A stretch of DNA of 64,000 bases from contig OY987225.1 in assembly GCA_963920705.1 (NCBI GenBank), positions 1,674,001 to 1,738,000 of the forward strand. The letters are read 5' to 3'. Source of the DNA: Odiellus spinosus (lineage: Eukaryota; Arthropoda; Arachnida; Opiliones; Phalangiidae). Of the stretch, positions 1-64,000 are shown piece by piece. Both the position numbers and the translations under genes were made by a program. Below the pieces are notes generated by a model. It did no database searches. It was not told the DNA's origin and was given only the letters and a program-made list of their open reading frames with translations. Numbering within the stretch: the first letter of the stretch is position 1; each line of letters opens with the position of its first letter.

Positions 1-1589
1 TTGGTTTTACCGCCCATTAACATAACGGGTCTATAGGCAGCGGCCTACTCTTTTAAGAAAATACATGGTTCTTACTGACAGCAATGCGCCCGAGGTAATT
101 TTACTACTAATGTCACCTCTGTTGGTGGAGTTAGGAAAATATGACCCACATATTGATGGAATATCGACCTGCTCTGGCCTATGGTATCCAATCTGATTGG
201 AGAGCGGATTTTTTAACGTAGTGGGCTGGAACCCAACGATGGTACAAGAAATACTCTTAGAGGGACAACAGCAAAAGTTCGCTTTCCGTATTAAGAAAAA
301 TTATATTACATACAACACCCATCCACTGACTATGCGCAATTTTAGATCAAATTTAACGGTTTGAATTTAATTAAACTATATAATTTCAAAATTTTAAAAT
401 TCAAAAGTCTTTTAATATGTACTTCTTTTGATTATTTCCGGAGCCGACCTTTTCAAAAAATTAGCCACCTGCAAATCTAGGTCGCTGGAAGAATGGCTGT
501 GACACCGCCTAGTCTCTACAGTCCAAAATGCAATGTGATAAGTCGAACGACCAATAGATGATATTATAGAAGAAATTGTGGTTGCGACGTCTTGTTCAAA
601 TGTTGCTAACTACGTCACGAAATCACGTGAGCAGAGAAAATTTCAGCCCCACTTCTCGTGGCCGATTCACCACCCCTGGAGCTCTTTTGTTAAGTTTTAA
701 GGTTTATTGACCCAACAACGGTACTGCTACAGATGTTCGCTGACTACAAACGCGTAAAAAGATAAGAAAACCAGTGAAAGTGGTCACCACTACTATGATA
801 GGGAAAGCTTCTTCGAACCTATAACAAAAGAGCGACCGCGCACGCGCACCTGGATATAGAAAAAAATAAGCTTAAGAAATGCTCATTGCTCACGAGCGCA
901 AGAGCTTTACGAGCTATTATGCAGCTGATGACGTCGACGGCAACATGCCATAAGTAAGCTCCTACTCTTTTAAAATATCATCTATTAGAGTAGCACACTG
1001 GCGACTTGCAATTTTGAAGAAAATCCAGAAAATGGCGTCTAAAATTCAAACTTAAAAGACTGACTTAATTTTCCGTTTATTATGCGATGGGAATTTGTTT
1101 AAATAGATTGAAGAAATAACCTGAACACAAAACTATTTTCTTCGAGCTCCAACTAAGAAAGATTTCCAAAGCGTTCCATATTAAACCCAATAAATTGAAC
1201 ATTACGTTTAAATCCCAATTCGTTTTCAAGTATACAAATAAAATACAACTGCTAGCCTAGTTTTTGTACTCGCGAATAGATGTGTGCCGTATTTCGGTTT
1301 AGGAGGAAATTTATTAAAATAAATTCGGCTTCTTTCGGATTTTTTTTTTTTTTTGTTTTTAAGTTTTGCAGTCATTGCTTTTTATGTCATTTTAAAAATG
1401 ACGGGCGCAGTTCATTGTGTTATTCGGAGTGTATCATAGTAACCTCATTCATCCGAGGATTTTATTAAAGCCATTAGATTTAAAATATTTATTTTTACAG
1501 ACTTTATCCAAATTATTATATAATCTAGCTATCACCCGTCGAAAATAAGGAGCTTTAAAAAATGTTAACGTACTTTTTATTTTATATAT
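1..1589. other. Upstream sequence, no gene recognised
   Basis: AT-rich sequence before the receptor gene. No convincing coding exon was found; the open frame at 1280-1468 is low-complexity Phe/Lys and matches nothing I know. It may hold the receptor promoter or untranslated exons, because the first coding exon is preceded by a good splice acceptor, implying at least one upstream 5' UTR exon. A splice-acceptor-like tract ending in TTTTTACAG is also visible near 1500. Confidence 0.4.
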
Positions 1590-1593
1590 TTAA

Positions 1594-2380
1594 AGGGATA
1601 CTATTAGCTGAAATGAAGTATTTTTTATCTGATTCCTCATGAAAAACTATGCCCCCTGAATTTTTTCAAAATTTTTGGCGAAGAAATTCTATAAGAAAAG
1701 ATTTTTTAAAGTTTTATATCGTAAACATGTGTTTGAATTTCGCACTGTTGCCAAGAGGCCAATCGGCAGACGTGAAAAAGACGGCCACTCTCACGAGCTT
1801 TTACATAATTGTGATGTAGTCTAGTCGAGCGTTTCATCGAAGATTAGGGTTAAGTCATTTTAATGATCTTTACGAAGACTAGCCGTGTCCCTTAATTTTA
1901 AGATCAATTTCATAATGTGTAACCTGTTAGTTCGTTGACATTCTTTTTATTTTTAAACGTGGGTAATTTTAAGGCGGAGAAATTGAGTAAGCCTTTTCTC
2001 AACCTCCCGCGTAATTTGAAGTTGTATTTTCCACGAGATTTGAAAATTAGCGCGAGCGCCGCCGAAGCGCGTGATCGAGGACGCTATGGTTTAGGCTAGT
2101 AAGCGATGGTGTAATAGCTAGCGCGTAGTGATAGGCAATGTTAAACCTGGCTTAACCGTTGCTTACTATTCTTAGACATTCTTAGAAGCGCTCTAATTGG
2201 CCTCTTGGCAACAGTTTAAAAATCCGGTCCCATAGCTAAGCCTAACGAAGTTTTAAAAAATGAATGGGCGCCGAAATTATTTTTGAAAAATTGTGAAAAA
2301 ATTCAGGAGTTTATATTTAATTACAAGGAATCAGGGTAAAAATTAATTTCGGTGTGAAATTTTCTGCTAATAGTCTTCCT
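1594..2380. mobile_element. 787-bp foldback element with TTAA target duplication
   Basis: The left end (AGGGATACTATTAGC) and right end (GCTAATAGTCTTCCT) are imperfect inverted repeats directly flanked by TTAA at 1590-1593 and 2381-2384. A second inverted pair inside (CTGTTGCCAAGAGGCCAAT near 1745 and its complement near 2193-2212) extends the palindrome. TTAA duplication is typical of piggyBac and Kolobok elements; no transposase is present, so this is a non-autonomous element of one of these groups. Confidence 0.6.
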
Positions 2381-2466
2381 TTAAGTTTCTTTTCACTTAT
2401 TTTTTCTAATTAAAAGTTACTAGTAGTAGTACTAGTATTAAATTTCCATATTTATTTTTTTACAGA

Positions 2467-2592
2467 ATGTCTCGATACTTTAAATTTTCAGTACTGATCC
2501 TACTCTTTTTTGACTGGTCAAAATGGTCTAGAAGCCAAGAAATCGTGGCGCCCACGTGCAACATAAACCCACTCGAAGAAATGAATATTGAG
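2467..2592 (+). CDS. Receptor exon 1: signal peptide
   Basis: Codes residues 1-42, starting MSRYFKFSVLILLFFDW, a typical signal peptide with a hydrophobic core at 8-15. It ends at GAG|GTAATT in phase 0, and exon 2 also starts in phase 0. The ATG lies two bases after a TTTTTTTACAG acceptor, so a non-coding first exon probably lies upstream. The 3-kb intron after it contains the Helitron. Confidence 0.75.
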
Positions 2593-5500
2593 GTAATTAA
2601 AGTTTGAACAACTCGATAGAATCACCGGAAGTATATAATTATACAAAAATGAGGTTGCTTCGCACCCTTAAAAAGTGCTCTTTATCTAACTTGAATCAAA
2701 CCCGTGAAGGGACACAAATTAATTGTTAGAGAAAGAGCAATTTAATATCTTTAAAATTATAGTTAGTAGATTTATTCCACTACTCCAAAGATTTTACTAT
2801 CTTATATATAAAAACCACGACGTTCGTTCGTTCGTTCGTCGTTCGTTGGTTCGTTTTTTCGCGGGGGAATTTATTCCGAGCCGTTCCGGCCCCCCACGAG
2901 TTCGCTAATTTTATTGCTCTTGGAGAAACACGCCGTCTACGGAACAAAATTTTATCTGGGTTCGTAGTTCGTTTTAAATTAAAATTAGAATTAATTGAAA
3001 AATTAAATCTTCGATTTGGTATCGTTACAAACGTTTCAGTGTTTCGTTAATTTTCTTCCTGTTAGGCCTCCGCTCAGTTTAAATTATAAAATTTAATCGG
3101 GGTTCGTACCGCTTTTTACTCTTTTTAAATTAAAATTAAAGTTAAAAATTCCAGTTCGATAAAGGCTTCCGTTCGTTAACACGATAATCTGTCGTTTCAG
3201 GAGGATCCCGTTGCGGGATGCCTCGCCTTAACGCCGGCCTCCCATTGGTTGATAATGATTTGTATAGTGTAGGGTATTTTTTTTTTTTTTTTTTCCCACG
3301 GAGGATTGTTAGACGCGGAGTAGTAGTCTTATATATTAAAACCCCGCTTAGCATTACAGGGAGCATTTAAAAATGGAGTGATAATAAATTTTAAACGGAA
3401 CCTTTTAAACTAACGGAAAAAGATGAACATCAAGATGGCGCCTGCAAAAAGATGAGAGTTAGATGGACGCCTGAAAAAAGATGAAAAGCAAGATGGCCGC
3501 CTGAAAAAAAAGATGAAAATTAGGTGTGTTCCCATTTCACCCAAATATTTCGCCCAAAATTATCTATTCCCATTTCGCCCAATTGTTAGGTTAGGTAGGA
3601 TTAGGTTAGATTATTTGAGATTGGGCGAAATGGGAATTGGGTCAAATGTTTTGGGCGAAATGGGGGTAAACCAAAAATTAAGATGGAAGCATGAAAAAAT
3701 ATGAAAAGCAAGATGGCCGCCTTAAAAAAGATGAAAATTAAGATGGAAGCATGAAAAAAGATGAAAAGCAAGATGGAAGCATGAAAAAAGATGAAAAGCA
3801 AGATGGCCGCCTTAAAAAAGATGAAAAGTAAGATGGCCTTAACGCCGGCCTCCCATTGGTTGATAATGATTTGTATAGTGTAGGGTCTTTTTTTTTTTTT
3901 TTCCCACGGAGGATTGTTAGACGCGGAGTAGTAGTCTTATATATTAAAACCCCGCTTAGCATTACAGGGAGCATTTAAAAATGGAGTGGTAATAAATTTT
4001 AAACGGAACCTTTTAAACTAACGGAAAAAGATGAACATCAAGATGGCCGCCTGCAAAAAGATGAGAGTTAGATGGACGCCTGAAAAAAGATGAAACGCAA
4101 GATGGCCGCCTGAAAAAAAAGATGAAAATTAGGTGTGTTCCCATTTCACCCAAATATTTCGCCCAAAATTATCTATTCCCATTTCGCCCAATTGTTAGGT
4201 TAGGTAGGGTTAGGTTAGATTATTTGAGATTGGGCGAAATGGGAATTGGGTCAAATGTTTTGGGCGAAATGGGGGTAAACCAAAAATTAAGATAGAAGCA
4301 TGAAAAAATATGAAAAGCAAGATGGCCGCCTTAAAAAAGATGAAAATTAAGATGGAAGCATGAAAAAAGATGAAAAGCAAGATGGCCGCCTTAAAAAAGA
4401 TGAAAAGTAAGATGGCCGCATGAAAAAAGATGAAAAGTAAGATGACCGCATGAAAAAAGATGAAAAGTAAGATGGCCGCATGAAAAAAGATGAAAAGTAA
4501 GATGGCCGCATGAAAAAAGATGAAAAGTAAGATGGCCGCATGAAAAAAAAGATGAAAAGTAAGATGGCCGCATGAAAAAAGATGCAAAAGTAAGATGGCC
4601 GCATGAAAAAAGATGAAAAGTAAGATGGCCGCATGAAAAAAGATGAAAAGTAAGATGGCCGCATGAAAAAAAAGATGAAAAGTAAGATGGCCGCATGAAA
4701 AGCAAGATGGCCGCCGAAAAAAAGGTGGAAAGGAAGAGGACCGCCCTTAAAAAGATGAAAATAAAAATTAGAATTAAGTGAAAAATTAAATCTTCTTAAA
4801 ATTAGAATTAAGTGAAAAATTAAATCTTCTTAAAATTAGAATTAAGTGAAAAATTAAATCTTCTTAAAATTAGAATTAAGTGAAAAATTAAATCTTCTTA
4901 AAATTAGAATTAAGTGAAAAATTAAATCTTCTTAAAATTAGAATTAAGTGAAAAATTAAATCTTCGATTTGGTATCGTTACATGCTGTTACTAATTATAA
5001 CACTGTTCAATCCTTTTCACCTCTTTTCATATGGCAGGCGCGTGGAAACTCAGATTTTAATACAATTTCATTAGGCCCGAAGCAACTGGATGAAACCCGC
5101 CCGTAGGGCGGGCTTTCAGCTAGTTATTATATATTTTCCAAAAAACGGATAATGACGATCTAGGAAACCTTCCTCTCTTATTGATGTAATTTTTAAATTC
5201 TATCAGTGTCACTAATAAAAACAGCTAAAGATGGAGTTTCTTTAATGTATATATATATTTATCATTAGTAATAGGTCGTCTTTATCCGTTTTTTGGAAAA
5301 TATATAATAATAATAAAATATTTGAAGTAGTAGACTAAATCTACTATAATTTTAAAGATATTAAATTGCTCTTTCTCTAACAATTTATTTGTGTCCCTTA
5401 ACGGGTTTGATTCGAGTTAGATAAAGAGCCCTTTTTAAGGGTGCGAAGCAACCTCTTTTTGGTATAATACTTATACTATTTAATTTCCGTATTAGGGGTT

Positions 5501-8500
5501 ACACGGTGTCTTTCTTCTTTTATCAGTTCTTTAGATATCCTTTTTACACGAATTACGTTTTTAAACACCTAGCATTTGTTTGTCCATGTTGAACTTTCAA
5601 CTTTATTCTTAAAATTATGTATTCTTTCTACAGCCTGATGCTCAATTTAAAATCGGAGTTTTATTGAACGCGCACGAAGCCGGAGATGGATTGTACGGCT
5701 GCGGTCAAGCGTCAGATTCGGGAATTCAGGCGTACGAAGCCCTTCGCGTGGCTATATCAATGGTTAATCGACGTCCTATGAACACCGATCACTTTTCAAT
5801 GGCAAAGGCCTTGAACGGAGTAAAAATTGGTATACATAACGAAATAAACAATCAAAAATTTCCAAAAAAAAATCATTTTTAACGTTATTTTTATAGGATT
5901 GAAAATACTGGACAGTTGCGGACATCTAAGGAAAACGGAGGAGCAAGTTACCAAACTGTATCCATTTCTTAAAGCTATTGGTAGTAGCTCGGAAAAATGC
6001 TTGGAAGAAATTGACAATAAAACCTCATTAGTCCTAGGTATTGATCAAGTACTCGCACTCAGTTATTAATGTGTTGTATGAAAACATGCGCGCCAAACAA
6101 TTGTCGACAATGTTTCCCTCATTGGTGACTACTTTTGGCGTTTATATTAGGTAAACTAACAGCGTTTTTTTGGTAATTATTACCACCTTCAGTTTTAGTC
6201 AATCTCCCTCCCTTTTGCCACTAGCAAATTTTATTTTTTAAACAGAGGTGAGAGTCATTGGGTCCTCACTCGAATTTCGTACAATCAAGAAGGATCAGAT
6301 AAGGAGAGGAAAAGTGGGGCTGCGTTGAGTTAGAGAGAAGAGCCAACCTCTCACTCGGGTGGAAAGGGGGGATAGGAAATTCTCGAAGTAAACTGTTGTC
6401 ACGTGGTCGCTAGCTAGCGCGTCTCATAAAGGATTCGTTTTACCCACGTGACAACAATTTACCACGAAGCATCTCTACCCCCGTCTGTCCCCCGTTCTCC
6501 CAGAGTGGGAGTTTAGGCCGACGCAGTAGGAGCCGCGCCGTTCCCACTTTTCCTCTACTTATCTGATCCTTCTTGGTACAATTAAGAATGAAGAAATTAA
6601 TTGTTTTATCACTATGTGGACCCTATGCTATTTAACATTCACGAAAAACTGGGGAAATGTTCTACACACACTCTATTAAAGATGCCTGTTTTGGACGCGA
6701 TGCATTCGTGTTGGTATGGACTAGAGTGTCATTATCTCACAATACAGCAGAGGAAATTGGAGTGATGTTTTGCGAGGTGATATTTCGCTCACCTATCGTT
6801 AAATCTCGTGTAGCGGTTATGTTTTGCATAATTCAGAGACATTTAATACCCGATTGCTTTTATATGGGAACGAGTCTTATTTCTAATAGTAGAATCGATA
6901 AAAACTACTTGATCTTCCTCTTCATCTTAATTCCCTAACTATGAGGAAATGCGCACCTTTTATGAGACACATATAAAACATATTTCTGCACAATGCACGA
7001 AATTGAAGGGACACGTATGAAAATATATTTTAAAAAAATACAGTTGTATAAAGTATCTAAAAAAAAGTTACTTTCAAAGATCGCCATTATATGGAAGAGC
7101 GCTTTATCGGAAGGCGCTTTCCGATACAGGACTTTTCGTGCTCATTTTACCCCGGTAAAAGTGCCTTCCGATAAAGCGCTCTTTTAACCCTCATATGTAA
7201 CCGTTATCAATACACCATTTAGCCATTACTTGGGGCGCCATAGCGGCATAGGGCGAACTTTCACTTGGTGAAAATGGCAGGGAAAATAACCTGCATGGGT
7301 TAATACGCGGGATACTACGCGCGCCTCACCAAGTGAACGTTTTATTTTTCGCCACTAGTGAGCGTTTCGAGCGCGGGCATGCGCACAGTGGAAGAGCAAA
7401 GTGGTGTATTATTCGAATTGGAAACTAGTTTGGGCACATCCTCAGTACCATGTGGGTTACCCATACCCTAACCCAAAAGTCAAATGATAATTTTTATATT
7501 CAACGAGAATGCGAATAGAACTATAATAATATTTCTCCTTCGAAAGGATCCAAAAGTAAATTTATTTTGACTCAGCAAGAGAGTCATTGTATTTTTCAAT
7601 TATTTTTAAACATTATTATTATTATTACTTTTTTTTTTTAATTTTAGGCGCTATTGATTTGACGGGTGCTACAAACTCTGAGGATTTGAAAAGGGTTTTG
7701 AACGAATCGTCGATTCCAGTTCTGTACGCTCCCTCAGACTATACTTCATCTTTGGCACCCGGTCATGTCGCTCGAGTAGGAAACAATTCTTCCGAAAACA
7801 AAAACAATCGTAAATGATTTATATATTTTTTTAACAGATTTTACTAGAAGTTTCGTACAGCATGGAATGGAACCGTTTCGCTATTATTTACGAAGGGGAT
7901 TTGTTTAGCCGTTCCGTTCTGAAAACTATCGAGGAAATCTCTCTTAAAGGGCATATTTGCGTAACCGTTAAGAAGGAAATACCGAAAAGTACAAAAGATC
8001 CAAAAAGTGCTGAAGAACTGCGTCAAATCGTCAAAAGCGTATCAGCTGGTCTTGCCGATGGCGTTGCTGTTCTAGTTATCGCTCATGGAACTTCCCTTTC
8101 AAATTTACTTAAAGCAATGAGAGACGAACCAGAGGCGACAATTCAAAATCAATGGCTATTTTCTGGAGTGCCTGATGCTTCTGTATTAGCTGCAATGGGC
8201 CGAAACATAAACAATTCTCGGTTATTTTCACTTTCACCTTATCCAGGTTAGTTTTAGGGAAGCTTTTGACGGTAAGAAGAAGCCTTTTTTCTTCAAATTG
8301 CTGAAAGCAATCACAGAGCTAGGCATAGCATATTCTGGGTGGTTGCAAGGGATACACAAAAAAATAATCAAGAAACTAACAATTAAAATTATTTTTCAAC
8401 GAATGATGATAGACACGTGAGGGTATAGAAAATGTAATTATTAAGGTGTTTTCTTTGAAAGAAGACTCGCTATGTCGGAAAGGCCATAATGTAATTGTAA

Positions 8501-11500
8501 AACGATCACAAAGAAAAAAAAACGTAATTTCGATTGCCATTGAAAAATATCTGGCAAATGAATATTTAATACATAAGTCGATGTAACCTCGTGATAAGCC
8601 ATAATGCCAAGTGCTACGAAACCTCAAGGCTCAGCTGTTAGTGACCGTTATGGGTGGCAGTAAGCAATGTTTTTACGACTTCAGCTAATAGCAAATGGAG
8701 TCTTTTACACTCAAATGATTGTAATCCGAATTTGCTCTTGTTAAAAGCATTTAATCATAATTTTTACGATCACAGAGAAATGGGTACAACCAGAGGTATA
8801 TAATAACCCCCTTCTGGGGGAAGTATGAAAGCCCCTATACTACCAATGCTAAAAACCACGAACAACAAGAGCCCGCTGCTGACTATCTAGGCCACTAGCT
8901 AGCGCTGGACTTCTCAATGTCGCTACTCTAGTAAATGGTCTTGGTATAAACAAGACGGCTCGATTTGTGTTTAGAACTTCCTGTCTCAGGAGTCAGGCTG
9001 TCTGTTAAAATGGAGTCGAAGGTTGACTTCAGCTCGCGAGTTCCGGAAGTGCGCGTAGGGAAAATTTAGTGAGGTTCAAAATGGTGTAACTATTTTTTTG
9101 GGAGTAAAGCGGCGTGTCGATCCGCCGCGATTTACGCCGGGCACTCGTTGTTCGTCGATTTTGCCTACCTTTCATACTTCCCCCCGAAGGGGGTTATTAT
9201 ATACCTCTGGTACAACATGAAGTGCTTTCAAAAATATCCTAAAAAATATTTTGAAAATAAACAAAGCCTTCTCAACTAGTCACTATATTTCCATTTATAA
9301 GTCAATAGCAGAAACGAGAGCCGCGTTCATACAAAGCCCAGGCGTCGATTCAAATCGTTGTAAAACCTTTCGTTGCCATTCTGGAACAAGATCGCGAGTA
9401 GACTTCGGTAGATATCCTCTAACAGCAATGAGTATTTTCCGCCTAATTCCTAAATCACATAGTTAATTTCCTAATATATTTGTGTAAACGCGGTATTATT
9501 CGTTTACATTTATAGATATGCCTAGTTGTCACCATTGCGATCTCGATTATAACTGTTACTTTAATTAAACCATAATTAATGTTTGATTTATAACAGGTAT
9601 TAGAGAAGAATTTGAAAGCAGATGGTCTCAAATAGGAACGGACGAATACGCTTTGCCCAAATTTCTATGGCACGCTGAGCTGGCGGCCAAGAAACTTTCT
9701 AATTGTTACAACAACCAGGATAAGACCGCCTGCTTACATAACGGTTCTATCGTACCGGATAACCCGGTGCACGCTCTTCAACGAACGTCCGTATGGTTAA
9801 CCATGATAGATGCCGTGGAAGAATTCGTCACGAGCCTTAGAGAGGCCTGGTACGACGCTTGCGGGGATGGATCGCCTCCCGCGCAACCGGGACCTTGCCC
9901 CAAGTTACTTTCAACCACGAGAAAGATGTTCAAAGATAAATATTTCAAGCCATCGCGGTTCACGAACAGGGAAACTGGTTTGGGATCCGATGCTAAATTG
10001 GCGTTGACTCAGTATCTTTTCGATGAGAGGATAGGCCTTCATTTCAATCAGGTACATCGTTCTTTCCAACGACGTAGTTAAGCAAACAGCAACTTTTGCG
10101 CAATCGTGGTGCCTTTTGAACGTTATTTTAAAATTATAAGTTGGGCAGACTCAAAATTAAGTATATGCGCTCTCATAAGTACTCCGATTAGGCTCTGAAA
10201 AGGTTTAGAGAACAGTTCTCGTACAAGCGTAGATTTACATACCTATGCTTTTGTTGGTAATTACGTTGAAACTACCTAATTTGATAAAGTGAATAAAACG
10301 GATACTTATTTCTAAATTAGACAAAAACTGACCAAATTGAAACTAATCAAAATTAAGCAGAAACGGATGAAATCTGAAATTTTTTCTCAATTGAAAAAGT
10401 ATGAAAATTTATTTTAAAATGGATGAAAATCGATTGGGATTCGCTGGTTAATTTTGACAATGATATCTATTTGGGAATAAGATCGCGAGTAGACCTAGGC
10501 TGAAATCTTCTAACAGCAATGAGTATTTTTCGCCTAAATTCAAAATCACTTAGTTTGAGTGAATTTTCGAATCTAATTGATTAAACGAAATAGTATTCGT
10601 TGATTGAATTTAAAGATGTACCTAGTAGTCACCATTGTGATCGCGATAATAACTGTGGCTTTAATTTATTACACAGAAATTGACTTATGTTTGACTGATT
10701 CAATTCAAAACAATTTTTCCTTTTGATTATTTTTGCACATTTAGAAAGACGTTTTCTTTTAATTTAGAAGTCATTTTTTTATTTGTTCCGTTACAGTCAT
10801 TAGAATGAATTTAACCATTGTTCGATTTTGGTCCATCTTAGAAGAAATTTTTACATTTCTTCCATTTTTGACCGTGGAATTAGAAAGAATTTTTCGGAAA
10901 TAGTGGCGAGAGTTTTTAAATTAGCATTTCTCCCAAATATACAAAGCCATCTAAAACTTCTTTTGAGCACCTAATGGATTTTTACAATTGCATGATTGAT
11001 CTGTTTGTTATTATTCTTCGAGACATTATGTAATTGCTTAAATTGATAGTTAGTATATCTGGCTGTTAATTTTTTTTTACGAAGATCGCGGTCTACGAAG
11101 AAACCGGGTCTGATATCAAAGATTCGAAGTTCCAGTACATGCCTTCGAAATGCGTGACTGATAATTGCGCAATATGTACGAAAACGTAAGAAGTTTTGCA
11201 ATACAAAACCCGAGGCTATATTTAGGGTTGAACGACCTCCAAGGCCATGAACCAGAAACGTGGAAAAAGTGGGGAAATAAAATTGGTGCGACAAAACCCA
11301 ACCTTTTTTTTTCTTATTTGCGACTTCGCTCTCACTAGAACTACGAAACAAAATATCGCGATGAGCGGAATGTAAATTTGCTATTCGATTCAGATTCGAC
11401 CAAAGTCAAATTTGTTAACTAATTCTGCATGAAGGAATCACTGCCCTGTATTTTTATTGGAAAATTTCAAATTTCGCTCTTTAGCTTAGCTATTAAAGGA

Positions 11501-14500
11501 ACCTAACCAGCCTAAATTATTCGAGATTGTTCGAGCGATGGATTATTTGGAAGACTTAATATTATTACAGGAATAATGAGTTAGTCCGACGTATTATTTA
11601 CCCTAACCTATAATGTTACGAGACCATAGTTATTCCCCAGGATTAGCTAACCAACTCAAAAAATTACAAGGATGGGTTACAGACTGCGAGGTAGCCTAAC
11701 CTAACGCAACACAATCTAACATATAATTTTAGAAGAAGGAAGGGCTAGTCCGAAAGATTACTACCCTAGCTTTAACCCAACCCAAAAAACCTTATCCAAC
11801 CAACCTAACCTTACCAAAACCAACTTAACCTAACGATGGGGGAGGGGGGGTTAAAAATTGGAACTTTTTCGCGTGACGTATATTATGGACAGTCCCAGAG
11901 AATATAGTTGTGTATCCGGCGTAGCATTAACGTCTGCAGCTGAGTAAAATTATTATTTTTTAGTCTAAAAAAACACCCAAAGTAGGTCATTCCCTTAAAA
12001 GTGAGTCAGTCGTCTCTCTAGTATGTGCGGATGCAATGCTCGTTCACAGGGTTCGACATTGTGAAATTCATAGCAGAGAGAACGAATCCATATTAATACC
12101 CTAATCTTTCGCTTTTGACGAATGGAACACTTTTGTGGGCCGAGTTTTCTTTTCGCCTAGGGGTGTTAATTATCCTTACCGTGAATGTTAAAAATTTCTA
12201 TTCCATGTCAAAAACCTGCCTATATTTAGCATTATGGAAACAAATTCTATCACTAGTTCTTAGTGGGTGTTGACTATCCTGTTTCCCATATCTAACATAA
12301 TTTTTGGCCAAACGAAAAATTACTTTTTAGCATTAGTTTGCTAAAATTCAGATGTAGGGTTATTGTTGTACTTCCTAAGGAAATTTGGATCTAATGGTAT
12401 TTATGTCCATTGGGATTTTGATAGAATAAGCTTCATTTCAGTACCTTATTGTCGCACTCAAATCACTTCGAATTTGGAACTCGTTTCTTTCGGGGATCAT
12501 TCCTAAAATTATGGAGATCGTTCCTAAAGAACGCCTTGTCATTTAAGAAATTTTAAAACTTACTAAATTCTATAAAACAAATGTATTTTTAAACAGGGGA
12601 CCTCTGGGAAGATCTTTGGAGAATCATCCCGTTGAAAATAAACCTTCCATTACAACCATCGCGCTTTCGGGAGATCTATTGATACCAATATTATTACCCT
12701 TACACAAACTCGGCGAATCCCCGCTGGAATGCGGCACCGAGTTGAACGAAGACGCTGTTCAGGATCTCGAAGCCGCGCTGTGGATAATCGACAAAATAAA
12801 TCAAGACTCGAGCTTCCTACGAGGAATTCAGTTGGGTGTTCAAGTCATCGATACTTGTTCGTCATCGTCTCAACTCGCCCACAAATTGTCTAGCCTTTTA
12901 TCGGAGTATCCACCATTCGCCTCGGCACCATCCTTCGTCTCCTCATTGGATCCCGCGTCTTCGTCCGTCGCGGCTGCTTTGCTACAACCATTAAACGTAA
13001 CCTACGTCTCCGCCCAGGATGTCACTTACGCACCATTCGGTAATTCGAAAGAAAACAGCCCTTACGTTTTGAGGGTCACGACCAATCCTAAAACTAAAGC
13101 TAAAGCTATCACTGACGTTTTAAAAAAAATGAAATGGGACTTTGTTAGTTTAGTTTACGGACCAGAATCTAATTTCCAAATGGAAGTAGAAGCAATCAGG
13201 GATACGTTGAAGAAAGCTTCAATTTGCGTAGCGGTGGAAGAGCACTATTCCACCGCCAATGTCCACGAAGCCGATAAGATACTCAATAGCTTGATTGATG
13301 CCAAGGGACGAGGTGGTAGAGCGGTCATCCTTGTAACCGATTCAGCGGCAACCAGACAATTCTTCTCGGTCGCCGAAGATTATCTTCTATCTGGAAAGAT
13401 ATCGACGGGAGATTTCACTTGGCTGGCAGCCGGAGGATGGACTAATAATTTGGCGGTTGTTCAAGGATTAGAATCAACGGCGCAAGGGTCACTCCTATTT
13501 TCACCGGCGCAAATCAATATCGGGGATTTCGTGTCTCACTTCCGCTTTCTTAATCCGGAAAATAATCGTAGGAATCCGTTCTTCAACGAGTATTGGAGGC
13601 AGTCGCTTAAATGCGTCAATGAAGCGTGCGAAGGCTCCGTTCGATATAAGCCTAGCGTAACTGTGGGACACGTAATGCAGGCTATACTATCGGTGGCGGC
13701 CGGATTGGCTAGATCCAGAAACGAGCTTTGTAGTACGGACACGTTGGGTCTATGTCCAAGGTTTGTTATGGAGCCGCAGATTAGACAGGTCTTTAATCAT
13801 TATATACGATTTACGAGAGAAATTCATCCCGACGGAAAAGGAGGAATGTTCAGCTTCACTACGGATGGTTATGGTGATAATGATGTTGATATATTTAATT
13901 TTCGAAAAATTTCTGATGGATCGTATGTTTACCAAAAAGTAAGAACAATTATATATCATATTTTCGGAAATAGTTCTAGTTGATTTGACCGACTACGAAA
14001 GACTATTTTTGGTCAGCCATTTCGCTAACACCAGACAGGTGCGGTCCCTTAAATTTGTTACAAAATAAAACCCCGACAAAATGCGGCAGCTATCGGGATA
14101 TATAACTACACACAGAAAGTAACTCATCGGAAAAATTAGCCTTTAAATTGCAAAATTTATTCTATTTAGCAATTTGTCATTTTGATATGTAGGGGTGTTT
14201 ACCAAAGAGGTCTGTCCGGTCTAATCCTACTTTCACCATGGCCTCCAGGTGCCACTGATTGTACCTATTGAAAAGGAACTTTGGAAAAAAGTTCTGACGT
14301 TTGAGAGAATCCGGTGGGAGAGGGTATTTCCATTTGGTTAAAACTTGACTTTTTTTAAATTGTCAAAAACAAGCATCTTCCTTGAAAATATTACGATGAC
14401 ATCATGCAAGGAGAATTGTTCCCTCTACATCAATGAGTCCTTGATCTTAAGTATTTAAAATATTAGAAAATATTCTAAGTTCATTACACCAGCTTAGGTT

Positions 14501-17500
14501 TAGCGATAAAAAGCGATAAAAAATACATAGAAGAAGCAGACCGTGGTTCAACAAGCTATGCTTTCCGAGTATATTATGTCTGGGGAAGTTTTCATAGAGA
14601 AAAAGTTTGCAATTAAATTTTAATATGCCGTGCCTTGCACCCAATTTACAGTGCCTTATCGACTAGAACTATATTAGCTAATTACTTCCACCTTGACGAA
14701 TTTTATAATTGTTTTTTTATATATTTTTAAAGGTGGGATCTTACAAACGTCAGCTTACTAACCTTTTACCCGTCGTTGGATACGATTATCATGGTAAAGA
14801 GACTAACTTAGAGAAGCTAACATCGACCTGCCTCTCGTATTGCGCGCATTGTTCGAAGAAATCTGACGACTTCCTGATCATACCCTCGTCAAACGATCTA
14901 TACATAACGGCTGTGTTTAATATCAGGGAACCCGATCCCGTAAATCCCTTGAAATGCAAAAAAAACATTTCCCCCAAAGGGATACGCCAGCTCGAAGCAT
15001 TTATTTGGGCTCTCCATCAAGCAAATAGGAACATTTTAGGTGAGTTGATAAAATTTAGAATTTTATTCCAAAGTTTGTCCAAGATCGTATATCAATTAAA
15101 TATCTCTAAGTGGATATTCCGAATAATTATTTATGGTTTTTGAAGTTTTACTGAAACCTATTCCTATTAAAATGCCCGCCCATTATCTTTTAATCGATAA
15201 AGATGAATAACAAAATCTGGCGTTCAAAAGCGTTCTCTAACTTCAAACAGTACGGGCAAAAGTGGGAACTAACACAACATCGAGCGTGGCTGCTGTATTT
15301 GAAGAACAGGCAGACGCGCATGTGCTTTTATTAGTTACTCCTTTTGCTAGTCCGGGGACGTAGGAACTAGGGGGTCGTAGGAAGAATTGCTCCCTCCAAA
15401 ATCAAACTATCGTAGATATCAGTAAATTCGGAAACCGTAACTCCTTCCTTTTCGTTTTCATATTTTCATCAAAAATTGTTTTTAATAAGTTACTGAAATC
15501 AGAGGTATATAATAACCCCCTTCGGGGGGAAGTATGAAAGGTAGGCAAAATCGACAAACAACGAGTGCCCGGCGTAAATCGCGGCGGATCGACACACCGC
15601 TTTACTCCCAAAAAATAGTTACACCATTTTGAACCTCACTAAATTTTCCCTACGCGCACTTCCGGAACTCGCGAGCCGAAGTCAACCTTCGACTCCATTT
15701 TAACAGACAGCCTGACTCCTGAGACAGGAAGTTCTAAACACAAATCGAGCCGTCTCGTTTATACAAAGACCATTTACTAGAGTAGCGACATTGAGAAGTC
15801 CAGCGCGAGCCAGTGGCCTAGATAGTCAGCAGCGGGCTCTTGTTGTTCGTGATTTTTAGTATTGGTAGTATAGGGGCTTTCATACTTCCCCCCGAAGGGG
15901 GTTATTATATACCTCTGCTGAAATGCATTGAAATTGAATCGTAAATTTAATATTTCAGGCAATGCTTTACAACTCGGCGCCGTTGTAATTGATTCGTGTT
16001 CAAGCCGAGCTAAAACTGCCAAAGACGTTTCAAACTTTTTCAGCAATACACTTTCAAACGACCAAATTGGCGAAATACCTTCTTCAGTCGTCGATGGCAC
16101 GCTAAGTTTCGTAACAACAGCGGCGAGCGTGGACATCGTCCAACCACTGCTTAGTCTCTCCGTTCCTTTGAAGATTCCCACTATTTCTTTGTCTCCTGTT
16201 GATTTTAACTTACCGGCTTTGGCGCCGTTGTCTCTTAGCTACGCCATGAGGGACGATTCAGTTTGCGACTGCATTCTTGCCCTAATTAAAAACTTCAAGT
16301 GGGCCTACGTATCCATTGTGTCGTCGCGCGAAGGATCCAGAAATACCAACGTTTACAAGAAGTTGCGAAAAATATTGGACAGTAATTCTATACAAATTGC
16401 GTTGCACGAAGAGGTCGTCAACGATAAAAATTTACCGAATGAAGTCTATGAAAATATTATTTATGGATTGGGAAAAAAGAAGATGCTCGGAGCGAGGTAA
16501 GGATCACCATTAAGTAACTGATTTGTCAATGATTTCTCGGGAAAGCTAAATGGAATTTTAGCTGAATTTTAAGTTGTCATGTAAAAACTAATCAAACCCA
16601 AGATAGTAGTGGTGGTATTTGAAATTCCTGGCCTTTTACGTAATCATTGCGGTCAAGGAGGATCAGATAAGGAGAGGAAATGTGGGGCTGCGTTGAGTTA
16701 GAGAGAGAAGAGCCAACCTCCCACTCGGGTGGAAAGGGGGGATAGGAAATTCTCGAGGTAAACTGTTGTCACGTGGTCGCTAGCTAGCGCGTCTCATAAA
16801 GGATTCGTTTTACCCACGCGACAACATTTTACCACGAAACGTCTCTACCCCCGTCTGTCCACCGTTCTCCCAGAGTGGGAGTTTAGGCCGACGCAGTAGG
16901 AACCGCGCCGTCCCCACATTTCCTCTCCTTCTCTGATCCTCCTTGTTGCGGTAACGTGGCTATTATAAATCACCAATTGAGTTTCGCGGTATTTGAGAAG
17001 TTATCCTTAACTTTCAATCTTATAGTTAATCATGTTTTTCAAGCGTGAAAAATAAGATTCTGGAAATTTAATGAAAAAGCCAAAAATAAAGTGCATAGGC
17101 TTTCAATTGAACTTTTCGTTAAATTTGTCTAAATTCTATAGTTTATATTTTAAGTATTTCACGCATTTAGAAACCTGTACCGCAAATTTATAATAACATA
17201 GCATATAAAAATAGATTTCCTTTCATTTTTGTCGCAAATGACAGTCAAATCCTTTAAGGTTTTAATGAAAAATTGGTCAAAACCATTTAAAATTATGATA
17301 TCTGATTCTTGCATCAAGGCTCTTTGATATATCTAATTCAAATTATAAAAATTTTGAACTCTGTGAATAATGATAGAATTAGATTCACATGCCAGACATT
17401 ATTTTGGCAATACACGGTGCCACGAATAGCAGTAGCGTTGATGGCTTGCCCGTGCACTTACAGTTATGGGGACCGTGGCAGTCTCCAGTCTCCTGGGGAC

Positions 17501-20500
17501 CCTTAACGAATTTAGTGAACGCGTTTTGGGCAGCCGAATTTTGACACCACGCTACTATCTTACTGAAATTGCGCTTTCATTTCTTGTTGTATCGCGCGTG
17601 TAAGAAACATTTATTCGTGATAGGGTTGTTCTGCTTTTAACGAGCTTGGAGGAAACGATGTCGATATTTTCCGCTTCTCAACAACTTCAAAAGCGGGGTA
17701 AATTTCAACCGAGCGACTTCTTATTCGTGGGTTTGGATAACGTGGAAGCATTCCAAAAATTTCCCGATCAGGTACTCGGGGGTCTAGTCATCCGAACAAA
17801 AGTCCACACCGAAACGCCCTTCACGCAGTATTTTGCGAGATTATCAATGCAGAATTCTACCAAAAACACGTGGTTTAAGGAGTTTGTTGAACAACAAAAG
17901 GTGCAATGTTCATATTTTCGGTCTAATACCAGAAGCCGATGAAAACCTCCTTTGAAGTCTATTACTCCCGGGTCTTGTCTACCCCTCTCTTTATGGGTTA
18001 GTTTCAAAAAGCGCGAGTCGTACGCCTCCTAACGGTAGATATTTTCGGAGCGGGAGTTCGTCGAACGAATATCTCTAGCAGGCTTAGAGTTAGTCAAAAA
18101 AACGTCGTCGTTTGTGGAGAGAGAGAATTTCCAATTTTGCGTAGACAGGGGGGGTATGAAGTAGGACCCCTCCGATCTCGTAAAATTGTGAATTTTACCC
18201 ATACAGAGAGGAGCGCTGTATGTAACATTAGAGTAGTAGACTTCAAAGGAGGGTTTCATCGGCTTCTGCTAATACTCATTAGCCACCAATGAACGTATGA
18301 AGGGGCTCTTAGCTTTCTACGATGTCAAAGTGGTCTCATATTAAAAACGGTCAAGGAAGTGTTCAATATTGTCTAGTTTTTGAAAGATTTCCATTAAATA
18401 ATGAGTTAAATTTGTTAACAAAGAAGAAAATAGTTAAATTAATTTCTTCGAAATCAAAATCAGAAGAGCGGTCGAAACACTCAATCTCCCTTGAGTGGAC
18501 GGAAACCAAAAATCTCGACTCTCAGGCCAATTATAACTTCGTACGTTTTCAATGGGGCTCTTGATAGACATATTAATAAACATTAACGTATCATAAATCA
18601 CCTTAGGAACTTGGACAGTTATCTTCGATACAGGACGCTGGTCGTCAGGCTGATCCGGTAGTTTCTAACGCCATACAGAGTGTATTATCCGTTGCCACCG
18701 CCGTTTCGTTTCTTTACAAAACCGATTGTAACGGGAAATCTGAAGGCTGCTTAAGGCCCAACACACTCGAGGATAGAGTGGCTATGAGAGAGCGCCTCTT
18801 TAACAAGACCAAGGATGTCGTCTTAGTACGGCCCGATGGTTTGGAAGTCAGTTTCGGAGACAAACGATACATCGATGGTTCTTTGGAAATTCTAAACTTC
18901 CGACAGCTTGGAAGCCATTCCCTCGCTTTCTTGTCCGTAAGTTTAAAATAGATCTAGAAATTTCTGTCTAACTAATACGCGAGAGAATATGGATAAAGAT
19001 TGTATAAGGTGGTTCGTAAATCAGTTTTAAACCGATTGAAAACGGCAAATTAAGAAAAACAGAAAATTAATTTGAATTATTATTTAAGTCTTATATCGCA
19101 TGTTCCTTTTTCCAAAATATTTTTAAAACAATTTAGTTAATAGACTGCGCTATCAAGGATACTACCTGAGGTGTTTATCGCCGATTTTGTCCAAAGTGTG
19201 CTATAATGTATACCTATGTAAGATATGAAAATCCCCAAAAGGAGACGACGCACTACCCATTAGTTTGGCCATGGCAACCGAAAACATTTTTGGCCATTTC
19301 AATCGAAAAAATCTCCATTGAAAAAAGCGTGGGATTTTCTCGGTGAAACCTTGTCAAATTTTCAAATTGGTTTGAAATTGTCAAATGGGTAATGTGGTCA
19401 TATCTAGGTAAAAGTCATCAAGTTTGGGTAAATTGGGACTTTTTTGGGCTAAAATTGGTACCATTTTTGGGAAAAAAAGGGAAAAGAAATTTTATCTTTT
19501 CGACGAAGGTGCTTAATGGCCAAATACATTTTCGGTTGCCATTCGCAAACTAATGGGTAGCGCGTCGTCTCCTTATGGGGATTTTCATCTCGTATATAGG
19601 TCTACATTATGGCAGACTTTGGACAAAATCGGCGATAAGCATCTCGGGTAGTCTCCTTGTAAGGTCAAGGAGTATATTTTTTATATAATTAAATTGCCTT
19701 TCTGAAATTTTTCTTTTGGCTCGAGTCTTCTCACCATTTTAACAATCATTATAAAAAGGGTTGTCGGACCATATCTTTGTCCATTTTGAAAGCATCCAGT
19801 TCATGACACACTTTCTTACTTTGTAGGTTGGCACGTTCAGCGAAACGCGAGGCATACTTCTCAACACTTCGCACGCTCGAGGATATGATTCCAGAGGAAA
19901 CGAATTTTCCCTATCAAATTTCCAATCAAAATGTTCAAGCGCGAAAGATTGTTCTATACAGCCAAATACCGCGTTTCCCAACGTCATGTACATCAACCGA
20001 AATGCCAAATTACTCTTAGGGGCATTAATGACCGTACACAAAGAGGGACCGAATATTTTTACGTGCGGATCCATCAACAATCCCGAAATATTTGAAAATG
20101 TCGTCGCTCTATCTTACGCTATCGAAATTGTCAACAAAAACCAGAGTCTTTTAAGGGATGTGAACTTGGGAGCAGTCATATTCGATTATTGTGATCAAGA
20201 GCAACGGGCAGAGCAACAATTATATTCGTACTTTGCCGAAAAAGCAGCCTTAGAAGCGAATCCGGACGACTCTCAAACCATCGTAACGTTGATGACGTTT
20301 GGTGATTCTATAACGAACAAAGTTTCGCCAATACTCGAAGTTAAGAAGATTCCGGTCATAATTAACCCTGGAGGGCGCGCGCGTACGAAAAGAGCAGTGC
20401 CCGTGGAAAGCGGCTCTGTTCGATCCATGTCCGCCGAAAAAGGTCAGGCTGACGCCATCGTTGAAATGCTAAAGCAATTTGATTGGAGATACGTCTTCGT

Positions 20501-23500
20501 AGTAGACGTTACCAGCGAAAGTTTTTCCGATACAGCCACTCACTTAGTAAAACGGGCTAAAGAACGCGGTATTTGTATCGCCGCGAACCTCAAACTAAAC
20601 CCGATCCTTTCAATTCAAGAAATAGGTCATCGCTTAAAAGAGGCCTTAACGGATCCGCAACCCAGGGTCGTCGTTCTGTTAACGGACGATTCATTTTCGA
20701 CAAAATTAGTACTGAAAGCAGCGAAAGCAACGCACCTCTTATCTAGGTTCGTTTGGATCGGATCGGAAGGTTGGGCTACCGATCGCGAGGCCGCGGACAT
20801 CTTAGACGGTAGTAACGTTGACGCCTTTACCATCGCCATGGAGAGTCCTGTTTTATCAGGCATTGGTAATTACTTCGCTAATTTGACACTAACGAAACAC
20901 GAACCCATTCCGGATTCCTGGTTTGAGGAATATTGGCAGGAAAATTTTCGTTGTAGACTGGTAGACGCGCGATACATCCGAAAACAATACCCTGATATCT
21001 GTACCGGGACTGAGAAATTAACCAAAGGGTCTTTGGTGGAGAAAAGAGTTAAACCAATATTCGACGCGGTTTACGCTGTCGCCAATAGTCTCGATGGTCA
21101 AGTAAGAAAACTGTGCTCGGCATCGATGACTACCAGCTGTTACAGTTCCTTGGATAGTAGTTCGTTAATGTTGGACATCAAGAAACGTTTAACCGGAGCT
21201 CAGTCCGACTACGTTTACAATATTTATCATTTGGGTAACCGATCAGATGGAGTTTATTCGTATGAAAAGGTAAATCAATTTATGAGATACTTAACACGTG
21301 ACTATGTTCGACGAACGCCGCTCTCAGCAGTTCTTTAAAGGCCTAGGATTTCTTCTGCCTGTTTCACTGGACGTGGGCTCACCCGAGCTTTCCCTTGGGT
21401 AGCGTGGCAAGAGAAAGCCTGGAGGGTGAGTTTGTTTCCAGGGTGTCAGGCGGAAGTAACCTATAGTCTTTCAAAACCTTATAAGGCCCCTTAAATATAA
21501 ATACTACACGCGGAAGGGTATTTGCATGCAACAATCTGCGCGTCATACAAACAACTTGATTGTTCCCAACTTTACTTGCTGTAAAGTAGTTGGCCTATTA
21601 TTAAAGCTGGGTCTAAACCACATCCTAGTCGCAGAAGTACATGAAAAATGAAATAGAAATTTTTATTGTTTGAATAAATATAACATGTGTATTCAAGCAC
21701 TTAGCATAGGATGTCCAACTCAAGTGAAATTCACTCCCTAGACCTTTTATTGCGCTATGTTCTTACACCGAGATAATAATATCAAATTATGATTAGATCT
21801 GGGTAATGCGAATTCAATCGCCATATCAGAACAACGCTTCGTTTATTCAAGTATACTTCCCAAGTAGGCGTATGAAAGGCTTATCATTACCGCCATAAAG
21901 AAGAACTTTCTCCGCGTACAGAAGGGGCTATAACCCTTTCCCGAAAAATCGAGACACTATCGCGCAAGGGAGGCTCACCGCGAGCGTCAAGCCATCGCAA
22001 ACCAATTATGAGTACATATGAATACCGAATTTGTATATCTCGCTTATATGTAGGCAGAGAAACGATATATAAACGAAGTTAAACATATATCTGAAGATAT
22101 ATGAAAAGCTACCCTACTTTTTAATCACGGTGGTTCACGAAAAAAGTGCTAATCAATCAATTAAAAACGGATGAAAACAAGAGTATAGTAATTTGCGTAG
22201 AACTGTACTTAGATAATCCAAACCACCTTGAATTTGTAGCAAGCCTAAATTAACAGTACCTATGCTTGAACTTAAGCGCGTGATAACTCAAGCTGGTATT
22301 AAACACTGAAATTTCTCTAAATTCTTAAGGCTGTCTCACACTGGGCAGATTTTCATGTCAGCATCAGTTGTCATGGTGGATTTCCAATTTCACTTCAGCA
22401 ACGAGATATCGCGCATTGCAATGACAAAACCGATGTTGTCATCGGCGTTCCGTTGCTGAAGTGAAAAACCCGTTCTCAAGAGAGTTGAAATCATCAACTT
22501 TTTGAAGCTCATCCCGGTTTCAAGCGTGAACGTCACATCTACGTTTTAGAATCATCCAATAGGAAGGCAGAAAATATGGGGTGGGATTTTAGTGACGAAT
22601 TACTGAGAAATTTGTTATTTTAAAACATGCTTTTTTGGATTCCAACTTCCACGTGGGGATATCACATTTCAGTAATAAGTTTAAATCTAGCTCGATCATC
22701 GATGGCTGAAAATGACATAATGAAGATGATTAGGGAAAATGAAGATGGTTCTGATTTTTTCCAGCTCGATTTTGATGAGCAATTAATAGAAAAAATTAAG
22801 GAAAGGCCATTTTTCATTGACCCTAGTAATTACAGTTCTTTATTTTTGCGTGTTAAATGAAGATAAAACGGGATAAAAAGAAAGGCTAAAAAGTTGGCGA
22901 AACGATATAAAAAATGGCTACCGACTGAACTAAGTTCCCTCCAGGGATGTAAACAAAAATGTGCGCGCGCAGCGGCAGCTGTTGTTCGGAAGCTGGACAG
23001 TGTGGGATACCCGAATTTTCTGAGTTGAGGCTGACTCCAGCTTGAAGGAGAGGTTGACTAGGAAAACGAGTTTCCGAGTTTATCTCAAGCTGAGCCCGAG
23101 CTCAATTCCAAAAAAAAAGGACAGTATGCGGTAGCCTTTAGTCAATTCCTTAAATATCTTGTAAATTATTTATATTGATTTCAACTTTTTTATTAACTAG
23201 ATTGTTTAACCAATTCAGGGTGACCAGGGAAAAAACTTGAAATTTTATATAAAAAATAGGAAATTTAAAGGCGAATTATAGGATTGAAAATTTAAAAATA
23301 TAGGAAAATATACTATAAATAACAGCGAATTTATAGGAAAAAGGACATCTTTTAATACGCCGTTGATTCAACATTTTTACCACATTTATCGCTTTTTGAT
23401 TTCTTTAAAATCTTAATCTCATGTTTTTGACTCGATGCCTTTGGTGGGAATGTTTTATTTTTGAGAAAATTATACTTTTATTTGAAAATGAATAATCTGA

Positions 23501-26500
23501 TAACCGAAAAATGTGAAAAAATAGGAAAATATAGGAGAAAACCTTCAATTATAGGAAGGTATTGAAAAAATTAAAAAAAATATGAAGTCTGGTCACCCTG
23601 TAATTGTACCCTAATTATAATTATACTAGATAGTGGTGCCCGTATTAAAATAATTGTATCATAATTACTTAATATATATTGAAATATTAAATTTAAATTA
23701 ATTATTAATATAGAAGTTAATATTGATACATCTAGATTAAAATAGTTATATTGATAAAAAAATAGGCCCATAGGGAATATCCAACACCCTGCATTTGCCT
23801 GTATTAACTGGAATACGGGAAACAACATGGTCTGCCAACTCCCTATATATTTTTTTAATATCTAAAATTTATCATTTAAAAACTAAAATTTATCATTTAA
23901 AAACTAAAATTTATCATTTAAAAACTAAAATTTATCATTTAAAAACTAAAATTTATCATTTAAAAACTAAAATTTATCATTTAAAAACTAAAATTTATCA
24001 TTTAAAAACTAAAATTCATCATTTAAAAACTAAAATTTATCATTTAAAAACTAAAATTCATCATTTAAAAACTAAAATTCATCATTTAAAAACTAAAATT
24101 CGTCATTTAAAAACTAAAATTCGTCATTTAAAAACTAAAATTCGTCATTTAAAATCTAAAATTCGTCATTTAAAAACTAAAATTCGTCATTTAAAAACTA
24201 AAATTTGTCATTTAAAAACTAAAATTTGTCATTTAAAAACTAAAATTTGTCATTTAAAAACTAAAATTTGTCATTTAAAAACTAAAATTTGTCATTTAAA
24301 AACTAAAATTTATCATTTAAAAACAAAAATTTATCATTTAAAAACAAAAATTTATCATTTTAAATGATAAATTTTAGTTTTTAAAACTAAAATTTATCAT
24401 TTAAAAACAAAAAATTATCATTTTAAAAACTAAAATTTATCATTTAAAAACTAAAATTTATCATTTAAAAACTAAAATTTATCATTTAAAAACTAAAATT
24501 TATCATTTAAAAACTAAAATTTATCATTTAAAAACTATAATTTATCATTTAAAAACTATAATTTATCATTTAAAAACTATAATTATATCATAATTTTGGC
24601 CTTACATAGATGTGTTTAAGTTCCCCAGACCCCCCCCCCCCCCGCGACATTTTAATTCATTTTTAGCAAAAATGCCGTCCTTTTAAATCAACTCGTTGAA
24701 TATTAAGAAGCCCTAAAACGTATCTTGGCCGTTACCATCCGCCTCCCTCGTCACCTACCCCGCGAAACACAAAGTCGTCGTTAAGCCTCGGCGCCCGTAG
24801 ATCGTAGAAGTCAAAGATCGTAATCATCACTTACCCCTAAAAAAAAGTAATTTCTTAAACTCACCGAATTTGGGGGGACCAAAAGAGATTTCATCCTTAA
24901 TTCCAGATAGTTTAGACATCCTTTGCACACGTATTTCAAGGATTATCGATATTTTAAACGCGAATTAAACCGAATTTAATTTTAGTAAAACACCGGCGTA
25001 CCGTTACTGTCAAGGCGCCATATTGCTCTAGACGGGGAAGAAGAGGGTGGCCCGAAGGGGGCGTAATGAGACGGCGTGACTGGAAATAAGCAAAAATAAT
25101 CTTGAGTTGTATTATGGGCGGAAATTTGAAATAATAAAAATAAATAACCATGCAAAACTATGAATAATTAAAACATTTTGAAGTGTTTTAAAGCTAAACT
25201 AAGGTTGAAAATAATTATAATAGTTTTAAAATGTATCCTGACACGCGTTAATTGTTATAAAATGTTTCAAAATTGATAAAAATTAATTGAAAACGAATAT
25301 TAAACAAATAATTAGGGTACCAATGGAGTAATAACACTAATAGCTATAGGAGTAGAAGGTATAAAAAGTTGTAATTTTTAATTTAAATTAATTATAAGCA
25401 AACCCAGGTTATTTTTGTAGTTATAAAGTGAGGCTAATAATAGACACTTTCTCGAGAGACTCTTTGGATTCGAGGCTAGACGCTAAAAGGCTTAACTAAT
25501 AAGCAAAATTATCCTACCAAGGCGACAATCTCTTCCGTTTTTGACTTTATGCCTTTGGTGGGAATTTTTTATTTTTGAGAAATTTTTAATTATACTTTTA
25601 TTTGAAAATGAATAACATGATAACCGAAAAAAGTGAAAAAAATAGAAGAAAACCGTTAATTATAGGAATTTATAGGAAGGCACTGAAAATATAGGAAGTC
25701 TGGTCACCCCACCAATTTAATATTTTTAATTATAATTTAAATGCATATTATGTTTCAATTCACTTAATAATATCACGGCATAATGCTAATGTGCTTTATT
25801 AAAAAAATAGTATATATATAGCGTCCGAGGGGTTCTTTCTAGACTGGCGTTCATCGAACATGTGTCTTATTGAATGGAATAGTTTTGGAACTAGTCACCA
25901 ATTTTGTCTCTCGCGTAATAAATTGGCAAGGGTCGAAAATTCTAGCCGAAAATTTAATTTGTATTTTATTAAACATTTTACATTTTTGTAACCAAACAGG
26001 TCGGCACTTGGAACGAGGGTCAATCGGATGTCAAATTAAACGATGTCAACTTCCCAGGGGGACCTCCGTTGTCTCTATGTATCGGAACTTGTTCTACGTG
26101 CTTGAGTCAATTGTCAAACTCTGACGTGTATATTTCATTCCAAACCCCAAATACTCTTTACGATAATTTGCAAACCGTCTGGGGAATTACTACGACCTCT
26201 TTATCGGTGCTGGGCATCGTGCTCGTCGTCATATGCGGAGTGTATTTTTTAATGGCTTTCCCCTTTACTGTCGGAACGACGGTCCTCGGATACAAAATAC
26301 TTTTTGGTTTGTTTCTTTTGTACGCGGTGAATTTGGCTTTTATCTTATCGCCAACCGAAAGCTCTTGCGGCGTGCGACGATTCGTCATGGGCCTAGCGTA
26401 TTCCGTTATATTCTCGGGTATGCTAATAAAGGTTACGAATACTTGGAGGCTAATGGGTGGCAACGGTAATCGAATGATGAACGACGCCACGCGTATGTCC

Positions 26501-28119
26501 AGTCCGGCTGGACTTCTCGTAGTTTCGGTGGGATTGGTGGTAGTGCAAATAATTCTCACGGCCGCTTGGTTGGTTCTGATACCTCCAAAAACGGGATTCT
26601 ACCGTGGTATGTGGAGGTGCTCTCCACCCAACACGTTCGAGGACGAATTAATCATTTCGCTGGTTTACGTAATGCTGATTCTCGCGGTAACAATATTCTT
26701 TTCCGTGCTAACTTGGAAATGCAGAGAAAACGGGCAAGAGTCTCGATGGATCTTGGCTTGCTGCGTTTTTGTCACGATTGTATGGGTAGCCTGGACCGTT
26801 CTAAGCACTCATCTACCCCTACAGTATAGAGACGTTACCATTGTTATCGCGAATCTACTCTGCGCCACGCTGGTGATGTTGTGTCTCTACATGCGCAAAG
26901 TGTACGTTTACAGTAAACTCACCAGACAGTTGAAGAGCAGGGATCTTAAAGCGCAGTTGAAAGGATCGCTTCCGTATCAACATTCCCTCTATGGAACGTT
27001 GCAGAATAATTTGTCGTCTGTCGCTCCAGTTTTATGTGGTAAGATTTCGCATTTGGTAAATAACCAAATTGATTTGACAAATAATAAACACATTGATCTA
27101 ACTCATCGTGTGATAATTCCATATCGTTTTTGAATTTATAATAATCTTAGAACTGGATTTATTTCCATTTACTATAGTCATGAAACCTTTACGTCTCTAG
27201 TTTGGCCAGACAAAATGGGTAAAAATTAGAATAATTAAATCTCATAATTTAATAATTCTCCAAGTAAGAAAGTGTTGGCAAATATTTGCTCAATGCATTG
27301 TTAAATGTGTGGTTTGGAATGCTCTGCTCCAAAGTTTCCGTTTCACATTCGTAAGACACGCTTACATTTTATTCATTCGTTCACCAGTGCCAAAAACAAA
27401 CAGTGGGCGTATGTTACAAAGAAACAAAATACTACTTTGTAAAGGTTTTTACAAAACTGTCTTCTCCATCAAAACGGAATTCGGTTTTCGATGGAACTAA
27501 AAAGGTACAAAAGCCTAAGTCAAAAATAGTACTCAACACTTCACCAATGAATTTTGAGAGGACCAATGGATTTTTGATGACGTTAGATTAATGGGTCTGA
27601 GGTACTGAGGGGCGAGTTCAATCCGAGTTCTTTGATTAAGATTTAAGGCTGTCACTTGGGTGGTGCAAAGGGGAAAATTTGGTCCTTTAGCGCTTAAAAT
27701 TTAGGACAGCTTTTGTCAGAAATTGAAAATAAGGGCGGGTAGAAAAAATACCACCCATCTCTTGCCCCCCTTTTTGCGAAAGTGGGGACTAACATATAAG
27801 AACGGGTTGAACGGAATTCAGTAAATATTCTTGTTGGAAATAAATCCATTCTTGATAAGTAATTTTTTTCAGTTTTAATAATTTTTTGTGTTCAACGGCA
27901 GGTTCGCAAGCGTCTTTAACGACAAAGCCATTTTACGGAGGAGGATTTGGGCACGTGCAACTAGACGAAGCCCAATCGGAAGGCGGGGCTAGTACCAGTT
28001 CGGGTAGCGTGCAGGTGCAAGGCACCGACTTGTACCCTTTGGAAATGTACGACGGTGGAAGCCACCTTTCTTTGTACGGACCCAAATCCATGCTGGCAGT
28101 TGGAGATGGAACTCAGTAA
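2467..28119 (+). CDS. Class C (mGluR-like) GPCR with four tandem Venus-flytrap modules (15 coding exons)
   Basis: Orphan receptor of the metabotropic-glutamate type at the plasma membrane. Joining 15 exons (listed separately) gives 7050 nt with every splice phase agreeing and one terminal stop: 2349 residues. Order: signal peptide (about 1-24), ligand-binding module 1 (about 46-485), Cys linker, module 2 (about 535-966), linker, module 3 (about 1016-1450), linker, module 4 (about 1506-1931), linker, seven helices (about 1997-2230), tail to 2349. Usual mGluRs have one module and about 900-1100 residues. Each module shows the family pattern of a leucine-rich helix, a segment ending in D(S/T/Y)C, and a K(F/W)xW(A/R/D)(Y/F)VS-type core strand. 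The seven-helix part keeps the CGVRRF motif at helix 3 and the partner Cys in MWRCSPP. The nine-Cys domain of mGluRs is missing. It may belong with large insect orphan class C receptors; orthology is untested. Confidence 0.9.
3228..4450 (+). repeat. Tandem duplication of about 0.61 kb inside the Helitron
   Basis: The block starting TTAACGCCGGCCTCCCATTG at 3228 restarts at 3839. Each copy contains a poly-T run, a second Helitron-like 5' start (TCTTATATATTAAAACC at 3327 and 3935), an inverted ATTTCGCCC…GGGCGAAAT pair, and GATGAAAA-type minisatellite units. The copies are nearly identical, so the duplication is recent relative to other repeats here. Confidence 0.75.
4280..4745 (+). repeat. 30-bp minisatellite in the Helitron
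   Basis: About a dozen units of roughly 30 bp built on GATGGCCGCATGAAAAAA plus GATGAAAAGTAA, with small A-run length changes. Shorter runs of related units occur at 3666-3835. The apparent Phe-rich reverse-strand frames here are products of the repeat, not genes. Confidence 0.85.
4762..4975 (+). repeat. 34-bp minisatellite in the Helitron
   Basis: Six near-perfect 34-bp units (AAAATTAGAATTAAGTGAAA plus AATTAAATCTTCTT). A single unit with the same right flank (CGATTTGGTATCGTTACA) is at 2986-3028, so the array probably grew from a copy of that segment. Confidence 0.85.
5634..5829 (+). CDS. Receptor exon 2: start of ligand-binding module 1
   Basis: Residues 43-107, opening with the first beta strand of a Venus-flytrap domain (FKIGVLLNAHEAG) and the helix AYEALRVAISMVN, equivalent to the mGluR strand and helix before the ligand site. 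Acceptor TTCTACAG, donor G|GTATAC, phase 1. The break before L(K)ILDSC recurs at the same place in module 3. Confidence 0.85.
5897..6037 (+). CDS. Receptor exon 3: module 1
   Basis: Residues 108-154, containing LKILDSCGHLRKTEEQV, the conserved strand plus DSC turn of class C ligand-binding domains. Acceptor TTTATAG, donor G|GTATTG, phase 1 to exon 4. Confidence 0.8.
6286..6575 (+). mobile_element. MITE family A, copy 1 (CAAGAAGGATCAGA ends)
   Basis: A 290-bp near-palindrome flanked by the 7-bp direct repeat GTACAAT (6279-6285 and 6576-6582). Both arms contain CACGTG inside GTTGTCACGTGG (6400-6405 and 6445-6450). It lies in receptor intron 3. Three more copies are at 16654, 33896 and 38249. 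Confidence 0.9.
7095..7183. repeat. 89-bp hairpin in receptor intron 3
   Basis: AGAGCGCTTTATCGGAAGGC and its exact complement GCCTTCCGATAAAGCGCTCT are separated by about 45 bases containing a smaller inverted pair. No target duplication was seen. It may be a tiny foldback element or a structured intronic RNA. Confidence 0.55.
7648..7775 (+). CDS. Receptor exon 4: module 1
   Basis: Residues 155-197 (from AIDLTGATNSEDLKRVL to GHVAR). Preceded by a long pyrimidine tract ending TTTTAG; donor CGA|GTAGGA in phase 0. It matches the region of the family where a serine-rich loop normally contacts the ligand; the loop here reads VLYAPSDYTSS. Confidence 0.8.
7838..8246 (+). CDS. Receptor exon 5: module 1, lobe 2
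   Basis: Residues 198-333. Begins ILLEVSYSMEWNRFAIIYEG, the aromatic-rich strand that opens lobe 2 in this family, followed by a helix and VAVLVIAHGTSLSNLL. Acceptor TTTTTTTAACAG only 62 bases after the previous donor; donor CCAG|GTTAGT, phase 1. Confidence 0.85.
8791..9209 (+). mobile_element. MITE family B, copy 1 (CAGAGGTATATAATAACC ends)
   Basis: A 419-bp element with about 40-bp terminal inverted repeats, each containing a CCCCC/GGGGG mini-hairpin, flanked by 7-bp GTACAAC duplications (8784-8790, 9210-9216). In receptor intron 5. Other copies: 15500 (opposite strand) and 59771. No coding capacity. Confidence 0.9.
9388..9590 (+). repeat. Intronic repeat left of receptor exon 6
   Basis: About 200 bp (AAGATCGCGAGTAGAC … TAACTGTTACTTTAATT) resembling 10482-10690 on the other side of exon 6 in the same orientation. 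The copies differ at many positions. It could be an old local duplication or an unnamed interspersed repeat. Confidence 0.6.
9597..10051 (+). CDS. Receptor exon 6: end of module 1
   Basis: Residues 334-485. IREEFESRWSQIG and a Cys-rich loop (CYNNQDKTACLHNG) match the lobe-2 helix and late Cys loop of class C receptors, then a helix AVEEFVTSLREAWYDAC. Acceptor ATAACAG, donor CAG|GTACAT in phase 0. Confidence 0.85.
10482..10690 (+). repeat. Intronic repeat right of receptor exon 6
   Basis: Partner of 9388-9590 (AAGATCGCGAGTAGAC, AACAGCAATGAGTATTTT, GTCACCATTG are shared). No second copy of exon 6 was found after it. Confidence 0.6.
11085..11185 (+). CDS. Receptor exon 7: Cys linker after module 1
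   Basis: A 101-nt exon giving residues 486-518, starting IAVYEETGSDIKDSKF and ending SKCVTDNCAICTKT. It corresponds to the VGxY/F/W start and Cys-x-Cys-xx-Cys linkers seen after modules 2, 3 and 4. It is the only reading that reconciles phase 0 from exon 6 with the phase 2 needed by exon 8 (AC|G). Donor AAAAC|GTAAGA is strong; acceptor TTTTTACGAAG is weaker. Confidence 0.75.
12597..13938 (+). CDS. Receptor exon 8: entire ligand-binding module 2
   Basis: A single 1342-nt exon for residues 519-966. Shows DLEAALWIIDKINQDSSFLR, LGVQVIDTCSSSSQ, SFVSSLDPASSSVAAALLQP, YVLRVTTNPKTKAKAI and KMKWDFVSLVYG in the order found in mGluRs. The ligand loop reads YVSAQDVTY, unlike the glutamate-type YSATS. 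Ends YVYQK|GTAAGA in phase 0. Module 4 is also a single exon, whereas modules 1 and 3 are split. Confidence 0.92.
14733..15039 (+). CDS. Receptor exon 9: linker 2 and start of module 3
   Basis: Residues 967-1068. Opens VGSYKRQLTNLLPVVGYDY, the VG(x)(Y/F/W) segment that closes a Venus-flytrap domain, then STCLSYCAHCSKK (C-x3-C-x2-C), then module 3 begins with DLYITAVFNIREP and QLEAFIWALHQANRN. Acceptor TTTTTAAAG, donor TTAG|GTGAGT, phase 1. Confidence 0.88.
15500..15917 (-). mobile_element. MITE family B, copy 2
   Basis: A 418-bp copy in reverse orientation to the other two, with perfect 7-bp CTGAAAT duplications (15493-15499, 15918-15924). It ends 41 bases upstream of receptor exon 10. Confidence 0.9.
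15959..16496 (+). CDS. Receptor exon 10: module 3
   Basis: Residues 1069-1247: LQLGAVVIDSCSSRAKTAKD, VDIVQPLLSLSVPLKIPTIS and ALIKNFKWAYVSIVSS follow the family order. A MITE (15500-15917) ends only 41 bases before the exon, so most of the usable 3' intron signal lies between them. Donor GCGAG|GTAAGG, phase 2. Confidence 0.9.
16654..16945 (+). mobile_element. MITE family A, copy 2
   Basis: A 292-bp copy with 7-bp TTGCGGT duplications (16647-16653, 16946-16952). The left E-box CACGTG is intact; the right one has changed to CACGCG. In receptor intron 10. Confidence 0.9.
17624..17900 (+). CDS. Receptor exon 11: module 3, lobe 2
   Basis: Residues 1248-1340: VVLLLTSLEETMSIFSASQQ then DFLFVGLDNVEAFQ, the lobe-2 strand pair of the fold. 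The acceptor ATTCGTGATAG has a poor pyrimidine tract. Donor AAAAG|GTGCAA in phase 0, with a MITE target duplication starting 22 bases later. Confidence 0.82.
17930..18268 (+). mobile_element. MITE family I (CAGAAGCCGATGAAAACC ends)
   Basis: A 339-bp element with about 36-bp inverted ends flanked by 7-bp CTAATAC duplications (17923-17929, 18269-18275). It begins 30 bases after the receptor exon 11 donor. Only one copy in the window. Confidence 0.85.
18607..18936 (+). CDS. Receptor exon 12: end of module 3
   Basis: Residues 1341-1450. PVVSNAIQSVLSVATAVSFL is the late helix of the module, followed by a Cys pair (TDCNGKSEGC) and a closing strand SLEILNFRQLG. Acceptor CACCTTAG, donor TTGTCC|GTAAGT in phase 0. 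Confidence 0.85.
19154..19659. mobile_element. 506-bp foldback element in receptor intron 12
   Basis: Arms of about 130 bp (CAAGGATACTACC…CCGATTTTGTCCAAAG and the complement ending GGGTAGTCTCCTTG). Their inner parts pair GGAGACGACGC with GCGTCGTCTCC and CTAATGGGTAG with CTACCCATTAG. No clear target duplication, so the termini may be slightly off. Confidence 0.65.
19827..21269 (+). CDS. Receptor exon 13: linker 3 and entire module 4
   Basis: A 1443-nt exon for residues 1451-1931. Starts VGTFSETRGILLNTSHARG, linker SKCSSAKDC, then module 4 with VVALSYAIEIVNKNQSLLRD, LGAVIFDYCDQEQ and MLKQFDWRYVFVVDV. At residues 1634-1639 it carries RARTKR before AVPV, a furin-type cleavage consensus placed in the ligand-loop region. 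Ends VYSYEK|GTAAAT in phase 0; a 4.7-kb repeat-filled intron follows. Confidence 0.92.
21339..22328. other. Receptor intron 13, left part: nothing recognised
   Basis: About 1 kb between exon 13 and the MADF-carrying element. No coding exon or repeat family was recognised. A short partly self-complementary stretch lies near 21350-21470. Confidence 0.4.
22329..23010 (+). mobile_element. Decayed DNA transposon fragment carrying MADF sequence
   Basis: GGCTGTCTCACACTGGGCAG at the left and the complement of GTATCCCACACTGTCCAGC at the right match at about 12 of 15 core positions, suggesting terminal inverted repeats. The interior codes part of a MADF domain (next entry). MADF proteins are the usual second gene of PIF/Harbinger elements, so that group is the best guess. 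The element is short and broken. Confidence 0.45.
22702..22945 (+). pseudogene. MADF-domain protein fragment
   Basis: From the ATG at 22702 the frame reads MAENDIMKMIREN then DEQLIEKIKERPFFIDPSNY, the start of a MADF (Myb/SANT-like) DNA-binding domain, and stops at 22860. The second half (RKAKKLAKRYKKWLP) continues in a different frame around 22889-22940, so the domain is interrupted. It is probably a transposon-derived DNA-binding protein remnant in receptor intron 13. Confidence 0.6.
23216..23600 (+). mobile_element. MITE family J (CAGGGTGACCAG ends)
   Basis: A 385-bp AT-rich element with CAGGGTGACCAG and CTGGTCACCCTG termini, as in non-autonomous hAT elements. No matching 8-bp flank is seen, so the flanks may have diverged. 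A truncated second copy is at 25540-25710. Confidence 0.65.
23861..24590 (+). repeat. 21-bp satellite array, about 34 units
   Basis: Unit ACTAAAATTTATCATTTAAAA. Variants occur in contiguous blocks: TTTATC, then TTCATC, TTCGTC, TTTGTC, then TTTATC again; a short inverted unit interrupts at about 24361-24390. Because 21 is a multiple of 3, the array reads as an open frame with a 7-residue repeat, but this is not a protein. Located in receptor intron 13. Confidence 0.95.
25540..25710 (+). mobile_element. MITE family J, truncated copy
   Basis: Shares the right part of the element at 23216-23600 (GGTGGGAATTTTTTATTTTTG … GAAGTCTGGTCACCC) and lacks the left end. Confidence 0.6.
26000..27038 (+). 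CDS. Receptor exon 14: linker 4 and seven-helix domain
   Basis: Residues 1932-2277. VGTWNEGQ and SLCIGTCSTCLSQ form the last linker, then seven hydrophobic helices: about 1997-2017, 2025-2046, 2058-2078, 2101-2125, 2149-2169, 2180-2200 and 2209-2230. The CGVRRFVMGL motif before helix 3 and the Cys in MWRCSPP give the class C extracellular disulfide. The KVY after helix 7 is also typical. Acceptor CCAAACAG, donor TTATGTG|GTAAGA, phase 1. Confidence 0.95.
27902..28119 (+). CDS. Receptor exon 15: cytoplasmic tail and stop
   Basis: Residues 2278-2349, a Gly/Ser-rich tail (SQASLTTKPFYGGGFGHVQL to AVGDGTQ). Acceptor AACGGCAG joins in phase 1 to exon 14. The TAA stop is 28117-28119, but ACTCA|GTAAGA there also looks like a splice donor, so an alternative longer tail is possible. 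AATAAA follows at about 28124, too close to be sure it is the polyA signal. Confidence 0.8.
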
Positions 28120-30144
28120 GAAAAATAAACGCGTAGACCAGTCTTTAAAATCAATCAAATACCAGAATTTCTTAATGAATAATAACATTATGACCTAGGT
28201 ACAAAAATTAAACCTAATAGCATTTGTCATAAATATAATTTCCCATCATAATTAATTTCGAGAGGCTTTTTTCATATCCGATCGGATCTTTAAGCGTAGA
28301 AATATGACTATCGGTGTCGTTTCGCTGGGTTTATGGTAACTGGGTGGATGATAGAAGGGTGGGTGAAAATTGTGGGTACCATATTTCGTGGGTCACGACT
28401 TATGGGTGGATGCAATAATTGGTCACCCAATTCTGTACCAATAAATTTACTTCCTCCTTCTTGAATCTATTTCCAATCAGATAAAGATCGATCGAGACGA
28501 ATGAATTTAAGCGGACGACACGAAAATCACTTCTCGTCAGACAGGGTTCAATTGACACTCTTATTATGTTTAATTATTGTACAAATGTACTTTCGAAAAT
28601 AATAATCATGATAAATAACAATAGTAGAGAATTACAGAAACCTATCAAAATGTGATATTCAGATGTAATTAGGTTGTTGTTATAATGTTAAATATCTATT
28701 GAAAACCAAAATGTCGTAATTATCATTAAATAAGGGGATAACAAATGAATTCCAATTGATTGCGTATCCTTAAAAAAACGCATTTCTTACACACTTCATT
28801 TGTCTATGGATATTTAATATTAAAAATATTGAATTAAAATAATTCAAAATTGAATATAAGTAGTTTGATTAAAAAAATAAGATATGAGTCAAAGTAACGT
28901 CAGTAAGGGTTTACTGTTCTCAAGATTCCAAGTACTATATTTTTTACCAAATTATTGTACATAAATTGAAATAAAAACTATACACAAAGAAAAAAATTGT
29001 ATGCCTTTTGATAGATTCATATATTACCACAGAGTTGATCCTAGCGATTTTTCGATGGCCTACATGACGTCAATGTCATTTGTACGGGATTTTACAGAAA
29101 TCTTACAGCTGCGCTGTAAAGATATGCAACTTTGTCGAAAAAGGATTCCAGAAACATGTTGCGCCATATCTGAGTTGGGGATAATACGGGCCTTTCGCAG
29201 CAACTCTCCTCCTTACACCCCAATCTCGATTCTCGAGACTGGAGGCTATGCTGGAGGTTACGTGTGTGACGCATGCGTACAGACATCTTATGAGCGTCTG
29301 CCACGGTTGTGAGATTACAGTAAAATTATAATAAAATTATAGTTAGTGAGTTTAGTCTACTTACTACTTTTCTGTCAGATTATGATTATAACGAAATTTA
29401 GCATGTTCTGTGTCTTTGTTCCCAAAGATAGTTTTGATATAATATATTATTGATCCGAACCTATTTGCTTAAATAAGTTAAATGCCTTTCATATGGCTCG
29501 TTACAATTTCACCTTCATGTGGCAGCGTGGCCAATTCTAGGCTCCCTTACATAGAAGTAAACAAATAATTGAGGCTAGTAAGTGGGGTATATTTAAACTC
29601 TTTGTCAATTAAATGTAGTAATTTATTCTTGCAAACCTTGACTTTAGCATGCAGATGTAGAAAGCGTGGAATCAGGAAGTTTACTCAGCTAACGTTGAAC
29701 AATAGTAAAAATTTTATCCACCTTAAACTGTTAGTACTTAACAAGCTACCTGGTCCCTTAGTCTAAAAATAAATTACAGATAGAATGTGTAGTTAGCTTT
29801 GTACGTGGTTCCAATTTATAGCTGAAATGACCATGGTTAAATAAATTAGAATACAAGTTTAACTGAACACAATGTAGAAGTACAAATTGCTGACAATTTT
29901 TACATATAAAACTATTCCAAACCGTAACTGTTTTCATTTTGATCGAAATCCGAAGTTAATGCATACTACGGATTGGATAAATTAATTGAGAAACTAAAAG
30001 TAATAAGGAAAAAAGGTAGAAATTTTAATTCACTAATTCAATGATATTTATTTAGTATTTACTCTGAATTTCTGCGCATGAATCTTCTGAAAAGTGAAAT
30101 CAAAGAGCTATGCTGGCTATTATTCCAAGTAATTTACGCTTACA
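28120..30144. other. Spacer between receptor and repeat-protein gene
   Basis: AT-rich, probably including the receptor 3' UTR. Candidate polyA signals include AATAAA near 28124 and about 28970. An open frame at 29001-29312 has no recognisable domain and no convincing start, so it is not called. Confidence 0.45.
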
Positions 30145-30201
30145 ATGATTCGGCAAATTCATCCCAAGAATGAAAAACCAGTGGCTACAATTTCTAATAT
30201 A

Positions 30202-31230
30202 ATGAAAATTGAAGTGATGTCGATAATAATTATATTTGTATGCGCGGCTTGTTTATCGAGAGTTTCTGGCCAAGTTATTTATCAACAGCCTCGATATGTG
30301 CGGGTTATTCGACGACCAATTATTATACGCCGTACTGTGATTACGAGGCCCGCGCCTGCTGGAATTACATTAGTTCATACCTATCATGTTATACCACCAG
30401 GGGCAATCTCAAGTCAAAACCAAGCACCTGCACCCAATCCAGCTCCCGACCCGGCGCCCAATCCAGCTCCCGACCCAGCGCCGGCGCCCAATCCAGCTCC
30501 CGACCCGGCGCCCAATCCAGCTCCCGATCCGGCGCCCAATCCTGCTCCCGACCCAGCCCCGGCGCCCGATCCAGCTCCCGACCCGGCACCCAATCCTGCT
30601 CCCGACCCAGCGCCGGCGCCCGACCCTGCTCCTGACCCAGCGCCGGCGCCCGACCCTGCTCCTGACCCAGCGCCGGGGCCCGACCCTGCTCCCGACCCAG
30701 CGCCGGCGCCCGACCCTGCTCCCGACCCAGCGCCGGCGCCCGATCCTGCTCCCGACCCAGCGCCGGCGCCCGATCCTGCTCCCGACCCAGCGCCGGCGCC
30801 CGATCCTGCTCCCGACCCAGCGCCGGCGCCCAATCCTGCTCCCGACCCGGCGCCTGATCCTGCTCCCGACCCAGCGCCGGCACCCGATCCTGCTCCCGAC
30901 CCGGCACCCGATCCTGCTCCCGACCCGGCACCCGATCCTGCTCCCGACCCGGCGCCCGATCCTGCTCCCGACCCAGCGCCCGATCCTGCTCCAGACCCCG
31001 ATCCTGCTGCAGACCCAGCGCCCGATCCTGCTCCCGACCCAGCGCCGGCGCCCGATCCGGCTCCCGACCCAGCGCCGGCGCCCGATCCTGCTCCCGACCC
31101 AGCGCCGGCTCCCGATCCTGCTCCCGACCCGGCGCCCGATCCTGCTACCGACCCGGCGCCCGATCCTGCTACCGACCCAGCCCCAGCGCCCAATCCTAAT
31201 CCCGACCAAGCGCCGGCACCTGCTCCATGA
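30202..31230 (+). CDS. Secreted Pro-Ala-Asp repeat protein
   Basis: Intronless gene for about 342 residues. The start MKIEVMSIIIIFVCAACLSR is a signal peptide, cleaved probably after VSG; this is why the ATG at 30202 is preferred to the upstream in-frame ATG at 30145. The mature N-terminus (QVIYQQPRYVRVIRRP, IIIRRTVITRP) is basic and aromatic. From about residue 74 the protein is almost only PAPDPAPAPD or PAPDPAPD repeats with Asn at some Asp positions, an acidic polyproline-type rod. No Cys follows the signal peptide. It resembles extracellular structural or secretory repeat proteins of insects, but I do not recognise a named family and assign no function. Strong Ala/Pro codon repetition follows from the minisatellite. 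Confidence 0.8.
   Translation: MKIEVMSIIIIFVCAACLSRVSGQVIYQQPRYVRVIRRPIIIRRTVITRPAPAGITLVHTYHVIPPGAISSQNQAPAPNPAPDPAPNPAPDPAPAPNPAPDPAPNPAPDPAPNPAPDPAPAPDPAPDPAPNPAPDPAPAPDPAPDPAPAPDPAPDPAPGPDPAPDPAPAPDPAPDPAPAPDPAPDPAPAPDPAPDPAPAPDPAPDPAPAPNPAPDPAPDPAPDPAPAPDPAPDPAPDPAPDPAPDPAPDPAPDPAPDPAPDPAPDPDPAADPAPDPAPDPAPAPDPAPDPAPAPDPAPDPAPAPDPAPDPAPDPATDPAPDPATDPAPAPNPNPDQAPAPAP
30424..31225 (+). repeat. Coding 30-bp/24-bp minisatellite
   Basis: Tandem units of 30 bp (CGCCCGATCCTGCTCCCGAC plus CCAGCGCCGG) and shortened 24-bp units (… plus CCGG). Neighbouring units are often identical, indicating recent unequal exchange. Unit lengths are multiples of three, so the reading frame is kept when copy number changes. 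GC-rich compared with flanks. Confidence 0.95.
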
Positions 31231-31237
31231 TTTAAAA

Positions 31238-31243
31238 AATAAA
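31238..31243 (+). terminator. PolyA signal of the repeat-protein gene
   Basis: AATAAA eight bases after the TGA stop; no other close candidate. It is an unusually short 3' UTR if used. Confidence 0.5.
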
Positions 31244-31317
31244 GAAAAAAATCATTTCCTTAGTCAAAAGAACTTAACAACAACCACTCCATTATTTAAG
31301 TGTATATACATTAAATC

Positions 31318-31634
31318 CAGAAATAGATGAACCGAAATTATCAACGAGAGCTTAGATTGGGAAATGCATTTTATTTGGAGTGAATGGGGAGGGTAAGCAC
31401 TGGGGGAATGGGCTTCCTCGGCCTCAATGAAATACCGAGGAGGATCTTGGGAAACTGATCGCCCCACGTAGCGACGGCTGCAAACCAAGCCAGGTGGCGC
31501 ATTCAACGTTTCTCGGCTAGGCGAAATTCCGCGGGGGAGGGGGCTACAACTGTCGTCTAAGAGAGGGGAAACGGAGAACTTGCCTGTGGCGTTAGAGGAA
31601 TAGCTCGTTGATAATTTCGGTTCATCTATTTCTG
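31318..31634 (+). mobile_element. MITE family H, copy 1 (CAGAAATAGATGAACCGA ends)
   Basis: A 317-bp element with 31-bp perfect terminal inverted repeats and 7-bp TTAAATC duplications (31311-31317, 31635-31641). It lies 75 bases after the polyA signal of the repeat-protein gene. Second copy at 48007, 5 bp shorter. Confidence 0.92.
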
Positions 31635-31641
31635 TTAAATC

Positions 31642-32073
31642 TCATTAATAAAGGTGTATAGGAATATAGTCAAAATTTCACAAAAACTTAAGTGAGATTA
31701 TTAACGATGGATTCTATACTGGAAGTGAAAGGATTGTGTTAAACAAGACCCGTTTACTTTGCAAAAAACATCATCAGGCGCTACACAATACATCGAGCGT
31801 GGTCTCCAAGAAACACATAATCAAAGATTTAATGAGCACCGTAGATTTGTCTTGAAACCCCCTACGGTAAATGGATGTCAAGAAAAGGGAACGACTAATT
31901 GATGAATGAACACTTTTTTTGTTCTTAAATATTTTGGTCGCTAAATACCTTTTCAAGTTCGAAAATTGTTGGCTTTAGCATCAAAACCTTTTCTAGTATA
32001 ATTACTAGAACCCAACACGCACCAGCCAAGGTTTAGTGACTGTTCTACTTTCATTCTCTAAAGCTCTGATGAT
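31642..32073. other. No feature recognised
   Basis: AT-rich sequence between two MITEs; no exon, repeat family or regulatory motif identified. Confidence 0.4.
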
Positions 32074-32310
32074 CAGGGACGGATATAAGAAATTTTTCTT
32101 ATTGGACAAATGTCCAGTAACCCCCCTTAAAATTCAAAAGTTATCGGACAGTTAACAAAATTACCGGACAATGCTACATTTCTTGTATTGAAAAGTACTT
32201 TTTTTTATCGGACATTTGTCCAGTGACCCCCTCTTAAATATAAAAAGTTATCGGACATTTGGAAAATTTATCGGACAATGACCAGTGACTTGTGCTTATT
32301 TCCGTCCCTG
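32074..32310 (+). mobile_element. hAT-type MITE family C, copy 1 (CAGGGACGG ends)
   Basis: A 237-bp element with CAGGGACGG…CCGTCCCTG ends and perfect 8-bp CTGATGAT duplications (32066-32073, 32311-32318), diagnostic of hAT. Internal GGACAAATGTCC and TTATCGGACA motifs repeat. Reverse-oriented copy at 42619. Confidence 0.9.
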
Positions 32311-32319
32311 CTGATGATG

Positions 32320-33888
32320 CTATCGTCCAAACAATAAATTTGGAACGGCGACATTTTGAAGAATCTCCAATTCCTCTTTTTGCTGGAAAAAGAGTGGAAG
32401 AGAAACTTGGGAAAGTCTTTAATTGTCCAATGCTAAGCCCAATTTTCAACATTCAAGCTTTTGCTTTCGCTTTTCCAAGTGAAGCCTGTTAAAGTGTGTC
32501 CAAAGAATAGCTTGAATTAGGATTTAATTTTGTTTTCACGCAAACAAGACACGCTTTAAAGGTGTCACCTTGGAACAATAGAACCTATGATTAATCCAAG
32601 GTGTCATGTGAATTGTTATTTTGGTATAAGTCTTGAAAACATTTTTTTTTAAACAGGTTTTTATTTAGCTTAAAATTTAACTCTCTGTTAAACGAGCGAA
32701 GTTAATAATAATTACTATTATTTCTTAAGTTTTTGAATCTTACACTAGTTTTGCTACTTGTATTGTATTAAGCATATATTTATTGAAAACTTTCCACTGA
32801 ATTCGAATTAATACAGTCGAAGGTAGTTTGAAAAAAAAAATAATAAGAGCGCTTTTATTTGGTACAATGCTTCTCTAGTTAAACAAATGAGAGAGTGATA
32901 AAATATTTGAAGTAGTAGAGAAGGTGTCTGAATGAATTAAAAAAAGGTTAAAACATAAGCTTAGCCTAGCTTTATTAATTGCGTCTAGAACTATAAAAAC
33001 AAATTTTATTTCTTAAACAGTGGAAAGATAAAGAATATCCATTGAATTCGAGTTAATAGAGATAAAGGTAGTTTGAAAATCATGAAGGATATAATCGCGT
33101 AATAGTGCTTCTCATGGCTGAACAAAGATTCAAATCCCAATGATTGATAAGGTTTATGAAGTAATAGAGATAATTTAGGAAACACGGGAAGTCTTAAGAA
33201 CTAGATTCTTCAAAAATTTCATGGATAATAAATTTAGTTTAATCTAAAAAAACCTAAAAATATATATATAACATATTGATTGAGATGCAAACAAGTTGGG
33301 AAACCAAAATATTAACTCCCCGACGACGTTAACCTAACCTAACCCTACTTTAAATAAAAGATAGAAGTATTGGGAGGATTAGGATGAGTAGATGGATTGC
33401 CAGTTTTGTATTTCTCCTATATGTTACACTGTATAACAAATTCTCATTAGACTCAGTGTTAAAAATTCCCATGATCTTTTAGGTCTGCACTCCTAAAATA
33501 TCTTAAAAATGCCTGAAAAAAAGACTAAATTCCATACCGTTAGTATTTACACTTGAATAGCTCTTTTTATATGTGACTGTAGGCATCTAACATGTCGAGT
33601 TTCAAAACACTCGCTGATTTATGTTTTAATTCTTGTGGCCAGGCCGTCTCTTCCTGCTGTTAAATGGAAATGGCAGCCTTGAAGTTGCTCTGTTGACTTC
33701 AAATGGTGATGACATTCTGCGCTGGTTGATCTATATTGACGAATTCGGAATGTCCATACTCTTAAACCAACTTCTAGGGGCTACGCCATTTGTAGTACAA
33801 ACATAATGATGAATTATCGCGATAGATGGCGCGCCTGCCCCTCACTCTATCTCTCGCTCTCGTTCCTATCCACGCATTACACCCGTTG
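32320..33888. other. No gene recognised
   Basis: About 1.5 kb of AT-rich DNA. A short stretch near 32896-32920 resembles the inner arm of the palindromic element at 2638-5470. Nothing else is supported. Confidence 0.4.
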
Positions 33889-33895
33889 CTATGGG

Positions 33896-34187
33896 CAAGA
33901 AGGATCAGACAAGGAGAGGAAAAGTGGGGACGGCACGGTTCCTACTGCGTCGGCCTAAACTCCCACTCTGGGAGAACGGGGGTAGAGACGTTTCGTGGTA
34001 AATTGTTGTCACGTGGGTAAAACGGATCCTTTATCAGCTTCGTAGTTGTCGACGACGCTAGTGACCACGTGACAACAGTTTACCTCGAGAATTACCTATC
34101 CCCCCTTTCCACCCAAGTGGGAGGTTGGCTCTTCTCTCTCTAACTCAACGCAGCCCCACTTTTCCTCTCCTTGTCTGATCCTTCTTG
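33896..34187 (-). mobile_element. MITE family A, copy 3
   Basis: A 292-bp copy in opposite orientation with 7-bp CTATGGG duplications (33889-33895, 34188-34194). The centre differs from the other copies (a CAGCTTCGTAGTTGTCGACG stretch), but both CACGTG boxes are kept. Confidence 0.9.
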
Positions 34188-34194
34188 CTATGGG

Positions 34195-35447
34195 AAACGC
34201 GAAGAGGGGAGGAATTATCGATCGCCTAGTTTGTCTCTCTCGTCATAGCGTAGCCAATCAGAATAGGATCAGAAAGGGAACTACAATACTGACATCTCTT
34301 AAGAGATCGGCGCGCAAAGAGTGTACTGCAATGGAGGCTGCCCCTGCAAGTTCCTCTTCAATTTCGAATTCGTCTATTGACAAGGTCTTCACGAATTTTA
34401 ATTGCTCTTCAGTACTTTTGATATTTTTAATTATAATAAAAATTAATATTGCGTTCCATTTCCCTAAAATATATCACACTATAAGGCTCATTTGAATTAA
34501 TTCCAAAAAGGTAGTATATAAACCGTTCGAAGGGCTTTATTAGTCGAGCAATGTGGCCATGAAGTTTGGAGGAAAACCCCCTCCAATGTCTAGACGTTTC
34601 TCGTAACCTTACGCATTTGGTAGGCAACGCTAATTTACCCAGGTGGGGCGATGTTTGGAGAGTGGAAGGTTGATGTGGACCATATTAGTGAAGGGACGCC
34701 TCGCTCATATGGCCCGCTGAGATCGGAAACTGGAGGTTGGACCTTGGTGTGGGGATGGTCGGAGGTGATTATGACAGTGGGAGACGTCCCATTGCGTATA
34801 ATCGCCTTCAACTGTCCAGCATCGAAGTTCGACCGTAAAGTAGATGGTGGTAGGCGATAATATCCAATTGGAGACGTCCTGTTATATATAATTGAACGAC
34901 ACCCGAAACTCAGTGTGGCGGACACGCTTAAAGGAGGTAATTCCCATTAAACGATAAGATGGCGTGATTACGTCTCTAGACATTTTGCTCCACGAGCTAG
35001 GTCACACACACAGACACGACTAAAGTTCAGTCGGGGAGGTAAAAACATTTAATCTCGCCATGTAATTATAAAAAAACTATCTGGATCTAATTTGTTTGCC
35101 AAAGCGTAGTATTTTATGTTTTCATAATATTAAAACAACGCCGTTAGGCTGCAAAAGAAGGTTGAACAATTGTAATAAAACGTTGATAAGGCTAAAGCGC
35201 AGCTAAGAAGGCATTGGGCGACTAGATTGGATTCCCACCATCTATAATATACATTAACCAAGGCAATGATAAGAGACAGATGGGTTTGTGGCTTCGTAAA
35301 TGCTGCAAAAGGTTGAACAATCGTAAAAAAATCTGTCTAATAAAATAGATGCAATAGAGAGATAGGCTGAAGTTGAACAAACAGCGAACACTGTTTAATT
35401 AGATATTACTAGTAATAGAGCGAAAGGTAAGAAATACACACTGACTA
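34195..35447. other. Unassigned sequence, moderately GC-rich at 34540-34930
   Basis: Contains short open frames on both strands around 34650-34925 but no domain I recognise. The local composition differs from its AT-rich surroundings, so an unidentified repeat is likely. Confidence 0.35.
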
Positions 35448-36098
35448 TACTATTATACAAAAAGGTTTGCTTAGCACCCTTAAAAAGGGCTCTTTAACTC
35501 GAGTCAAACTAGCCTCCGACGCCGCCGATTACACGCCAGCGCGCCGTTTAAACTTATCAATATTTTTGACGCCTCCGCCGATATGTAATATTTTCGGCGC
35601 GCCGCCGCCGCCGTTTAATTCTTGGCGCGCCATGATTCGTAGGACTCAAAAGTCGAGCGTGACTCTGCCAACAGGGGTCAGCAGCTGTCGAATAGACACT
35701 GCCACGCAGTACAGGCACGGTGAGAGACCGTTGGTCCGTGGGAAACCACGAAAGAAAAAGTAAAAGTAAAATTTCTGCCCAGGCTCGTTCACGGGAGAGC
35801 TGAAAGACGCGACATGGCAGTCGGGAGCTGACCACGTGACGTCATACGCCGTTAATTGCCGCCGCCGCCGCCGATACGCCCATGGTTTACGCCGCCCCTA
35901 GGGAAAAAACTCGGCGCGCAGCCGCCGAAACTAAAAAACACCGTTACGCCGCCGCCCGTTTTTTTTCCGCGGCCTCGGAGTCTAAGTCAAACCCGTGAAG
36001 GGACACAAATTAATTGTTAGAGAAAGAGCAATTTAATGTCTTTAAAATTATAGTAGATTTAGTCTACTACTCCAGAGATTTTATTATTAAATTTTTCC
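35448..36098 (+). mobile_element. Partial copy of the palindromic element, interrupted
   Basis: Matches the left arm of 2638-2799 (TTAGCACCCTTAAAAAGGGC … GACACAAATTAATTGTTAGAG … TACTCCAGAGATTTTA), with a second element inserted at 35510-35984. No right arm was found. Confidence 0.65.
35510..35984 (+). mobile_element. GC-rich hAT-type MITE family E, copy 1
   Basis: A 475-bp element with TAGCCTCCGACGCCGCCG and complementary right end, flanked by 8-bp AGTCAAAC duplications (35502-35509, 35985-35992). Very rich in CGCCGCC. Contains CACGTGACGTCAT (near 35833), an E-box overlapping a perfect CRE. Confidence 0.8.
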
Positions 36099-36574
36099 AA
36101 AGGGTGATCCAAGGGTCACAATACCCAAGATGAAAAGCACTAGTGCCATCCACTGAGAACAGTTGATACTAATGTTTATCTGAAAATTAAATATGGCCCA
36201 ATACAGAATTTAGATTGACTAAATCTGAATACTAGATTTTATATTGAATACAAAATTTGGAATTTTAAATGAAAACGATAAATTTAGATTAATGTAACTA
36301 TGCCTAGATAAACTAATAAACTATTGTAGGCATAAAATTTTACTGTTTATGGGGAGGCCTAAAGCCTATTATAGTTTTGACTTCTGAATGACTTTTGATT
36401 GAAAGTAAAGCAGGTTCGCTGCAATATTATAATTTAAATGGCTGTAGGCATCTCAACTAGCAATCAACATACATATAAATGGTCATTTGTTTATATCTCA
36501 CCTTTGGTCTTGATTCAATTTAAGCTTATAATATAAGATGGTTAAAAAATCTTAGTGGAATAAACGGTCCTAGC
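36099..36574. other. No feature recognised
   Basis: AT-rich spacer between the two family E copies. Confidence 0.4.
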
Positions 36575-36952
36575 TAGACTCCGACGCCGCCGATTACACG
36601 CCGGCGCCCCGTTTAACTTTGCAATATTTTTGACGCCGCCGTTTAATTCTTGGCGCACCATGATCTGTAAGACTCAAAAGCCGACCGTGACTCTGCCAAC
36701 AGGGGTCAGCAGCTGTCGAATGACCACTGCCACGCAGTGCAGGCACGATGAGAGAAAGTTGGTCCATGGGAAACCACGATAGTAAAAGTAATAGTGAAAT
36801 TTCTGCCCAGGCTCGTTCACGGGAGAGCTGAAAGACGAGACATAGCAGTCGGGAACTGACCCCGTGGCGTCATACGCGGATAAACGCCGGCGCGCCGAAA
36901 CTAAAAAACACCGTCACGCCGCCGCCAGCTTTTTGTCCGCGGCGTCGGAGTC
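36575..36952 (+). mobile_element. GC-rich MITE family E, copy 2
   Basis: A shorter relative of 35510-35984 (about 378 bp) with TAGACTCCGACGCCGCCG and GGCGTCGGAGTC ends. The E-box/CRE segment has changed to CCCGTGGCGTCAT. Flanking duplication not visible. Confidence 0.7.
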
Positions 36953-37133
36953 TTTTCATAATTATTTGATATGTTAACATATATGTTTTGAAATTAAATT
37001 GGGAATAGGTCTTTTTTAGTTCTGGCTTTTAGCGCCAATTTATGAACATTCAAAAATCTATTGCAAAACATTATTCCCTGAAGGTCATATGGTGAACACG
37101 CAGAGAAATTTCCATTTTCTCTAGTCAATAGAT

Positions 37134-37345
37134 AAATATATAAAAGGGAGGAGTCCTTTTTCGTAAGTTGAGCCTCGACGTCACCTGTGACGTTTCTTGT
37201 ACAGAAACACGGCGCCCGCAGTCAGAATGACAAAATTCTAGATCTCTAGATTTACTCTCAAGCTTAACGCCCGCTTTCTCCGCGCCTGCGCTCTTTATAC
37301 ATCCGGAACTCTAGGGGATGAGTGACGTCTACAGTGACGCGGCCG
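37134..37345 (+). promoter_or_regulatory. Possible core promoter: TATA box with CRE-like cluster
   Basis: TATATAAAAGGGAGGAG at about 37137-37153 is a good TATA box. Downstream come CGACGTCAC (37176), GTGACGTTT (37187), GTGACGTCT (37322) and GTGACGCGG (37334), all CRE or half-CRE sites, plus GCAGTCAG near 37218 as a possible initiator. The stretch is GC-richer than its surroundings. No coding exon follows on either strand, so the transcript is unknown or non-coding, or this is a repeat-derived promoter. Confidence 0.35.
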
Positions 37346-38076
37346 CTAAACTAACAAGTTGATCAAGCCGAACTGAGCTATTTATATAATCATCTAAATT
37401 AGTACTTGGGGTCAGATTTTAGGGACCGTATGGTTTCTGCATTTGTCCTCATGATTACGAGGTCAGTTTTATCGAATTTCCTCAGTAAAAACGACACAGG
37501 GCTATGCATGAGACTATTTTTAGTAGCTACTGTGACTTGTATAAGACTTTTAATTTATTGTTGGAGGTATTAAATAATGATTTTAGAGATGAAGGAGTAG
37601 ATAATATTTCCATAAACATTTTATTTCGCATATTATGGGTTGTCATTAATTTATAGTACCATTATACATTGCTGGATGCAGATTTACCATAAGATTTCTT
37701 ACTAAAAATATTTTTAAGATGTTTATCTTTTACAAAATTCCAAAACAAATTATACAATTAGGAAAAGATACCATTAAGTGGAATGTAATAGTTCATAACT
37801 AGTTATACTTGGAAAATTCATTGATGCTACACTTATATCTAATTGTTGGTTAAACGGAGGGTGAAAAGTAAATTGAATTTTTTTAATTATTACACTATTA
37901 AAAATAAGACACATTTTGCGTATTAAAACTTTCATGAAGTGTCTATGAATTGTATAACTATTCGTATTTTGGCATTCAATTCAAAGGAAAACCCCCCACT
38001 TATTAAAAAACGCCCAGCAACACGCGCCGCAGCAGTATACTCAAAAAATTGAGCTTGATTATTTACACACTCATAA

Positions 38077-38566
38077 CCCTTACCGAAAAAGGTTAGTCTG
38101 ATGTCAAGAGGTCCTCAAGAATACTAAAAAAGGTCTTGGGGAAGTCTTTAAGACATCCCTAAGACTTCTTGACATAATGGAAGACTTCCCTAAGACCTCT
38201 TAAGACTACATAAGACACCCGAAGGACTTACCCAAGACCTCTTAAGACCAAGAAGGATCAGATAAGGAGAGGAAAAGTGGGGCTGCGTTGAGTTAGAGAG
38301 AGAAGAGCCAACCTCCCACTCGGGTGGAAAGGGGGGATAGAAAATTCTCGAGGTAAACTGTTGTCACGTGGTCGCTAGCTAGCGCGTCTCATAAAGGATT
38401 CGTTTTACCCACGTGACAACAATTTACCACGAAGCATCTCTACCCCCGTCTGTCCCCCGTTCTCCCAGAGTGGGAGTTTAGGCCGACGCGGTAGGAGCCG
38501 CGCCGTTCCCACTTTTCCTCTCCTTATCTGATCCTTCTTGTTAAGACTAACGTTTTTTGGGAAGGG
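38077..38566 (+). mobile_element. MITE family D, copy 1, interrupted
   Basis: Ends CCCTTACCGAAAAA… and …CGTTTTTTGGGAAGGG; interior full of AAGACTTCCCCAAGAC-type direct and inverted short repeats. Flanked by AA on both sides, suggesting a 2-bp duplication. Family A copy 4 sits inside it at 38249-38540. Confidence 0.7.
38249..38540 (+). mobile_element. MITE family A, copy 4
   Basis: A 292-bp copy with 7-bp TTAAGAC duplications (38242-38248, 38541-38547) made from the host family D repeat. Both CACGTG boxes intact. Very close in sequence to copy 1. Confidence 0.92.
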
Positions 38567-41159
38567 AAAAGCGTGTATAACAACTTTTGTTGCTGGTATT
38601 TTACTTCTTCTTTTGATTCAGATGGCAAAATCTTAATCCTTAAGATTTTTCATACAATTCAGATTGATATTTTCCACAAACGAATCTTATTTCAAATTTA
38701 ATAACACAATAGATTAAAAAAAAAAAAAAAAAAATCTATTTCCCCCTTCACCCTTCCATTAAAACAAAACAAGTAAAAGTAAGAATTGCGAAATTTTAAC
38801 TACGCAAAATGTGGCTATTTGCTTTTTTTAATATTACACGCAGTTAAATTCCAAAAGTGATACATTTGAGATCTTACGAAATGGTTTATTATAGGCCGAA
38901 ATGTTGAAATTCTATCAGCATGTCGTATACTATCTAAATTAACAAAGATTTCTTTACGGAAGTACGTCTTCATTATAGGTTGTCCCACCTTAGCAACTAA
39001 CCAGAGTCAGAATTTGCAGACATTTCAACCCTATAGGGGCTCAAAAACACTTAATTTCTAATAAAACATAATTACATAGATGGGGAACCAAGATGGTTCT
39101 GGCACACGAGTGAAGTGACGCGATAATTTTTCAGTTCTATTACAATAAATAAATTATGCTACAGGGATTGGCAACATTATAACTTAGGATATAATCTTGT
39201 ATGATGACGCGGAATACTTAAGGCAGATTAGATATTTAATACTCGCAGAAAAGGTTAAAAGAGAACTTATAGGTAGGTTCCGCAAGAGCGTCTTTTCATT
39301 GATTTTATCATAATTTATAAAAGGATGATAACAGTCTTAGGGTTTCGGGCCAAAGTTAAGCCTTGCCAAAAGAATTACACCGGTAGTTTTTTTCCAAGAC
39401 TTCTTTGTGAGCTATCTAGACATCTTACGCTCTTTAAAGAAAAATCAAAATCCTTATTTTGTTGACAAAAAAAAATTGTAATTCAGTAAGAAAAATGTTC
39501 ATTAGTCGAATTAAGTGATTAAGGTTAGAAGTCAGAATTTTTCTCCCGAACTTAAATCGTCCACCATTTTGCTCCATGTAGAAAAGGGGAAAGCTGGGTT
39601 CCGAAAAATTGGATTGGTATGGATTTTTACCATCCAAAGTGGAAAACTCCTGGCTTTCGTTTTATAAGTGACATTTTTGATCATCAAAACAAGTGCTTTA
39701 AAAAATCTATTTCTAAACATAGGACTTAAAAGCTTACGCCAGCATTGAAAAAAAAAAATAATAAAATAAATAAATAAATAAAAAGTACAATTCAAAGAAT
39801 TTACAAAAGCCCCAGTCTAAAGAATTAAGAAATCGAATTTTAGCTTCTAAATTGTTTAACATTAGCCTAATCTTTCTATTTCGTGAAAAACACCTTGGTG
39901 ATATTAAAAATATATATTTTAGAGTAACCCACAGGTTTTTAAACGAAATTTTAAAATATATACAAAATTTTGTATATATTGTAATTTATTGAGAGTGAAA
40001 TTTTTCCACCTTGTTATTACCGTTTGTAGACCAAATTCGCTATATTTTGTTGGATATCATCTTAGTTCAACCAAATGACCTTAACGCAGGCTTGTACAAG
40101 TTTATTTTATATTTATATTAATGTTTATAATTTTTTATATATATATTTACTACCCTAAACCCTGCAACGGATCCAAGCCAGATTTGATTGGTTCGAATCC
40201 TCTTCTCTCCAAATAGATTTCAAAATGGTGGTTGATCAGAAAGTTCGATTTTTTTTTTTTTTTTTTTTTAATTTAACTCTTTTAGGTAATATTTGATTAA
40301 ATATGATATTTTAATAATAATCAAATAATAAAGTTTTTACATTTTACAATCCTTTAAGCTTCAGGCTGTTTGAGAAGTCTGAATGACGTTTATAGGATCT
40401 CCTTACTCGTTTTTTTTCGAAAGCTCACTTACTGTAAATATTTTGAGTAGATAAACCCAAATACAATTAATCATTTTACGTCTGGTTTTCATTCAGCGTT
40501 AAGTCATTCAGAGAAAACCAAGCTTTAAAGAGGAGAGCAACTGAATTTTCAAGGCCTTATTATTACTTAGGGTTTCCAGAGTATTTCGAAAGACCTATTA
40601 GTTTTTTTTTTGGGGTTCGGGTTTCAGACCACCCGTTACCTTCAAAAACAATGATAAAACTTCTTGCGCAGTCTACACATTGACCAATAACCATTTATTA
40701 TCTAACCACATTTAACACTTTATTTTTTTGTTATTTTTACGAAATTAACTGTAATGAAAAGGCGATTCTTGCAAAGAAAACTCAGATTTGATTTCCATAG
40801 GATTAGATAGGTAGGATAGGCAAAGATTGCATTTACTCTTATAACATGTTCAAATTTTTACATCAAACGCTCTTTGTAGATGTAAGATACCGTCGAGAGT
40901 GAACTTATAATAATTTATATAATTTTTAAAACAATTCTCCAAACAAAACGATCTTGCGACAGTTAAGTGGATAAAAACAACGGGGTACAATTCATAGTTA
41001 AAGGCCTTATTTGAATCTGAAAAGGGGTGCCAAAATGAGGTACTTTGGTTTACACTTCGGGGATATGAGGGCACAGATATAATTTGCAAAGACAATTTTT
41101 AGTTTTGACTGCGGATAGTGCTTCATCTCCCATTGGGAACACGAGCTCTGTTTAAAGGG
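38567..41159. other. Gene-poor stretch
   Basis: About 2.6 kb of AT-rich DNA with simple A and T runs (38714, 40250). Open frames at 39434-39795 and 40850-41095 on the minus strand have no recognisable domain and are not called. Confidence 0.4.
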
Positions 41160-41656
41160 TAATACCCTCTTCAGACGATCATAAAATAAGCCGAGTTCGG
41201 TTTATTTTAAGCCAAAATAAACTGAAGTTTAAACTGGTTTAAAAGCTTACGACATATGTTTTCAGACGAGAAACAAAACAAACTGAAATTTATTAGCAAT
41301 ATGTTTCCCGCCAAAAATATGGGATTTGATTTTTTGAAAGTAAATTACCTTTGAGATTTATTTTCCAATATTTTCAACCTTTATTTCATAATCAGTTCGT
41401 TCACAATCATTTTTTAAAAGCGGAGAAAAGGTTGAGGCGGAGAAATTAAGCCGCGCGCGCACGAAGAGCTAAGCCTAATTTGACGTAATTAGGCTTAGCT
41501 TTTCCCGCGCGCGGATGGAGTTGGTTTATTTTTTAACCGCGGTTTCGGTTTGAATCTGTGTTTTAAATTTACACCGTCTGAAACACTAACCCTGGCTTAA
41601 AAATGAACTTTGGTTTACTAAACCCAGTTTTATAGGCTCGTCTGAAAAGGGTATTA
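41160..41656. mobile_element. 497-bp inverted-repeat element (TAATACCCTCTTCAGACGA ends)
   Basis: The left end TAATACCCTCTTCAGACGA and right end TCGTCTGAAAAGGGTATTA pair with two mismatches. An internal hairpin (AGCTAAGCCTAAT…ATTAGGCTTAGCT) and a CGCGCGC pair lie at about 41450-41520. No target duplication resolved; family unassigned. Confidence 0.6.
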
Positions 41657-42469
41657 GACTCAAATAATTCACTTACAGGGGTTTAATTTTTGTAAAAAAC
41701 GTTTTTACATTTAAGCGTTAAATTATCAAAACTAAGACTGGCCACAACCTTAAAGGAATCCACACATCTGCAAAACATCTCCCAGGAAGACTCTACTGTG
41801 CCTATAATAAAGATATTATTGGATGGCCAACTTAGTCCGCTTGAGATGTTATAATTTCTTACAGGTACTGCGTTTAGCCAGGAATAAAATGTTTTGAGGG
41901 GATCCTTTAGAGGCTGGGCTATCTCTAGAACATGCGAAATAGAAAATCATCTTCCCTTACGTCAGAGCCTAGCTTCTAACCTACAGTTTGTTACGGCGAA
42001 TTGTAGTGCCCTAAGCGAGTAACGAAGGCAGATATTAAATTCTCTGTGGCTCTTCAAGGGTGTTATGCTTCTTCAAAAGAGTAAATCTTTTTTGAACCGC
42101 GTTTGATCTTAAAACGTATTGTTAATCTAACTACGCCATGGTTGGGCAACAAGATCATTCTAAAATGGACTTTTAATTGAGCGCAGTGGTCGAGAAATCA
42201 TTCTGGAACTAGCCTTATTGGGTTGACAGACTCCACAAATTATTTCGCATTACGATTGTTAATAATCAATCTCGATAGTTGCTAGGTTAAAGAGTAAGTG
42301 TGGAAAAAAAGGAGTTAAATTTTCAGGTAGAACTCTAGGGTGGGATTTGGTTAGTCAAGTGACAAGTACCCAAACTGAGCAAGCCAAGACTAGATAGGAG
42401 TTTCGTTCATCAACTGCCAAGCTTTGCTCGCCTTTTAGGAAACGAATTGAAGGCATTATCTTGATATTT

Positions 42470-42915
42470 CTCTTTCCGAAAATCATTAGTCTGATCTGAA
42501 GAGGTCCTCAAGAGCACTACAAAAGTCTTGGGGAAGTCTTTAAGACCTCCCCAAGACTTCTTGACATAATGAAAGACTTCCTCAAGTCCTCTTAAGACTA
42601 CACAAGACACCTGACAGACAGGGACGGAAATAAGCACAAGTCACTGGTCATTGTCCGATAAATTTTCCAAATGTCCGATAACTTTTTATTTTTAAGAGGG
42701 GGTCACTGGACAAATGTCCGATAAAAAAAAAGTACTTTTCAATACAAGAAATGTAGCATTGTCCGGTAATTTTGTTAAATGTCCGATAACTTTTGAATTT
42801 TAAGGGGGGTTACTGGACATCTGTCCAATAAGAAAAATTCCTTATTTCCGTCCCTGCTGACAGACCTCCCCAAGTCCTCTTAGACTAACATTTTTTTAGT
42901 ATGGGTCACAGTGCC
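42470..42915 (+). mobile_element. MITE family D, copy 2, interrupted
   Basis: Diverged ends (TTTCCGAAAATCATTAGTC … AGACTAACATTTTTTTAG) and the usual AAGTCTTGGGGAAGTC interior; family C copy 2 is inserted at 42619-42856. Confidence 0.65.
42619..42856 (-). mobile_element. hAT-type MITE family C, copy 2
   Basis: A 238-bp reverse-oriented copy with perfect 8-bp CTGACAGA duplications (42611-42618, 42857-42864) inside a family D element. Confidence 0.9.
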
Positions 42916-43060
42916 AGCTAACAAAATTTAAGATATACCAGTTGCTAAACAGTGACTATGCCAAAGATGAAAATAGAACTTTACACCAGAGTTAGCCATC
43001 AGTAGTTATTTTTGGAAAATTCTTTAGTTTTAAATATTACTTAGGGATTAGCATAACTGG

Positions 43061-44562
43061 CAGTGGTGGGAATTTCGCGTTTTCTTCCCAAAGACAAACT
43101 TCCACTTCCTTGACACAGACGGCGACACCGCCGACTCACGCTTCCTCTTCTCAGAATAAGAAGAAAAAATTCTCTCTCTTCCCTTCCCCAAAATAAAACT
43201 GAAGGGAAAGAAATGAGAAGGAGAAAAAGTGGGCTTCTCTAGGAGGGCTCTGGGCCTTCCCCTCTTAGAATTTTTTCCCTCTCTTCTTTGAAAAGAAGGA
43301 ACTTGGCCCAGAAGGAGAGTTTACCTTCTTTAATATTTTCCTTCCTTAGCAAAAAGGAGAGGTTGCTAAAGAAGGGGGTCGTCCTTCTTTTTCAAGAAGG
43401 GGGGTTCTGCTTGACTACTACCTAACTTCTTTTTGAAGATGGAGAAAATAATGATTTTATTACCCTTCTTTTTCGATAGTGAGAATAGCCGTTAATTGAA
43501 TTAAATTTAAATATTTAGCTCAGAAAATATTTGGATAACTTCTAACAAGATCAAAATTATACAAATTAATAGATTTACGAAAAATATTTAAATATAACAT
43601 TATAGTTTCAGTGTTTGCCATCAAGTGGCCAGATCGTTTAATATTTAGTAAAAATGTTATTTGAATTAAATTTAATTAAATATTTAGGATAGATAATATT
43701 AGTTTTAGTTAGGTTAATACGCTAATTATGATTATTTTTTAGTTAGGTTAATTACGATTCTTGTTTAGTTAGGTTAGTTACGATTCTTCTTTAGTTAGGT
43801 TAATTACGATTCTTTTTTAGTTGGGTTAATTACGATTCTTGTTTAGTTAGGTTAATTACGTTAATTACGATTTTTTTGTAGTTAGGTTAATTACGTTAAT
43901 TACGATTCTTTTTGTAGTTAGGTTAATTACGTTAATTACGATTCTTTTTGTAGTTAGGTTAATTACGATTCTTTTTGTAGTTAGGTTAATTACGATTCCT
44001 TTTGTAGTTAGGTTAATTACGTTAATTACGATTCTTTTTGTAGTTAGATTAATACTATGCTTAAACTAATACTCGTTTCTATTTACTATCGACTATCGAG
44101 AGATAAAGAAGGTGCACTATGTTACTTCTTTCCATTCTCTAGAAACCACCCTGCCTTCTGGGGCAGTGCTCTTTCACCCACCCCCCAAAATATTTCTCTC
44201 CTTGGCTCTCTCCAATCGGGAGAAAAGAAGGAAATCTTCCTTCTTTGGCAAGTCTCCTTCTTTTTTTGGGAAGGAGAATTTTCTTCACCAAAAAAGAAGC
44301 TCGAACTCCCTTCAATAATATTACCTTCAGTTTCTAGACTTTGAAATCCCTCTAGAAAAATTTCACTTCAAGGGGAGTTTTTCATAGGGGAAGGAAGAAA
44401 AATTGAGAGAAGGGAGTAGCTATCTTCCCGTTTTGGCGCTTCCCTTCATTGAAACCTCTCAATCTCTCCCCAAGTCTCTCTTTCCCTTCTGCAGAAAAGA
44501 AGGTAAAGAAGTGTATAGTCGCGCCCTCCTGTGGAAGTTTCTTCTGAAGATTCCCACCACTG
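43061..44562 (+). mobile_element. 1.5-kb non-autonomous hAT element (CAGTGGTGGGAAT ends)
   Basis: Termini CAGTGGTGGGAAT and ATTCCCACCACTG with perfect 8-bp ATAACTGG duplications (43053-43060, 44563-44570). The inside is rich in AAGAAGG/CCTTCTT words on both sides of an AT-rich minisatellite. No transposase frame. One copy only. Confidence 0.85.
43730..44055 (+). repeat. Minisatellite inside the hAT element
   Basis: About a dozen irregular 20-35-bp units built from TTAGTTAGGTTAATTACG and ATTCTTTTTGTAG. Confidence 0.85.
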
Positions 44563-44653
44563 ATAACTGGTACTGCCAGGGGCCGGATTTTGCGCCAAGG
44601 GACAGAGAAGTTAAGCACTCATTCATTCGAAAATATACACTATCTAACTCTTA

Positions 44654-44824
44654 CCCTTACCGAAAAAAAGTTAGTCTGTTGGGTGTCTTATGTAGTCTTA
44701 ATAGGTCTTGGGGAAAGTCTTTCATTGTGTCAAGAAACCATGGAGAAGTCGTAAAGACTTCCCCGAGACTTTTTTTGCGTTATTGATGACCTCTTCAAAT
44801 CAGACTAACTTTTTTCGGTAAGGG
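44654..44824 (+). mobile_element. MITE family D, copy 3
   Basis: A 171-bp copy with ends CCCTTACCGAAAAAAAGTTAG and complement, flanked by TA on both sides. It lies 84 bases after the hAT element. Confidence 0.75.
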
Positions 44825-45152
44825 TAATCCAAATCTTGGTATTGTGGATTAACAAATTGTTGCGTCTGCTTAAAAGAGTTTACGAGACTATACATTTCCA
44901 TTCAAAAAAGTAATTAAAGCAACAGTTAATGTCAAATAAGCCATATTATCAACTGCGGAAGATGCAGTTGGGATCTTTTAGCTTTAGACTTAGTGAATTA
45001 CGAGACGTAAATTTAAGTAATAATAGTTAAATAAAGTCACTTTATTTTGCTACGCGAGCCAAAGGACAATTTTCTTTTAACTTATATCGTAATTAGAAAC
45101 ATATTTTTTTTTGTAATTGAGTTCAAGAAATTTATATCAATGATGGACTAGC

Positions 45153-45268
45153 CATTGATGGGCATGCTTCACAGAGCGAAGTACAGTGGAAGGCTAGCGA
45201 AGCGCTTCGCGTGAAGCGCTTCGCAAGCCTTCCACTGTACTAAACTTCGTGAAGCATGCCCATCAATG
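45153..45268. mobile_element. 116-bp hairpin MITE with 8-bp duplication
   Basis: CATTGATGGGCATGCTTCAC and its complement enclose a perfect inner palindrome region (GCGAAGCGCTTCGCGTGAAG). Flanked by 8-bp GGACTAGC (45145-45152, 45269-45276). The duplication size fits hAT, though the ends are not the usual CAG. Confidence 0.75.
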
Positions 45269-45853
45269 GGACTAGCAAATTTTATGATTAGATAATTACT
45301 GCTGGAGGGGGCAGAATTTTTTCTTTTTCTTTTCTCTATCATGGATGAGACACTTTAGGCTGAGGGGAGGTTAAATAACGCGTATAACAGCGCACTATGA
45401 AAATACATTCCTTTGTCTGCCAAATAAAGCTTGACCAATGTTTCTCTGCCCTCTCAATTTCAAGGTCTTGCGTCGCAGGTGCAAATTCAATCGTGCAAGT
45501 GCTTTAATTACATACTCATTTCTGTACTCTGGTCTTTAGTTACAGGCAGATCCAGAGCATTTATTGACTAACAAGAACTGCCAACTTAAAGGGAGAATGT
45601 AACCCGATGAGTGAATTTATATAGATTCCTTATCACTTGAATTGTTGACAAATCCAATTGTAAAATTTTTACTAACTAATATTAAGGTAAAAATCATTTT
45701 TAAATTTTAACTTGCCCGGAAAGTGGACTTCACAATAATCCAAACTAAGATTTTGAGATCTCATAGTGAACTGGCGAATCAAGTGACAGTTAAATGTTTA
45801 GTTATTTATACAAAATTTGTTGACCATGGTGAATAACCAATTTTCTACTTTAT

Positions 45854-46406
45854 CAGGGTTGCCACAGATTTTCCATAACAAAATTTTCTGACTTTTCCAG
45901 GTTTTCCCTGACCATCTACATCTTTTTTCCCTGAACAATTTAAAGGTTTAAATTAGTAGTAATACGCAATTTCAAGTGTAAAACATTTTGTATTCTTCAA
46001 TAACTCCCCTTGAAGACTATATAAACTCCTTTTTGCATTGAATGGGAACTCCAAGATTGCTAGAGATTGGCGTGGTAGCTCTTCCTTGCGCGAATCACCT
46101 CTCCCCAAATATAGGTGTTCCGTTAGACAGTATACTGTGAGATAGTATTCGAAAAAAAAACGTGCTTTTCTCAATAGGGACTTTCCGTAAATGTTTTGAA
46201 GGCTCTGATCCATATAATACATTTTTACGCATATTCATGGAAGCCTCCCTGGACTAATTGAATCCATACTATGAGATTCCACTGTTTTATTTTTGGATAA
46301 TATGAAAATTCCCTGAACTTTGGAAAATTTTAAAATTCCCCGACTTGTTAGTCCAATTTTGAAATTCCCTGACTTTTCCAGGTTTTCCTGGTCTGTGGCA
46401 ACCCTG
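45854..46406 (+). mobile_element. MITE family K (CAGGGTTGCCACAGA ends)
   Basis: A 553-bp element with CAGGGTTGCCACAGA and TCTGTGGCAACCCTG ends and repeated CTGACTTTTCCAGGTTTTCC inside both ends, typical of hAT-derived repeats. No clear target duplication. The short frames within it are not genes. Confidence 0.7.
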
Positions 46407-46499
46407 TTCATGGTTACGAAAGACAGTTAATGAAATGTTTCTAGTACTTCCGAAAGCTCTCGAGAAACGTTTATTTAATAAAATTTTTGCAACCATGAA

Positions 46500-47112
46500 T
46501 GTACTAATATTATAAAACGTTTCCTGATTAACTGTCTGTATAATTTTTTTTTAAATCCAAATTGTATTTGAGTTAATCTTTGGCACAAGTACCAAGGAGA
46601 TATTAAGAGTAAAGTTTGAAAAGACTTATAGGCTGGCATTATTCGACTCAACTTTATTGTTGGCAATGGATGATACAACTGTAATTTAAAGAACAGGCCT
46701 GACCTACATACCCCACATACTCTAGCGTTTCCTCCTGGCCACACTAGTCCCATCCTCTAGTTAACCTCATCCCCAACCAGCACAATCTAATTAAGAGTTT
46801 AGTATATAACATCTCAAAGATACCACGGTGAAAGTTCTGTTAAATTTAGAAGACTAGGATATGTAAAAGTGGCAAATATATATATTTAAATTGGTTCAAA
46901 GAGTTTTTATTTAACTTAATTATAATTTTTGATTACATAGTAAAAAATTGACTGGATAAGGTCGATTTAAACATTCTCCCTTTATTTTTAAATGATTTCT
47001 ATATTTATAGAAATGCAAAAGACATTAAATTATTCTGTGTCACAAATATGTCAGCACAATCATTCATCGTAACACTGCGTTACTTGACCCTCAATTTTAA
47101 GGAGAGGAATTA
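46500..47112. other. No feature recognised
   Basis: AT-rich spacer between two repeats; no exon or repeat identified. Confidence 0.4.
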
Positions 47113-47529
47113 AGCCTCGTTCATACTTGAGGGTTAAAATCGGTTCCCAAGCCGGTACGAAGCGTTTTCTGTTATCCCTGGTTCACACGCTGACAAGACG
47201 GTTCGCGGCCGTTCGCCCCGGTTCGACCTACGCCAAGGCTTAGCGTCGTTTTCAAAAATGCCCAGAATTTAAAATTTTTAAATAATTATCTAAAACTAAT
47301 TAGTAAATCGTGTTTGTAGCTCGTTGATTAGTAATTTTTGACAGAAACTATAATTTTAATCGCGTTATTTTAAGATTTATCAGCAAATTTGTCTCCCCGC
47401 CTCGTTTTTTTCTTATCGAATTTAACTGAAGCGACTTGACCAAATTGCTTCCCGAACCAACACGAACTGATTTCTCACGTTGGTTTGATAACCAGTTATA
47501 GAAATCGAGGCGCATGTATGAACGAGGCT
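47113..47529 (+). mobile_element. MITE family G, copy 1 (AGCCTCGTTCATAC ends)
   Basis: A 417-bp element with AGCCTCGTTCATAC…GTATGAACGAGGCT ends, flanked by TTA and ATA. Second copy at 60485 is flanked by TAG on both sides. Three-base targets starting with T suggest PIF/Harbinger, but this is weak. Confidence 0.75.
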
Positions 47530-48006
47530 ATAGATCATTAAAACTGGTGATGCTATGTACTGGGGCCAACTTCAAAATCACAAGGATATTAGGTGATAAA
47601 ATGTAGAGAAAAATCTGGTCTAGACTCCATAGTCGCAAAAATGATATAAAACTCAAATATCCGAGTGGCTTTACAGGGACGATGCATCTAAGAAACTGTT
47701 TAAACAAAAACAATGAGATTATTTTTTACCAAGAATCGTGCTTTTGCGTCAAAACAACGGTTAAGCTTTCTTTTTAACCCACAATAACAGACTTTGATTG
47801 ACAGAAGCCAACATCTAAATAGATTTGATAAAAGCAAAAGCTTGATTTAAAATGGAACTTAACTTGTTTGGTTAACAAGATTAAAGTATTAATGTTAATT
47901 TTAAATTATAATATACACGCTATTTATAAATGCAGATGCTACTCCATTTATGGGAGGCTCGCCATTTGACAATTATTTAAAAAAGATTGATCTAATACTA
48001 TTCAAC

Positions 48007-48318
48007 CAGAAATAGATGAACCGAAATTATCAACGAGAGCTTAGATTGGGAAATGCATTTTATTTGGAGTGAATGGGGAGGGTAAGCACTGGGGGAATGG
48101 GCTTCCTCGGCCTCAATGAAATACCGAGGAGGATCTTGGGAAACTGATCGCCCCACGTAGCGACGGCTGCAAACCAAGCCAGGTGGCGCATTCAACGTTT
48201 CTCGGCGAAATTCCGCGGGGGAGGGGGCTACAACTGTCGTCTAAGAGAGGGGAAACGGAGAACTTGCCTGTGGCGTTAGAGGAATAGCTCGTTGATAATT
48301 TCGGTTCATCTATTTCTG
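48007..48318 (+). mobile_element. MITE family H, copy 2
   Basis: A 312-bp copy with 7-bp ATTCAAC duplications (48000-48006, 48319-48325). Nearly identical to copy 1 except for a 5-bp deletion, so both are young. It lies about 500 bases downstream of the arfaptin stop, possibly in its 3' UTR or flank. Confidence 0.92.
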
Positions 48319-48811
48319 ATTCAACCGAGCAAATTTTCGCAATAAAATTAACGATTTTGTCAGAGCAGTTTTCACGCTAAATTTTCTCTACGCGATAGTA
48401 TTTCTTTCAAACAAAATCCTAGATGAAAAAAGGAGATTGGTGCAAATGATAATGGGAAAAATATTATCGTTGACGTTTATGGCGACTTACGTATACGGGT
48501 ATACCATTTCTTAACTATCGTTTTGACTGTCTTGAAGGGTCTGTGTCTTCGTTTTGCGCATCCGTGTTTATTAAGTATAGTACAATATTAACTTGACTAC
48601 AAAATAGTCACTTATTAACTATTTACAAAGTACACTCATTTCATTGATAAAACCCATTTTATGTTTATAGTTTTAAGACTTTTGATAGTCTATATCGCAT
48701 TCGCTTCAAAGACTAGAATATTTAACCATAGGATATTTTTAAAGACTAACTGCTTCTTTAAAAATAGCTTAAATTAATTTGGGGGATAAGTACCAATACG
48801 AAGGGCAGGAG

Positions 48812-48964
48812 TTATTGTTCAAGCCACGATGCCCCCGAAGAATTTGGATTTTTCAATTTGATATTAAATTGCTTTAAGGTAGCTTCCAATACAACCTGGT
48901 TTCCTGTGAAATAGGCGGAAACTGCATTGTGGAAAAGTAGTAGTTGTTTATGCATCACTTTAAC
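48812..48964 (-). CDS. Arfip: Arfaptin last exon with stop
   Basis: Codes [20 protein letters not shown] through [21 protein letters not shown] and a TAA stop. Acceptor AATTTCAG. The stretch matches the C-terminus of arfaptin 1/2 almost residue for residue. Confidence 0.93.
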
Positions 48965-51900
48965 CTGAAATTAAAAAAAATATATACATATACTTTTGAT
49001 GGAATAATCTCAATTAAGCAGACGAGTATGCATTTCTAATCAAAGGTTTTTTATTATCTTAAACTGCGGAGTTCTAGTACACTTAGGAAACCACCAAGTT
49101 TGGGTGGAGGACATTTCTCTGGGCTCCATCTCCGATACCTCAGACACTACTGTGGTGGAGAGGGATCCCGTTATAGATACCCATTTGACTAGGCCCATGG
49201 AAGGGGCTAGTGGTTCTTCTGTTAAACAGTAACCCGATGCACTTCCCTCTGTACTAGTCAAATGGGTATCAAGGTTGTTCAAATCAACTTACAACACTGC
49301 CTGCCGGCCTTGGCAGTTTTATGCCGACAGTTTGCCACCGAGGCCCTTGATGTGGCCCTTATCCAGGAGCCCTGGATTAACAAGGGCCAGATTCTGGGCC
49401 TCAAGGGCGCTGGTAATATCTTCTATGACTTTACCTCCACTATGCCGAGATCTTGTATTTTGGTGCGTAAGGGCATTCATGCCCTTCCATTAACAATCTA
49501 CCAGTCTTGAGACACGGCTGTTATATGAATAATATCCTCATCTGCGGATGGGGGAAATGAACTTACAATGGCGTCGCGGCTTATTTGCCGTACGATACAG
49601 CCGACGCTACTCCGTCGCATGAAGTAACCAATTTGGTTATCCACTGTGTAGGTTTGGGGAAGAAGCTCATTATTGGCAGGGATGCGAATGGTCATCATGT
49701 GGTTTAGGGCAGTAGTGATTGCAACCAACGTGGTGATGACTTAATGGAATATCTGGTGAGTACTAAACTCCATATTCTCAACAAAAACAACGTAACAACT
49801 TTTGTTACTAGAAACAGAAGCGAGGTCATTGATATTACCCTGTGTACGGAGAACGTATTGTCCTCTGTCACTAACTGGCATGTCTCTAGTGAACCCTCAC
49901 TTGCGGATCACAGGCACATTTGCTTTTGGGTATCAGTTATACCTGCTCGGGTAATATCTGTAATACGAAACCCTAAGACAGCTTACTGGGCTGGCTATAG
50001 GGAAGACTAAGTCTTTATCTATGAGGTTAGCCTCGGTGGAAGATTTCGAACTGGCTGTTGACCATAAAGTGTCCAGTACAGTCATTATTAAGGCTGCTAA
50101 GAGATTCGGAATCAATGGCACAGTGTGTCTTTGAATTAAATCAATGCTAACTAATCGGATGGTTGTAGCCTCTCTGCTTGGGGAATCCCTTAAGGTCTCT
50201 ACTAGCCGTGGTTGCCCGCAAGGAGGGGTTTTCTCCCCCTTGCTGTGGTGCTTGGTTGTGGATGAACTTTTGCGGGTGCTAAACAGACGTGGTTTGGTTA
50301 CGCTGATGATGTTGCAATAATTATTACAGGGAAGTTTCCGAATACAATTACGGCTTTAATGAGAAACGCTCTCGCCTCTGTGGAAGACTGGTGTAGGGAG
50401 GTAAACCTCACAGTCAATCCCAGTAATACTGCCCTTGTACCCTTCACTGGGAAGAAGGTACAAGAGTCGTCTAATGATATATCCTTTTTCGGGTCTATCT
50501 TAGCAAAATCCACTGAGGTTAAATACCTAGGTGTGACTTTGGACTGCGAGCTGACATGGAAGCCCCATTTGGATCATAGTATCTTAAAGGCTAAAATGTT
50601 ATTTGGAGAGTTAGGAGTACCATTGGCAAAACTTGGGGGCCCAAGAGTTGTCAATTGGATTTAAACCTTGATCATCAAACCCATATGCTTTCATACGCAG
50701 CTGTGATCTGGTGGTCCAGAGTCAAACTTACTACAGTGCAGTCTGAATTACGTAGATTACAAAGACTTGCTTGTGTAAGCATTACGGGGGCCATGAGAAC
50801 TGCACACAGTGCTTCTCTAGAAATTCTCCTAAATTTTCTACCTCTACATTTTTATATAGAGGAAACTGCTGTTATGTGTGCCTACAGGTTATACCGCAAT
50901 GGATGGTGGCGGCCTAGAAACTGGGAATGTAGCCACACCAAATTATTCAGACAATATTCCCATTTTATTAATGGTTTCTGACAATGTTGCCACAAAGTTT
51001 TACTTTAGCAAGCCGTTCGATGTGAACTTTCCTAGCCACACTGACTGGTCTCTTGGAACCATTTGTGGAACAAAGGGTGAACTAGTCTGGTTCACTGATG
51101 GTTCCAAGACCAACTCTGGCGTAGGTGCGGGGGTCTACTGCCAAACCGGAAAGTTTGGTTTTTACGAAAGTCTAGGGGTCTACTCTAGTGTTTTTCAGGC
51201 TGATATATCTGCCATGTACTTCTGTGTTAAGAAGAATTATAGCAGCAAGGTTATTCAGATTTTCTCTGATAGCCAAGCTGCTCTTAAGGTTATAAATAGG
51301 TTTGATATTTCATCAAAACTGATTTATAGCTGTTTGGATTTACTCTCGATGCTAGGTGCCCATAATAAGGTTCACCTTTATTGGGTACCTGGACATCAGG
51401 GCTATCGAGGTAATGAGGAGGCCGACATCCTTGCCAGGAGGGGGCGGAGGGTAGGTTCTTTGGACCAGAACCCACTGTCCCTGTCCCGATTGGCATGGTA
51501 AGGAACCGTAAAGTCATAACTGACCACCAGCTGAGACTTTGGTTTGAGATGGATGGTCAAAGACAGACCAAGGAATTCATCTTTGGTCCGTCTTAGCAAA
51601 GAGGGAGGGATTGTGTCTCAGCGATAGCCTCCTCGCTTGAGATGAAAGCTTCCATCTAGCTATATTTTAATGTTGGGTAACAGAAACAAGTCACAAGTAG
51701 CCATGTTGAACGAGTACTGTGGGTGCGGTAGCAAGTCATACCGCAGTCCATGCAATTTGGCCGCTGTGCGTTATCGTGGAGAAACTTTTTCTTAGCCAAA
51801 TGGGGGCGTATCTCTTTCAATTAATAATGTAAAATGTTTACTGCCGTTACGCGTAACTTGAATACGGCCTTTGCTACTTCGCAAACTTTCTTTTGAGGCT

Positions 51901-54900
51901 CAGCGCGAATCGTTTCGTGGACATTTGCAACGATTTCCTCGGTAACCAGGCGTGCAGGGCAGCCTGGCCACTTCTCATAAAAATTATAGTAAAAAAGAAA
52001 TTCGTTGAATAATAATCGCACGGTTGTCAAAGATGGTGAAGGGTCCCCATAGACATCATCCTACTTCATTGTTATTTTTTCACGTGTTTTCCCATTAAAA
52101 AATAAAATGCAAACCATATTGATATTGCTCATTTTCCATTTTAACCGCCAGGTGGCGCTCGTGGCAGCCAAATAAAAACTAACCAATAAATCGGTCTGAA
52201 ATTTAGTACGGTATCATTTGAAAGATGGCAGTACATGATGGTAAAGTCAACTTTCCTCAGCAACGCCACCTGTCTTCAAACACGGGTACTTATTGATCCA
52301 CCCTCGTAAGTTTATCTTTGCAACTTTTGAAACTATTTTAGTAAAGTTATACAAAATCTAGCCCAAAATCGGACGTAATTAGACACCAAGATAATTCAAA
52401 ATTTTCTCATGAAAGAGGTTGGCTGTACATATATCATCAAGTTACCACACATGCTTAATAAAGCAGACTGTCATTTCTAATTACTTTTCACATGAGGCCT
52501 GACCCAGATAATGTCACGGCTCAAAGATTTTTGAGCAACACCTTATAACAATGGTTTTATTAATTTGAAGCGTATAGAAAATTCGCTACACCAACATAGT
52601 CTGAAATTTAAGATATATCTCAAAATTAACTTTTCCGGGCGTTGTCATTCGGAAAGACGCAAGTGGATAACCCGAAAGAAAAAAAGTTATGCCTACCCCA
52701 CCATAGACCAGTTTTTACACGATCCTCGTAAAATATATAACGAAATTCTATAAATCTGTTACCTTGTTTTCTTCGAGAAACTTCATTTTAACAGACACAT
52801 CGGATCGAAGTTGTTCGTATTTCTCTTTCTGCGTTGCGAAATTCCGTCTGGCCTCTTCCAGTCTCGATGATGCGCTATCTCCAGGATTGGCTGCCGTAAG
52901 TTCTTCCAAATCAGTGCGATACGCGTCGTACTCGAGCCTGAAGTTAAAAATTATGGTCATTTTTAAAGAGCATAACTTAACAATGAAAAATTTTATTTTA
53001 AGTATATAGTAACGTTTATTGGTATCAGAGAAGATAACTGGCACTAAATATCACTGCAGCATTGAAAAGTCTATGGCCTAATTCCCAGAATAATTGACCT
53101 ACTTCTACGGCCAAGGTCTTAAGCATCAAACACCAGCATATTCTTTTAACGTTAAGACATTACAAGCACTGTTGAAAGCTGAAATAATATGATTGGCCCG
53201 AATTCATATTCACTTTACTCATATTTTATCAAACTTCAAAAATTAACTTAAACATCAAAAACGTATCTAAATATTCAGAATAGGTTTTTGGCATGGTTAT
53301 TCTGAAAATAAATTCAAAAGCTGTTCTATTTTTAGCTCCAAGTTTACCTTCCCTTATGGAAAAAAGTTAGTCTGTTGTGAAGAGGTCCTCAAGAACACTA
53401 AAAAGGTCTTGGAGAAGTCGTTAAGACCTCCCCAAGACTTCTTGACATAATGGAAGACTTCCCCAAGACCTCTTAAGACTACGTAAGACACCCGAAAGAC
53501 CTCTTAAGACTAACTTTTTTCGGTAAGGGTTAAATCATAAAATCTAGACGTCACTTCAACTGGATACCAAGTGGGTCTCCGTATTATTTCTCATATAAAC
53601 CTCCAGCGTGGCTTGTAAAGTGACTGGCACATCAGCCGCTTATGTCACAGTATCATTAATGTAATGTTAACCAAAGCAAATATTCTCTCCAGTTTTTTAT
53701 CACTCAGTTTTTGGTCACGTAACTGTAATGTCATAGTGCGAAGATTAACGACCGCAACTGGGTAGTTATCCATCCAGATAAACTTTCCCCATGGTTGGCT
53801 AACTGAAGAAGTGTACCCTGACAACCCATATAAAAATCTATCTTAAAAATAGCTGGAAACCTAAAGAATTACATCTCAAAACTCATCCAAAGCAGCCTAA
53901 GGAATAAACCGAGCATTTGTTGTGTAGCCACCATGGGGCGCAGTGGCGCCATTTTGCAGGAGAGAAATTTTGGGGAATCTGGGTTAGTTATGTTTAGAAC
54001 GGCATTTGAAGAAGATGTCTGATATAAAAGCCTGTTACATTAATTTTAAATGGTTTAACCCTTGGCGCTATAATAATAATAATAATAATAAAAGGCTTTT
54101 ATTCGGATGACTCTTTCAGAAGATCTGATTTACAAAGAGTTCCCAGTTAAAAAAATAACAAATTGATTAAAATAAATAAAAGTATAGAGGAATCATTGTG
54201 TTACAGTAAAATTAATGTTTTTCTTTAAAAACACTATAGGTAATGCACTTTAGTTCTTGTTTTAAGTTACTCCACATAGTTACCCCACGGTGTTTTGAGC
54301 TCTTCGTTCTGAGCGACGATTGGAGTCTTTCGACATGTATTTGAACCTCGTGTTCGGCAACCACGTAGCATTGAGGGTTTTCTAATATGATACGAGATAT
54401 ATTCTGGACATAAGTCTTTTGATACTCAATACATAAATGTAAGGAGATTATATTTATAGAGTTGTTTTAAGATTAGCCAGTTTAGCTTTTAGCTACCTAG
54501 TTTGTACCATGAAATTCCAACATGGCTTTACATCATACATAGGTTCAATTTGAGACAAATGCAAGGCCCATACATCACTTTAGATTAGCTTGTTTTTACC
54601 TATTTCCTTTTTTTTTTTCTTTTTGAACGCTCAAAATTTTGGTAAGGGTAGTCACTATATGAGAGCAGTGATAGATAACTGCCATAATGTATCCAGTTAC
54701 TGTGGGAAAACTTTGCATTTGGTGTACCTACGGGATGAGGCAGCTATGTTAAGGCATGCTTAATTCTCCACCAAAAGTTACTGATTTAAAACACTAGATG
54801 GCGCTCAACATCGAACAAGGGATCCCCTTTTTCGTTGGGATATCGAGAAGAAGAAAACACCTGACGGTCGGAACGCGCGCAACACAAATGGATCTTATCT

Positions 54901-57729
54901 ATTGCAAAGAAAGGGTCAGAGTTCCCCTTTCTAAGCGGGAGAAAATATTTTCTCCTTTTGGAAACACCGTCTACCTCTGGCGGTTTTCATTCGGAACTAG
55001 GACTCTGGGTTAAATCAATGAAGAAATTAGAAGGGTGTATTTCATCCTACGGTTATTTAAAATTAATCAAGCGTAATTTTCTATTAACATCCCAAAAAAA
55101 AAGGTGTGATTTCGATCTATGATTTGAGATTATTTTTACGATGATACGGTATTTAGAAATGAAATTACAGGCCGATAAGTTAAATTTTGACTTTAAATCT
55201 AAATATCTCTTAAAATAATAAAGATAAAAGAATGAAAATCATACGTAGAAATGTTTTGAACAAAATGCCACATTTCGCGGCCCAATCTGTTTGCTAGTTC
55301 TACAAAACGGTAGCATGAAAGGGAGTCATGTATGGCCAAATTTTTATTGACTTTGGATAATTATAACCAATGATCATGATATGTCATAAGAACAAATCTA
55401 GAACCAATACATTAAGCAGACATTTTTCTATAATATTTGAAAGCCTGGTATTTCTAACTGTAATAATCTGTATAAAAAGTTGATACAACCAAAGCGCAAA
55501 AACGTCGTTTTAAGGGAAGATTAGCCTTAACTTCTTGTTTCTTTATATTAAATCCCACCGCTAATAACTATTTCCTAGTTATTCATATTATCAAACAAGA
55601 TGACAGTTTTTGCAATGAAATTGGAATATATTTAATTCCTAACCAAAAACATACAATAAAGAAGTGATGCCTAGACTTGTTAGTAGACGATATATTCTTT
55701 TCATTAAGATGAGTACAAGGCTAGACATAACTTAAGATCAATGTGCAACATATTTAAGCATGGATTAGTGATTGATATGTGGAGTTATAGTATAAAAGTT
55801 AACAGAGACAACCATATTCGGATAGTCAAACCCCGCGAAAGGAAATTTATAGGCAAGTTCAAAATCTGTAACTAAAGGGATTAATTATCAGGTCATCTGA
55901 GTGTCCTTGGGCATCTCCTACTATAATAGTCCCTAAGAAAAATACCTCGGAGAAGCGTATGTGCATTGACATAACTAAGTTAAATAGTGTTACGATAGAT
56001 GGCATAATAAGTAACAAAAATTAGACCTTAAGTCTAGTTAATGGCAGATTGCCATGGCTCTAGAGTATATAGAGCCTTTTGTAACTAGAGTAGGCAAGTA
56101 TGAGTGGTTAGTAATGCCGATCGGTTTAAAAGGGGCAGCAGCCACGTATATGCGGATGAATACGATTTTATGATTTGTCTGTAGATACAGCATATGGATT
56201 TACCTCCACAACGTAGTGATAGCTAGAACCACATGGGTGGATTATTTAGCAGCTTTACATTATGTTTTTTCTCAACTTAAGCACGCAGGCCTTACGCGCT
56301 TCTTTAGTGTTTCTAAGGTTTCAGTTTTAGGATATTTGGTAAGCACAGAAGGGGTACAAGAAGATTAAGAAATTTCCTCGCCTTCGTAACATGAAACGGG
56401 TATCTTCATTCCTAGGCATGTGTGGCTTTCATTTTAGATTTATTCCTCACTGTGCAGACCATACCGCCCCTTTAAATAAATTAAGACTGAAATATCAAAA
56501 GTTTCAGTGGGGTGACACAGAAGAAAACGCTTTCAGAATTTAAAACTAGTTATTAGTCAGGCAGCCTCGTAACAAGTTCCCAATCCATATGGAAAGTTTA
56601 TAATTACCACAGGTGCTAATGGAATTACTCCCTTACCGAAAAAAGTTAGTCTGATCTGAAGAGGTCCTCAAGAACACTACAAAAGTCTTGGGGAAGTCTT
56701 TACGACTTCTCCAAGGTTTCTTGACACAATGGAAGACTTCCCCAAGACCTCTTAAGACTACATAAGACACCCAAAAGACTTCCTCAAGACCTCTTAAGAC
56801 TATGCATAAGACACCCAAAAGACTTCCCCAAGACCTCTTAAGACAAATTTTTTTTGGTAAGGGCAATGGGTGGAATGTTATCACAAACTCAGAATGGAGT
56901 TGAGGTTTCCTTGGGTAACACGAGCAAACTCTTTAAACCAGCAGAATTAAGATATAGTATCCCCGAGCAAGAATTAGCCATGGCTTTAGAAGAAGCAGTT
57001 CGCAATTTCCGTCATTATGTTGAAGATAGGGAGTTTGCAGTAGTAGCTGACCATCAAGCCCTACGTTGGATGTTGAAGCTTAAAAAGAAGAAAAGCGCCT
57101 CGGAATTCATTCCTTTTCGAAATTTTGCATAGAGCAGGGAAAGATAATTTGGTAGCAGATGCCTTATCTAGCTGCCCAGCTATTTTAGAAGCTCTAAAAT
57201 ATCAGCAATACGAATCCAGACACCAAATCATTGGATCCTTTCACTTGAACATGTGAGTTTGCCCTCCGGTAGATCTTGGACAACCTCTAGATTATAGTTA
57301 TGTGAACCTGGGTCTGACGTTGCCTCGGATAGAGGGCGCTAGTGTCGACGACCAGGATCTTGGACAACCTCTAGATTATAGTTATGTGAACCTGGGTCTG
57401 ACGTTGCCTCGGATAGAGGGCGCTAGTGTCGACGACCAGGATGGAAGCCGATAAAAATAGGGGTCTTGTCAAGAATGGGGCTAGTTGACACTTGGAGCTG
57501 GGATCGAGTTTATAGGGATTATGTTTAATGAATTGATAATGATTGTATAGCCCAGGATTGCATTATAGAAGTGTTAATTTAATTAACTTGTGAGTTAACA
57601 TTAATATCTAGGAAGATTACAACTGAAGGCACAGCCAAGCCTTCTTTAATTCGGTTGCCGAGCGTAAGCGTGTACATGTGTTTTTTGGTATCCAGTGTCA
57701 TCTGTTACATTTTAGTGTCCTCTTTCGGT

Positions 57730-57761
<32 letters not shown>

Positions 57762-59697
57762 CTGGAAATTTTGGAGGGATGGTTCGGGCCTGTCGTTTCA
57801 TGAGCTTCTGGGGTTTTTACAGAAGTGGGGTGATTCCCTAGTTTAGGAGTTCGTTGAACCGAGTTTTTTCTTTTTGGAGCGTATAGCCTAACAGCTGTTT
57901 TTAACATTGGCTTCTCGCCTTTTCTGATTTATTAAGGCTTATTAGAAGATTTTGTGAACAACGAATTTTTTTGAGGTGTTGTTTTCTTTGTCTTTTAATT
58001 ATTTTGAATTATTTTTGTCTTTGTTGGTGGACTTGTTGTATTTTTTTTTTTTTTTTTTTTTTTTGTAATTACAGTAAGCCTTAATCGGAAACATGCTAGG
58101 AGGGATCGATTTAGGTTTTTTCTTTATGATAATTTTGTACTTGGATTTTACCTGAGGCTGATCTTCAAACATGTTTAGGATTATATTCCAGGAACAGTTT
58201 CAGGAACAAGGGGCTCAGTTAAAAACCCTCAAGTGCGAAGACAAGCAGAATTATTTAATACCCGGGCAGCAGGGAGAAGATAAGATTCAAAACGACGACA
58301 AAGGAATTAGAGTACAAGCCGTACGTGACCAGGATATGGAACATCAGGAGTTTGATGATGTTCAGTCTGGGTTGGGAAGAGAGGTTACAGTTGATAGCGG
58401 AGAGAAGGTATTAAGAGATTGAGCATTCAGTGCTGAACGTATGAAGTAGGGAACAGAGAAAGTTTTTAAAACATTTTAAATTCAATAAATAATTATAGTA
58501 AAGATTCTATAAAAAGGAGAGAACTCAAAATCGTTAAAACAACGCGTCAAATAAACATATTTGCCAAATGTTAGCAAGTCCTCTGCACCGTTCCTGGGAT
58601 GACCATAAAGGTCAGACTATTTGAAATCGCATCTTACGCTGCCCATCCAAGAGATAACATGTTAGATCAACCAACTACGGTGAGAATACTTTGTCGACGG
58701 TCTCTGGCATCATGACTTCATCTTCGATATCCAAATCCTTAGAGATTATCCAAGGCGCCACTCTGCAACTTTAAACTCAATAGCAGGCTAGAAGAGTAGA
58801 CTTCATTTCATGCTGTTGACCCCAGGAATTGCAAAGAGAGACTGCTGTTATCTCATTGATCATTAATACTTCTTAAAAAACGAGTTTCGCCTACTGTCGA
58901 CTGGACAAACGATATCGAATAATTGTTAGAATGAACACGCACTAACGTCAAAAGTTCGTAAGTTAGAACACTTCAATTGGGCCAAAGTAGCATTGTCTGC
59001 AACAGTGTTAGATTGAAACTGTAATTGCATGTTCAATTTTGTACCTTTGTTATATTCAGGGTTCGTATGGACCCAACCTAGTCTTTTAGTGATTTTTGTA
59101 CATCCCTAACCTGTACCTGCCCTTCAGCCCCAATATTGGAAAACCCATGACTTATCCAGGATATCCAGGTTACGTACAACCCCTGCCAACAAGCGACCAC
59201 TCTGGGAAAACGTCAGCAGACCATCGCGAACTTGGGATCTTAGTCACTTTTTCTCAGACATCGGGTGTATTTATTGTAATTGTAAGTACGCTTACAATCT
59301 AATATACTTTCACTTATCCTTAATTAGAGAAAATTCAAAATAAACGTTCTTACCTCGTAGTTTCAAACTGTTTTACAGTAAGCAGGGTATCCTCCATAGT
59401 TTTGTTGCAAAGTGTGTTTAAACTGGAGACGAAAAAGTTCAAAGCACCCAAAAGAGTCTCGCCATTTTTACTCAAATTCTTTTGCGTCTCAGCATTGTAC
59501 GCAAACTCTTCTTGCAGATCCGGAGACTTAGTAGCCAATTCGGAAAAGGACTCCGAAAGCTGATGTTGCGTTTGTATCACATGATAGAAATGGCTGGTCA
59601 AGGCGCGAGCCAGTCGCAGAATATTACAGAATTTGCGTTGCGTTTCGCGGAGCTGCTCGATTTGAGTTTCCAGCTCTATATCCACAGTCTTGGTGCC
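48812..59697 (-). CDS. Arfip: Arfaptin (AH/BAR-domain protein), last three exons
   Basis: Arfaptins are banana-shaped BAR-type dimers that bind Arl1 (also Arf and Rac1) at the trans-Golgi and help form secretory carriers. The three exons (59354-59697, 52763-52937, 48812-48964) join in phases 2 and 0 to give 223 residues covering almost the whole AH domain to the natural stop. Diagnostic stretches: [70 protein letters not shown] and the C-terminus SSGASWLEQ. Vertebrate proteins are about 340-370 residues, so roughly the first third is missing; those exons are beyond the right edge or unrecognised. The two introns (3.8 and 6.4 kb) are filled with retroelement and transposon debris, yet the coding frame is intact. 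Confidence 0.95.
49060..51655 (+). mobile_element. Truncated LINE, I/LOA-like
   Basis: A 5'-truncated, internally deleted LINE in arfaptin intron (opposite strand to the gene). In order: the end of ORF1 ([18 protein letters not shown] to a TAA at 49230-49232); endonuclease ([16 protein letters not shown] near 49275-49375; SDHRHI-like ADHRHICFW near 49905); the late RT palm ([13 protein letters not shown] near 50212, YADDVAIII near 50301); thumb and connection (50345-50930); RNase H ([17 protein letters not shown] near 51090, [28 protein letters not shown] near 51380). The RT fingers are missing between the endonuclease and GCPQGG parts, and several frame breaks and stops occur. EN-RT-RNase H order fits the I or LOA group. 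Confidence 0.85.
51660..52310 (-). mobile_element. Mariner/Tc1-like remnant, internally deleted
   Basis: On the minus strand an N-terminal helix-turn-helix segment ([20 protein letters not shown] … VCEVAKAVF, about 51830-51995) is followed closely by [10 protein letters not shown] (about 51765-51795), the catalytic HDNA motif that normally lies some 100 residues later. The middle of the transposase is therefore deleted. Terminal repeats were not identified. Confidence 0.65.
52763..52937 (-). CDS. Arfip: Arfaptin exon: middle of the AH domain
   Basis: Codes [14 protein letters not shown], a variable loop [14 protein letters not shown], then [20 protein letters not shown]. Acceptor TTAACTTCAG, donor AAG|GTAACA, phase 0. 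Confidence 0.95.
53351..53529 (+). mobile_element. MITE family D, copy 4
   Basis: A 179-bp copy (CCCTTATGGAAAAAAGTTAG to CTAACTTTTTTCGGTAAGGG) flanked by TT on both sides, in the arfaptin intron. Confidence 0.75.
54068..54420 (-). mobile_element. 3' end of a second LINE
   Basis: On the minus strand, [15 protein letters not shown] followed by [11 protein letters not shown] and a stop (54212-54214) is the typical end of a LINE RT protein (rg..iWN.L…FK). A short 3' UTR ends in an ATT/AAT microsatellite at 54068-54092, the usual tail of CR1/Jockey-like LINEs. Only about 0.35 kb is left. Confidence 0.65.
54430..55830. other. Arfaptin intron, nothing recognised
   Basis: AT-rich sequence; an open frame at 54798-55013 has no recognisable domain. 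Confidence 0.4.
56630..56863 (+). mobile_element. MITE family D, copy 5
   Basis: A 234-bp copy with ends CCCTTACCGAAAAAAGTTAG and TTTTTTTTGGTAAGGG, with one extra internal CTCTTAAGACTACATAAGAC-type unit. Inserted in Ty3/Gypsy fossil 1. Confidence 0.75.
57272..57439 (+). repeat. 84-bp tandem duplication
   Basis: Two adjacent identical 84-bp copies starting GATCTTGGACAACCTCTAGA at 57272 and 57356. Their identity implies a recent event within older repeat DNA. Confidence 0.9.
57481..59353. other. Arfaptin intron with poly-T tracts
   Basis: Contains long T runs at about 57729-57761 and 58041-58063. An acidic open frame at 58171-58422 lies between the two Ty3/Gypsy fossils and may be related debris; no domain could be assigned. 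Confidence 0.4.
59354..59697 (-). CDS. Arfip: Arfaptin exon: first part of the AH domain
   Basis: Codes [20 protein letters not shown] through TVKQFETT. Acceptor TTTTTAAAG just upstream of GGC; donor AG|GTAAGA, phase 2. MITE family B copy 3 begins 74 bases upstream. Confidence 0.95.
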
Positions 59698-59770
59698 CTT
59701 TAAAAAAAAAAGTTGTGAGAAAAGTATCAGTATTTGAAGTGTAATGATGTGATAGTTATATACGTTTCTT

Positions 59771-60184
59771 CAGAGGTATATAATAACCCCCTTCGGGGGG
59801 AAGTATGAAAGCCCCTATACTACCAATGCTAAAAATCACGAATAACAAGAGCCCGCTGCTGACTATCTAGGCCACTAGCTCGCGCTGGACTTCTCAATGT
59901 CGCTACTCTAGTAAATGGTCTTTGTATAAACAAGACGGCTCGATTTGTGTTTAGAACTTCCTGTCTCAGGAATCAGTCTGTTAAAATGGAGTCGAAGGTT
60001 GACTTCAGCTCGCGAGTTCCGGAAGTGCGCGTAGGGAAAATTTAGTGAGGTTCAAAATGGTGTAACTATTTTTTGGGAGTAAAGCGGTGTGTCGATCCGC
60101 CGCGATTTACGCCGGGCACTCGTTGTTCGTCGATTTTGCCTACCTTTCATACTTCCCCCCGAAGGGGGTTATTATATACCTCTG
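59771..60184 (+). mobile_element. MITE family B, copy 3
   Basis: A 414-bp copy with 7-bp flanks GTTTCTT (59764-59770) and GTTTATT (60185-60191), one mismatch, so probably the oldest of the three copies. Close upstream of an arfaptin exon. Confidence 0.88.
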
Positions 60185-60419
60185 GTTTATTCAATTTTGT
60201 TTGTCAGGGCTGTAGTGGGGAGAACCCTGCTGGCTTATGTCACGCACTGAAGAACCTCTAGTGGACACTAACAGGGGGGGGGGGGCGCTGCAAGCGGGAG
60301 CTTAGACCTATATAATGATTTGGGAACTAGGATTCGGACCTGGTCTTGGTCCTGTATCGTAGTCTCGTTTATGAAATGTGCATTTTTACTATAAAGAGTT
60401 TATTTAAACATAAGAGGAA

Positions 60420-63400
60420 TTTATGCTATTTAAAATCCTACATAAAGTGGGAAAGGAGAGTGTAGTTGCTGATGCCTTGGCTAGAGCCTCGTTCATACTT
60501 GAGGGCCAAACTCGGTTCCAAAACCAGTACGAAGCGTTTTCCATTTTCCCTGGTTCACACGCTGACAAGACGGTTCGCGGCCGTTCGCCCCAGTTCCACC
60601 GGAGCAGCGTCGTTTTAAAAATTCCCAGAATTTCAAATTTTTAAATAATAATCTCAAACTAATTAGTAAATCGTATTTGTGACTCGTTGGTTTATAATTT
60701 TTGACAGAAACTATAATTTTAATGGCGTTATTTTAAGATTTATCAGCAAATTTGTCTCCCCGCCTCGTTATTTTCAAAGCGGATTGAACCGAAGCGACTT
60801 GACCCAATTGCTTCCCAAACCAACACGAACTGATTTCTCACGTTGGTTTCATAACCAGTTATAGAAATCGAAGCGCATTTAGGTCTATGTATGAACGAGG
60901 CTTAGGTGTCCCACATCTGACTCAGAAACAGTCATAAATAGAGGGGGATACATCTATAGCCAAGTAATTCCACTTTCGGACTCTACCATGGCATTCAGGT
61001 TAAACATTATGGTTTGCACTTCATTGGCATTGGGTCAAACTTCAGATTATGTGACTTTAGAGGACATGAAGCCAAGATGAGAAACAGGACCTAGTTTGGA
61101 AGAAAGTCTGAACCGATTTAGACCCAACTGGACCTCAGAAATTTATATGCTCAAATATGATCTATTGCATAGGAAAGCTGAAGGGTTAAAACCCGCTTAG
61201 ATTGTAGCTCCAGAAAAATTAGAGGATATCATCCGTTATCTGGGCATTGAGGACGTACAGTGACCTATATGAGAATTCAAGGGAAATACTATCACCGTAG
61301 ACTATACTCTTTAGTTCAGGAGTATGTGAAGAGCTGTGATACCAAGAATAGATTCAACACAAGAATATGGAAGAGCTATACCTTTGTCCGCGCGATAGTC
61401 TCAAGCGAATGGAGCCTACGAAGGTCTTACGCCGCGCCTCATGTCACGTGCACAGGAAGCGATTGGCTGTTTTCTACGATAAGTGCGGGGGGGGGGGGGT
61501 GGGAGGATATCGGGCTGCGGGGATAGGCGCTGCCGGCAGAGCTAGCTCTCTCTCGCGGACCTCCAAAGCTCGTGATAGGGAGAAAATCATAAGGCATATA
61601 ACGTTAAATCTAGTAAGCTCCACCCGCTCGAAACTAGTGTTATACCAGAGGTATAGCGTACGGTTCGATATTCTTGCGTTGAATCTATTCTTGGTGATAC
61701 CTGTCAACGTTATAAGAGTTGGAATAAAAACAAAACCAGGGTTCTACCTTCTTATAAATTACACCCGAGAGATCTGGTGGGGATAGATATAGTAGGGCCT
61801 TTACCAGTAACAAAGAATCAGCATCATTTCTTAGTAGTAATGACTATTTTACAAAGCATATCGATATCCCTGTCAGGAATATCTCTGCTTAAATTTTGTG
61901 TAAAATTTTCGTTCAATATGTTAGTAGAAATGGGGTAATAACAGCGATCTTGTCAGATAGTGGACCTCAATTAGCCTCAATACTATGGAAATGTCCATAA
62001 TAAATGGGATGAACATTTACCATTGATTCAGTGAGCCATAAACCTCTATGGAATTTTCTCTATTTTACCTACATCATGGATATGTACCTAATTTACCTTG
62101 GGAAGAGCGTCAGTTTGCTGGTATACTGAAAATGTGGAAAAGGAGGTTCTAGATTATGAACAAGGACCTTTCCGTGACTGGTAAATTTCTATAGATATAG
62201 CTCAGGAGCATAAATGAATTGGCAAGTGGGAAACAGGAGTATTTTTATGATAAGCATTATATGAATGGGGAACTAGAGGTAGGTCAGCTTGTATGGAAGT
62301 TGGGGAATCGGCTGCATAACACCTCAACGAAATCTGTCGCCAAATTTGTTCCACGGCTGGAAGGACTTTTTGGGTAGTAGAGAAAGTTTCACCTCTGACC
62401 TATATGATAATGAACTTTGACACCGCGGAAATAGCCTGGACCTGGCACATAAATCAGTTAAAGTTGTATCTGAGCGCGGTGGTCCTGATAGATACCACAG
62501 GTGGGACCTTTAGATCATTTTGGTGGCAAAGATGAGGTTTCCACTTTACGTGAGACTGGGGATATAGACTGTACAGCCAGGGAAGATAGCCTTATACCTG
62601 AAGGTGATTTAGTTATACCAGCAGTTGAGGCAGAAATCTTAGGACCTAGACGAGACCGAAATGATACATATCGTATGGTTCATTTTTTAGAAGACGTACA
62701 ATTTTATGACCTGGAAAACAGAATTCAAGATCAGAATCAAGTTTTCGAGGGACCCACGAGTAATGGAACACTTATAGATCTAGATCGGCATCCACCTTGT
62801 GGTTAGTGAAATTTCAGACTAAGAGCAGAAACCTTCTTTGAAAGATGGGAGTAACCTGACCAATGAGGGCCAGGGATGGGCTTCAAATTTAGTAATCGAG
62901 AAACCTTTAAGTGATCCTGAAGAAGAGGGGGAGCTTAATCCTGGGCCATTTCACTATAATTTAAGACAATAAGTTGGGGTATAGGATTCTGGGCAGGTAG
63001 TAGAGACAGGGTATATGCAGAGGGTGTAGTCTCTCAGGTAGACGGGACAAACAATATGATGTGAACTTTTAGTTCGTGAGGATCCCTTCCAGTTGCTTTT
63101 TTGTTATGGATGGACGAGATTATCGGTGGTACGAGTGGGTGTGTCAATTAATCCACACCCAAATAGGTGTTCTATGCCTGAGATTTTAGACTATTTTAAG
63201 ACCTATGATCAAAGTGGTACTTTGGGAAGAGAAAATCTTTACTACGAATCCAGTGCCAATTTCTCAACCTACTTGCGAGCAAATATGAAATTAGGATCTG
63301 TTTTGAGCATTTAGGATCTTTTTTAGTAAAGCATAGGATCAGTGGAATAAAATTCACTTCCAATTAGGATCATGCAATAAAATTTGGAGATAGTGGGCCT

Positions 63401-64000
63401 GAATCTTCAAGTTAGAGGTTTAGCTAGGGTTTATTTATTGAGAATTTGAATGTTTTAGCAATGCCCTGTTTAGCACCGAACTGGGGGACTTTGGCAACTG
63501 ATGATTCAGTATTACTACTTCATGATCCTGTAGTTTAAAGTGAGATAGATGGAGGATATACCAGAATGGAGGTAGATGAACAGCCTGTCAATACTCAAGT
63601 AGAAGTCTCAATTCAGAAGACCAAACGGTTGGATGGAACACAGCCTCATGTATCCCAAAACATACAAGGTTGGACAAGCTATGGAACCAACAGCCGAGAC
63701 TCGTCATTTTTATTTTTTTTTTATTTGGTGGAACAATGGGAGAAGGTACAAACGAAAGTGATCAAAGAATCTCTGAAGCAGGCACCAGCAAGAGTCGAGC
63801 CTGTAAATCGTCCTAAAAATGTGGTCGAGTTGGTGGGGAATCAGGCTGGAAACAGAATGCCAGCTGTAGTGATGAAGTAAGGGAACAAAAGAGCCAGGTT
63901 GCTTCTGTTGGAAGTCGCAAGCACAAGTCAATGTAAAAAAGTCCTTGGAGCGTTTGGAGGTGATGAACGGTTTTCTGGGGTAGTTGGAAATGTAAAAATA
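60420..64000 (+). mobile_element. Ty3/Gypsy retrotransposon fossil 2, runs off the window
   Basis: Parts of RNase H end and integrase (zinc-finger and catalytic-core regions) are recognisable, followed by a long region that may hold further decayed element sequence. It is broken in many places and carries a family G MITE (60485-60902). The right end is not in the window. It looks old. Confidence 0.65.
60485..60902 (+). mobile_element. MITE family G, copy 2
   Basis: A 418-bp copy of 47113-47529 with TAG on both sides (60482-60484, 60903-60905), inserted in Ty3/Gypsy fossil 2. Confidence 0.78.

Follow-up and report, generated by a model that had tools for sequence, protein, structure and literature searches.

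One gene in the 64-kb window (the whole stretch of DNA analysed, C1:1674001-1738000 of a 443 Mb genome) is predicted to encode a class C G-protein-coupled receptor with four Venus-flytrap (VFT) modules, named M1 to M4, on one chain; as a gene model, this reading is well supported. The gene runs along the forward strand from 2467 to 28119 and has 15 exons (Table 1); the exon chain was rebuilt from the sequence, its 14 introns are all GT-AG, the phases agree, and the joined frame counts 7050 bases and 2349 residues with a single terminal stop. An earlier sequence-only reading had given the same number of phase-agreeing exons and the same frame length, and the independent rebuild equalled both. 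It had also placed four VFT-like modules before a single seven-helix domain (7TM), an order that Pfam bore out for the gene model: in the profile search of the joined protein proposed at that time, four ANF_receptor matches and one 7tm_3 match were found, all above the curated cut-offs. The four-module chain is a predicted one, with exons 8 and 9, 12 and 13, and 13 and 14 connected by splice joins.

Exon chain and module joins

Table 1. Exons of the predicted class C receptor gene, with positions counted from the first base of the window.
Feature	Position	Strand	Content
Exon 1	2467-2592	+	Start codon; N-terminus signal-peptide-like by eye
Exon 2	5634-5829	+	M1 begins
Exon 3	5897-6037	+	M1
Exon 4	7648-7775	+	M1
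Exon 5	7838-8246	+	M1; the open frame 7835-8251 by itself matches ANF_receptor (1.5e-9)
Exon 6	9597-10051	+	Last part of M1; by eye its pattern resembles class C, without a Pfam match when alone
Exon 7	11085-11185	+	Cysteine linker 1 (33 aa), M1 to M2; weakest link of the model
Exon 8	12597-13938	+	Entire VFT of M2 in a single exon
Exon 9	14733-15039	+	Tail stub of M2 (linker 2), then the first part of M3
Exon 10	15959-16496	+	M3
Exon 11	17624-17900	+	M3
Exon 12	18607-18936	+	End of M3
Exon 13	19827-21269	+	Tail stub of M3 (linker 3), then M4
Exon 14	26000-27038	+	Tail stub of M4 (linker 4), then the complete seven-helix domain
Exon 15	27902-28119	+	Cytoplasmic tail, stop codon

Regarding the construction of the model, 14 exons were found directly by following splice sites and reading frames from one exon to the next, and exon 7 was located by a gap search. 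With a codon table trained on exons 8, 13 and 14, the exon's own frame beats the other two in 15 of 15 cases; exons 1, 3, 5, 9, 10 and 11 have scores of -0.03 to 0.10 bits per codon, below 0.13, the value under which 95% of 116 open stretches of intron fall, and the codon scores are best taken as support for the frames, not as proof of each exon. The hydropathy scan detected seven stretches past residue 1998 (the third at 1.46 only) and five more inside the modules (1.41-1.84); the N-terminus, read by eye as a signal peptide, gave no signal in this plain scan. A longer version of exon 11, which would keep an mGluR-like cysteine, was dropped because by eye it had no donor in the right phase. 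Two introns hold tandem repeats: in intron 1, a 34-base unit is repeated 5.9 times at 4764-4965 with 100% matches, and in intron 13, a 21-base unit has 35 copies at 23854-24591 with 94% matches.

As for the joins between modules, each module ends with a stub that has three cysteines after M1, three after M2, two after M3, and three after M4; the stubs of M2, M3 and M4 begin with VGSY, VGTF or VGTW, and that of M1 has another form. Since exons 9, 13 and 14 open with the tail stub of the preceding module, followed by M3, all of M4 and the 7TM, respectively, these three domains each follow a VFT in the chain. This preceding VFT would be the neighbouring module, as suggested by splicing, which is in phase 0 each time.

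The connection of M1 to M2 hinges on exon 7. To bridge exons 6 and 8, an exon with phase 0 in and phase 2 out was needed, and 40 open candidates were compared; the peptide of 11085-11185 was at the top, with a score of 100 against the M2-M4 linkers, and the next distinct candidate, with 74, was set aside with the others. The null consisted of overlapping blocks from the other introns of the same gene, on either strand: none of 200 reached 100, and the highest scored 82. The acceptor of exon 7 is of the less common AAG form.

The modules, their pockets and the seven-helix domain

All four modules exceed the curated cut-off of ANF_receptor (PF01094), with 2.9e-12 for M1, 6.6e-31 for M2, 6.2e-19 for M3 and 3.9e-28 for M4; the match of M1 spans profile positions 15-210 of 353 only, and its second half, by reading of exon 6, also appears VFT-like. 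The closest solved structures are mGluR3 for M2 (1.9e-40; 142 bits across most of the fold), mGluR2 for M3 (3.6e-15), mGluR7 for M4 (9.1e-37) and mGluR2 for the 7TM (1.6e-22), and herein lies the likeness with the mGluRs (classes I-III, class IV or insect mXR, DmX); the best solved relative of M1 is mGluR8, a weak match (2.7e-4). Pairwise identity among the modules is 18.6-25.7%, which points to old modules and not to a recent duplication in the assembly. For M4, AlphaFold run with just one further row, M2, gave a poor model (pLDDT 40.5), too weak for a fold search.

Four of the contact sites for the amino acid in mGluRs, Thr174, Asp194, Tyr222 and Asp301, were followed in an alignment of the modules to mGluR3 and mGluR7. 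From M1 to M4, the column of Thr174 holds Ser, Ala, Val and Gly; that of Asp194, a gap, Pro, Asp and Glu; that of Asp301, Gly, Gly, Asp and Glu; and that of Tyr222, which is uncertain, Phe, Asn, Arg and Ser, with a shift by one position giving Phe in M2 and M4. The five-residue contact set (Ser, Thr, Asp, Tyr, Asp), whose Ser column is not reliably aligned, is complete in none of the four modules; M3 has both Asp, and M4 has Glu at both positions. The two arginines at the glutamate side chain in mGluR3 are absent from the modules, M3 having Lys at both places, and mGluR7 is also without them. The first interpretation of the gene holds in part: one class C receptor with four VFTs is well supported as a gene model. 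As to its suggestions that the receptor may bind several ligands or use the extra modules as spacers, the usual amino-acid contacts, incomplete in all modules, argue against four glutamate sites and do not indicate which ligand, if any, is bound.

What is said here of the binding residues comes from aligning the modules with mGluR3 and mGluR7. Motif patterns were a weak control, since the paralogue pieces are incomplete and some of the patterns were too strict or too permissive; out of five, C6a, C13, C5 and C6c (the paralogue pieces) had 3, 4, 3 and 4, and M1 to M4 had 0, 2, 1 and 0. The Tyr matches of C13 are loose and this piece stops before the last Asp, the Thr match of C6c is loose, and the matches of M2 and M3 fall, by eye, at unrelated places. 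The dimer-linking loop cysteine of mGluRs has no aligned counterpart in M1-M4, with M1 having a cysteine nearby; its absence fits a changed dimer and, as regards the earlier suggestion that classical dimer signalling might not be needed, is no evidence for a monomer.

The 7TM matches 7tm_3 (PF00003) with 1.5e-33 and 116.9 bits, against a cut-off of 33.5. This domain and three paralogues from the same genome have in common the helix 3 lysine, both the glutamate and the tryptophan in helix 6, and the two cysteines that pair helix 3 with loop 2, so that the core seems functional. Differences from the paralogues lie in the PKxY motif and in the loop that precedes helix 6, and coupling may be changed for this reason. 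AlphaFold applied to exon 14 alone returned seven long helices with a weak pLDDT of 55.0, again insufficient for searching by fold. Viral contigs scanned with exon 14 yielded one 93-base stretch in L019, with an E value of 4e-4 that refers to the candidates only, and this was taken as chance.

The nine-cysteine domain, NCD3G (PF07562), was not found by Pfam in exon 14, and a three-cysteine stub sits where it would be, between M4 and the 7TM; exon 14 is intron-free between the last part of M4 and helix 1, which leaves no room there for a hidden exon with the domain. The same profile is present in three of the four paralogue stretches scanned (L009:1980-3239, L010:3489-3827 and L015:5572-6000) and was not found in L010:7176-8195, which carries just the end of that region. 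With the nine-cysteine domain cut to a stub of two to three cysteines, and with no module having the full amino-acid contact set, the receptor is, as judged from its sequence, an mGluR-derived class C receptor, but it is not an mGluR.

Genome census, origin of the modules and known relatives

The genome search with 7tm_3 gave 23 matches, grouped into 13 loci, one of which (C1:19156560) is under the curated cut-off; in nine of the 13, exons matching ANF_receptor lie within 200 kb upstream and on the strand of the 7tm_3 match. The census scores the best candidates only, exon by exon, and exons can be missed; in it, the window gene covers the ANF_receptor profile up to four times and is the sole locus with repeated coverage, while the eight other VFT-bearing loci cover it once at most, bar edges of up to 11 positions, three of them by one short piece only. 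Compared with the genome, the 7TM exon matches its own locus and, after that, five places with identities of 23-29%, the next best having 25%; as the other matches in the assembly are only distant, the gene is taken to be single copy. By exon evidence, at least five more mGluR-like loci with one VFT occur among L009-L018; Drosophila has two mGluR-type genes, fewer than these further loci.

As for the origin of the modules, introns 8, 12 and 13 are in phase 0 and lie directly before VG[ST][YFW] at the ends of M2, M3 and M4, and in the paralogues L010, L015 and L016 the open frames continue through that place (L009 was left unresolved). An intron place shared by M2-M4 and absent in three paralogues favours duplication of the module as a unit inside the gene; M1 ends at a phase-0 intron about ten columns earlier. 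M2, M3 and M4 probably arose by such duplication within the gene, with the tree leaving M4 open. The closest pair is M2 and M3 (104.6 bits), which also group in the VFT tree with 93/96, a grouping flagged as long branches meeting, and no branch meets both support thresholds. This tree has 10 rows, among them C6c and C13, which fill less than half of the columns, and C5, C6a and C6c, which are trimmed exon pieces; a single origin of the four modules needs three changes, 21% of the bootstrap trees have one, and the tree neither shows nor rules out such an origin for M1-M4.

Class C receptors are generally known for one VFT per chain and for dimer-driven activation. GABA-B receptors have one VFT per chain, joined to the 7TM without a nine-cysteine domain; the receptor described here shares the lack of this domain with them, but its 7TM is mGluR-like and its modules are four. 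In turn, mGluRs have one VFT, the nine-cysteine domain and the contact set, whereas this chain has four VFTs, is without the domain, and has no full set.

Within the accessible part of the open-licence literature, no class C GPCR was found whose chain carries several VFTs, though automatic annotations of proteins like this may exist in databases; the papers found there on tandem or additional VFTs dealt with bacterial proteins, and tandem VFTs are known from bacterial sensor kinases. BvgS and EvgS have two tandem VFT modules per chain, which dimerise (PMC5573083); the tandem arrangement is alike, but these proteins are histidine kinases and not GPCRs. The Venus kinase receptors of invertebrates have a class C-like VFT, and differ by having one VFT, a single transmembrane helix and a tyrosine kinase (PMC3703292, PMC4026697). 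Among the mGluR relatives, the insect mXR group is said to retain the contacts to the amino-acid moiety (PMC9138782), and Arg78 and Lys409 are named as changed in the class IV mGluRs (PMC6307864). Finally, Drosophila CG32447, an orphan class C receptor, could be guessed as a candidate orthologue: its entry in a table carries MGR_DROME and 32.3, taken to be the best relative and the per cent identity (PMC1192796), and it is listed as a class C GPCR among the single-wall-sensilla genes of the antenna (PMC6829134).

Working explanation and its alternatives

The favoured explanation, considered fairly probable, is that this single-copy arthropod gene encodes an orphan class C GPCR from an mGluR-like ancestor, in which four VFTs, each with its cysteine stub, precede the 7TM; M4 would drive the 7TM through a short linker in response to a non-glutamate ligand, and M1-M3 would be extra modules. 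The domain order, the loss of the cysteine-rich relay, the loss of the usual pocket and the intact-looking 7TM core are the parts of this explanation that the sequence itself shows. Its driving role being suggested by place alone, M4 would act without a cysteine-rich domain, somewhat like the GABA-B receptors, and its ligand would not be glutamate in the usual pose; M1-M3 might serve in sensing or partner binding and set or modulate M4 (sensing, docking, reach). A four-module chain would allow asking which module drives the 7TM, whether modules in one chain can stand in for the dimer partner, and by what route a signal passes when the cysteine-rich relay is missing; if conserved in arthropods and without a vertebrate counterpart, it would count as an orphan receptor distinctive of the phylum. 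A bolder version, in which VFTs paired within one polypeptide (for instance M1 with M2, and M3 with M4) replace the dimer partner, and a lone chain both combines the input of several ligands and signals by itself, is quite unlikely.

The strongest rival is a stalk or adhesion array, in which M1-M3 bind nothing and either hold M4 off the membrane or dock another protein; it is possible, if doubtful. The incomplete amino-acid contacts in all four modules, the cysteine stubs that repeat as in a stalk, and the greater divergence of M1 agree with it, but M2 still aligns with mGluR3 at 142 bits across the greater part of the fold, M3 retains both acidic contact positions, and a pure spacer would hardly need complete two-lobed folds. 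It is also conceivable, though unlikely, that the locus yields receptors with one to four modules through alternative splicing or promoters, the four-module form being one of several; M2 and M4 are each within one large exon, and exon 13 (1443 bases, phase 0 on both sides) is skippable in frame, whereas the frame would shift if exon 8 (1342 bases) or exon 9 (307 bases) were left out singly.

The module joins are predicted from DNA, and the one between M1 and M2 hangs on a single small exon; M1, moreover, is the least similar module and has another intron place at its end, as would be expected if M1 (the others less likely) were a secreted VFT protein and the receptor had three modules or fewer. 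Such separate products are improbable, more so than the alternative forms above: exon 7 resembles the linkers of M2-M4 in pattern and its phases suit both neighbours, unmatched in score by the other candidates or the null blocks, exon 8 starts in phase 2 with no ATG between the preceding stop and the exon, and the stubs in exons 9, 13 and 14 require a VFT ahead of M3, M4 and the 7TM. A decaying pseudogene, which could account for the missing cysteine-rich domain and the lost binding residues, is scarcely credible, with 2349 codons free of stops and frameshifts, 14 intact splice pairs, and the key columns of the seven-helix domain retained.

Regarding the neighbourhood of the gene, the frame 30133-31230 (+) has 365 aa, a hydrophobic stretch near its start, long Pro/Ala/Asp repeats (PAPDPAPD...) and a Pfam match far under the cut-off, and is perhaps a secreted repeat protein. 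Two arfaptin-like exons (PF06456) are on the reverse strand within 52751-59769, with 4.5e-34 at 59353-59769 and 2.4e-15 at 52751-53050. Pieces of retroelements were detected at 50266-51498 (+), with reverse transcriptase (1.3e-7) and RNase H (3.9e-13), perhaps of the non-LTR type, and at 56842-57129 (+), with an RNase H-like piece (RT_RNaseH, 4.5e-16), perhaps of the LTR type. TTAGG is the telomere repeat in most arthropods; across this genome, a 30-base TTAGG array has 7014 forward and 2583 reverse matches (overlapping), and its reversed pattern has none. In the window, tandem repeats with TTAGG in their units are at 43723-44053, resembling the telomere repeat of this genome and lying about 1.7 Mb from the contig start.
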